This document shows, in pieces, positions 1 to 42,274 of a stretch of DNA of 42,274 nt. Position 1 is the stretch's first letter; every line of letters begins with the position of its first letter. Position numbers and translations under genes: made by a program. The notes under the pieces are model-generated. The model made no database searches. It saw only the letters and a list, made by a program, of their open reading frames with translations, and had not been told where the DNA came from. The DNA is from Verrucomicrobiota bacterium (lineage in GTDB: Bacteria > Verrucomicrobiota > Verrucomicrobiia > JAWXBN01), in assembly GCA_034440155.1 (NCBI GenBank), contig JAWXBN010000008.1:1-42274 (forward strand). Reading direction: 5' to 3'.

Positions 1-574
1 CTTGGACTTGGAGGACTTGGTAATCCTTCGGGATGGTGAAGAGGTCTTCAGGCTGGGGGCCTTCGACAAAATTCTCCATATCGAGGGTGGTTTGTCCGTC
101 GGCGGTCTGGACACGGACAGGGTTTTTCTTATCAGCGGACACCCAGACATAACTTTGTATGCCTTGGCTGGAGACATTGTATTTTTCACAGGCGATATTC
201 CGGATGGTATCCTTACCGAGGAGTTTCCATTCGGCGTTTTTTTGGCGCCAAGAGGAGGTCGGATCGCTATCAGCAGTCATCGGTGCGGCCATGTAACGTT
301 TGAGCTGGGGCATGAGGGTGTATTGGATGCCCTGGTCTTTACGCATGATCGTGACGATGGTTTCGGTACCGCGCTGGACTTCATAACGCCATTTGAGTTT
401 ATCAAAGTAAAATTTGATTTTAACGCCATCCGGGATGCTTTTGGAGGTGATGACCTGGTCCACACTGAAAGACTCAGGGATGACGATTTCGCTCGTGGCT
501 TGTTGTCCATAGCTAGTGGAAATACAAATCCCGAAAAGAAAAAAGACCGTGAAATAACGGCATAATTGATTCAT
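1..574 (-). CDS. Secreted protein of unknown function, C-terminus cut by window edge
   Basis: The minus frame is open from an ATG at 572-574 to the left edge with no stop, giving at least 191 residues; the C-terminus lies outside the window. The N-terminus is a clear signal peptide: Met, one Arg, then the hydrophobic run YFTVFFLFGICIS and a Ser-Tyr-Gly-Gln-Gln cleavage region. The rest is hydrophilic and beta-rich, with KFYFDKLKWRYE, YTLMPQLKRYM, GKDTIRNIACEKYNV and YVWVSADKKNPVRVQ. This pattern (a reduced-protein core, then 'cannot be read as X but Y' style linker, then substrate-like beta strands) recalls LolA-fold or DUF4412-type periplasmic proteins, but I cannot confirm a family. The plus strand over the same bases is also open, but it lacks a signal peptide and protein-like composition, so I take it as the shadow. 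A divergent transporter gene begins at 884. Confidence 0.7.
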   Translation of the reverse strand, partial: MNQLCRYFTVFFLFGICISTSYGQQATSEIVIPESFSVDQVITSKSIPDGVKIKFYFDKLKWRYEVQRGTETIVTIMRKDQGIQYTLMPQLKRYMAAPMTADSDPTSSWRQKNAEWKLLGKDTIRNIACEKYNVSSQGIQSYVWVSADKKNPVRVQTADGQTTLDMENFVEGPQPEDLFTIPKDYQVLQVQ

Positions 575-883
575 CCGGCTACACTGGCAAAAATCATCAA
601 GGAATCAAGCCAACATGTACATACGGAAGAGCACCGGGGCTTGAACCCACCGACAAACCCCGGTGCAGCCTCTTTCCTATGCCACTCTGCGGCCAGAATC
701 GTCCCATTCATCGTGACCACCGTCAGCAAAGGCGGGGGGTATCAATCCAAAATAAGAGACATAAAAGTTGATTCCCTCGCATTTCTCTCTAAAAACAAAA
801 AAAAGTAAATTTTTGCTTGGGAGGTGATTCAGCGACCGCTGCCAGCAAAGGTGATGGTATTGCACAAAAAATCAGAAATAAAA
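575..883. other. Divergent intergenic region with a long imperfect hairpin
   Basis: About 310 bases separate the divergent secreted-protein and Nramp-like genes. The only clear structure is an inverted repeat at about 625-679: GCACCGGGG (630-638 region) pairs with CCCCGGTGC, and outside it GGAAGA pairs imperfectly with TCTTTCC. On the minus strand the apical part reads GGGTTCAAGCCCC, like a tRNA T arm. I could not fold a full cloverleaf with an anticodon arm, so I do not call a tRNA. It may be a leader structure of either gene or a tRNA-derived remnant. Confidence 0.4.
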
Positions 884-2161
884 ATGCTCAATAAATTCCA
901 AAAACTCCTCTCGATCATCGGTCCGGGACTGCTCATGGCGGGCGCGGCTATCGGTGTATCACATCTCGTTCAAGCCACCCGGGCGGGGGCGGATTTTGGA
1001 TATCAACTCATCCTCTTGGTTCTTCTTTCAAATTTTATTAAATATCCCTTTTTCGAGATCGGCCATCGTTTCGCCGTGACCGGGCGCAATTTGCTCGAGG
1101 GCTATCATCAGATGGGGAGGGGGTGGCTTTATCTTTTTCTTTTCCTGAATATTTTTACCGCCGTCATCAGTCTGGCCGGTGTGACCTTTGTGACCGGAGG
1201 ACTCGCGTCGAATCTCCTCCCATACGGATTCCTCAAAAGCTGGGACAATACGCTGTGGTGTGCACTCCTGCTTTTGATCTGTCTGGGACTCATTATTGTG
1301 GGAAGTTATCGGGTTCTTGAAAAATCGATCAAATGGATGATGTTCCTGCTCCTGATCTGTACGGTCGCAGCCCTCGTGGGGGCGATGATCCATGGGCCAA
1401 ATGCCGCTCCGGGCTTTGTGGGGCCTTCGCCCTGGACACTGGCGGCATTGCCCTTTCTCATCGCGCTGATGGGGTGGATGCCCGCGCCCATCGAGATGTC
1501 TGTGTGGCAATCCATCTGGGTCACCCAACAAAGCAAAAGCTCCGGGGAAAAGTCCACCCGCAGGAATACCTCCATCGACTTTCATTTTGGTTATGCCCTG
1601 ACCACGGGGCTGGCGGTCGTCTTCCTACTCATGGGCACGTATGTGATGTTTGGCACCGGCCAAGATTTCTCCAGTAACTCTGCTGGATTTGCGGCGCAGC
1701 TGGTCAAGATGTATACACAGACCCTCGGCGGCTGGTCTGGCCCGATTGTGTCTATCGCCGCCTTTGTCGCGATGTTTTCCACGACATTAACCGTGCTAGA
1801 CGCTTACCCGCACTCGCTCTCGACGGGGGCACAAATTGCATTCCCCTCGCTCAAGCTCTCTGGCCGCCATATGCACGTTTTACTGATGATCCTCTGTTCG
1901 ATCATTGCTCTGATTATTATTAATCGTTACCTCAATAGTATGAAGGCTCTCATCGACTTTGCCACGACCATCGCATTCCTCTCCGCCCCGGTATTTGCCT
2001 TTATGAATTATAAACTCATCTTTTCCGAGATCACTCCGCCAGAGCTCCGTCCAGGAATGACATTCAAGGCTCTCTGTTGGTTAGGAATTGCTTTCCTTTG
2101 CACCTTCTCTGTGCTCTTTCTATTATGGCGCTTTTACCCGGGCGTACTCTCTGGATTCTAA
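884..2161 (+). CDS. Nramp-family-like membrane transporter lacking the DPGN metal motif
   Basis: This is a 425-residue polytopic membrane protein with about ten or eleven hydrophobic segments. The first segment reads GPGLLMAGAAIGVSH, which aligns with the Nramp TM1 start GPG. The Nramp metal-binding Asp-Pro-Gly-Asn that normally follows is missing; the position reads Ile-Gly-Val-Ser-His. In the sixth segment the usual Met-Pro-His is replaced by WMPAPIE. The fold is therefore probably Nramp/APC-like (LeuT), but the substrate is uncertain and may not be Mn or Fe. I chose the ATG at 884 because GPGLL then falls 12 residues from the start, as in the family. A GTG at 824 or ATG at 854 in the same frame would add 20 or 10 hydrophilic residues. 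No strong ribosome binding site decides this. The gene carries one GCAATTTGC motif (1086-1094), read as Arg-Asn-Leu-Leu. Confidence 0.8.
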   Translation: MLNKFQKLLSIIGPGLLMAGAAIGVSHLVQATRAGADFGYQLILLVLLSNFIKYPFFEIGHRFAVTGRNLLEGYHQMGRGWLYLFLFLNIFTAVISLAGVTFVTGGLASNLLPYGFLKSWDNTLWCALLLLICLGLIIVGSYRVLEKSIKWMMFLLLICTVAALVGAMIHGPNAAPGFVGPSPWTLAALPFLIALMGWMPAPIEMSVWQSIWVTQQSKSSGEKSTRRNTSIDFHFGYALTTGLAVVFLLMGTYVMFGTGQDFSSNSAGFAAQLVKMYTQTLGGWSGPIVSIAAFVAMFSTTLTVLDAYPHSLSTGAQIAFPSLKLSGRHMHVLLMILCSIIALIIINRYLNSMKALIDFATTIAFLSAPVFAFMNYKLIFSEITPPELRPGMTFKALCWLGIAFLCTFSVLFLLWRFYPGVLSGF

Positions 2162-2834
2162 TAAGACAAACCAGCATCAATCATCCTAAAAAGGAAAATG
2201 GGCATGGGGATTCGGAGCTGAAGGGGGCTCTCAGTGTGGGCGGGTTATTTTTCTGGGATTAGGGTGTCCTGAGTTAACCGCTGAGGAGCAGGACAGCTTG
2301 GGCGATCGAGTCTCTTTTTTCGTGCAAAATACTCACCTTTACCGTTCTTTGGCCCCCGCTTTGGACTTGTCGCCCGACTCCTTGCATGAGCATCGGGCGG
2401 GGGCAGGATCGGCATGGCCTCGGTGGATTCTTTCCCCGTGGCCTCGTGGATCCGGCACTAGACACATTCGCTTTCAGAATAAATCTCACATTTCCCGTCG
2501 AGTGTGCCACCACAAGGGCCGTTGCGCAGACTCTTTGGGGGCAACTACTCATCGGGCAGATAAGACCGGTTTTACGCAGCACACACTGCCCGTAGGTTTG
2601 ACAATCAAAAAGTATTCCCTTCACAAACACCTCTGTGTGGAAAATAAGTTTTTCCGCAAGATTGGCCCGTTTGGTCTTTTGTCTTGCGGGGAGGCACTCT
2701 TGTTTTGACCAAGCAGAAAAATCAATAAACCCCTTATTTAATAGCCATTATTTCATTTAAACCCTGATGAATGATTAATCGGTCATTGTCGAGGTTGCCT
2801 TTATTCTCAAAAACAGGTTAATGTAGAAAAACCT
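2162..2834. other. 673-bp intergenic region without a convincing intact gene
   Basis: Several open frames cross this stretch on both strands, but none has a ribosome binding site, a recognisable domain or normal composition. The minus strand of 2274-2420 resembles a decayed LuxR-type helix-turn-helix end (see separate entry). The last 100 bases before 2835 are AT-rich and presumably carry the promoter of the PEP-CTERM gene; I see no perfect -35/-10 pair. Confidence 0.4.
2274..2420 (-). pseudogene. Possible remnant of a LuxR/NarL-type response regulator C-terminus
   Basis: On the minus strand the frame ending at 2274 reads RTVKVSILHEKRDSIAQAVL plus LLSG and a stop. This resembles the end of LuxR-type HTH domains, which commonly read RTVKVHVSxILxKLGVxDRTQAVLLA. 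Just upstream, another frame gives GDKSKAGAKER, similar to the usual SDKEIA segment, so at least one frameshift and small deletions would be needed. There is no intact receiver domain upstream. The match is short and by eye only, so it is a weak call. Confidence 0.25.
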
Positions 2835-4367
2835 ATGATCGTACTACGTAAATTACTTTTCATTAGCCTTTTTTGCGGATTATGCCCCGTTCTTTTTGGC
2901 CAAAACCAGACCACAAATCTTAGTCCGGTGATTATCGGGGGGAATTTGCCCTACCAGATCAATGTCAGTGTTTACGATATGGGGTCATCCTCCCCTCCTG
3001 CTATCCAGAGTTATGTCTCGGCCCAAATCGGCAATGAGTGGCTCCTGCTGGCGGGGCGCACGAATGGTCTGCATAATTTCAGCAACAACGGCCTCACTAA
3101 TTTCCCCCCTGCTGCACAAAACACAACGGCGTATGTGATTAATCCCGTGACCAAAGAAGTCTGGGGCCGCTCCCTTAATGACAGTTTTGCAGGATTAACG
3201 ACGAACCAAGTGGATTCACTTTCATCCACAGCACCTCAGTCATATCAAAATGGTAACACCCTTTATGTCGCCGGTGGATATGTGTACAACCGTACGATCA
3301 ACGATTTTAATACATTCGATACATTAACGGCCATAGATGTGGCCCAGACCATGGCTTGGGTCAAAGGCGGCGCTGGTATACTCGCATCGAATATCCGTCA
3401 GACCAATGATGCCCTTTTCCAAGTCACGGGGGGAGACCTCAAGCTCATGAATGGCCGGACTCACTTGATTTTCGGTCAAAACTTTGACGGGCCTTATACA
3501 CCTGGGTCAAATGGCATCTACACCAAACAAGTCCGCTCCTTTGATGTCGTGGATAACGGGGTGAGCCTTGGATTTACTAATGTCACCATGACCACGGCTG
3601 ATGATAATTACCGTCGCCGTGATTTAAATATCGTCCCGATCCGCACAAATGGAGGAGCCAATGAGGGTGTCGTCGCGCTTTCCGGGGTTTTCAATACAAA
3701 CGGTGGGGTCTGGACAGTGCCCGTGGAGATATCTACCAATGGTACGCCTTCCATGGCGGATCCCACGGCGATCACCACTTTTAAGCAGGGAATGAATAAT
3801 TACCGGACGGCCACCGCCAGTCTTTATTCTGGATCCCGGGATGAATCCCATACGCTGCTTTTTGGCGGGATCAGTCTGGAATATTATGACACGTTGACCG
3901 GACTGATTGTCCAGGATGATAATGTCCCGTTTATTAATAGTAACTCATCCATCATCCGTGATGGCAGTGGAAACTATACCCAATATTATCTCGGAGAAAT
4001 GCCTTCGATTGCCAACGCCATGAATGGAGGGTCTAACTTCCTTTTCGGGGCATCATCTGATTTTATGCCAGTCGCGGGATTACCGACACTTTCAAACGGC
4101 ATGATCGATATGGATGCCCTGACAGCGCCCACGGTGATCGGGTATATGTTCGGCGGGATCGCCGCGACGCAGCCGAATAACGGCAGCTCAGGCGCCTCCG
4201 ATGTCATGTTCGCCATTACCTTTATTCCTGTGCCCGAACCCCGGACCTCGATCTTTATCCTTTTGGTTATTCCTTGCCTGATATGGTTATTACGCCGGGG
4301 TAAAGAATACCGGTGCGCTACTGGGGCACACTCACAGAGCGGCCATTATCCTTCGGGGAGAGTTTGA
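2835..4367 (+). CDS. PEP-CTERM exported protein with kelch-like repeats
   Basis: The product has 510 residues. Residues 1-22 form a signal peptide (KLLFISLFCGLCPVLFG, then Gln). The body is Asn/Thr/Ser rich, with repeated strands such as WLLLAGRTNGLH, AYVINPVTKEVWGRSL, NTLYVAGGYVYN, THLIFGQNFDG, HTLLFGGISLEYYD and VIGYMFGGIA, which look like kelch-type beta-propeller blades. The C-terminus has the tripartite sorting signal: VPEP near residue 473, a hydrophobic helix (FILLVIPCLIWLL), then RRGK. Such proteins are cut by an exosortase and delivered to the surface or matrix; no exosortase gene lies in the window. Oddly, about 17 residues follow the Arg-Arg cluster, and the last 50 bases overlap the convergent SDR gene. 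In most family members the protein ends a few residues after the basic cluster, so the tail may come from a lost stop. Confidence 0.85.
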   Translation: MIVLRKLLFISLFCGLCPVLFGQNQTTNLSPVIIGGNLPYQINVSVYDMGSSSPPAIQSYVSAQIGNEWLLLAGRTNGLHNFSNNGLTNFPPAAQNTTAYVINPVTKEVWGRSLNDSFAGLTTNQVDSLSSTAPQSYQNGNTLYVAGGYVYNRTINDFNTFDTLTAIDVAQTMAWVKGGAGILASNIRQTNDALFQVTGGDLKLMNGRTHLIFGQNFDGPYTPGSNGIYTKQVRSFDVVDNGVSLGFTNVTMTTADDNYRRRDLNIVPIRTNGGANEGVVALSGVFNTNGGVWTVPVEISTNGTPSMADPTAITTFKQGMNNYRTATASLYSGSRDESHTLLFGGISLEYYDTLTGLIVQDDNVPFINSNSSIIRDGSGNYTQYYLGEMPSIANAMNGGSNFLFGASSDFMPVAGLPTLSNGMIDMDALTAPTVIGYMFGGIAATQPNNGSSGASDVMFAITFIPVPEPRTSIFILLVIPCLIWLLRRGKEYRCATGAHSQSGHYPSGRV

Positions 4368-4998
4368 GGATATAAGGCGCGGCTATTTTAGCCCATGTCT
4401 CTGCTTTTGGATAGGAGGACGCGCCATCGGCCCAGCAGGTCTGGAGCATGTCCGTATTAATGATACCGGGATTTAGCGGGATGGCAGCCATGCCTTCTGG
4501 CAATTCCTGTGCGAGGGCCTTAGTCATTCCTTCAATCGCATATTTGCTAGCACAATATGGGGCGACCTGTGGTGAGGTGGAGCGGCCCCAGCCCGAACTC
4601 AGATTAATGATCATCCCGCTTTTACGCGCAGTCATCGCAGGGGCAAAGGCTTTGATAGAGTGGAATACACCTCTGAGATTCACATCCATAATGCGGGCGA
4701 AGTCCACCGGGGCGATTTCCCATAAATTTCTGGGTTCATTGATAATGCCAGCGTTATTTATGAGAATGTCCGGTGGGCCGGATGCCGCCAAGATCGCCGA
4801 TGCCCAGTTCTCTACGGCTTCAAAGTCCGTCACGTCCAGCGCAGCAAATTGCGCGTTCGTAGGATAAGCGGTTTTTAATTTTTCAATCCGCTGTAAATTG
4901 CGGCCACACCCCATTGTCCGGTGCCCGAGCTTCTGGAACTCATGGATCAATGCCTCCCCTAACCCCCGTGTGCATCCGGTAATGACGATTGTTTTCAT
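4318..4998 (-). CDS. Short-chain dehydrogenase/reductase
   Basis: This is a classical SDR of 226 residues from the ATG at 4996-4998. The cofactor motif TGCTRGLG is at residues 7-14, NNAG at 81-84, and the catalytic set is Ser 134/135, Tyr 148 and Lys 152 (PYCASK). The cofactor is NAD(P)H; the substrate cannot be read from the sequence. The start is uncertain. A strong GGAGGAG lies at 5041-5047, about 8 bases before an in-frame TTG at 5034, which would add 12 residues. It also precedes an ATG at 5025-5027 in another frame that would give an 11-codon peptide whose TGA overlaps the SDR ATG (ATGA), suggesting translational coupling. The 3' end overlaps the convergent PEP-CTERM gene by 50 bases. 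One GCAAATTGC motif lies at 4844-4852, encoding Gln-Phe-Ala. Confidence 0.85.
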   Translation of the reverse strand: MKTIVITGCTRGLGEALIHEFQKLGHRTMGCGRNLQRIEKLKTAYPTNAQFAALDVTDFEAVENWASAILAASGPPDILINNAGIINEPRNLWEIAPVDFARIMDVNLRGVFHSIKAFAPAMTARKSGMIINLSSGWGRSTSPQVAPYCASKYAIEGMTKALAQELPEGMAAIPLNPGIINTDMLQTCWADGASSYPKAETWAKIAAPYILKLSPKDNGRSVSVPQ

Positions 4999-5114
4999 CG
5001 GCCCACGATAAACGTTTCCCGCAGGATCATGCAAAGTTTTTTCTCCTCCGAGGGTTCGTTTCAAAGGGGGTTCATCCTTGTCGCAAGATTTTTGTGGGGG
5101 TATAGTGCGGCGAT

Positions 5115-6032
5115 ATGAAAATAGCGATTGTGGGTTCAGGAGCGATCGGATGTTATTACGGGGGGCGGCTATTGCAGCACGGCTTTGATGTTCATTTCCT
5201 GATGCGTGCCGATTATGAGGCGGTTAAGGCACGGGGATTAACGATTTATACGGCCACGGAAACTATTTTCCTTGGGCACGTGCCTGTGTACCCCTCGACC
5301 ACGGAGATTGGTCCGGTGGACCTTGTTATTGTCTCGCTGAAATCCACGTCAAATGACGCACTTAAAAATCTGATCCCTCCCCTGCTCCATGAAAACACCA
5401 TGCTACTGACCTTGCAGAATGGCCTCGGGAATGAGGAATGCCTCGCAGAAAATTTCGGTGCAAAAAGGGTTCTCGGAGGGGTGTGTTTTATCGGGGTGAA
5501 TCGAACCGGCCCCGGGGAAATCAAGCACATGGGTGAAGGCATGATTATGATGGGGGAATTCGGACGGGACCCCTCCCCACGGGCGCAAGAAATCGCCGAA
5601 ATATTCATGGACTCGGGTATTCCCTGCAAAGTATCTCCTTCGCTGGCTGAGGTTCGTTGGCGTAAGCTCGTGTGGAATATCCCTTTTAACGGGTTATCAA
5701 TCGCACTGGGCGGGATCACAACAGACCTGATCTTGGCGGGCGAGGAAAATACCCTGCTCGTGCGCAGGCTGATGGGAGAAGTCATTACCGCCGCAGGAGC
5801 ACTGGGATTTTTAATCGAGCCTGCCTACATCGATGCCCAGGTCCATCGTACTCCCGCTTTAGGAGCTTACCGGCCATCGAGCCTCATCGATTGGCAAGCG
5901 GGTGCCCCTGTCGAAGTCGAGGCCATCTGGGGTGGACCCCTCCGCCGCGGCCTCGCAGCCGGGGTAAAGATGCCCGAGCTCGAAAAGCTCTACACGACTC
6001 TCAAAGAGACTTGCTGTAAACACACACCTTGA
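5115..6032 (+). CDS. panE: 2-dehydropantoate 2-reductase (ketopantoate reductase family)
   Basis: The product has 305 residues, a normal length for PanE/ApbA. The N-terminal Rossmann motif GSGAIG is at residues 7-12 in MKIAIVGSGAIGCYYGGRL. Family landmarks follow: LVIVSLKST, LTLQNGLGNEE, GGVCFIG, the helix WRKLVWNIPFNG containing the probable catalytic Lys near residue 184, and the C-terminal EVEAIWGGPLRRG. The reaction is NADPH-dependent reduction of ketopantoate to pantoate in coenzyme A synthesis. Some family members act on other 2-oxo acids, so the substrate is inferred. It is divergently placed from the SDR gene with about 115 bases between them. No other pantothenate gene is nearby. Confidence 0.88.
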   Translation: MKIAIVGSGAIGCYYGGRLLQHGFDVHFLMRADYEAVKARGLTIYTATETIFLGHVPVYPSTTEIGPVDLVIVSLKSTSNDALKNLIPPLLHENTMLLTLQNGLGNEECLAENFGAKRVLGGVCFIGVNRTGPGEIKHMGEGMIMMGEFGRDPSPRAQEIAEIFMDSGIPCKVSPSLAEVRWRKLVWNIPFNGLSIALGGITTDLILAGEENTLLVRRLMGEVITAAGALGFLIEPAYIDAQVHRTPALGAYRPSSLIDWQAGAPVEVEAIWGGPLRRGLAAGVKMPELEKLYTTLKETCCKHTP

Positions 6033-6191
6033 TTCTCCTCACTCTTATCGTGACGCTCCCTCCCTTCTCATTTGTGTGGGGTAGAGTGGGTGAAATAGAG
6101 GATCGATCCATCACCCGCCGATCCCGTTTAACTGATAAAATCGGAGCAATTTGCTCGACAAGGCGATTAGAAGCGTTAACAGCGCATATAT
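6033..6191 (+). promoter_or_regulatory. Leader with perfect odd palindrome GAGCAATTTGCTC
   Basis: This 159-base gap holds the 13-mer GAGCAATTTGCTC at 6144-6156, ending 35 bases before the next ATG. The sequence ATCCCGTT (6121-6128) precedes it, followed by TCGGAGCAA. The leader of dnaB (11851-11880) has the same two blocks and nearly the same spacing to its ATG. The arrangement could be an operator or simply two insertions of the same repeated motif. Confidence 0.4.
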
Positions 6192-9143
6192 ATGAATGAA
6201 TCGATTCTTTTCCACCATTCCCGCGTCCGTGAGCTAGAAGCCTTTAAAGCCGTAGAATCTGACGACACGATGCCGCTTCATATTTATCCGGCATTTATTG
6301 GTTCACGCATCCTTTCCTTCGGGCTGGATGCGACAGGCATGCAAGGGCTGGATGCGCGCCAGGCGGAGTATCCCCTTTTCCAATCACAATACGGAGATTC
6401 CAATAACTACGACGACCTCTACGTATTCCATACCGCGGTGAAGTCCAATCATGCGATCCACAGGAAAAATGACTATGTCCGGATGCCGCTAGGGTGGATT
6501 GATTATTCCCTGACGATGGACGGAAAAGAATATTCCCCCGAGCAAATTGCTCAGGAGGCTAAAAACTGGAGGCGCACCTTTGATCTGGCCAAGGTACTCT
6601 GCACGACAGAATACGACTTGAACGGGGTTTGGGTGTCCATTGAGAGTTATTGTACCCGGGAAACTATTATGCCTCGGTTTAACTTTGCACTCGTCGCCCT
6701 CGACGGAAAAAGTCATGAGGTCGAGATTGAAAGCCGGATTCATTTTACTCTGCGTGATGGGACTCCGATTTTCGAGGCCCTCCCAAAGGCCTGGAAACAG
6801 GGGAGCATAACAGGATTTTCCCTGACAGCGAGTAACTGTGAGAAATTTCAAGTCATGGAAGATTATCCGCTTACCTATGCGATTAAGGGAGGAAATCCCT
6901 TTCAATCAAACAATTTGCTCGGGGTAAAAAAGAAGTTAAGCGTCAAAAAAGAAGGAACCTCCACCGCTGCATTCGCCTTTTATTTTGGTTCCCACCAATC
7001 AAATAGTCACAATGATGAAAAAGCAGTAAATCTATTAACAAGCCTCGACCCTGTATCTAAACACGAAAATCTCATGAAGGATTATTGGATGACTCGTGCT
7101 GCCATTTCCACGGGGGATATTCGTCGTGACTGGCTTTATCATTATAATATCTATCTGGCTGATTTTGGCACCACGATGGAGTTCGGCGCACAATGTTCGG
7201 GTAATTTCGTCCCTTTCCATCTGGGAGACCGGGTATTCTGGGATTCCCACCATATTATCGACGGGATACTCCATGTCGGTGCGATAGACCATGCGCGGAA
7301 AAAGATTGATTGGCTAGAGAAAGCCCTTGTCGCCAATAAGGGGCGCCGCCCTTTTTACTGGATGGTCCACTATAATGGGAAGACTGAATCCAGTGACACG
7401 GGGTTCATGTCGATTTGTGCTCATGCGATGTCCGCCCAGCGTATTGCGCAATTTGCGCAGGATACAGCCTTAACCAAACGTTGTTTTGCTATAGTGGATG
7501 CCTGTGTCAAATTTGCCATCACCGAGAAATTTTTTGAGAAAACCCCGGAAGGGTGGATTCTTTCTACTGTATCAGCGACCGATGTGACTTTCTCTGATGA
7601 ATTTATGGAGAAGGCGAAAAATAATACATACACTTTCTGCTGGTTTTTAAGTGTCCTCGCCAAAGGTCACGAAATGGCCTCAACCGCCGGTAAACATAAC
7701 GCCGCTCATTGGAAACTGGCCAAAGAAATTACAGAAAATTATTATCTCGAACAAAACGAGAATGAATACCTCGATCAACGTGATGGAAAAACCGGGGAAA
7801 GACATGATTCATATCTCCCCGTCCTCTGTTATCCCACTGAGGGCCAGCACTGGGTGGAGAAACATAAATATCAATTTACGAGGATGTTACATGACCATTA
7901 TTGTAGTAATATGGCCTTTGTCGGATTCAAAATGCCATGGCCTATGCAGTGGGGTGCCGCCAGCGATTTCCGGGCAGGCATTCCTGACGCCGGCGAAGCC
8001 CGATTGAGGAATTCATTTGATTATTATGTCGGTCTCGGTCTTCCCTGCGAAGGTGAATCCGAAACCCTGACGGGCACTACCCAACCCTATCTTTCTGCCA
8101 GCGGGACCCTTTTAACCGCACAGAGTGAACAATTCTTTTACACAGACTTTTTCACCGGTGATATCAAACTTTTCACCTCCTTCGGGCGGAATCAAGAAAT
8201 CAAAAGTTCCTCATTTGAAAGGATTTATGGATCTGGAGGATTAGTGGCGAGCGGATGTTATTCCCCCACCGAAATCGAAGTTTCCATTCATTCAAAAAGT
8301 AATAAAGTGGTGAATGCAGAAATTTTGGTTCCTTATTTGATCCGACACCAAAATGTGGAGCTGATGGTGAATGGTAAAGCAGTCGCCCATGAAGCTCTCA
8401 AGGAGAAATTCTTCCCGTTCATCGACTCGGAAGATAAATGGCGGACATTCACCTTTGCAGGGAAAACTATTTCGATCCCGGCGCTGGCCTTGAAAAAGGG
8501 ATTAAATAAAATCACGCTGAAGGCGGCGCCTGCGAAAATTTTTAATCCGTCCAAAACGCTGGTTTATGACTTTAATTTCTTTGGGAAATCACTCGGCAAA
8601 TTGCTCGGGGGTGAAGATAAAGTCCATCTCGTTAATATTCGCCGGGATTTTGTGGAAATATTACCACAGGCTGACTTTGCGATATCGACGGATCCAACGT
8701 GGAATCCCCAGGGCCGTGAATATGAAGTTTTGGAGCAATTTGTCCAAGGCGGTGGGAAACTCGTCTTATTTTATGAGACAGCCCATAAATCAAATACGCT
8801 GAGCAAATTGCTGGGCCTTTCGCTGGATCATACTTGCGGACATCGATGGACACAGGAGCCTCTCAAGACAAAAATCCAGAAAACAAAGTATGCCGGGAAG
8901 GCCTTACCATCATCTGTGGAATTTTTGGATGAAGTCCGTTTGAAGGGTGAAGTAGCGGAGGATGTGGAGATTCTTTACACAACAACTGATGATGCGGTTT
9001 ATTGCACAAAACGCAAAGTCGGGGACGGGGAAGTCCTCTGGATTGCTTCAGGACAATCCTACCTCACCCACCGCGACTTTTTAAAATCAAAGGCCTGGCA
9101 GGAATGGTTCATCCAGATTTATCACTCACTTATTAAAGTGTAA
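6192..9143 (+). CDS. Large six-hairpin glycosidase-like protein with C-terminal GATase-like domain
   Basis: The product has 983 residues and no signal peptide, so it is probably cytoplasmic. The central part (about 300-660) looks like an (alpha/alpha)6 barrel. The segment GDRVFWDSHHIIDGILHVG near residue 345 resembles the substrate-binding FWD motif of GH65-type and related six-hairpin enzymes. YWMVHYNGKTESSDTG, FCWFLSVLAKGHEMAS and the stretch PWPMQWGAASDFRAGIPDAG follow. The N-terminal 280 residues are beta-rich, as in GH65 beta-sandwich domains. The last 160 residues (ADFAISTDPTWNPQ, YEVLEQFVQGGGKLVLFYET) resemble a glutamine-amidotransferase-like fold without its Cys nucleophile. I cannot assign the family or catalytic residues. 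Five GCAAWTTGC-type motifs lie in this gene, three read as Gln-Ile/Phe-Ala or Lys-Leu-Leu. A lipoprotein gene follows 97 bases downstream. Confidence 0.6.
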   Translation: MNESILFHHSRVRELEAFKAVESDDTMPLHIYPAFIGSRILSFGLDATGMQGLDARQAEYPLFQSQYGDSNNYDDLYVFHTAVKSNHAIHRKNDYVRMPLGWIDYSLTMDGKEYSPEQIAQEAKNWRRTFDLAKVLCTTEYDLNGVWVSIESYCTRETIMPRFNFALVALDGKSHEVEIESRIHFTLRDGTPIFEALPKAWKQGSITGFSLTASNCEKFQVMEDYPLTYAIKGGNPFQSNNLLGVKKKLSVKKEGTSTAAFAFYFGSHQSNSHNDEKAVNLLTSLDPVSKHENLMKDYWMTRAAISTGDIRRDWLYHYNIYLADFGTTMEFGAQCSGNFVPFHLGDRVFWDSHHIIDGILHVGAIDHARKKIDWLEKALVANKGRRPFYWMVHYNGKTESSDTGFMSICAHAMSAQRIAQFAQDTALTKRCFAIVDACVKFAITEKFFEKTPEGWILSTVSATDVTFSDEFMEKAKNNTYTFCWFLSVLAKGHEMASTAGKHNAAHWKLAKEITENYYLEQNENEYLDQRDGKTGERHDSYLPVLCYPTEGQHWVEKHKYQFTRMLHDHYCSNMAFVGFKMPWPMQWGAASDFRAGIPDAGEARLRNSFDYYVGLGLPCEGESETLTGTTQPYLSASGTLLTAQSEQFFYTDFFTGDIKLFTSFGRNQEIKSSSFERIYGSGGLVASGCYSPTEIEVSIHSKSNKVVNAEILVPYLIRHQNVELMVNGKAVAHEALKEKFFPFIDSEDKWRTFTFAGKTISIPALALKKGLNKITLKAAPAKIFNPSKTLVYDFNFFGKSLGKLLGGEDKVHLVNIRRDFVEILPQADFAISTDPTWNPQGREYEVLEQFVQGGGKLVLFYETAHKSNTLSKLLGLSLDHTCGHRWTQEPLKTKIQKTKYAGKALPSSVEFLDEVRLKGEVAEDVEILYTTTDDAVYCTKRKVGDGEVLWIASGQSYLTHRDFLKSKAWQEWFIQIYHSLIKV

Positions 9144-9240
9144 TGATATAATAATTTAGTGGGTTATTACCCGATATCATGTCTAATGAAAATTTTCGAT
9201 AAAACATCGACGTAAAAATCAACTAAGGTAACCTTCATCT

Positions 9241-11727
9241 ATGTTAAAAATCCGTATTTTGTCCGTGACATTTATTTGCCTATTATTGGCCGTGAGTTGT
9301 TCGAAAAAACAAGAGGATCAGGTAGAAGTTCCAGTCGCCTCTAAAAAAACGCCTCTCTTTTCCCAAGATCAAATCAAAGTAACCATTCCTGCTGGTTACC
9401 GTCTTGTGACTGTAGTCGTCGATGATGAGAGTGGGGTACGTGCGCGCAATTTGCTCTCGATGCAGCCTGTCGAGAAATTTGGTGGCACACCCGACTCTGG
9501 ACAGCCCCAGACATTAACGGTTTCGTGGGATGGAAAAGATGATGATGGAAAACCGGTCCCGGCAGGAATGTATCGTGTGCGTGGCCTCACCCTCGAGGGA
9601 TTAGATGCACTTTACGAATATAGCTTTTACAATCCTGGCACTCCTGCCTGGCACATGTATCCGAATAGTGCTTGGGGTTCAAACCACGGGGATGGAGTCG
9701 GGATCGCCGCTATCTCGGATTCTGCTTCGACGAATTTAGCGGCGGTCGTGTCATTTTCCGCTTCGGAAGGGACTGATTATGCGATTGCCATCGGCAAAGA
9801 CGGAAAAAAGAAATGGGGACTCTATCAGGCGTGGGGAGCTTCCTGGGCTGTGGCGGTGGACAATGATGTCCTCTATCTGGCGGCACAGAATGGCTTGCGC
9901 AGGATGTCTGCGGCTGATGGGAAAGTCATCGGTTGGAAACGCCCCGCGGGTACCATTCCCGAAATCAAGGCGCCGGGCATCATTTATTCCGTCGCGGTCG
10001 GCCCTAACGAAGGAGCTTTTTCGATTACCCCCGATGCCAAACAAAAAACGGCGGACATTTGGTTTTTTGACAAGGAAATGGGCAAAACTAATGCCGTGGC
10101 TGTTTTAGATAAACCCATGCATTTGGCCTATTCAAACGATGGCACCCTTTATGGAACGGATAAAGAATTCACCAAACTCGTCACGATCGATAAATCAGGA
10201 ACCCAGACGCCCGTGACGTTGGCTGGTCTCGAAAAGCCGGGTCCTCTGGCTTTCGATAAGGAAGGGAATCTCTATATTCTCGATAGTGGTGCAGATTATC
10301 AAATCAAGGTTTATTCCCCCGCTAAAGATCTCATCCGCACCATCGGTGTCAAAGGCGGCGCTAAAAAGGGAGTCCAGTATGACGAGAATGGTTTCTTTAA
10401 GCTCTTGGCCCTTTCCGTGGATAACCAAGGCAATATCTGGACCAGCGAAGGCGCGCACCCCCGCCGTCAAGCCCTCTGGGACAAGGACGGTAAACTCCAG
10501 AAACAATTTGTCGGAAGCACTTACTACGGTGGATGGAATACCGCGCTCCATAACCAAGATCCCAAACGGGCATTTGTGTGGAATGCCGAACTGGAAGTCG
10601 ATCCTTCCCAGACGCAGTCCTATAAGATAAAGAAATTCGTCACGAGCAATAAGAAAGAAGGCAGCAAGCTCAATACGGAATTAGGAGGGGTCGGCGTGTG
10701 GTTCCACCGAAATGAATTTTTCCGTAGTGATGCCTCCGGCCAACCACATGACTATATGCTTTATACACAATGCGCTTACCCGATTATTTTCCTGGCAAAA
10801 AACGGGGATTACCGTCCGGTGGCGGCGATGTGGACGAAGGTGGGGGCTTGGCCTCAAGTGACCCCTTGGAGCCGGCCAGCGGATCCGGAAGGAACGGTGT
10901 ATGTCTGGAGTGACTTGAATGAGGACGAAGACATCCAGGAAAATGAGGTCGTGGTTATTGAAGGCTCGAAAGGGCGGGGTATTCCCGGGTGGATGTTCCC
11001 GATGAGTGCCTCCTTTGATTTTTATAATGGGGGGTTTGCGATTAAACCCACACGGTTCCTGCCCAGCGGAGCACCCGTGTATGAAAAGACCACGATCACC
11101 AAACAGGAGTTCAAAGGCCACGATAAAGTCATCGACACCTTGACAAACGATCCGAATAACCGCCCAAAACCGGATCAATTTTATATCCGTATCGGAGACC
11201 ATCTTTATTCAGGGTACGGCGACTGGCCCACCTACTTTACAGGCAAACATGTCTGGACTGACATGAAAGGTAATGTCGTCGCCACACGCAAAATCTTCGG
11301 CGGAGCAGTCCACGGCTCCATGGCCATAGGTCCTGTGCCCCAAGGTGAAATGACGGGTGAACTTTTTATTGCCGGTGCAGCCAAGGTCAATGACGAGGTG
11401 GGTGCCGTCATGGCGATCCACGGGAATTATGGACAGGTTTATTTCCTCACAGAAGACGGGATATTCATTTCCAGTATGTTTAAAGATACCCGTGATAATC
11501 CTGAAGGTTGGGGCGCGGAAGCCGAACGGGGTAAGTCATGGAAAAATATCAGTATGTACCAGGAATCTTTCTGTGGGTGGTTCGGCAAACAGGATGACAA
11601 TAAATTCCGTTATACATTTGGCCACACCTCAGGTAACGTCGTGGAAATCACCGGGCTGGATAAAATCAAACGTTTTAATACAGGCTGGGTCGAGATCAAA
11701 GCCCCTGCCGACGCACCGGCAAAATAA
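9241..11727 (+). CDS. Beta-propeller lipoprotein with FlgD-like Ig domain
   Basis: The product has 828 residues. The N-terminus is a lipoprotein signal peptide with lipobox LAVSC and the lipidated Cys at residue 20; Ser follows at +2. Residues about 45-125 look like a FlgD-type Ig fold: VTIPAGYRLVTVVVDDESG, then TVSWDGKDDDGKPVPAGMYRVRG. The middle carries NHL/SMP-type beta-propeller strands, for example GPLAFDKEGNLYILDSG, LALSVDNQGNIWTSEGAH and HLAYSNDGTLYGTD. The C-terminal third has no recognised domain. It is probably an envelope-anchored binding or sensing protein. It sits 97 bases after the glycosidase-like gene in the same direction, so a shared carbohydrate role is plausible but inferred. 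A terminator-like hairpin follows at 11735. Confidence 0.7.
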   Translation: MLKIRILSVTFICLLLAVSCSKKQEDQVEVPVASKKTPLFSQDQIKVTIPAGYRLVTVVVDDESGVRARNLLSMQPVEKFGGTPDSGQPQTLTVSWDGKDDDGKPVPAGMYRVRGLTLEGLDALYEYSFYNPGTPAWHMYPNSAWGSNHGDGVGIAAISDSASTNLAAVVSFSASEGTDYAIAIGKDGKKKWGLYQAWGASWAVAVDNDVLYLAAQNGLRRMSAADGKVIGWKRPAGTIPEIKAPGIIYSVAVGPNEGAFSITPDAKQKTADIWFFDKEMGKTNAVAVLDKPMHLAYSNDGTLYGTDKEFTKLVTIDKSGTQTPVTLAGLEKPGPLAFDKEGNLYILDSGADYQIKVYSPAKDLIRTIGVKGGAKKGVQYDENGFFKLLALSVDNQGNIWTSEGAHPRRQALWDKDGKLQKQFVGSTYYGGWNTALHNQDPKRAFVWNAELEVDPSQTQSYKIKKFVTSNKKEGSKLNTELGGVGVWFHRNEFFRSDASGQPHDYMLYTQCAYPIIFLAKNGDYRPVAAMWTKVGAWPQVTPWSRPADPEGTVYVWSDLNEDEDIQENEVVVIEGSKGRGIPGWMFPMSASFDFYNGGFAIKPTRFLPSGAPVYEKTTITKQEFKGHDKVIDTLTNDPNNRPKPDQFYIRIGDHLYSGYGDWPTYFTGKHVWTDMKGNVVATRKIFGGAVHGSMAIGPVPQGEMTGELFIAGAAKVNDEVGAVMAIHGNYGQVYFLTEDGIFISSMFKDTRDNPEGWGAEAERGKSWKNISMYQESFCGWFGKQDDNKFRYTFGHTSGNVVEITGLDKIKRFNTGWVEIKAPADAPAK

Positions 11728-11734
11728 TCAACGA

Positions 11735-11765
11735 CCACCGTCTGGAAAGACGGTGGATTGGTTTT
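11735..11765 (+). terminator. Rho-independent terminator after the lipoprotein gene
   Basis: The stem CCACCGTC (11735-11742) pairs perfectly with GACGGTGG (11749-11756) around a 6-base loop, followed by ATTGGTTTT. It starts 8 bases after the stop codon of the 828-aa lipoprotein gene. Confidence 0.75.
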
Positions 11766-11850
11766 ACTCCGCCTGAAAGCTGATTATCGTACTCATTTTA
11801 AAGGGGCAAGGGTCGGGAAAGCTCCACTTAATGTGAATAACTTTGTGAAT

Positions 11851-11880
11851 ATCCCGTTAAAAAGTCGGAGCAACTTGCTC
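11851..11880 (+). promoter_or_regulatory. Palindrome GAGCAACTTGCTC in the dnaB leader
   Basis: The blocks ATCCCGTT (11851-11858) and TCGGAGCAACTTGCTC (11865-11880) repeat the arrangement upstream of the 983-aa gene, with central C instead of T. The palindrome ends 34 bases before the dnaB ATG, against 35 bases in the other leader. Function unknown. Confidence 0.35.
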
Positions 11881-11914
11881 TTGAGGTCAGGGGTGTGAAA
11901 CTTATGATTTGAGG

Positions 11915-13378
11915 ATGGCCCAGCAAAGTGTACTCAAACCTGACTTTAATAAAACCGCTCACCCGCAAAATCCTGTCGTCCAGCTCGACCGCCTCCCGCC
12001 CCATGCCATCGATGCGGAGAAATGTATCTTAGGCAGTATTTTCCTTAATCCCCGTGACTCCGTGAGCCTCTGCCAGGAACGCCATATCACACAGGATTAT
12101 TTTTATGATTCAAAGAACCAGTTGATTTTCCAAACCGTCTCCGACATGACCACACTGGACCGTTCCCCCGAGTCCGTGGATCTCGTCACTGTCACCCAAA
12201 AGCTCCACGACCGTGGCCAGCTCGATCAAGCCGGGGGGAGCACTTACCTGACAGAAGTCGCTACCTCGGTCGCCACGGCGGCGAACCTCATTTTTTATCT
12301 CGATATCCTCCGGGAAAAATATCTTTTACGCCAGATTATCATCAAGGGAACAAGCCTCGTCCAAGAAGCCTACGGGTTACCCGAGGAAGTGGAGAATTTC
12401 GTCGATAAGGCGGAGCGTGAGATTCTGCAAATCCGTCAGGATTCACTCAAAGGTAATACCGTAGCCATCCGAGACGCGGTCAATAAAGCCATGATCCAGA
12501 TCGAGGCGATTTTTGCGGATAAAAAGCCGGTCACCGGCCTGGAAACCGGATTTTATGAAATCGATAAACTCACCGCTGGGCTCCATCCGGGCAACCTCGT
12601 TATTGTCGCCGCCCGTCCCGGTATGGGAAAAACCGCATTTGCGCTGAATATTGCTGAACATGCCGCGGTTAATCTCAAACAAGGCGTCGCCATCTTCAGC
12701 CTCGAAATGTCCACTGAGGAACTCGTGAAACGTTTTATCTGTTCACGATCCCGGATCAATTTGCGCGATGTACAAACCGGATTCCTCGATCAAGGCAGGG
12801 GTGATTTCCAACGGTTAACCATGGCCGCTTCAGAATTCTCCGCTTCCCCGATTTTTATCGATGACTCAGGTGGAATGAAAATCGGCCAGCTCATGGCGAT
12901 CGCACGCCGGCTCAAGCAGCGCCAAGACATTAAACTCGTGATCGTCGATTATCTCCAGCTTCTCACGAGTGAATCCAAACAAGCCCGGGACAGCCGTCAA
13001 AATGAAGTCTCGGAAATTTCCCGTGGACTGAAAGCCTTAGCGAAGGAACTTAACGTGCCCGTCATCGCCCTCTCGCAGCTTAACCGTAATGCTGAAAAAA
13101 GTGACAGTAATCGTCCGAAACTCTCCGACCTGCGCGAGTCGGGCTCCATCGAGCAGGATGCCGACGTCGTCATGCTCCTCCTGCGCAAAGAATATTATGC
13201 TGAAAATGAAGAGGACCGTGAGAAACTCCGTAACCTCGCCCAAGTCATCATCGCTAAACAACGTAACGGCCCCACCGGCGACATCGACCTCGTCTTCATG
13301 AATCAATTCACCCGCTTTGAAAACTCTACGCACAAAGTGCACGACGAAGAAGACGAGTCAGAGCAATATGGCGAGTAA
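11915..13378 (+). CDS. dnaB: Replicative DNA helicase DnaB
   Basis: The 487-residue product matches DnaB throughout. The N-terminal domain contains LPPHAIDAEKCILGSIFLNP and the RecA-like domain begins near residue 200. Walker A is ARPGMGKTAFALN (near 232), followed by SLEMSTEEL. Walker B is LVIVDYLQLL. The signature AKELNVPVIALSQLNRN and DLRESGSIEQDADVV complete the ATPase core. It forms the hexamer that unwinds DNA at the replication fork. I chose the ATG at 11915; an in-frame TTG at 11909 would add two residues, and the TTGAGG just before the ATG is too close to be a good binding site. It lies about 24 kb from dnaA on the opposite strand. The first gene downstream is a surface protein after a long repeat-bearing gap. 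Confidence 0.95.
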   Translation: MAQQSVLKPDFNKTAHPQNPVVQLDRLPPHAIDAEKCILGSIFLNPRDSVSLCQERHITQDYFYDSKNQLIFQTVSDMTTLDRSPESVDLVTVTQKLHDRGQLDQAGGSTYLTEVATSVATAANLIFYLDILREKYLLRQIIIKGTSLVQEAYGLPEEVENFVDKAEREILQIRQDSLKGNTVAIRDAVNKAMIQIEAIFADKKPVTGLETGFYEIDKLTAGLHPGNLVIVAARPGMGKTAFALNIAEHAAVNLKQGVAIFSLEMSTEELVKRFICSRSRINLRDVQTGFLDQGRGDFQRLTMAASEFSASPIFIDDSGGMKIGQLMAIARRLKQRQDIKLVIVDYLQLLTSESKQARDSRQNEVSEISRGLKALAKELNVPVIALSQLNRNAEKSDSNRPKLSDLRESGSIEQDADVVMLLLRKEYYAENEEDREKLRNLAQVIIAKQRNGPTGDIDLVFMNQFTRFENSTHKVHDEEDESEQYGE

Positions 13379-13548
13379 ATCCTAGAGTCGCGTTTATGAT
13401 TTTGTCATAACCCGCATATATTTTTCGATTGTATCTCCCGCTACAATTCTACCCACTCGAAAACACGATGCTCCTGGATTTTAGTGATTAGGGTCGTAAG
13501 GAAATTGGTTGTTTTCAAGTATGAGACTGTATTTTTCTCCGCTGTCCT

Positions 13549-13761
13549 GACTTTGTCGGGCAAGTGAGCCCTGCTTGTGGAGGGGCAGAGTTTCACACGT
13601 ACATACGGCATTTGGCAACCGGGCCGGTCGCCCTACACAAAATGAGTTTGGACAAACCGTCTCCATGATCTTTCGTGCCTTTCATGTTCTTCGTGGTGCA
13701 ATTTGCTCATGGTGGATGAAAAAAAGAAAAGTCAGTTCGCAGGTTGCCTGCGGCAATTTGC
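13549..13761 (+). repeat. Dispersed intergenic repeat, copy A
   Basis: This copy shares several blocks with 24409-24632. The best block is 46 bases, 13606-13651 against 24471-24516, with a single mismatch. It contains the hairpin GGCAACC-GGGCC-GGTCGCC. A second shared block is 13689-13706 against 24552-24569 (CTTCGTGGTGCAAT then TTGC or CTGC). Shared shorter words include CTGACTTTG at the left and AAGTCAGTTCG at the right. The part TTTCGTGCC-TTTCATGTT-CTTCGTGGT has a rough 9-base period. Both copies end with a GCAATTTGC motif followed by TC. Confidence 0.75.
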
Positions 13762-13837
13762 TCCCCTTGTATTTCACGAGGAGTGACCTGAATCCTGACA
13801 AGTACATACTTGTCTTTTTTCGATTTGGTTTATGACA

Positions 13838-13866
13838 AAAGTCTTAGGTGAATTTCCTAAGACTTT
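13838..13866. terminator. Perfect 11-bp hairpin, probable bidirectional terminator
   Basis: AAAGTCTTAGG (13838-13848) pairs perfectly with CCTAAGACTTT (13856-13866) around a 7-base loop. A T run continues after the stem on the plus strand, and on the minus strand the stem itself ends in a short T run. It probably separates dnaB-side transcription from the surface-protein promoter. Confidence 0.65.
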
Positions 13867-13980
13867 TTCATACACTTATCGAACCTTGCGTATTTTTCTC
13901 CGGTAAATGGCACGGGTGAATCCACGATTAAATCATTTCCATGAGATATGGTAGTCAATGATAAGTCGTTATAAGGAGTA

Positions 13981-14067
13981 ATGTTTAAAATAATATTGCC
14001 AAAAACTACCGCTTATCGATTTTTTACTACCGCTTATCGATATAATCTTTCCTTTTTAGGAGAGTGA
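13981..14067 (+). CDS. Possible 28-codon leader peptide with repeated TTAYR
   Basis: The ATG at 13981 is preceded by AAGGAG with only two bases between, a good match but tight spacing. The frame runs 28 codons to a TGA at 14065-14067. It spans two 16-bp direct repeats (14005-14020 and 14026-14041) placed 21 bases apart, so the peptide contains TTAYR twice, separated by Phe-Phe. A second GGAG (TTAGGAGAG) lies at its end, 80 bases before the large gene's ATG. It could equally be an operator region that happens to be open. Expression is unproven. Confidence 0.3.
   Translation: MFKIILPKTTAYRFFTTAYRYNLSFLGE
14005..14041 (+). promoter_or_regulatory. Tandem 16-bp direct repeat upstream of the large surface protein
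   Basis: ACTACCGCTTATCGAT occurs at 14005-14020 and again at 14026-14041, exactly 21 bases (two helical turns) apart. A partial copy ACCGCTTAT lies at 14117-14125 inside the hairpin CCGCT/AGCGG, just before the start codon. CTTATCGA also occurs at about 13875. Spacing by whole helical turns suggests a protein-binding array on one face of the DNA. Confidence 0.45.
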
Positions 14068-14144
14068 GTTATTTTTTACGTATAGCACTATAAATGAATA
14101 AGTTCGGTGTTTTTTCACCGCTTATTTTCTGAGCGGTCTTATGA

Positions 14145-17100
14145 ATGAGAGTTACTCGGTACATACGCTTATTATATTTTGTCCTATTTGTCAGTCTCTG
14201 GATAAGCTTTGACCGTATCTATGCACAAGTCTGGGACGGGAGTGCGAGTACTACTTGGAATGATGCCAATAACTGGAATACACCGGTTGCCGTTCCGGGA
14301 GCCACGAGTAATGCGATTTTTAATGTGGCCACCGGAAATGACCCGAATTTCACAGCCGCTGCCTCCGTGGGAAGGTTGACATTCACCGGAACAAGCGATG
14401 CGGAAATTTTTACAGGAGCTGCCCTGACCATCAATGGGATCAGTGGCATCGGGATCGACAATCAAATTGCCCAGATCCACACATTTAATAATCCCATCGT
14501 CGTCGGTGGATCACAAACATGGCAATCAACGGCGGCTGGGGGGGGACTGACTTTCAACAGCACAATCAATCTCAGCAGTTTTAACCTTACATTCGATCCC
14601 CAGACACTTACCAGCACCATCGCCTTGAGCACGGGCGCGGGTGATGTCATCAGCGGGACGGGGTCCATGACAAAAAATGGCCTCGGCGCAGTGACTTTAG
14701 GTAATGTCGCCAACACCTTCAGTGGCGGATTCACCCTGAACCTCGGAACAGTGAGTATCGCCAACAATGCCTCATTAGGAACCGGGACCGTCACCCTTTC
14801 CGGGGGGACATTAACCCCTACGGCGGATTTAACTCTGGCCAATAACCTGACAATCAATGATAATACCACCATTTCCGCCGCAAATAACGTGGATTTGATT
14901 TTTTCGAGCAGTACAATCAGTGCCTCGGCCGGAAATACCCTTACGATCAATAACTCCTCAGGTGCAGGCACGATGTCTGTCGGCTTTTCCGGGAGCGGAT
15001 TTAACTTTGCCTCCGGGATCAATCTCAATAATGCCTTTTCGCAATTCAGGGGTTTGAACACAGCCGGTACCCAGACTTTTAGTGGCCCGATATCGGGCGC
15101 TGGAACTGTCTTGCGTAATGCAGCAGGAGGGACAACGGTTCTTTCTGGGAACAACACCTTCTCGGGGGGCACCACCATTACCCTTGGCACATTGGAATCC
15201 CAGAGTACGGCGGGCCTAGGCACAGGTAATGTCTCGCTCAATGGCGGCACACTCGCGGTTACGACGGCGAACCAATCGTATAACCAAACCTTCACCGCAA
15301 ATGCAGCCTCCACGATCAATGTCGCCACAGGGATTACCTTAAGCATCGGGAATGCCGCCAATGACCTCAGGGGTGCCAACGCTCTCACCAAAACGGGGGG
15401 AGGGACACTCTTACTGCCGTTTTCAAATAATTACTCCGGACAGTGGACCGTTACGGCAGGCACACTCCAGTCCGCAGCCAATGGGTCCTTAGGGAGGGGC
15501 AATATGATTTTAAACGGGGGTACCCTGTCGGCCTCGGCCGTAAACCAATCTTATGACCGCACGATTACGGTTAATGCGGCTTCAGGCATAGATGTGGCCA
15601 GCGGGATCAGCCTGAACCTAGGTAATGCCGCTAATGATCTCACCGGTGCCGGAAACCTGAGCAAATCCGGGACAGGCACTCTCATTATCGATCAAGCCAA
15701 TAACTGGACAGGGGCCATGACCATCAGTAACGGCATCGTTCAAATCGCTAATGCCACCGCGCTGGGAACTGCCGCCGGTGGAGTCAGTGTAATCAGTGGC
15801 GCCACATTGCAAATGAGTAATGGCATCACATCAGTAGCGGGGGAAACCTTGACATTAAATGGGACCGGTGCAGGCGGCATCGGGGCGCTCAATAACGGAT
15901 CGGGAAATAATACGTGGAATGGGAATATGATCTTAGCTTCTGATTCCAGTATAATAAATGATGTAGCCGGAACTACATTGACCTTTCAATCCTACGGACC
16001 CACCCGGCGTGACCTGACGAATAACGGTTTTGTCCTCACCATTGACGGGGCGGGGGATGTCCGGTTCAACGGACAAACCACCGGTACGGGCGGGCTAATT
16101 AAAAATGGAACAGGAACATTTTTATTAACCGACGGGGGACTCGCTTCATTTTCTTCTTACAGCGGAAATACATTGATTAACTCGGGCACAATGATTCTGG
16201 ATATGGGTAATACCACGTATTCGCCTTTAGGAGGAACCATGACTGTCGGGGACGGTGTCGGGAGCGATTTATTAATGCTCAGGTGGCGGAACCAATTAAG
16301 TGGTACTGCCGACCTTATGATCAAGTCCTCCGGGCGTGTGGAATTAGACGATTTTTATGGCGGCACAAAAAGTCAGACTATCGGACTCCTGCGTATGGAG
16401 GGGGGTGGTTTCATCACCAATGATGCGAATTTTAACTTGGTCCTAAACTCAAATGTCGTCCGAGAGATTACAGGGAATACCTCCGCTGTGATTGCCGGTC
16501 GACTCGATTTAGGCGGCACCACACGCACATTTTATATCAGCAATAATGCCACAGCTTCCCAAGACATGGTTGTATCGGCCGTCCTCTCTAATGGTTCACT
16601 CACCAAAGAAGGAGCCGGGACCCTGACATTATCAAATGCTAATACCTACACCGGTGATACGACGGTCAATGCCGGGGTACTCGAAACAGCCAATAACAGT
16701 GCGCTCGGGTCGAGCGGGAGGTTGATCGTCTCTAATGGTGCCATCGTGAGCAACACCTCCACATCCGTCAACGGGGCGGGGATATATTCGGCAGCAAACC
16801 GTTCAGTCATTGTTACAGGGAGCGGCTCCACCTGGACAAATCCCGGGATATTGTCTGTCGGTGATTCAACCGCCGGTAATTCATTAACAATCAGTAATGG
16901 GGGCACGGTTTATTCTACCAACCTCATCGTGGGATCCACCGTGGCCTCGACTGGGAACTCCGTGGGTATTTCCGGTGGGTCTAGCTCCCTGATCGTGACC
17001 AATAGCACAGGCTCCGGACTCATCGATATCCGGCGCGGGACTAATACCCAGGACGGTGGCTTGGTCCTTGTGGATAATCTTTCCGTGACCAATGCCTCAG

Positions 17101-17867
17101 GGGCTTACCGTTTAAACGGTGGCACTCTCTCGGTGAATGGGAACGCGACAAATAACAACGGCCAACTCTTTTTTGTCGGTAACGGCAGTTCCTCGGCCCT
17201 TTATAATTCCGACGGGGGCAGCCATGTCTTTGCTAATGGGTTAGTCATCTCAAATAATGGCACGATGAATATGACGAATAACTCCATCATCGCAAATACC
17301 GTCATCGCGGCGGGGGGGAATTTAACCCTCGAAGGGTCCGTCACGAACCAAGGAAGTTTTTTAAACCAAAGCAGTCTCATGTCGGTCAATGTCTCCGAAG
17401 CCTCCGGGGATATGTTTTATGTCACCGGGAATATGACGAATTCCGGAACGATAAATCTCAATAATGAAACGGGAGGATCATCTAATCCCACTTTCCAAGG
17501 AATCGATTTTGGAGGGACATCATTCACAAACTCGGGAACCATTGTCTGGAATTTTTCCGCCCCTCCATCCGGGGGATTAGGCACACCATTAAATCCCTAT
17601 CTCGGCGGGATGCGTTCCACAAATAATATTTTTGCTGCCTACCAAAATCCCAGCGGGTTTTTCACAAGCGGGTTTACAGTGACAGGCCTCAACTCTAACC
17701 AATATTTGAAGAGTGCCTTCAGTGGTGGATTTTATTATCTCGCCGTGATTCCTGAACCTTCCACTTATGTCCTATTTGCCATCGGACTGGCTGGAATACT
17801 CTACCATATAAGATTGAGCCGTAAAAGCGCCCCATTTAAAAACCGTCAGGCCCGATCACAAAGCTAA
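14145..17867 (+). CDS. Large PEP-CTERM surface protein with autotransporter-type beta-strand repeats
   Basis: The product has 1240 residues. An N-terminal signal peptide (IRLLYFVLFVSLWISF) ends near residue 27, before QVWDGSASTTWNDANNWNTP, a typical start for this class. At least six copies of the autotransporter-associated beta-strand repeat follow; examples are KNGLGAVTLGNVANTFSGG, KTGGGTLLLPFSNNYSGQ, KSGTGTLIIDQANNWTGA and KEGAGTLTLSNANTYTGDT. These repeats stack as a beta-helix. There is no C-terminal beta-barrel. Instead residues near 1204 give IPEP, a hydrophobic helix (YVLFAIGLAGILYHI) and RLSRK, the PEP-CTERM signal, so export should use the exosortase route. Composition is rich in Asn, Gly, Thr and Ser with almost no Cys. 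GCAAWTTGC motifs are absent across the whole gene. An ATG at 14141 in another frame is not used. The next gene is convergent, 24 bases away. Confidence 0.88.
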   Translation: MRVTRYIRLLYFVLFVSLWISFDRIYAQVWDGSASTTWNDANNWNTPVAVPGATSNAIFNVATGNDPNFTAAASVGRLTFTGTSDAEIFTGAALTINGISGIGIDNQIAQIHTFNNPIVVGGSQTWQSTAAGGGLTFNSTINLSSFNLTFDPQTLTSTIALSTGAGDVISGTGSMTKNGLGAVTLGNVANTFSGGFTLNLGTVSIANNASLGTGTVTLSGGTLTPTADLTLANNLTINDNTTISAANNVDLIFSSSTISASAGNTLTINNSSGAGTMSVGFSGSGFNFASGINLNNAFSQFRGLNTAGTQTFSGPISGAGTVLRNAAGGTTVLSGNNTFSGGTTITLGTLESQSTAGLGTGNVSLNGGTLAVTTANQSYNQTFTANAASTINVATGITLSIGNAANDLRGANALTKTGGGTLLLPFSNNYSGQWTVTAGTLQSAANGSLGRGNMILNGGTLSASAVNQSYDRTITVNAASGIDVASGISLNLGNAANDLTGAGNLSKSGTGTLIIDQANNWTGAMTISNGIVQIANATALGTAAGGVSVISGATLQMSNGITSVAGETLTLNGTGAGGIGALNNGSGNNTWNGNMILASDSSIINDVAGTTLTFQSYGPTRRDLTNNGFVLTIDGAGDVRFNGQTTGTGGLIKNGTGTFLLTDGGLASFSSYSGNTLINSGTMILDMGNTTYSPLGGTMTVGDGVGSDLLMLRWRNQLSGTADLMIKSSGRVELDDFYGGTKSQTIGLLRMEGGGFITNDANFNLVLNSNVVREITGNTSAVIAGRLDLGGTTRTFYISNNATASQDMVVSAVLSNGSLTKEGAGTLTLSNANTYTGDTTVNAGVLETANNSALGSSGRLIVSNGAIVSNTSTSVNGAGIYSAANRSVIVTGSGSTWTNPGILSVGDSTAGNSLTISNGGTVYSTNLIVGSTVASTGNSVGISGGSSSLIVTNSTGSGLIDIRRGTNTQDGGLVLVDNLSVTNASGAYRLNGGTLSVNGNATNNNGQLFFVGNGSSSALYNSDGGSHVFANGLVISNNGTMNMTNNSIIANTVIAAGGNLTLEGSVTNQGSFLNQSSLMSVNVSEASGDMFYVTGNMTNSGTINLNNETGGSSNPTFQGIDFGGTSFTNSGTIVWNFSAPPSGGLGTPLNPYLGGMRSTNNIFAAYQNPSGFFTSGFTVTGLNSNQYLKSAFSGGFYYLAVIPEPSTYVLFAIGLAGILYHIRLSRKSAPFKNRQARSQS

Positions 17868-17891
17868 TCATTTCCGCGCTGTCAGCCGTGA

Positions 17892-18632
17892 TCAGACGGT
17901 CGGGTAAGGCTCGCCAATCAGCTCTGTCATCGTGGCAAACTCGAAACCTTTTTCGAGTAATCCGTCGAGGATACGCGGCATGGCTTGAGCCGTTTGCTGG
18001 TGCATGTCATGGCAAAGGATGATCGAACCACCCCGGGCCTGACCGACAGCACGTTCGACAATCTTGTCTACACCCGGGCGGCTCCAGTCGACGGTATCCA
18101 CAGACCAATAAGCCACTCCCAAACCCATATCTAAGGCGATCGGGCCTTGTGACTTTTTAAAGGCACCATAAGGGGGGCGGAACCATGCTGGATAAACTCC
18201 GAGGGTATTACCGATGATCGACTGGGTTCTGCGGAGCTGGTCGTAAACTTTTGCCGTCGACATGAGGCTGAGATTTGGATGGGTAAAAGTATGGTTAGCC
18301 ACCTCGTGTCCGGCCGCAGTGACTTCCTTAGCGAGTGCAGGGAATTCTTTGATCCTTTCGCCAATCATGAAAAAAGTGGCTTTGAGTTTGCGGTCTGAGA
18401 GGTTTTTCAGGATGGAATCAGTGACTCCAGGGGTCGGGCCGTCATCGAGGGTGAGCGCGATTTTTTTGGAGGTGGATGGGCCGGAATTCACAAAACGAGC
18501 TAACACTTTTGTCGGGTCACTGACATCATTAACAGGGGTTTTAACCATTTCTTCTGCACGGGAAATCCGGGGTAGGAATACTGTGCCGGCCGCACCAAAC
18601 GCGATTGTTTTAAGAAAGTCTGATCGTTTCAT
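17892..18632 (-). CDS. Polysaccharide deacetylase (NodB/CE4 family), exported
   Basis: The product has 246 residues with one NodB domain. Motif 1 is TLDDGPTPG with the base and metal Asp at 63-64. Motif 2 is HTFTHPN with metal His at 114 and 118. Motif 3 is RPPYG from residue 152. Motif 4 is DTVDWSRPG, and motif 5 is ILCHDMH with His 208. All catalytic positions are present, so it should be an active metal-dependent deacetylase on an N-acetylated polysaccharide such as peptidoglycan or an exopolysaccharide; the substrate is unknown. The N-terminus KRSDFLKTIAFGAAGTVF looks like a Tat-type signal with Lys-Arg in place of Arg-Arg, ending near SRA. It is convergent with the large PEP-CTERM gene. 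Confidence 0.9.
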   Translation of the reverse strand: MKRSDFLKTIAFGAAGTVFLPRISRAEEMVKTPVNDVSDPTKVLARFVNSGPSTSKKIALTLDDGPTPGVTDSILKNLSDRKLKATFFMIGERIKEFPALAKEVTAAGHEVANHTFTHPNLSLMSTAKVYDQLRRTQSIIGNTLGVYPAWFRPPYGAFKKSQGPIALDMGLGVAYWSVDTVDWSRPGVDKIVERAVGQARGGSIILCHDMHQQTAQAMPRILDGLLEKGFEFATMTELIGEPYPTV

Positions 18633-18749
18633 AGGTATATGTGGATCAATCCCGGGGTATGGCTCCTGTCACACAAAAGCTGATTAGTCGGAAAAAATCG
18701 TAAAGGACGCATTTTGCCCTGATTTATACAAAAATCAACCCCTGATTAG

Positions 18750-19439
18750 CTAAAAAATATTTTTACTCCCATTTCCCGACGCTGGTTTGATTGTTTTTAC
18801 TCCCTCGGCTGTACCCAAAAGCAAGGTACTCGCTGGGCTCCGGGCAAAAAGTCCATTACTGACCACACCGGCGATTTGATTAATGCGGCTTTCGAATTCG
18901 ACAGGATGCGTAATGGACAAACCATGTACGTCCAGAATTAAATTCCCATTATCGGTCGTGAACCCTTCACGTAGGACGGGTATCCCGCCCCATTCCGTTA
19001 ATTTCCGGGCTACAGCAGCCCTAGCCATCGGGATGACTTCCACAGGGAGGGGAACTCTGCCCAAGACTTCGACCCATTTGCTTTCATCTGCGATACAGAT
19101 GAATTCCACCGCCACGGAAGAGACGATTTTTTCACGGGTCAAGGCGCCCCCGCCGCCTTTGATCATTTCGAGGGCAGGATTCACCTCATCTGCGCTGTCG
19201 ATATAAACCGAGAGTTTATCCACATCATTCAAATCAAAAACTCGGATGCCTAGGGCGGCCAAACGTTTTGCACTGGCTTGCGAAGAGGAAACAGCTCCTT
19301 GGATACTTTTTTTTATTTCCCCGAGGGCATCGATAAAATAATTAGCCGTGGTCCCAGTGCCCACACCGATGATTGTATCCGTCACTATATATTCCAAGGC
19401 CGCTCTGGCCACAGACTTTTTTAATTCATCCTGAGTCAT
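18750..19439 (-). CDS. rpiA: Ribose-5-phosphate isomerase A
   Basis: The product has 229 residues, the usual RpiA length. Landmarks are [15 protein letters not shown] near residue 25, [14 protein letters not shown], the catalytic-site segment DSADEVNP and [15 protein letters not shown]. It interconverts ribose 5-phosphate and ribulose 5-phosphate in the pentose phosphate pathway. The frame runs open upstream to 19604, but the family N-terminus starts at MTQDELKK. The ATG at 19437-19439 has AAAGGT a suitable distance upstream, so I chose it. It is divergent from the prohibitin-like gene with about 100 bases between them. Confidence 0.95.
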
Positions 19440-19542
19440 GGTTTTTACCTTTCTGGAATTTTTCCCCCGCTGAAGGGTATGGCGTGAGGGAAATATTTTA
19501 TAGGCTTGCCTATGGCCACAAGCTGACTTTAATGGGGAGATT

Positions 19543-20337
19543 ATGCAACCCAAATCCATCTTTTCCCTAGCCCTCGCAGCGATTATTCTCATCATCGCCC
19601 TCATTATTTTTATGTCCGGTTTTTATGTCATCGACCCGCAGGAACGCGGGGTCAAAGTCACACTCGGAAATATGGATAACGATTTTCTCCGGCCCGGGGC
19701 GGGGATGAAGCTGCCCCTGGTCACATCTATCAAAAGGATCAATGTCCAGCAGGATACAAAAGAGCTCACCGCGGAATGTTTCTCCTCGGATCTCCAGCAG
19801 ATCAATATCAAAGTCAAAGTCCTCTACCGCATCCCGGAAGGTTCTGTCGTCTCCATGGTCAGGGATTATGCCGGGGATCCCTTTGAAAAACTCATCCTCC
19901 CCCGTGTCCAAGAAGCCACCAAGGAAGTCACCGCCTTAAAAACCGCGGCGGACATTGTCAAGACCCGCGAACAGATCAAAATCTCCGCCCTCGACGCATC
20001 CCGGAAAAAAGTTTCTTCCCTCCTCGTGATCGAAGACCTCGTCATCGAAGACGTCGCCCTGTCTACGGAACTCGAACAAGCCATCGAAGCCAAAATGGTC
20101 CAGCAACAAGAAGCCGAAAAAGCCGTTTTCAAAAAACAACAAGCCCAGACCGATGCCGATACCGCCATCATTGCAGCCAAAGGCCAGGCTGAATCCATTC
20201 GTATCCAAGGGGAAGCCCTCGAAAAAAATCCCAAACTCGTGGACCTGAAAATGGTCGAGAAATGGAATGGGGTCTCCCCCCAAGTCGTCGGGGCCGGGAC
20301 CAGTATCATGCTCCCTCTCAAACCCGAGAAAAACTAG
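19543..20337 (+). CDS. Prohibitin-like SPFH/band 7 membrane protein
   Basis: The product has 264 residues. One N-terminal membrane helix ([20 protein letters not shown]) precedes the SPFH core [20 protein letters not shown], with [10 protein letters not shown] and the coiled-coil region rich in Glu, Ala and Lys ([19 protein letters not shown]). The tail is [16 protein letters not shown]. This layout matches bacterial prohibitin homologues, which form large ring assemblies on membranes. The helix followed by the SPFH core suggests a type II membrane anchor with the domain outside the cytoplasm, though orientation is inferred. No partner FtsH or NfeD gene is adjacent. It converges with the PhyH-family gene, with 140 featureless bases between them. 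Confidence 0.85.
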
Positions 20338-20477
20338 GGGGGACAGGGGCGATCCATATTCTCGTGAGCACTTTGCGTGGGGGCCATCCTTTGATTCACT
20401 CTCTATGATAAAGGCCAAGGATGCCCGAGTACCCGCATCCTGTCGATCTCCGACGTGTAAGGGAGGCCACGGTTTTT

Positions 20478-21326
20478 TTACCCTTGGATCACCTGCCCGG
20501 GCGCGAGGCGCGGTTTGACTGCCTGGACGAGCTTGCGCTCTTCATCATTGAGTGCAGCCAGCAGGCGCTCGGAGGGGATGTAGTTAAATCGTGTATTACA
20601 CCAGCTCGGGCAATAACGGTAGAGGAGCACCTTCCGAAATCCGGGATTCTTCCGGGCACTGGAACCATGAGTGATGCCGTCGGTGAAGATCAGCGCATCC
20701 CCGGCTTTCAGGCAACACTCGATCATCCCTTCGGCTTCACTGGCGGGTGTGTCGTAATTCGTCACGGTATTACCGCCGTCTTTCTGGCTTTTAAAATAAG
20801 GATGGGGTGTCGTCGATTTATGACTGCCGGGAACAACCGTCGTGGGGCCATCCCCCGGGCCGACATCGCTCAGGGCGACAATGATATTGATCTGGCCGAC
20901 AAACCATTCCGCAGTCTGCGGATGGCGGAAGAGACCGGTCATCCAAGGCATGTGCCCGCCGGAGTGCATACCGATATATCCCCCTTGAGCCCGGACATTT
21001 AATAGGCATTCATTCAGGGAAAGGGAACCGAAGTTGCCGATATACCTTTTGACATCGGGATACCATGCTGGACTAGTCAGGAGGTCTTCAAAGACTTTTC
21101 CCCCCTCGATGATATTCTGGTAATTGACCCCGTCTTCATTCATGTAGGTCTGGACTTCGACATGGTCGATCCACTGCCCGACTTTGCTTTTGTCTACGGG
21201 ATGTTCGTTGATCCATTGATTCATCTGCGCAACTTGCTCGGGGCTTACGGCGTTTTTAATCACGCGGTAACCATTCAGGTCAAAGAGGTAATCATTGAGT
21301 TCTTGTGTTTCAGGATTTGTGGCCAT
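20478..21326 (-). CDS. PhyH-family (phytanoyl-CoA dioxygenase-like) protein with HxG in place of HxD
   Basis: The product has 282 residues from the ATG at 21324-21326. The double-stranded beta-helix core is visible: YIGMHSGGHMPW, NIIVALSDVGPGDGPTTVVPGSHKS, GDALIFTDGITHGSS and RKVLLYRY. The distal iron ligand is His 220 and the 2-oxoglutarate-binding Arg is 231. The first His is 121, but residue 123 is Gly where most Fe/2-oxoglutarate oxygenases have Asp or Glu. The start is uncertain: the chosen ATG follows a run of C and lacks a binding site, and an in-frame ATG at 21407 would add 27 residues. It is divergent from an AraC-type regulator whose start is about 100 bases away, so that regulator probably controls it. 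Confidence 0.8.
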   Translation of the reverse strand: MATNPETQELNDYLFDLNGYRVIKNAVSPEQVAQMNQWINEHPVDKSKVGQWIDHVEVQTYMNEDGVNYQNIIEGGKVFEDLLTSPAWYPDVKRYIGNFGSLSLNECLLNVRAQGGYIGMHSGGHMPWMTGLFRHPQTAEWFVGQINIIVALSDVGPGDGPTTVVPGSHKSTTPHPYFKSQKDGGNTVTNYDTPASEAEGMIECCLKAGDALIFTDGITHGSSARKNPGFRKVLLYRYCPSWCNTRFNYIPSERLLAALNDEERKLVQAVKPRLAPGQVIQG

Positions 21327-21423
21327 AGGGGGGGGATAAGAATAAGGGTTTTGTTTTTTGTGACGCGTTTCCGGGTTCAGGTCATTATCGGTAATCGCCC
21401 CTAACATACCTCTAGCTTAAAAA

Positions 21424-22338
21424 ATGCGCCTTGTTTCTTTCACCAAAAACAAGCATGATCTCACCGTGTCAAAAAAGTTCAAATATTCGGAGTTTGTCGA
21501 GCCCGGCGGGCTTCGTTTTAATATCGGTACCGGGGTGCTCGAATACGCGGCCTTTGACATGCATAACCATGAATTCGCCGAGTTGGTGATTATTTCCGGG
21601 GGATCGGCGATCCATGTCACAGCGCAGGAGGAGTATGTCCTGAGTACGGGGGATGTTTTTGTGATTAATCCCAATGTCTCCCACGGCTTCCGCGAGATCA
21701 AAAAGCTCAAGCTCTGTAATATCATGTATGACCCATCCTTTTTTATCCCCGCGCAAACACTCAAAAAACTCGCCGGTTACCATGCCCTATTTGTACTGGG
21801 TCCCCGCCATCATGCAAAGGGCCACTTTGAAAACCGCCTGCGCCTTTCCCCCCGCCAAATGGCCGAGGTCATTCCCCAAACAGAGCGGATCGGAATGGAA
21901 TACAGAGAAAAAGCCCCCGGATATGAGTCAGCCATTCAAGGTTATTTCATCACGCTGGTGACTTTCCTCGCACGTGCTTATAGCCGTGAACCCCTCCAAA
22001 CGGCCAACTCCGTCAACCGCCTATCCAAGGCCGTATCGTTTCTGGAGGAGCATTCACACGAACGCCTCACCTTGGAGCGACTTGCCCGGGAAGCGCACCT
22101 TTCGGTGAATCAATTTCTCCGCCTCTTCAGGCAGAATTTCCAGACATCACCGATTGATTATTTGATCCGCCTACGTGTGCGCAAAGCCTGTGACCTGATG
22201 CGCCAGACGGACCGCTCGATTACGCAAATTGCTTTTGATGTCGGGTTCTCCGACAGTAATTATTTTTACCGCCAGTTCCGCAAGATCATGGGTGCCAGCG
22301 CACGTGATTTCCGGAAAACTGCCGAGGATCTCGGATAA
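21424..22338 (+). CDS. AraC-family transcriptional regulator with cupin sensor domain
   Basis: The product has 304 residues. The N-terminal half is a cupin ligand-binding domain: HNHEFAELVIISGGSAIHV, then STGDVFVINPNVSHGF. The C-terminal 100 residues carry two helix-turn-helix units: LTLERLAREAHLSVNQFLRL and SITQIAFDVGFSDSNYFYRQ, ending FRKIMGASARDFRK. This is the layout of AraC regulators of carbohydrate genes. It is transcribed away from the PhyH-family gene, so that gene is the likely target. One GCAAATTGC motif (22224-22232) is read as Gln-Ile-Ala within the second HTH. A bidirectional terminator follows at 22392. Confidence 0.92.
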   Translation: MRLVSFTKNKHDLTVSKKFKYSEFVEPGGLRFNIGTGVLEYAAFDMHNHEFAELVIISGGSAIHVTAQEEYVLSTGDVFVINPNVSHGFREIKKLKLCNIMYDPSFFIPAQTLKKLAGYHALFVLGPRHHAKGHFENRLRLSPRQMAEVIPQTERIGMEYREKAPGYESAIQGYFITLVTFLARAYSREPLQTANSVNRLSKAVSFLEEHSHERLTLERLAREAHLSVNQFLRLFRQNFQTSPIDYLIRLRVRKACDLMRQTDRSITQIAFDVGFSDSNYFYRQFRKIMGASARDFRKTAEDLG

Positions 22339-22391
22339 AAAAACACTATCCATCGTTGAAGCTGTCCGGGTCGAGGCATCCGGGCACAAAA

Positions 22392-22430
22392 AAACCGTCT
22401 GCAAATTGCTCTGCAAACGGTTTAATTTTA
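22392..22430. terminator. Bidirectional terminator with GCAAATTGC across stem and loop
   Basis: AAACCGTCTGCA (22392-22403) pairs with TGCAAACGGTTT (22412-22423) with one G-T wobble and an 8-base loop. On the minus strand it runs straight into a T run (22388-22394), making a strong terminator for the RRM gene ending at 22450. On the plus strand TTTAATTTT follows, which could serve the AraC gene. The motif GCAAATTGC (22401-22409) spans the stem-loop junction. Confidence 0.8.
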
Positions 22431-22449
22431 AAAATCGAACTATGCCATA

Positions 22450-22917
22450 TTAGGCAACATCCGAACTGACTTCGCGGCGAGGGTTGTCACGATTTGACTC
22501 TTTAGCCTCGGCTTTGGCACCGCTAACGATCAATCTCCGGCCATCGAATTCACGATTGTGGAGTTTATTCGCTGCGACACGGGCCTCTTCGATACTTTCC
22601 ATTTCCACAAACCCGAATCCCTTTGAACGGTTACTGGCGCGGTCAATAATGACCTCGGCTGTAATCACCGCCCCGTGCTGGCCAAAAAGCTCTTGAAGCT
22701 CTTTTTGACCGGTGTTGTAAGGCAAATTGCCTACATACAAACGGGAACTGTTGATTGGAACTTGGGGCTCTTTATTACCGCCAAAAAGCGATTTGAGCCA
22801 AGCCGCCAAACGTTCGATGAAGCTTTTCGGGCGCTTCGGTTTGGGTGAATGGGAGCGTCCATTGCGTGAAGACGAACGACCATTGGAACGCCCTCGCGTC
22901 CTATTTCTTGGATTCAT
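22450..22917 (-). CDS. RRM-domain RNA-binding protein
   Basis: The product has 155 residues. The N-terminal 40 residues are rich in Arg, Ser, Asn and Gly (SNGRSSSRNGRSHSPKPKRP). One RNA recognition motif covers about residues 58-135: RNP2 is LYVGNLPY and RNP1 is KGFGFVEM, with the aromatic positions present. The tail is charged. Bacterial single-RRM proteins of this kind bind RNA, and many are cold-induced, but the target is unknown. I chose the ATG at 22915-22917 because AGGA lies about 11 bases upstream; an in-frame ATG at 22929 would add Met-Phe-Phe-His. The motif GCAATTTGC on this strand encodes the Asn-Leu-Pro of RNP2 (22722-22730). Confidence 0.88.
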   Translation of the reverse strand: MNPRNRTRGRSNGRSSSRNGRSHSPKPKRPKSFIERLAAWLKSLFGGNKEPQVPINSSRLYVGNLPYNTGQKELQELFGQHGAVITAEVIIDRASNRSKGFGFVEMESIEEARVAANKLHNREFDGRRLIVSGAKAEAKESNRDNPRREVSSDVA

Positions 22918-23177
22918 GTGAAAGAACATCCTGTTAAGGGTTACCTTAATGCCCAAGAGTAACTGAACCCTTGGGACAAGCGGGCATAATGGGAGCAAAT
23001 GCAAAGGAATACAAGACTTTTTACGCGGGCACATGGATTCCCCCGGGAATGGCGGGAATCCCTGTATTTTAGCCTGTCTTGGATAAGTCGTTAATCATCT
23101 TCTTCGGCAAAGACTTTAGCATTTAATCAATTTACAACTCTGTGCAAATTGCATAAGTTGTTTGCCTAGGAAAACTT

Positions 23178-24392
23178 ATGCCCACAAAAAACGCACAAAT
23201 CCATTTTGCCAGTGTCGCCAGTGCCATTGCTGATATCCGCGCGGGGAAAATGATTATTGTGACCGATGATTCAGACCGTGAGAATGAGGGGGACCTGGTT
23301 ATGGCCGCCGACAAGATCACCCCGCAAGCCGTGAATTTTATGGCCACCCACGGGCGTGGTTTGATTTGTGTGCCGCTCACCCATGTCCAAGCCGAGAAAC
23401 TCAACCTCCCGTCCATGGTCGTGGATAACCGCGAAAGTTTCCGGACCCATTTCACTGTTTCTGTCGATGCCGCCAGAGGAGTCTCTACCGGGATCAGCAC
23501 TTCCGACCGAGCCAAAACCATTAAAATCCTCTCTAACCCAAAAGCCAAAGCCACCGACCTCGTGCAGCCCGGGCATATTTTTCCGCTGGTAGCTAAATCC
23601 GGAGGGGTGCTCCAACGCGCCGGCCATACCGAAGCCAGTGTCGACCTCGCACGGATGGCGGGGTGTGAACCCGCCGGGGTCATCTGCGAAATCCTCAAAA
23701 GCAACGGTGAAATGGCCCGCCTGACCGACCTCGTGGCCTTTGCCCGCGAGCATGACCTGAAAATCATTTCTATCGAGGACCTTATTAAATATCGCCGGAA
23801 AAAAGAAAAACTCGTCCGCTCAATCGAAGTCATCGACATGCCCACCGACTACGGACTCTTTAAGCTCCATCTCTATGAATCCTCCGTGGATGGCGAACAC
23901 CATCTGGCTCTGGTCATGGGTAAAATCAATGCGGATAAACCCGTCCTTGTCCGAGTGCACAGCGAATGCCTCACGGGCGACGTTTTTGGTTCACGCCGTT
24001 GTGATTGCGGCAGCCAACTCCACAATGCCATGGCCCTGATTGCCAAAAATAAAAATGGGATCCTCCTGTACATGCGTCAGGAGGGGCGCGGCATCGGGTT
24101 ACCCGCAAAGATCAAAGCTTACAAACTCCAGGAAAAAGGTTACGACACAGTCGAGGCTAACCTCAAACTCGGCTTCCCCGCCGACCTACGCGAATACGGC
24201 CTCGGTGCCCAAATCCTCCGGGACCTCGGCGCACGCAAACTCCGGCTCATGACCAATAATCCGAAAAAAGTCATCGGCCTAGACGCCTACGGCCTCGAAA
24301 TCGTCGAGCAAGTCCCCATCCGCATCAAAGCCCAACGCCACAACCGCAATTACCTCCTCACCAAACGCACTAAAATGGGGCACATGCTCTAA
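23178..24392 (+). CDS. ribBA: Bifunctional DHBP synthase / GTP cyclohydrolase II
   Basis: The product has 404 residues, the normal length of the fusion. The N-terminal DHBP synthase half has [18 protein letters not shown] near residue 30 and [16 protein letters not shown] near 148. The C-terminal GTP cyclohydrolase II half has [21 protein letters not shown], whose three Cys bind zinc, and [10 protein letters not shown]. It makes both precursors of riboflavin, from ribulose 5-phosphate and GTP. The ATG has AGGA 6 bases upstream. I looked for an FMN riboswitch in 22930-23177 and found none of its conserved blocks. A GCAAATTGC motif lies in the leader at 23144-23152. Confidence 0.95.
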
Positions 24393-24758
24393 CGAGGCCT
24401 TTTAGCCTGACTTTGATAGGGCAAGCGGCCCCTCCTACTTGCTATGGATCAGAGTCTCACGCACCATGAACGGCATTTGGCAACCGGGCCGGTCACCCTA
24501 CACAAAATGAGTTTGGCCATTCCGCCTGTCATCCCTTGTACCTTTCGTGAGCTTCGTGGTGCAATCTGCGCGTGGTTGATGGAAAAAAGACCAAGTCAGT
24601 TCGTGGGTTACCTTCAGCATTCAGCAATTTGCTCAAGGGCTACGGTACGCAATGGGATCGCGGGGGGGGTGTGTTCGACAGGGGCAGGAGTTTAGTAGTA
24701 GGGACAAAGTGAATTTTGATTGGCCTGTGGGGGCATAGGCCCTACAAATGAGGGGATC
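24393..24758. other. Intergenic region with dispersed repeat copy B
   Basis: There is no credible gene between ribBA and the aminotransferase. Most of the stretch is repeat copy B (24409-24632). The remainder, to 24758, includes a GGGGGG tract and presumably the aminotransferase promoter. A plus-strand frame at 24444-24695 only reads through the repeat. Confidence 0.6.
24409..24632 (+). repeat. Dispersed intergenic repeat, copy B
   Basis: This is the partner of 13549-13761. The 46-base block 24471-24516 differs from copy A at one base. The block 24552-24569 matches copy A at 13689-13706 except that GCAATTTGC is here GCAATCTGC. A perfect GCAATTTGC followed by TC closes this copy at 24624-24632. 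Both copies lie directly downstream of plus-strand genes (dnaB and ribBA) and point the same way. Confidence 0.75.
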
Positions 24759-25919
24759 ATGAAAGTAACACCGGTTTATCTCACCCGTTTGTTTAACCGT
24801 TTTGCCGATGCATCAAACCGCCCGGAAGTCGTTCCCTTTGGGGCGGCAGGTCCGAGCCCGCTGCTCATGCCCACGAAACAGCTCAATGCGATTCTCTCGG
24901 AAGTCATCCGGAAAGAGCCACTCAAGATATTCACCTACGACGCGCCCCCCGGCCTGCTGCTCATGCGCGAGCAAATTGCGCAGCGTTCACTGACCTGGGG
25001 ATGCCGTAGCAAATTGCCTGTGGAGGAAATCGTGTCGGCTAATGGTACGATGGAAGCAGTGAACCTCTCCCTGCTCGCGGCTTTCCGCCCGGGTGACTCC
25101 ATCGCTGTCGAGTCCCCGGTATATTACGGGATTCTCCAAGCCATCGCGGCCCTCGGCATGAAAGCCGTGGAGATCGAGACCGATCCGGTCGAAGGCATGA
25201 ACCCCGAATCCCTCGAAGCCGCCCTAAAAAAGAAAAAAGTCCGGGGCGCCGTCATTGTATCGAATTTTAATAACCCACTAGGCAGCTGTATCCCCAGGGA
25301 CAAAAAAAAGCAAATTGTCCAAATGCTCGCCGCCCGCAATTTGCCCCTGATCGAAGACGATATTTACGGGGACCTAAATCATTCCGGCCAACGTCCTGTG
25401 GTGGCGAAATCTTTCGACCGCAAGGGTCTCGTCCTGCTGTGTGGCTCCATCTCGAAAACCCTCGCCCCCGGTTACCGCATCGGGTGGGTGGCGGCGGGTC
25501 GTTACGCCGAGAGGATCCGTGAACTCAAATTCGTCATGAGTATCGGCAACTGCACGCCGACCCAGATGGCCGTGGCGGAATTCCTGCGCCGTGATCTCTA
25601 TGATGCTCATCTACGGAAAATCCGCAGTCTCTACGCCGCTCAAGTCGCCCGAGTGCGAGAAGCGGTTTTAAGCGAGTTCCCCAATGGCACAAAAATTTCT
25701 CTGCCCCAGGGCGGATTCCTCCTCTGGGTGGAGCTGCCCGGTAAGGTTAATGCCCTGAAACTCCTGGAGAAAGCTCTCGACCAAAATATCTCGCTCATGC
25801 CCGGCCCTTATTTTTCACCCACCCGGAAATTTGGGAATTTCCTCCGGTTAAGCTGCGGAAACCCATTTGACACCCGTTTCCAAAAAGCCATCGGCGCCCT
25901 AGGCAAATTGCTGCGCTAA
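24759..25919 (+). CDS. PLP-dependent aminotransferase, class I/II, MocR-like without HTH
   Basis: The product has 386 residues. The fold-type I core shows ANGTMEAVNLSLLAAFRPGD, SPVYYGILQAIAALG, NFNNPLGSCIP, EDDIYGDL, the PLP-binding lysine segment CGSISKTLAPGYRIGWV, and the C-terminal RLSCGNPFD with the carboxylate-binding Arg. It most resembles the aminotransferase domain of MocR-type regulators and 2-aminoadipate aminotransferases. It begins directly with the aminotransferase part, so there is no GntR-type DNA-binding domain. Substrate unknown. The ATG at 24759 has GAGGGG upstream. Four exact GCAAWTTGC motifs lie in this gene, the densest set in any gene here. It ends 15 bases from the convergent hldD gene. 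Confidence 0.85.
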   Translation: MKVTPVYLTRLFNRFADASNRPEVVPFGAAGPSPLLMPTKQLNAILSEVIRKEPLKIFTYDAPPGLLLMREQIAQRSLTWGCRSKLPVEEIVSANGTMEAVNLSLLAAFRPGDSIAVESPVYYGILQAIAALGMKAVEIETDPVEGMNPESLEAALKKKKVRGAVIVSNFNNPLGSCIPRDKKKQIVQMLAARNLPLIEDDIYGDLNHSGQRPVVAKSFDRKGLVLLCGSISKTLAPGYRIGWVAAGRYAERIRELKFVMSIGNCTPTQMAVAEFLRRDLYDAHLRKIRSLYAAQVARVREAVLSEFPNGTKISLPQGGFLLWVELPGKVNALKLLEKALDQNISLMPGPYFSPTRKFGNFLRLSCGNPFDTRFQKAIGALGKLLR

Positions 25920-25934
25920 GAAATATCCTGCGCT

Positions 25935-26969
25935 TTACTGCTGGTGGACAGGGGCATCACCGAGGTGGACACTCGGGACGAGGTAATTTTGAACGTAATC
26001 GTGGATACACTCTTTGAACGGGGTGACTGCTTGTGAGTAACCGGTGTCGCGGAGTTTGGTCGTATCGGCTTTGGTATAATACTGGTATTTGGAACGCAGG
26101 ACATCGGGCATTTCCACCATTTCAATGTCGGGCGTCTTCCCGAGGGCCTCAAAGATCGCCGTGGCCAGCTCGACCCAAGTATGGGCTTCACCGGAACCGA
26201 TATTAAAGAGGCCTCCCGCGCGGGTATTTTCCGCCAAGTCAATGGTCATATTGACGGCATCTTTGACATAATGGAAATCCCTCATTTGTCCACCATCCGG
26301 ATAATCGGGATGGTAGCTTTTAAAAAGTTTGATCTTCCCGGTCGCAGCAATTTGCTCATAACCTTTGCAGACCATACTGCGCATGTCGCCCTTGTGCCAT
26401 TCATTAGGCCCGTACACATTAAAATATTTTAGTCCGACAATCTGGTCGATAATGCCTTCGCGGCGTGCAAAGAGGTCAAAGAGGTGTTTGGAATACCCGT
26501 ACATATTCAGCGGGCGGAGCTGTTCCAGCCCCACATCCGAGTCACTCATGCCGTGTGAACCGTCCCCGTAGGTCGCCGCTGAAGACGCATAAACAAAGCG
26601 GACTTCCTTCGACAAAGCCCATTGGGCGAGTTCCTTGGTGAACTCATAATTATTATCAATCAGGTACGAGGCATCTTTTTCCGTGGTGGCCGAGCACGCA
26701 CCGAGGTGGTACACGGTGGAGAATTCCGCCAAATGGGAATCTTCCGAACGCACCCAGCTACGCAATTTGTCCGCCTCGATATAATCGACAAATTTCAGTG
26801 GGGTAAGATTCTTCCACTTTTCATCGGTCTTTAGGTAATCGGCAATGATGATATTATTCGTGCCTCGCCGGTTCAGCTCCCAGACAAGGGCGCTACCAAT
26901 AAACCCGGCGCCGCCCGTGACAAGGATGCGGCCTTTTTTCGAACGAGTGGATGTGGGACGTGATGACAT
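25935..26969 (-). CDS. hldD: ADP-L-glycero-D-manno-heptose 6-epimerase
   Basis: The product has 344 residues. The Rossmann motif VTGGAGFIGSALVWELN is near residue 17. Further HldD signatures are HLGACSATTEKDASYL, YASSAATYGDG, the catalytic YGYSKHLFD, GLKYFNVYGPNEWHKGDMRSM and FNIGSGEAHTW. It converts ADP-D-glycero-D-manno-heptose to the L-glycero form used in the LPS inner core, which points to a Gram-negative outer membrane. No other heptose gene is adjacent. One GCAATTTGC motif (26347-26355) encodes Gln-Ile-Ala. Confidence 0.93.
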   Translation of the reverse strand: MSSRPTSTRSKKGRILVTGGAGFIGSALVWELNRRGTNNIIIADYLKTDEKWKNLTPLKFVDYIEADKLRSWVRSEDSHLAEFSTVYHLGACSATTEKDASYLIDNNYEFTKELAQWALSKEVRFVYASSAATYGDGSHGMSDSDVGLEQLRPLNMYGYSKHLFDLFARREGIIDQIVGLKYFNVYGPNEWHKGDMRSMVCKGYEQIAATGKIKLFKSYHPDYPDGGQMRDFHYVKDAVNMTIDLAENTRAGGLFNIGSGEAHTWVELATAIFEALGKTPDIEMVEMPDVLRSKYQYYTKADTTKLRDTGYSQAVTPFKECIHDYVQNYLVPSVHLGDAPVHQQ

Positions 26970-27080
26970 AGGTGAGGTACTTCAACACAGCCGTGAGAGT
27001 TTTCAACTTAATTTTTTGCCGAGGTCGTACCGACACGCAAGCCCAGAGGTGTATTTGGGGAGAGTCCTAGCCCCCTCGAT

Positions 27081-28256
27081 TTATGCTTTTGACTTTTCGA
27101 TCTCCTGCACAAATTGCTCAAAGAAATATTTTGCATCGTGGGGCCCGGGGGCGGCCTCCGGATGGTATTGCACACTAAATACAGGATGTTTCTTGTGGCG
27201 TAACCCTTCACAAGTCTGATCATTGAGATTCACATGGGTGACCTCGACATCCGACTGTGGCAAGGAATCGGAATCAGCGGCGAAACCGTGATTTTGCGCG
27301 GTGATCGAAACTTTTTTATTCATCAAATCCATCACGGGTTGGTTAGCGCCGCGGTGGCCGAACTTGAGTTTGAACGTTTTTCCACCAAGGGCGCAGGAAA
27401 GGATCTGGTGCCCGAGGCAAATGCCGAAGAGCGGGGTTTTCCCGATCAACTCACGGGCTGTCTGGTGGGCGTAGGTCAATAACTCGGGGTTCCCCGGCCC
27501 ATTCGACAGGAAGACACCATCAGGTTTCATGGCGAGGACTTCAGCCGCGGGGGTTTTTGCCGGGACGACTGTGACTTTGAGGCCGGCTTGCCTGAGACGG
27601 CGCAAAATGTTTTTCTTAATCCCGAAATCATAAGCCACGATCCGGTATTTCGCAGGGGCAAGCTTTTTAAATGTCTCCCTGTTTTCGGTAAAAGTGTCAG
27701 GTTCAGCCACTGTCCCATGCACGAGGGTGAATTCCGCAGACTCACGGTCGAGCGGGTCCCATTCGTAAGGAGTTTTACAGGTGACCTCACTGACAAAATC
27801 AATCGCGTTATAATCATGTTTTTTTGCGAGGTCGATAGCGGCTTGTTCGGAAATCTTTTCCGTGGTGATGACCCCATTGACCGCACCGCAGGAGCGGAGG
27901 TGCTTGGCCAAAGCGCGCGTATCGATTTTCTGGATGCCCGGCACATCGGCCGCTTTGAGGTATTCATCTAAGGACATCACGCTGCGCCAGTTACTATGGA
28001 CAGGACTCACCTCGCGGACGACAAACCCGGCGACTTGGACCGAGTCACTCTCGGTATCGAGGAGATTGATCCCGTAGTTACCGATTTGCGTATAGGTCAT
28101 GGTCACGATCTGACCGCGGTAACTGGGGTCGGTCAAAACCTCCTGATACCCCGTCATCGATGTGTTAAAACAAACTTCACCCGGACTTTGCCGGGTTGAA
28201 CCAAAACTTTCGCCGTGGAATACCTTCCCATCGGCCAGTGCGAGCATTGCTTTCAT
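27081..28256 (-). CDS. carA: Carbamoyl-phosphate synthase small subunit
   Basis: The product has 391 residues, typical for CarA. The N-terminal domain has [20 protein letters not shown] and [20 protein letters not shown]. The class I glutamine amidotransferase domain follows, with [11 protein letters not shown], the nucleophile Cys in [10 protein letters not shown], and the His-Glu pair in [11 protein letters not shown]. It releases ammonia from glutamine for CarB; carB is not in the window. It is the last gene of the pyrR-pyrB-pyrC-carA run, 166 bases after pyrC. Confidence 0.95.
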
Positions 28257-28422
28257 TAAACGGGGATATTGATAAAGTTTATGTTATTTGAACAGAAGTT
28301 TTTTGGAACAATTTGCTTTCGGGGTCGGGTTTTTGATTGTCACCCGAGATTTCTCCCCCGTGATCAAGGAAAAATCTGTGCGAGAAACCGGCCGCCCTAA
28401 TGCCTGATTTAGTGTCTTACCG

Positions 28423-29697
28423 TTAATTTCTCCAGACGATTTTACCGGCAACAATCGTGTAGATGGCCCGGCCAGTAAGCTCCCACCCATGGTAAGGGGT
28501 ATTACGGCCTTTTGACGCAAATTGCGTTTTGTCCACGGTCCATTGGAGGTCGGGATCGATAATGGTCACATCCCCATCAGCCCCAGGGCTCAAATGTCCT
28601 TTGTCCAAATGGATCAGCTTGGCGGGCTCGACGGTGAGCATCTCGATCATGCGGTTGATCGAGATGACTTTGGCTTCGACTAATGCCTTCATAAAAAGGG
28701 ATAATTCGGTTTCGAGGCCGACGATGCCAAAGGGCGCTTGGTCGAACTCCACTTCCTTCTCAAAGCCACAGTGCGGGGCATGGTCACTGGCCAAGATCGT
28801 GATGGTCCCGTCGGCGATCCCCGCGAGCAAATCATCAATATCCTGCTGTGAACGCAGGGGCGGATTCATTTTATAATTCGTATCGAAAGACCCGATTGCC
28901 TCGTCGGTGAGCGTGATATGGTGGGGGCAGACTTCCCCGCTGATTTTTACCCCGCGTTTGCGGGCCTCACGCATGAGACGCACCGAGCCCGATGCACTGA
29001 GGTGTTGGCAGTGGATGTAATGGTCTATTTTTTCTGAGAGCAGGATATTGCGCGCGACGATCATTTCTTCCCCGAGTGCCGGCCAGCCGGGTAGACCCCA
29101 GCGCACACTCCACTGGCCTTCATTCATCACCCCGTTACCCACGAGATGGTAGTCCTGACAATGATCCATGATGGGAAGGTCGAACATCTTGGCGTATTCG
29201 CTCGCCCGCCGCATCAATTCATTATTCTGTACACAATGCCCGTCATCAGTGATCGCCACGACCCCTGCTTTTTTGAGCGAACCAATCGGGGCCATTTCCT
29301 CCCCCGCAATTTGCTTCGTAATCGCGCCGGTCGTGTAAACATTTACGATGGCTTTCTCCCGGGCTTGTTCTTGGATCCAACGGATGACACTCGGGGAATC
29401 CGCCACCGGTGAGGTATTTGGCATACAGACGACAGAAGTAAATCCCCCCGCCGCCGCTGACTTTGAACCGGTCTCGATTGTTTCTTTAGACGATTGGCCG
29501 GGTTCACGAAAATGCACATGGATATCGATGAGTCCGGGACAAACGATTTTACCCAAGGCATCGATTGATTCAGTTTGGCCATCGGGCTTTTGTCCGGGCA
29601 TGGCGATTTTCCCGTCGATAATCAAGAGATCCCGGATTTCATCGGTTTGATTCGCCGGGTCGATGATTCTTCCATTTTTAATGAGTAAAGATGACAT
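28423..29697 (-). CDS. pyrC: Dihydroorotase
   Basis: The product has 424 residues, the long class I type. Metal-binding DIHVHFREPGQ is near residue 59, followed by TGSKSAAAGGFTSVVCMPNTSP, the second metal-binding stretch near MDHCQDYHL, HCQHLSASGS, and the catalytic ASDHAPH. It closes carbamoyl aspartate to dihydroorotate in pyrimidine synthesis. Its ATG follows the pyrB stop with one base between (TAGTATG), so the two are translationally coupled. Two GCAAWTTGC motifs lie in the gene at 28517 and 29306. Confidence 0.95.
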   Translation of the reverse strand: MSSLLIKNGRIIDPANQTDEIRDLLIIDGKIAMPGQKPDGQTESIDALGKIVCPGLIDIHVHFREPGQSSKETIETGSKSAAAGGFTSVVCMPNTSPVADSPSVIRWIQEQAREKAIVNVYTTGAITKQIAGEEMAPIGSLKKAGVVAITDDGHCVQNNELMRRASEYAKMFDLPIMDHCQDYHLVGNGVMNEGQWSVRWGLPGWPALGEEMIVARNILLSEKIDHYIHCQHLSASGSVRLMREARKRGVKISGEVCPHHITLTDEAIGSFDTNYKMNPPLRSQQDIDDLLAGIADGTITILASDHAPHCGFEKEVEFDQAPFGIVGLETELSLFMKALVEAKVISINRMIEMLTVEPAKLIHLDKGHLSPGADGDVTIIDPDLQWTVDKTQFASKGRNTPYHGWELTGRAIYTIVAGKIVWRN

Positions 29698-29698
29698 A

Positions 29699-30652
29699 CT
29701 AAACAGTGACTCCTTCCGGGATCTGTGTTTCTTTTAATCCTGATGCACAAAGGAAAAGGACCGCCATACGCACGGCCAGCCCATTGGTGACCTGATCAAG
29801 GATCACACTCTGAGGTGAATCAGCGACCTCGCTGTCGATTTCTACACCGCGGTTGATCGGACCAGGATGCATGACCAGGGCCGTGGGTTTGAGCTTGGCA
29901 AAACGTTCCTTGGTCAGGCCGAAAAGCGAGGTATATTCACCCGTGCTCGGGAAAAATGTTTTATGCTGGCGCTCATGCTGGATGCGCAAGAGATTCACGC
30001 AATCGACTTCACCCAGGATATTTTCAAAGTCATAACGGACTTCTACCCCCATTTTCTCAAATTCCTTCGGCACCAATGTACTCGGGCCTGAGAGGATCAC
30101 ATGCGCCCCGAGTTTGGTCAGTGCCCAGATATTAGATCGTGCCACACGACTGAAAAGAATATCCCCGAGGATCAGGACTTTCAAGCCTTCGATACGCCCG
30201 AGCTTTTCACGGATGGTGAAAACATCAAGTAAAGCCTGCGTCGGATGGGAGTGAGCCCCGTCACCGGCATTAATGATGGAGGAACGCAGTCGCTCCGCCA
30301 AAAACCGGGCTGATCCTGGTGAACCATGCCGCATCACAATAATATCGGCATTCAATGCCTCGAGGTTTTTTGCGGTGTCCTTCAGCGTTTCCCCTTTGCT
30401 GAGGGAGGAGGCTTCTGCATCGATATTTATGATGTCCGCACTGAGACGTTGGGCAGCCAGCTCGAAACTCACCCGCGTGCGGGTACTGGGTTCGATAAAA
30501 AGATTCACCAGTGTTTTACCGCGAAGAGCGGGTGTTTTTTTGACCTGGCGGGAACCAACCTCTTTAAAGGCGGTGGCCGTATCGAGGATATGCAGGAGTT
30601 CCTCCTTTGAATAATCCTCCAGTGTGATCAAATCTTTACGGTTCCAGATCAT
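29699..30652 (-). CDS. pyrB: Aspartate carbamoyltransferase catalytic subunit
   Basis: The product has 317 residues. The carbamoyl-phosphate-binding motif PSTRTRVSFE is near residue 55, then SSLSKGETLKDTAKNLEAL, VMRHGSPGSA, DGAHSHPTQALLDVFTI and VMHPGPINRGVEI, all standard for PyrB. It joins carbamoyl phosphate and aspartate. The start codon overlaps the pyrR stop (ATGA), and pyrC follows after one base, so the three form one operon. No regulatory pyrI subunit is present; control is expected at the upstream PyrR attenuator. Confidence 0.95.
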   Translation of the reverse strand: MIWNRKDLITLEDYSKEELLHILDTATAFKEVGSRQVKKTPALRGKTLVNLFIEPSTRTRVSFELAAQRLSADIINIDAEASSLSKGETLKDTAKNLEALNADIIVMRHGSPGSARFLAERLRSSIINAGDGAHSHPTQALLDVFTIREKLGRIEGLKVLILGDILFSRVARSNIWALTKLGAHVILSGPSTLVPKEFEKMGVEVRYDFENILGEVDCVNLLRIQHERQHKTFFPSTGEYTSLFGLTKERFAKLKPTALVMHPGPINRGVEIDSEVADSPQSVILDQVTNGLAVRMAVLFLCASGLKETQIPEGVTV

Positions 30653-31188
30653 AAAGCCATCACCTCCACAGAGTCTTCCCCGTCGATTTCCGTGAATTTC
30701 ACATTAACCCTTTGTTGAAGCGATGTCGGCACATTTTTACCGACGTAATCGGCTTTAATCGGCAGTTCCCGATGGCCCCGGTCCACGAGGACACATATTG
30801 TGATGCGCGCACAACGCCCGAAGTCTAGAAGGGCATTTAAGGCGGCTTGGAAACTCCTGCCGGTATAAATCACATCATCAACCAGGACAATACTGCGGTC
30901 CGTTACATCAAAGGGCATGTGGGTAGGTTGGATTTTGGGGATCACGACCTTCTGCCGCAAGTCATCGCGGTGGAGGGTAATGTCCAATGCTCCTACCGGT
31001 GGACGGATATTTGTGAATGACTCGATCTTTGTCGCCAGTCTTTGGGCCAAGGGCACCCCGCGTGTCTGGATCCCGACTAGGGCGACTGAGGAGAGTTTAT
31101 CATGGGTTTCTGCAATTTCGTGGGACATGCGGTAGAGCGCTCTATCAATGGTTTTAGGGTCCATGACGAGTTGTATTTTATCCGGCAT
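30649..31188 (-). CDS. pyrR: PyrR: pyrimidine operon attenuator / uracil phosphoribosyltransferase
   Basis: The product has 179 residues, the normal PyrR size. SVALVGIQTRGVPLAQRL and the PRPP-binding loop ILVDDVIYTGRSFQAAL are clear, followed by DFGRCARITICVLVDRGHRELPI. In families that use it for regulation, PyrR binds UMP and a conserved RNA hairpin in the mRNA leader and favours termination. Such a hairpin and a terminator lie just upstream (31224-31327). The stop overlaps the pyrB start. Confidence 0.95.
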   Translation of the reverse strand: MPDKIQLVMDPKTIDRALYRMSHEIAETHDKLSSVALVGIQTRGVPLAQRLATKIESFTNIRPPVGALDITLHRDDLRQKVVIPKIQPTHMPFDVTDRSIVLVDDVIYTGRSFQAALNALLDFGRCARITICVLVDRGHRELPIKADYVGKNVPTSLQQRVNVKFTEIDGEDSVEVMAL

Positions 31189-31223
31189 AGAAAATACCTT
31201 CCGTGATAATGGGGTTTGATAGG

Positions 31224-31327
31224 AAAAAAGAGGCTGGAGGAGCCTTTAGAGTGTCCGCGTATGGGCGGTTAAAAAAAGTAATAATATTCATTTGTGCCTT
31301 ACTAATCTCACAGGATCAGTTTAAAGG
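31224..31327 (-). promoter_or_regulatory. PyrR-dependent transcription attenuator of the pyr operon
   Basis: Reading the minus strand in order of transcription: CCTTTA (31327-31322) is a possible antiterminator arm. ACTGATCCTGTGAGATTAGT (31320-31301) forms a 5-bp stem with loop TCCTGTGAGA. This matches the known PyrR-binding consensus ARUCCNGNGAGGYU, with one compensated change (A-U to G-U) and one mismatch. TAAAGG (31248-31243) is complementary to CCTTTA. The terminator is AGGCT-CCTCC-AGCCT followed by CTTTTTT (31245-31224). The competing pairings fit the PyrR attenuation mechanism of Bacillus. An extra small hairpin CCGC/GCGG lies at 31255-31268. PyrR starts 36 bases after the terminator. 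Confidence 0.75.
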
Positions 31328-31364
31328 ATGATCATTCGTTTGCCCCAATATTCTTGGTCACAAA

Positions 31365-31598
31365 CTATTTTTTTACTACTTCAACAAATCTACCTGAACG
31401 GTCAGTACGCCATTTTGACCTGTATTTGACGATCCAGTCTAATAAAGCTTTCTCAAAGCCGATATCATACCCGACTTTTTCGCTTTCAATCCACTTATGA
31501 CGTAGGATTTCTTCGCGTTCCGCAAGAAATTCACGATAGAGCGCTGAACTCTTTACTAAGCCGTCTAGGTCAACTTGCTCTGCTACCTGTTCTCTCAT
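31365..31598 (-). CDS. Small conserved-looking helical protein
   Basis: The product has 77 residues, strongly charged and predicted helical. The core EEILRHKWIESEKVGYDIGF followed by EKALLDWIVKYRSKWR resembles, by eye, the HKW-SEK-G-D-G-A-W pattern found in DUF4032-type proteins and small verrucomicrobial proteins; this is from memory and untested. Function unknown. It has no membrane segment and no Cys. It lies upstream of the pyr attenuator in the same direction, so it may be cotranscribed or may carry its own promoter in the AT-rich stretch before it. That stretch contains TATAAT on this strand near 31685. Confidence 0.6.
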   Translation of the reverse strand: MREQVAEQVDLDGLVKSSALYREFLAEREEILRHKWIESEKVGYDIGFEKALLDWIVKYRSKWRTDRSGRFVEVVKK

Positions 31599-31731
31599 AA
31601 ATTACCCATAATCTAGACTACTCGTTAAAGCTTTGTCAAATGCTATTTATTTTGTTTTCAGCATTTTACATATACTATAGTATTTTTAATATCAACAATT
31701 TATGTATAATATTATAGTAATTTAGTAAAAA

Positions 31732-33306
31732 CTATTGAACCAAGGGTTTTAGTAAATCAACTATTTTTTGATTACCTTGTTTTTCTGCTATTTTGATCGC
31801 TGTTAAGATATTTTCTTGTTTCCCGAGATAGGCCTTGCCAGCTTTTTTGATCAAGATATTAATAGATTCCACACTGCTATTGGCAGCTGCGTGATCCATA
31901 GCTGATAAACCCCTGTAATCTGGTTGTAATACATCAGCCCCAGAATCCACAAGGGCAGCGACGACCTGGGGGTTATTCAAAAACGCGGCCGCAGAAACAA
32001 CGGATAAGCCCTGGGTTCTTTCACCTATATTTGGATCTGCTCCACCTGCCAAAAGAATGCCGATCGCCGAGGGTTTATTTTGCACGACGGCGAGGAAGAG
32101 GGCGGTCCGGCCTTTTTTATCCCGCAGGTTCATATTAGCGTTATAATTTATCAAAGGGACCATGACAGGGTCGATCGCGCTTGATGCGGCGACCATCAGG
32201 GGGGTTTGACCCTCCTTTTTTTCTGGAGCATTCACATCGGCTTGGTTATTTAAGAGGAGCTCGACGGTTTTCACGTCACCCCGCATGCAAGCCCAGAGCA
32301 GGGGAGTCGCACCTTCATCATCATACTGGTTTATTTTATATCGGAGTTTATCCCCAAAGACTTCGAGCTGGGGGTCGATCTTCTCATTTACATTTTTTAA
32401 AGGAATCCTCTCATTAATGAGTTCTTCGATCGATTGGGAATCCGCGTATTTGATCGCCGAGAAAAAATTAATGATATTTTTTGCGCCGGCTTGCCTGAGG
32501 AACCGGTAAATAGGGACATTTTTATTGTCCAGAGCAAGCCTGATGGCACTTTGACCTTTAGCATTCTGGTAGTTAATATTCACACCACTTTCGACCAATA
32601 ACCGCACCTTGTCATAATCCCCCCTCTCAGCCATGATCATGAGTGGGGTATAATCTTTGGCATCCACTTCGTTTGGATTCACCTTGGCCTTAAAAAAGAG
32701 GTCAATGGCCCGCTTATCATTGCGTTCAACCGCCCAGAGAAAGTTATGGGGTGAAAATTGAATTCCCATTTTAGTGAGCTCATCCATTGCCCATTGGGGG
32801 CTTTGCCTGTAATGATAATATCCCGTTGCTTTCCACACTCCGAAACCAACGAGGGATAAAACAGCGATGATCGTAATCCAAAACCATTTTTTGGTGAATT
32901 CAGGAAAAGCATCGGTAAATGAATCATACCAAAGAATAAATCGGTCATTTAATGAGTTATCTTTGGGACGCCCCGGGATATGGGGGGCTGGATGGACTTT
33001 ATCTCCTTGGGCAGGAATGACGGCCTCAGATGAATAATTTTTTTTCGGCAAATTCTCCATCATCGGATGGGACGTGGGCGAGTGAATGCCCGGGCCAGGA
33101 GCCGGACGTGAAAAGGGAGCAGGGGGATGAGGCATCTTTTTCTGTGCAGCCCGCATCGCCGCCTCTTCAGCCGCACGTTGCTCCATCTGTTTTTGTAGGT
33201 AGAGGGGTAATATACCCGTCAATTTGCGTTTTTTACCTGGCGGCACCATACCCGGCTTCCGGGAGGGATTCTGTTTCGGATGATTTTGAGGAAAGTCAGA
33301 TGCCAT
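31732..33306 (-). CDS. Ankyrin-repeat membrane protein, paralog 1
   Basis: The product has 524 residues. About 140 N-terminal residues are cytoplasmic, rich in Pro, Lys and Gln, with KKRKLTGILPLYLQKQMEQR. One membrane helix follows (WFWITIIAVLSLVGFGVW). The rest, from about residue 185, is ankyrin repeats, for example DYTPLMIMAERGDYDKVRLL, GATPLLWACMRGDVKTVELL, GQTPLMVAASSAIDPVMVPL and GRTALFLAVVQNKPSAIGIL. The topology places the repeats on the far side of the membrane unless the helix is inverted. It is 26 bases downstream of a paralog sharing the same helix-to-repeat junction (FFKAKVN against FFKANVN). Such proteins usually mediate protein contacts; the partner is unknown. Confidence 0.85.
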   Translation of the reverse strand: MASDFPQNHPKQNPSRKPGMVPPGKKRKLTGILPLYLQKQMEQRAAEEAAMRAAQKKMPHPPAPFSRPAPGPGIHSPTSHPMMENLPKKNYSSEAVIPAQGDKVHPAPHIPGRPKDNSLNDRFILWYDSFTDAFPEFTKKWFWITIIAVLSLVGFGVWKATGYYHYRQSPQWAMDELTKMGIQFSPHNFLWAVERNDKRAIDLFFKAKVNPNEVDAKDYTPLMIMAERGDYDKVRLLVESGVNINYQNAKGQSAIRLALDNKNVPIYRFLRQAGAKNIINFFSAIKYADSQSIEELINERIPLKNVNEKIDPQLEVFGDKLRYKINQYDDEGATPLLWACMRGDVKTVELLLNNQADVNAPEKKEGQTPLMVAASSAIDPVMVPLINYNANMNLRDKKGRTALFLAVVQNKPSAIGILLAGGADPNIGERTQGLSVVSAAAFLNNPQVVAALVDSGADVLQPDYRGLSAMDHAAANSSVESINILIKKAGKAYLGKQENILTAIKIAEKQGNQKIVDLLKPLVQ

Positions 33307-33332
33307 AAATTTAATTTAAATTCCAAATGACA

Positions 33333-34622
33333 TTATTGCGAAATTTTTTCCAGATAATCGATCACATTGCTTTTCCCACTATCGCGGGCAATACGCAAAG
33401 CGCTCTGGGTGAGTTTTTTATTCTCCGTATAAATCGCTGATGATTTATCCCAGAGTATTTCGATGGCGTCTTTGTTTCCGGCATAAGCCGCCCAATCCAT
33501 GGCGGAAAGGCCTTGGAAATCCTCCTTACTTACGTCGGCCCCGGCATCAATGAGTGCTGCCAAAATCGATATCCGGTTCATATAAGCAGCGATTGAGACC
33601 GCTGTGATGCCACTTTTACTTTCACGCACATCAGGATCAGCCCCGGCTTTAAGTAATTTATTTACCACCGCCGGGTGGTTGCGCACGATCCCATAAAAAA
33701 GGGCACTTTTTCCTTCCGCATCCCTTGCATTCAAATCGGCTTGGAAAAAGATAAAACGCTGGATCGCCGCCTCATTACCAGCTATGGCCGCAACAATCAC
33801 CGGGGTTTGTTGGAATTTTGTTTCGATCGCATCAATATTTGCCCCTTTGTCGACTAATAAATCAATAATCTCGGGGTCCCCGCGTGCGGCTGCCCAGTGG
33901 ATGGGTTCCATCCCTTCCATATCTTTTTGGCGGATATTGTAACGTAAAAAATCATTTTCCATGATCATTTCATGGGGTACTTTCCAGCGCCCCATATCAT
34001 TGGATTGAAGCGGATATTTTTTCTCAAGGAGCTTTTCTAATAATCCTTTATCCGCAAACCGGATCATCGTATTGAAATTTATAATCGTATTCGTCGCACC
34101 GGCACTATAAAGAAGGTTAAAAATAGGCAGGGAGTTTTTTTCGGTGGCGAGTTCCAGCGCCGTTTTGCCAGTTTTATCTATGATATTTATGTCGACCCCT
34201 TTATTCACTAATAACTGGGACAAACTAAAATTGTCAGCCTCAATCGCAGCCCAGAGAGGGTGGACTCCGGCACTATCGCGGGAACGGAAGTTCACATTAG
34301 CTTTGAAAAATAGGTTAAATATCTCATCCTTCTCACGTTTTCGGATGGCTTTATTTAAATCATCTGTTGTGACATGGTACCCTTTTTCCTTCAGTTGCAT
34401 GATGGCATAGGCTGGTGAACGCAAATAATAATAAGTCCGAGATAACCACCATCCCCCGTAGGCTAATCCCATAATCAAAATAAGGTTCAACAACCAAAAC
34501 CACCACTTTTTTGTTTCAGGTAACATGTCTAATAATGTAACGTATGTATCCTCCGCAGATTCAAGAAACTGGTGGAATCGAATTTTTAAATATAAAATAA
34601 TCGAATTTTGATCGCGCGACAT
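33333..34622 (-). CDS. Ankyrin-repeat membrane protein, paralog 2
   Basis: The product has 429 residues. A short N-terminus (about 36 residues) precedes one membrane helix (WWFWLLNLILIMGLAYGGWWL). The segment YYYLRSPAYAIMQLKEKGYHVT aligns with YYHYRQSPQWAMDELTKMGIQFS of its neighbour, and ankyrin repeats follow (GVHPLWAAIEADNFSLSQLL, GKTALELATEKNSLPIFNLL, GMEPIHWAAARGDPEIIDLL, GKSALFYGIVRNHPAVVNKL). Unlike paralog 1 it lacks the long Pro-rich N-terminus. The pair clearly arose by tandem duplication and is probably one transcript. It lies downstream of dnaN, after that gene's terminator. No GCAAWTTGC motif occurs in either paralog. Confidence 0.85.
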   Translation of the reverse strand: MSRDQNSIILYLKIRFHQFLESAEDTYVTLLDMLPETKKWWFWLLNLILIMGLAYGGWWLSRTYYYLRSPAYAIMQLKEKGYHVTTDDLNKAIRKREKDEIFNLFFKANVNFRSRDSAGVHPLWAAIEADNFSLSQLLVNKGVDINIIDKTGKTALELATEKNSLPIFNLLYSAGATNTIINFNTMIRFADKGLLEKLLEKKYPLQSNDMGRWKVPHEMIMENDFLRYNIRQKDMEGMEPIHWAAARGDPEIIDLLVDKGANIDAIETKFQQTPVIVAAIAGNEAAIQRFIFFQADLNARDAEGKSALFYGIVRNHPAVVNKLLKAGADPDVRESKSGITAVSIAAYMNRISILAALIDAGADVSKEDFQGLSAMDWAAYAGNKDAIEILWDKSSAIYTENKKLTQSALRIARDSGKSNVIDYLEKISQ

Positions 34623-34730
34623 ACTGTCTTTGGAAAAAGTGTATCCACGTTAATGAAAAAAATTATTCATTACGAGGAATCATATCATTTCCTTTTAAAT
34701 CCAAAGCCTCAAAATTTCAATTCATAGAAA

Positions 34731-34772
34731 AATAAAAAATCCGGTGATGAGCGTGAACCCATAAACCGGATT
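34731..34772 (-). terminator. Rho-independent terminator after dnaN
   Basis: On the minus strand AATCCGGT (34772-34765) pairs with ACCGGATT (34745-34738) around a 19-base loop and is followed by a T-rich run (34740-34731). It begins 32 bases after the dnaN stop, so it should end the dnaA-dnaN transcript. Confidence 0.7.
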
Positions 34773-34803
34773 ATTCATGAAATATTAATCGTATTAACGA
34801 GGT

Positions 34804-35904
34804 CTATGCGGGTTGGCGCATCGGCATGATGACGTAGAGGAAAGGTTCATCATTACGGATGACTCCGGGACTGAGTTCATCGATAAGGTCGATGGTGATG
34901 GTGTCACTATCCAGGTTACGCAGAGGATCCAGCAGGAAAAACGGGTTAAAGGCGATGGTCAGATCTTTCCCTTTATAATCCACTGCGAGGGATTCACGGG
35001 ATTCCCCGACCTCGGGGGTGATCGTGGAGATGGTGAGGTTATTCTTATTAAAATTTAGCTTAATCGAATTCGACTTGTCATTAGCAAGAATGGCGACGCG
35101 GTGGACAGCAGCCATAAAGACCTCGCGTTCGACCGGCACACGTTCCTTGGGTTCAGGTGGGATGACCTGACGAAAATTCGGATAATTACCTTCGATTAAT
35201 TTGCTGACGAGGGTGGTTTTGCCGACATGGAAAGAAATTTGATTTTCAGAAACGTTAATCAGGACTTCATCATCTTTGTCGCTCAACAAGCGGCCAAGTT
35301 CATTCACCGCTTTTGTGGGAAGGATATAGTCGCCTTCATGGCTTTCGGGGAATTCAAGTTCCTTATCAGCGAGAGCCAAACGTCTGCCATCCGTGGAGAC
35401 CATTGTGAGTTTTCCCCCTTTAAAGCTCAAGAGCACCCCGTTAAGCACGTAGCGGGTCTCGTCTGTGGAGATGGCGTAACTCGTACGGGAAAGCATCGTC
35501 TTGAAGGCTTTCTGTTCGATCTTGTAACTCTTCGATCCTTCGACCTTTGGAAACGGAGGAAATTCATCAGCGACAATACCGTGGATGCGGAAGAAGGATG
35601 AACCGCATTTGATTGTCACAGCGGATTTATCATCTTTTTCGATGAGGATATCCTGATTGGGTAATTCACGGATGATACTAAAAAGACGTCTGACCGGTAA
35701 CGTCAAAGAACCGGCACTACTGATATCTGCTTCGACAGAACAGCGCACACCCAGATCAAGATCAGTCGTGGTGAGCTCGAGTGTGTTATTTAACGCGGAG
35801 ATCAGGACATTAGACAAAATGGGAAGTGTTGTCTTTGTGCTGACCACGCTTTGGACTTTTTGGAGCCCTTCGATAAAAGCATCTTTTGTGACGGTAAATT
35901 TCAT
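34804..35904 (-). CDS. dnaN: DNA polymerase III beta subunit (sliding clamp)
   Basis: The product has 366 residues, the normal clamp length, with three repeated clamp domains. Landmarks are MKFTVTKDAFIEGLQKVQSVVSTKTTLPILSNVLI, RRLFSIIRELPNQDI, ETRYVLNGVLLSFKGGKL followed by STDGRRLA, EGNYPNFRQVIP, and the C-terminal PFLYVIMPMR. It tethers polymerase III to DNA. It lies downstream of dnaA on the same strand, the common bacterial order, with 226 bases between that hold DnaA-box-like words. Confidence 0.96.
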   Translation of the reverse strand: MKFTVTKDAFIEGLQKVQSVVSTKTTLPILSNVLISALNNTLELTTTDLDLGVRCSVEADISSAGSLTLPVRRLFSIIRELPNQDILIEKDDKSAVTIKCGSSFFRIHGIVADEFPPFPKVEGSKSYKIEQKAFKTMLSRTSYAISTDETRYVLNGVLLSFKGGKLTMVSTDGRRLALADKELEFPESHEGDYILPTKAVNELGRLLSDKDDEVLINVSENQISFHVGKTTLVSKLIEGNYPNFRQVIPPEPKERVPVEREVFMAAVHRVAILANDKSNSIKLNFNKNNLTISTITPEVGESRESLAVDYKGKDLTIAFNPFFLLDPLRNLDSDTITIDLIDELSPGVIRNDEPFLYVIMPMRQPA

Positions 35905-36130
35905 AGTTATTAACGGTCTTATAATTAATCAATTATTTAAAACAAGATATTCAGTAACCTTAGGGTCGTGAATAACTTGAACTCGCCGGATGATGGCTTG
36001 TCTCTGTGCAAGTTACAATCATTTTTGTAAGTGAATAAATATGGGAATAAACCTGCGCATTTCTTTGAGGAGGAGTCAGGGGGGGTACTTTAACAGGGTT
36101 ATACACAGTTATTCAGACTTGTTGGTGGGG
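35905..36130. promoter_or_regulatory. dnaA-dnaN spacer with DnaA-box-like sequences
   Basis: TTATACACA at 36099-36107 matches the DnaA box TTATNCACA. TTATTCAGA (36109-36117) and TTATTCACG (36131-36139, overlapping the dnaA stop) are one-mismatch relatives. A run of seven or eight G lies at about 36079-36085. This could be part of the origin or an autoregulatory site; no AT-rich unwinding element is obvious here. Confidence 0.4.
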
Positions 36131-37531
36131 TTATTCACGTTCCAGTTTATAGACCAAGGACTGGATAGATTGGCGGATTTCACTGTCTTGATCCATACGA
36201 TCTTTAATCGTTTTGCATGCATGAATAACGGTACCATGATCACGGCCGCCAAAGAGGTCACCGATTTCCGTCAGGGACACCTGGGTGAGTTCCCGAGATA
36301 AATACATAGCGATCTGCCGTGGAAAAGCGATGTGAGCGGGGCGTTTTTTGCTGGTCAGGTCGGAAATACGGATATCAAAGCGTTCAGCGACTTTCTTTTG
36401 GATAATATCCACACTAACACTCTTTTTCTGTTCTTTTTCGAGTAAATCTTTCAGCAGGATTTCGACGGCTTCGGTCGTCAGCGGCCCGTTATTGAGTGAA
36501 CTATGCACACCAAGGCGGATCAAGGCTCCTTCGAGGCGGCGGATATTTGACTGGATACGTTCTGCCAGAAAACGGAAGATTTCATCGGGGAGCTTGATAT
36601 GGTGCAGATCAGCTTTCCGGCGGATAATGGCTTCGCGGGTCTCGGTGTCCGGTATATTCATCTCGGCGGACATACCCCATTCGAAGCGTGAAATCAGGCG
36701 TTTTTCGAGGTTGGCCACTTCGCTGGCGGGCCGGTCGCAGGTCAGGACAATTTGTTTATGCCCATCTTTTAAAGAATTAAATGTGTGGAAGAATTCTTCT
36801 TGGGAACGGTCTTTTCCGGCAAAAAACTGGATGTCATCGATCAAAAGCACATCGGCGGAACGGTATTTCTTCCGGAATTTCACCATGATATTATTCTGCA
36901 TGGCCTCGATGAATTCATTCACAAACTTTTCAGAGGTGATGTAAACAACCTTCGCGTGCGGTCTTTTTTCCAGGATAGCATTCCCAATCGCGTGCATGAG
37001 ATGGGTTTTACCCAGACCGACACCTCCATGAATAAAGAGTGGATTATACGTCGTGGCAGGTGCTTTCGCCACTCCGATGGCAGCCGCACGCGCAAAACGG
37101 TTCCCCTCCCCTTCGACGAAAGTAGTAAAACTGTACTGTTCATTCAAGGGATTTTCGCGGGGAATGGAAGAGTCGCGCAATTTGCTCGAATCAGCCCTTT
37201 TCCTTGTGGGTAAAGGCAAAACAGAAGAGGAAGCGCTTTGATTGGCCACTGCGTCGGTGGAGGAACCGGCCACGGCCTGAGTGCGCAAGGAGATTTTGAG
37301 TTTCACCGAAATGGGTTCCTCGGCTGCGGCGAGCACGGATTGCTTAAGGATCTGGAGGTAATTATCTTCGATCCAGAAAAGATGCATGCTGTCAGGCACG
37401 CCAAGGGTAAGGCAATCATTTTCTAAAGATAAAGGCTTGATCGAAGCAAACCACAAGTTAAAGAGGTTTTCATTGAGTTGCCCACGGATGTGAACTTTTG
37501 TAGAATTCCAAATTTCTTCTAATGACACCAT
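36131..37531 (-). CDS. dnaA: Chromosomal replication initiator DnaA
   Basis: The product has 466 residues. Domain I covers about residues 1-85 (LEEIWNSTKVHIRGQLNENLFNLWF). A variable Ser/Arg-rich linker follows to about residue 125. The AAA+ domain begins YTFTTFVEGEGNRFA-type, with Walker A GGVGLGKTHLMHAIGN near 168 and Walker B VLLIDDIQFFAGKDRSQEEF. Domain IV ends with the DnaA-box-binding signature GGRDHGTVIHACKTI. It opens oriC and loads DnaB. DnaA boxes lie both upstream (37542, 37783) and downstream (36099). One GCAATTTGC (37187-37195) falls in the linker as Ser-Lys-Leu-Arg. Confidence 0.97.
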   Translation of the reverse strand: MVSLEEIWNSTKVHIRGQLNENLFNLWFASIKPLSLENDCLTLGVPDSMHLFWIEDNYLQILKQSVLAAAEEPISVKLKISLRTQAVAGSSTDAVANQSASSSVLPLPTRKRADSSKLRDSSIPRENPLNEQYSFTTFVEGEGNRFARAAAIGVAKAPATTYNPLFIHGGVGLGKTHLMHAIGNAILEKRPHAKVVYITSEKFVNEFIEAMQNNIMVKFRKKYRSADVLLIDDIQFFAGKDRSQEEFFHTFNSLKDGHKQIVLTCDRPASEVANLEKRLISRFEWGMSAEMNIPDTETREAIIRRKADLHHIKLPDEIFRFLAERIQSNIRRLEGALIRLGVHSSLNNGPLTTEAVEILLKDLLEKEQKKSVSVDIIQKKVAERFDIRISDLTSKKRPAHIAFPRQIAMYLSRELTQVSLTEIGDLFGGRDHGTVIHACKTIKDRMDQDSEIRQSIQSLVYKLERE

Positions 37532-37850
37532 AATTTAGTACTTATTCACACTCGTTAAATTGTTACCCCAGACATCCGCTCAAAAACTAAGTCAATTGTG
37601 TTACACTAACAAGGGTTTTTGGCGTATTTATACATTTTTATGTAATTTATTGAACTGTAGGCATTTATATTATTATTCAGCCTAGGTGATTTTCACATGT
37701 TTCATGTCAAAATTCTGTTCCTACTGGGACTCTATTTTCTAAACACCGTTTATGCCCCTGAAAAGAGAAACTTACTCACAAGTTATTCACATTTCTACAA
37801 GTTTACTGATTTTCAGCTATTTAGATAACTTTTTCTCAGCGAATTTTTTT
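37532..37850. promoter_or_regulatory. Candidate oriC / dnaA promoter region
   Basis: The 319 bases between ppk and dnaA hold three DnaA-box-like words on the plus strand: TTATTCACA at 37542-37550, TTACTCACA at 37772-37780 (one mismatch) and TTATTCACA at 37783-37791. Between them, 37595-37690 is strongly AT-rich (TTTATACATTTTTATG and similar), a plausible unwinding element. Together with dnaA, dnaN and parS nearby this is a good origin candidate, but box number is low. Confidence 0.5.
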
Positions 37851-39992
37851 TTACTTTCGAGTCCTGATCGGTTCAAAGCGGCGAACCTTAGCTGGTTCAT
37901 TTTCGTTCATTTTTGAGATCTGCTCACGGGCCCATGAACGGAAGTGTAGCTGGGCTTGCAGGGACTTCTGACCCTTAGCTGGTTGGAGCCTGATATAGGT
38001 GCCGTCAGCTTTAAGTTCACGGGCTTTGATATTGTCGCTGAGGTAAGCCGGGATGATCTCATTTTTGATCTGGCCGGCGAGTTGTTCATTTTCGACGGGG
38101 AAAACCAGCTCGACGCGGCGGTATAAATTCCGAGGCATGAGGTCGGCACTGCCGAGGTATACCAAGGGAGCCCCCCCGTTTTCAAAGTAGTAAATGCGGC
38201 TGTGCTCTAGGAAACGCCCGACAATACTGATGACGCGGATATTTTCGCTGACACCGGCGATCCCGGGTCGCAGACAGCACACCCCGCGGATAATCAGGTC
38301 GATTTTTACCCCTGCGCAACTTGCTTCATAGAGGAGCTTGATAAAATGTTCGCACACGATGGAGTTTACCTTGATCGTGATTTTTGACGGTAACCCCTTC
38401 TTGGCATTAGCGATCTCGTTCTCGATCAAGATGCTGAGTTTATTTGCCAAGTCATATGGGGCCACGAGCAATTTGCGGAACTCCGGATAATCGGAGAGCC
38501 CGGTGAGGGAATTAAATAACTGGGCGACCTCGGAGCAAATTGTTTCATTGGCCGTCAGCAGGCTCATATCCGTGTAAAGCCGGGCGGTTTTGGGATTATA
38601 ATTACCCGTGCCCAGATGCACGTAACGCCGGATCATGTCCCCGTCACGGCGGACGATGAGCATACATTTGCAGTGGACCTTTAACCCCACGACCCCGTAA
38701 ACGACATGAACCCCAGCTTCTTCAAGCAAGCGGGCCCAGTGGATATTATTTTCCTCATCAAAACGTGCTTTCAGCTCGACGAGCGCAGTGACTTGTTTCC
38801 CATTATTGGCGGCGGCAATCAAGGCTTTCACGATCGCCGAGTCCCCGCTTGTGCGGTAAAGGGTCATCTTAATGGCGAGTACAGCAGGATCAGCTGCGGC
38901 TTGGACGATGAAATCAACCACCGTATCGAAATTTTCGTAAGGATGATGCAGCAGGATATCTTCCTTTTTTAAGACGCTGAATGCTTCAGCCCCCGGCGGC
39001 AGGTCGAGATCGTAGCTCGGGACAAAGGGCCTGTCTTTGAGTAAGGGAAATTGGTCATTGGTACATAGCTGCATCAGGTGCTGGACATTGATCGGCCCGT
39101 CGATGCGGTAAAGATCCATTTGTTCCAAATGCAGATTCTCCAAGAGGAATTGCTCCATCTCATGCGGGCAATCAATCTGGACTTCCAGACGCACTGCATT
39201 ACCGCGGTTACGCTTGCGCAAATTGCTCTCGATGGTGCGCAGGAGGTTTTCCTCTTCTTCCGCGTCGATGTAGAGGTCACTATTACGCGTCACTCGGAAG
39301 CTGTAGGCACCTTCCACCCTCAGGCCGGGGAAAAGCTCTTGTACATGGATCTTGATCAATTTGCTCAGGGCGATGAATTCCGTGCGCCCTTCCTTTTCAT
39401 TTTTCGGTGGTAACTGGATCAACCGCGGCAAAATGCGCGGGAGCTGCACCACCGCGTGGAATTCCCCGCCTCCAGCACGTTCACTCTTACACAGTTTCAC
39501 GATGATATAATGAGCTTTATTCAGCACCTGCGGGAAAGGATGGCTCGCATCAATGGCCAATGGGGTGAGAACAGGGAAAACTTGTTCGACAAAATACTTC
39601 TGCGCCCAGGCTTTATCAGTTCCTTTAAGCTGGTCGGCCTCGGGGAAGTTGATTCCCTCCTTAGTCAATGCCGGGTGGAGGTCTTCATTCCATAACTGGG
39701 ATTGTTCGGCGACGAGTTCACGAGTGCGTTTCTGGATCGCACTGAAAATCTGGGAGGAGCTCATACCGTCCGGCCCGATATCGCTGTATTCATTTTCGAT
39801 CTGCTGCTTGATCCCTGACACCCGGATCTCGAAGAATTCGTCGAGGTTCGAGCTGAAAATGCAGAGGAATTTGACGCGTTCCAACAAAGGTTGCGCCTTG
39901 TCCTGGGCCTCCTCCAGCACTCGGCCGTTAAATTCAAGCCAGCTTAGTTCACGATTAATGTAAAGTTCGGGTAGGGAAAAGTCTTCGCTCAT
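37851..39992 (-). CDS. ppk: Polyphosphate kinase
   Basis: The product has 713 residues, the standard PPK1 length. The N domain has YINRELSWLEFNGRVLEEA near residue 11. Later blocks are HPYENFDTVVDFIVQAAADP, KMTLYRTSGDSAIVKALI, ARFDEENNIHWARLLEEAGV, the segment GLKVHCKCMLIVRR with the candidate phosphorylated His, and YVHLGTGNYNPKTARLYTD. RVELVFPVENE near the end completes the family pattern. It reversibly makes polyphosphate from ATP. Its location beside dnaA is unusual for characterised bacteria, and linkage to replication is only positional. Two exact GCAAWTTGC motifs lie in the gene (38468, 39218). Confidence 0.95.
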   Translation of the reverse strand: MSEDFSLPELYINRELSWLEFNGRVLEEAQDKAQPLLERVKFLCIFSSNLDEFFEIRVSGIKQQIENEYSDIGPDGMSSSQIFSAIQKRTRELVAEQSQLWNEDLHPALTKEGINFPEADQLKGTDKAWAQKYFVEQVFPVLTPLAIDASHPFPQVLNKAHYIIVKLCKSERAGGGEFHAVVQLPRILPRLIQLPPKNEKEGRTEFIALSKLIKIHVQELFPGLRVEGAYSFRVTRNSDLYIDAEEEENLLRTIESNLRKRNRGNAVRLEVQIDCPHEMEQFLLENLHLEQMDLYRIDGPINVQHLMQLCTNDQFPLLKDRPFVPSYDLDLPPGAEAFSVLKKEDILLHHPYENFDTVVDFIVQAAADPAVLAIKMTLYRTSGDSAIVKALIAAANNGKQVTALVELKARFDEENNIHWARLLEEAGVHVVYGVVGLKVHCKCMLIVRRDGDMIRRYVHLGTGNYNPKTARLYTDMSLLTANETICSEVAQLFNSLTGLSDYPEFRKLLVAPYDLANKLSILIENEIANAKKGLPSKITIKVNSIVCEHFIKLLYEASCAGVKIDLIIRGVCCLRPGIAGVSENIRVISIVGRFLEHSRIYYFENGGAPLVYLGSADLMPRNLYRRVELVFPVENEQLAGQIKNEIIPAYLSDNIKARELKADGTYIRLQPAKGQKSLQAQLHFRSWAREQISKMNENEPAKVRRFEPIRTRK

Positions 39993-40213
39993 GGGGATTA
40001 GTGACTATATCAGGCTTTTGCTCCGGAGCAAGTCAACGTATGTGACAAACTCGTGTGTGCTCATTCCTCGTCGCTCGGATAACCTATTTTTGCCACGTGG
40101 TGGATAAAATGTTCCACGTGGAACATTTCTCACAGCCCCCTGGGCAAGCATTGACCCTTTTGTGAGTAGTTAATGAAGTCTCAATTCCTTTCAAATCCAG
40201 AGAAGAAGAGACT
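39993..40213. other. ppk-mnmG intergenic region with parS
   Basis: The 221-base spacer contains the parS palindrome at 40110-40125 and a half-similar CCACGTGG at 40093-40100. The ppk promoter should be here, but I see no clear -35/-10 pair. Confidence 0.5.
40110..40125. promoter_or_regulatory. parS-type centromere palindrome
   Basis: TGTTCCACGTGGAACA matches the chromosomal parS consensus TGTTTCACGTGAAACA at 14 of 16 positions, the two changes being symmetric. The palindrome extends perfectly by three more bases on each side (40107-40128). A related CCACGTGG lies 10 bases to the left. ParB binds such sites near the origin to organise and segregate the chromosome; parA and parB are not in the window. 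Confidence 0.85.
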
Positions 40214-42262
40214 TTATTCAGTGTTCTGAGGTATGGACTCAGGGCTTATTTCCACCCCTCCCCCACTCCCTCTTTTGAGGTAAACACTCACAAGAGAGAT
40301 GTCGCTAGGAGTAATCCCCGAGATGCGGGAGGCTTGGCCTAGGGTCAGCGGGCTGATCTTGGTGAGTTTTTGAACCGCCTCTTTCCGGAGGCCTTTGATC
40401 CCGTCATAAGTGAAAGATGCTGGGATTTGTTTAGATTCCATCTTCTTAAACCGGGCGATTTCTTCATTCTGGCGGGTGACATAACCTTCATATTTGATAT
40501 CAATCTCGATCTGTTCCTTCACCGAATCAGGTAAAGACTGGAATTCCTCAGGCAAATCTTTGAACTTAATCTCCGGGCGCCGGAGGACTTGCGCCCAGCT
40601 ATTCTGTCCCGTATAGGTCTTGAGCAATTTGCGTTTGGTCAGTTCGATCACGTCTTGTTTTTCTTTGACCCGTGTAAAGTCTGTCTCCGAGATCATTCCT
40701 GCCGCCCGCGCCTTTTCGTACAGGCGTAAGTCCGCATTGTCCTGCCGCAGATGCAGTCGATATTCCGCCCGGGAGGTGAACATCCGATAAGGTTCATTTG
40801 TCCCCTTGGTCACGAGGTCATCGACCAAGACACCGATATACGCCTCGGAGCGGTCGAGGATCAGGGGCTCTTTGCCCAGGATTTTTAATGCGGCATTTGC
40901 CCCGGCGATAAGGCCCTGGCCCGCGGCCTCCTCATACCCGGACGTGCCATTTATCTGTCCGGCAAAATAAAGGTGCTCTACCTTTTTGGTTTCAAATGTC
41001 GGATAAAGCTGGGTCGGCGGGCAATAATCGTACTCCACCGCATACCCCGGTCGCACAATCTCGGCATTCTCTAGCCCCGAAATACTCCGGATAAAAGCAA
41101 TTTGCACCTCCAAAGGGAGGCTGGTGGAACATCCATTCACATACAGCTCATGTGTGTGGCGGCCCTCGGGTTCGATAAAAACCTGATGCCTTTCCTTGTC
41201 GGCGAATCGGACAATCTTATCCTCCAACGAGGGGCAATAACGAGGCCCGACCCCTTCGATTATCCCGCAATACATTGGGGATTTGTCTAAATTTGCCTTA
41301 ATCACATCAGCCGTCTTGGAGTTCGTAAATGTAATCCAACAAGGCATTTGCTCCCGTGGATTCCAGGGAAGTCCTTGGTGATATTGTTCCACGTGGAACA
41401 TTTTTTTCTCCACGTGGCAATTTGTTGCGTGTTCATCGTCCGACTCCACATTCTGGCGTAACCAACGATATTGGCCGAGGGTGCCTGAATTAAGCCCGCC
41501 TAACCAATCCCGTTCAATCGGGTTGGATTCAAAAGGTGTCGGCGGGTTTTTCGGATCTGTCTTGTAGCTGAACCATGGAATCGGTTCATCCCCGTGCTGC
41601 ACCTCTAAACGGCTGAAATCCACACTCCGAGCATCCAAACGCGGCGGGGTCCCGGTTTTGAAACGTTCCACGAGGAACCCGAGTTCCACAAGTGACCCTG
41701 ACAAATTTGACGCGGCATCACCCAGACGCCCACCGACTTGATTCTGGAGACCCACGTGCATGAGCCCACGCATAAAGGTTCCAGTCGTAATCACGACAGA
41801 TTTGCCCAGAAACCGAACACCGAAATTTGTCTCGACTCCGGTTACTTTATCGTTATCGACAAGGATTTTTGAGGGTTGTGCCTGTTTAATTTGGAGGTTT
41901 GGTGTATTTTCGACCAGGCCCTTCATAAAAAATTGGTAAGCCTTTTTATCACATTGAGCCCGGGGAGCTTGGACTGATGGACCTTTACGGGTATTCAGCA
42001 TGCGGAATTGGATCCCGGTGGCATCCGTGCAATAAGCCATAGCCCCGCCGAGTGCATCGATTTCACGAACGATGTGTCCTTTGGCGAGTCCGCCGATAGC
42101 CGGGTTACAAGACATCTGACCGATCGTGTCGAGATTCATCGTGAGGAGCAGGGTCGATGCCCCGATCCGGGCACTGGCTAACGCCGCTTCGATCCCGGCA
42201 TGTCCAGCCCCGACCACGATCACGTCATATTCTGTAGGATAAGTAAACACAAGTCCCCCCAC
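40214..42262 (-). CDS. mnmG: tRNA uridine-5-carboxymethylaminomethyl modification enzyme MnmG
   Basis: The product has 682 residues from a GTG at 42260-42262, longer than the usual 620-630. The FAD-binding motif [19 protein letters not shown] is near residue 16, followed by [79 protein letters not shown], and [18 protein letters not shown]. With MnmE it modifies U34 of certain tRNAs. The extra length is an insert at about residues 235-300, between PIPWFSY and PCWITFT. It contains [12 protein letters not shown], encoded by a parS palindrome and a CCACGTGG half. The start is uncertain: a GTG at 42250 has a better-spaced GGGGGGA, and the frame is open to the window edge. Motifs lie at 40624 and 41097. 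Confidence 0.93.
41385..41417. promoter_or_regulatory. parS-type palindrome inside mnmG, with adjacent half-similar site
   Basis: TGTTCCACGTGGAACA at 41385-41400 is identical to the intergenic site at 40110. CCACGTGG follows at 41410-41417, ten bases away, the same two-element arrangement as at 40093-40125 but in mirror order. On the coding strand it is read Met-Phe-His-Val-Glu-Gln within the lineage-specific insert of MnmG. Confidence 0.8.
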
Positions 42263-42274
42263 CCTATCACAGCC

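Follow-up and report, generated by a model that had tools for sequence, protein, structure and literature searches.

GCAAWTTGC, an apparently undescribed palindromic word iterated throughout the genome of a Verrucomicrobiota bacterium

Introduction

Which process could maintain one short palindromic word at high density in a bacterial genome? The question is raised by a stretch of 42,274 nt from a Verrucomicrobiota bacterium (GCA_034440155.1, contig JAWXBN010000008.1, positions 1 to 42,274, forward strand; termed the window in the following), for which the original prediction had claimed 27 exact copies of GCAAWTTGC and a possible uptake-type or regulatory function. Well-known genome-wide iterated words are few, namely USS, DUS and HIP1, and the driving force behind HIP1 is still open.

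Results

Occurrence of GCAAWTTGC in the window and in the genome

An exact count confirmed the 27 copies between positions 1086 and 41105, while 100 dinucleotide-preserving shuffles of the window contained 0.59 copies on average and never more than 3, and a third-order Markov model built on the window gave about 0.4 (0.19 per strand reading, two readings). Enrichment is not limited to the window, as the genome holds 1,522 copies in 2,763,229 bp (551 per Mb or about one per 1.8 kb) compared with 7 copies of the reversed control word. For the 2.09 Mb of the 2.76-Mb genome on which this ratio and all near-match counts are based, observed over expected (O/E) against a third-order Markov model is 54, nowhere near the Markov expectation. 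The over-representation is real and genome-wide. The word is mildly in excess in many bacterial genomes, with a class maximum of about 38 per Mb, and no comparable genome was found among about 645 others of the class and phylum, the highest count being 165 copies in 4.3 Mb. The papers listed in a literature search contained coincidental strings such as primers but no description of GCAAWTTGC, which as a genome-wide iterated word is apparently undescribed so far.

In the window, the form GCAATTTGC lies in frame 1 of an Nramp-like gene (1086..1094, RNLL), ORF 9241-11727 with a weak FlgD_ig match (9446..9454, RNLL), an aminotransferase gene (25336..25344, RNLP), ORF 36131-37531(-) (37177..37185, SKLR), the polyphosphate kinase (PPK) gene (38468..38476, RKLL, in a column variable in homologues) and mnmG/gidA (40624..40632, RKLL). 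It is read in frame 2 in ORF 6192-9143 (7448..7456, AQFA), an NAD-dependent epimerase gene (26347..26355, EQIA), a dihydroorotase-like gene (29306..29314, KQIA) and again mnmG/gidA (41097..41105, VQIA), and is intergenic at 6146..6154, twice after dnaB (13698..13706 and, 55 bp away, 13753..13761) and between ribBA and the aminotransferase gene (24624..24632). The form GCAAATTGC occupies frame 2 of ORF 4318-4998(-) (4844..4852, AQFA), ORF 6192-9143 (6542..6550, EQIA), an AraC-family regulator gene (22224..22232, TQIA), the aminotransferase gene (24971..24979, EQIA) and the dihydroorotase-like gene (28517..28525, TQFA). Frame 1 is used in ORF 6192-9143 (8596..8604, GKLL, and 8803..8811, SKLL), the small ORF 22450-22809(-) (22722..22730, GNLP), the aminotransferase gene (25009..25017, SKLP, and at its 3' end 25903..25911, GKLL) and the PPK gene (39218..39226, SNLR, with Asn in only 2/80 homologues), and intergenic copies reside in a convergent region (22401..22409) and upstream of ribBA (23144..23152). 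The claim that the copies are spread over unrelated genes and different frames thus stands, with frames 1 and 2 as well as intergenic DNA involved, whereas their reported occurrence on both strands has little meaning for a near-palindrome, whose orientation is given by the centre base A/T alone. The centre variant GCAACTTGC is present with full flanks at 11870..11878 (intergenic) and 21229..21237 (ORF 20478-21407(-), frame 2, EQVA), and the outer-base variant ACAATTTGC at 6910..6918 in ORF 6192-9143.

Architecture of the signal

According to the sequence logo, the core GCAAWTTGC, an odd-length 9-mer that has a W centre and is not GC-rich, is embedded in a palindrome, CYNGMGCAAWTTGCKCNRG, that is symmetric over about 19 bp. 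The predicted extension of the consensus is real and consists of GAG...CTC flanks with G/C at positions +-6 in 64% of the half-sites; position -5 is A or C, and C/G is preferred at +-8/9. Left and right half-sites are independent, and a correlation between them at +-6 was sought and not found. Near-matches are graded and fall off steeply from the core, with deviations greatest at the first and last bases: centre S variants are enriched at an O/E of 14 and outer-base changes G>A or C>T at an O/E of 9, while most other changes reach 1-3x. Summed up, 1,136 perfect copies compare with about 1,207 singly mismatched ones, roughly half of which are expected by chance. The half-site GCAAA tolerates damage in the opposite half better than GCAAT.

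Distribution along the genome

Eighty-two per cent of the sites are intragenic and spread in a roughly flat manner along genes. Site density peaks in convergent intergenic DNA (an about 2-fold excess), presumably the DNA under the least constraint, and divergent, promoter-containing intergenic regions are not enriched. Density climbs strongly with gene GC, although the word itself is AT-rich. A local GC halo, as would be left by recombination-linked biased gene conversion, was considered and rejected: GC4 hardly shifts with distance from isolated sites and the effect within genes is not significant, so that the link between density and GC is regional. Neighbouring sites are mildly clustered, pairs being in excess at distances of 50-600 bp (g 1.1-1.8) and gaps having a CV of 1.2, and neither helical phasing nor a fixed distance between them was detected.

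The window does contain the reported gap, which spans the genes for the surface protein and the ankyrin proteins. Its attribution to young or foreign genes holds in part, since CRISPR-Cas islands and AT-rich regions and genes are site-poor, but the deserts also include conserved genes that we take, from reading the sequence and not from a family search, to be mreB-like, infC/rplT-like and pheS-like. Seeds from 5 of the 19 CRISPR spacers were tried against viral contigs and gave no matches.

Origin of the sites and effect on proteins

Flanks are unrelated for about 89-93% of the sites (at thresholds of 17-18 of 24), and the remaining 7-11% or so have longer stretches of flanking sequence in common, among them GGAGCAAnTTGCACCACGAAGG... 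and elements close to contig ends. The mostly unrelated contexts of intragenic sites point at point mutation, and no alignment gaps occur at the two PPK sites in the one protein family aligned. The sites thus arose mostly by independent point mutation and not by insertion. A scan with PPK for close relatives yielded distant homologues only, the best being about 50% identical.

The word also seems to alter protein sequences throughout the genome. QIA is found 510 times in the proteome against 175 expected (2.9x) and QFA 262 times against 81 (3.2x), so that these two lead all 6,897 tripeptides in over-representation and ANC follows in third place; in control proteins from other bacteria QIA and QFA reach just 1.2-1.3x.

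Discussion

Comparison with known uptake sequences and a possible role in DNA uptake

A sequence-specific drive acts on GCAAWTTGC, and none of the described families fits the word fully. To our knowledge, every known uptake sequence is asymmetric. The USS of Pasteurellaceae (AAGTGCGGT, ACAAGCGGT) and the DUS of Neisseriaceae share with it a 9-bp core at about one copy per 1-2 kb, weaker conserved flanks, many intragenic copies, a mostly independent point-mutational origin and an association with competence genes. USS likewise arise by substitution, and an excess of perfect copies has been described as typical of USS/DUS (PMC1626085). The consensus strength of GCAAWTTGC, with perfect and singly mismatched copies nearly equal in number, is of this kind but somewhat weaker than in H. 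influenzae, where the ratio exceeds 1:1 (PMC1626085). Several features set the word apart: it stems from a different phylum, lacks AT-rich downstream tracts, is intragenic to a larger extent than the uptake sequences of H. influenzae (65%) and N. gonorrhoeae (35%) and has a 19-bp dyad-symmetric logo, whereas DUES are not palindromes (PMC1939737). Furthermore, its mild clustering differs from the spacing of USS/DUS, which is somewhat more regular than random (PMC1626085). Palindromy together with mild clustering separates GCAAWTTGC from all known uptake sequences.

The suggested search for competence genes was successful, as the genome encodes ComEC with DUF4131, Competence and beta-lactamase domains as well as DprA, RecA, type IV pilus (T4P) ATPases (motors), secretins and pilin-like proteins. 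A clear ComEA was not found, the HHH_3 matches being a 94-aa HhH protein unlike typical ComEA and a 773-aa frame that is presumably Tex-like. Competence genes are common among bacteria and their presence is non-specific evidence.

We tentatively regard biased DNA uptake as the likeliest explanation, ahead of an intracellular DNA-binding or repair protein. In this model, word-bearing DNA would be favoured by a surface or periplasmic receptor belonging to a type IV pilus/ComEC transformation system, and this receptor would recognise a symmetric signal, in contrast to USS and DUS, which are asymmetric; recombination of the DNA taken up would push near-matches towards the consensus, and such a sequence-specific drive could maintain a chromosome-wide density of about one copy in 1.8 kb. 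We infer all three elements, i.e. the existence of the receptor, the uptake bias and transformation as the drive. The original suggestion of an uptake-type signal is therefore plausible with regard to the genome-wide drive, strong core, point-mutational origin, proteome effect and ComEC/DprA/T4P genes, but palindromy and mild clustering do not match known uptake sequences. It is conceivable, if somewhat doubtful, that a third, independently evolved form of self-DNA recognition is seen here, in which a palindromic uptake sequence is read by a symmetric transformation receptor in a deep lineage far from Pasteurellaceae and Neisseriaceae, with no recognisable DNA methylation and with hundreds of tripeptides rewritten.

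Alternative explanations

Alternatively, the word could be a HIP-like signal with an intracellular reader, namely a symmetric, dimeric DNA-binding protein with a role in nucleoid organisation or in guiding repair or recombination; the sites would then be either kept by selection or made by word-favouring repair. We rate this somewhat below biased uptake as a possibility to be taken seriously. A dyad-symmetric consensus of about 19 bp with independent half-sites is as expected of a dimer, and the greater tolerance of GCAAA to damage in the opposite half and the mild clustering argue in the same direction, as do the deviations at the end bases, which are also greatest in HIP1 (PMC4390886). On the other hand, no candidate protein was identified, neighbours show no helical phasing, a local GC gradient is lacking, and altered proteins and convergent intergenic build-up look like drive and not like placed functional sites.

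It is improbable that a cognate DNA methyltransferase acts together with methyl-directed mismatch repair as in the Elhai model for HIP1, even though the word is palindromic, occurs about 550 times per Mb and deviates at its outer bases like HIP1, and MutS and MutL are encoded. The suggested search for a methylase was negative: in genome-wide searches with five Pfam families of DNA methyltransferases (PF01555, PF02086, PF00145, PF02384 and PF07669), the 97%-complete genome gave no match above cut-off. A single sub-threshold PF07669 match falls in a gene that we take to be PrmC-like, and candidates from a regex search of 76% of the genome are RNA methyltransferases or unrelated proteins. HIP1 (GCGATCGC) and the alternate cyanobacterial HIPs are likewise palindromic and genome-wide with variants at the outer bases (Robinson 1995; Elhai 2015, PMC4390886), and the density of GCAAWTTGC falls in their range of about 500-2500 per Mb; HIPs, however, generally co-occur with cognate methyltransferases (PMC4390886) and those described are GC-rich, unlike this odd-length word with its W centre. 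Over-representation of a palindromic word can thus climb to about 55x in a genome that lacks the methyltransferases invoked to account for HIPs. By combining HIP-like symmetry in the absence of a recognisable methylase with USS-like strength in the presence of competence genes, the genome separates ideas that are confounded elsewhere, and the word predicts either biased uptake or a palindrome-binding protein.

Nucleoid or chromosome-organising sites (parS, matS, SlmA and Noc sites, Fis-like sites) share the symmetric binding-site architecture but number tens to a few hundred and are not known to involve genome-scale over-representation of a word. Chi-type recombination sites are likewise an over-represented short word scattered over genes, but Chi is asymmetric, polar and only several-fold over-represented (5.7 in E. 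coli; PMC1939737), whereas a palindrome cannot be polar and no local GC halo surrounds the sites.

Spread by copying of a dispersed, REP/MITE-like repeat or mobile palindrome is very unlikely: the minority of sites with longer shared flanks would agree with it and a small number of intergenic copies are indeed parts of repeats, but mostly unrelated flanks, unrelated genes read in two frames and gap-free columns largely refute it as a general explanation. It is equally unlikely that the sites serve as operators for a global transcription regulator or as transcription terminators, for which the palindrome and the convergent excess would speak; the regulatory role originally considered is not supported, given the 82% of sites inside genes, their roughly flat distribution there and the lack of enrichment in divergent regions. 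Plain mutational or codon-usage bias or a statistical artefact, which the AT-rich centre and the mild excess of the word in many bacteria might suggest, is already refuted by the genome-wide counts (O/E of 54, 7 control words, no comparable genome among about 645) and is at odds with a density that rises with gene GC.

Abundance and symmetry of GCAAWTTGC

All 27 copies of GCAAWTTGC counted in the original prediction are present in the window, and the excess claimed for them is borne out by 100 dinucleotide shuffles (mean 0.59, maximum 3 copies) and by a third-order Markov model fitted on the window (about 0.4 expected). Throughout the source assembly (2,763,229 bp in 132 contigs, 97% complete, with gaps) the word occurs 1,522 times, i.e. 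once per 1.8 kb, and the same word read backwards seven times. The proposed genome-wide comparison with a Markov expectation gave an observed-to-expected ratio of 54 for the core in 2.09 Mb of sequence. None of 383 other genomes of the class and 388 sampled from the phylum, two partly overlapping sets, exceeds 165 copies, in 4.3 Mb. The relatives retrieved all belong to other families of the class and the source genome thus represents an isolated lineage. PEP-CTERM/PATR proteins encoded in the window, and an Opitutales genome among the distant polyphosphate kinase (PPK) relatives, suggest that this lineage is probably verrucomicrobial.

Flank base counts around the core yield the 19-bp symmetric consensus CYNGMGCAAWTTGCKCNRG. 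An extension past the nonamer had been predicted and is indeed seen, with G at -6 or C at +6 in 64% of half-sites, left and right halves being independent of each other at this position. Position -5 is A or C (+5 T or G), and C/G preferences occur at ±8 and ±9. In the 2.09 Mb, near-matches with a C/G centre are 14-fold and those with an outer G>A or C>T change 9-fold enriched, while outer-base transversions and most inner changes reach 1- to 3-fold. An intact GCAAA half tolerates damage elsewhere better than an intact GCAAT half. Perfect copies (1,136) are about as numerous as singly mismatched ones (about 1,207, summed over variants), roughly half of which are expected by chance.

Location of the sites

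According to our home-made coding model for the 2.09 Mb, 932 of the 1,136 sites (82%) are intragenic, with a roughly flat distribution along gene length. Frames 1 and 2 are used equally and frame 0, which needs Cys, is rare. Intergenic density is about twofold higher between convergent genes than in other intergenic DNA, with or without repeat-associated sites. Despite the AT-rich word, density climbs with gene GC: the most AT-rich genes carry 0.18 sites per kb and the most GC-rich genes 0.94. A local GC halo around sites was not detected and the gradient is therefore regional. Adjacent sites show mild clustering, over distances of 50-600 bp.

The proposal that site-free gaps mark young or foreign genes holds in part: CRISPR loci and AT-rich regions are poor in sites, but so are some conserved genes. 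In the window, an ankyrin-repeat protein gene (31732-33306) lies within a long site-free stretch (29315-37176), and the gene for a 1240-aa protein that combines a PEP-CTERM motif with passenger-associated transport repeats (14145-17867) also lacks the word. Site-poor stretches elsewhere include the Cmr-type and type I-C CRISPR loci. The latter, which we read as type I-C-like, comprises cas genes with a 15-repeat array of GTCGCGCCCCACACGGGGCGCGTGGATTGAA. The Cmr (type III-B-like) locus resides on an 18-kb contig with zero copies of the word. Both loci and a second, short array are covered by L085:10168-19990 (contig C85), L027 (contig C27) and L089:4508. Five spacer seeds tried against viral contigs gave no match.

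Effect on encoded proteins

Ranked by over-representation, QIA (510 observed, 175 expected) and QFA (262 observed, 81 expected) head the 6,897 tripeptides of the proteome, followed by ANC, RKL and KLL, all of which GCAAWTTGC can encode. Of 189 QFA that follow a codon ending in G, the word encodes 187. Read backwards, as AIQ and AFQ, the two tripeptides have ratios near 1 here, and in control proteins taken from 80 loci in other bacteria QIA and QFA reach 1.2-fold and 1.3-fold. One of the two sites in the polyphosphate kinase gene encodes Asn, a residue that only 2 of 80 homologues carry at that gap-free alignment column. As judged from these comparisons, tripeptide excess and Asn replacement indicate a pressure for the word strong enough to have altered amino acids.

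Candidate mechanisms

A sequence-specific, genome-wide drive acting on a symmetric word, common to uptake and intracellular-reader models, is very likely. We tentatively favour biased DNA uptake as its cause. This would agree with density, a very strong core, point-mutational origin, proteome effect, the competence genes and build-up in DNA expected to be least constrained, the traits by which the uptake sequences of Pasteurellaceae and Neisseriaceae are described (PMC1626085, PMC1939737). The genome encodes a three-domain ComEC, DprA, RecA, a ComF-like phosphoribosyltransferase, a number of ATPases of type IV pili or type II secretion, a secretin, pilin-like proteins, MutS and MutL; a search for ComEA gave no convincing candidate. 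Two adjacent 204-aa prepilin-like proteins with identical N-termini (L013:12059-13378) probably stem from a recent tandem duplication. However, known uptake sequences are all asymmetric and somewhat regularly spaced, whereas GCAAWTTGC is symmetric and mildly clustered.

Symmetry and half-site behaviour would instead fit a dimeric binding or repair protein reading the word inside the cell, a somewhat less likely alternative, as it comes without a candidate protein and the word has spread in weakly constrained DNA, not where function would place sites. Repeats, regulation and unlisted causes take the probability left after these two and a missed methylase. Multi-copy repeats hold about 7-11% of sites, and flanks are unrelated at the others.

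A missed methylase is very improbable: methylase-directed repair has been proposed for HIP1 of cyanobacteria (PMC4390886), but this model is left without its key component here because a genome-wide search for five families (N6_N4_Mtase, MethyltransfD12, DNA_methylase, N6_Mtase and Eco57I), which matched in 4 to 13 of 14 control genomes, gave nothing above cut-off. The sole sub-threshold Eco57I match sits in a gene reading as PrmC, and a methyltransferase motif search of 76% of the genome returned only RNA methyltransferases and unrelated proteins. Such a result for all five families is unusual for a 2.8-Mb bacterium and suggests few or no restriction-modification systems.

GCAAWTTGC resembles highly iterated palindromes but lacks their defining cognate methylase, and resembles uptake sequences but lacks their defining asymmetry. 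Since one tested defining feature of each class fails, we place it in neither. In the literature searched the word is not described, the matches listed being chance strings such as primers; it is an apparently undescribed form of genome-wide iterated signal word.

Other dispersed repeats

A composite intergenic repeat, GGAGCAAnTTGCACCACGAAGGACACGAAGG, fuses the palindrome to a CACGAAG heptamer repeat (e.g. at L008:1881 and L014:14346). A second dispersed repeat, TGTAGGGCGAsCGGCCCTGCTTGCC, is unrelated to GCAAWTTGC and is present in about 65 copies genome-wide, nearly all of them intergenic.
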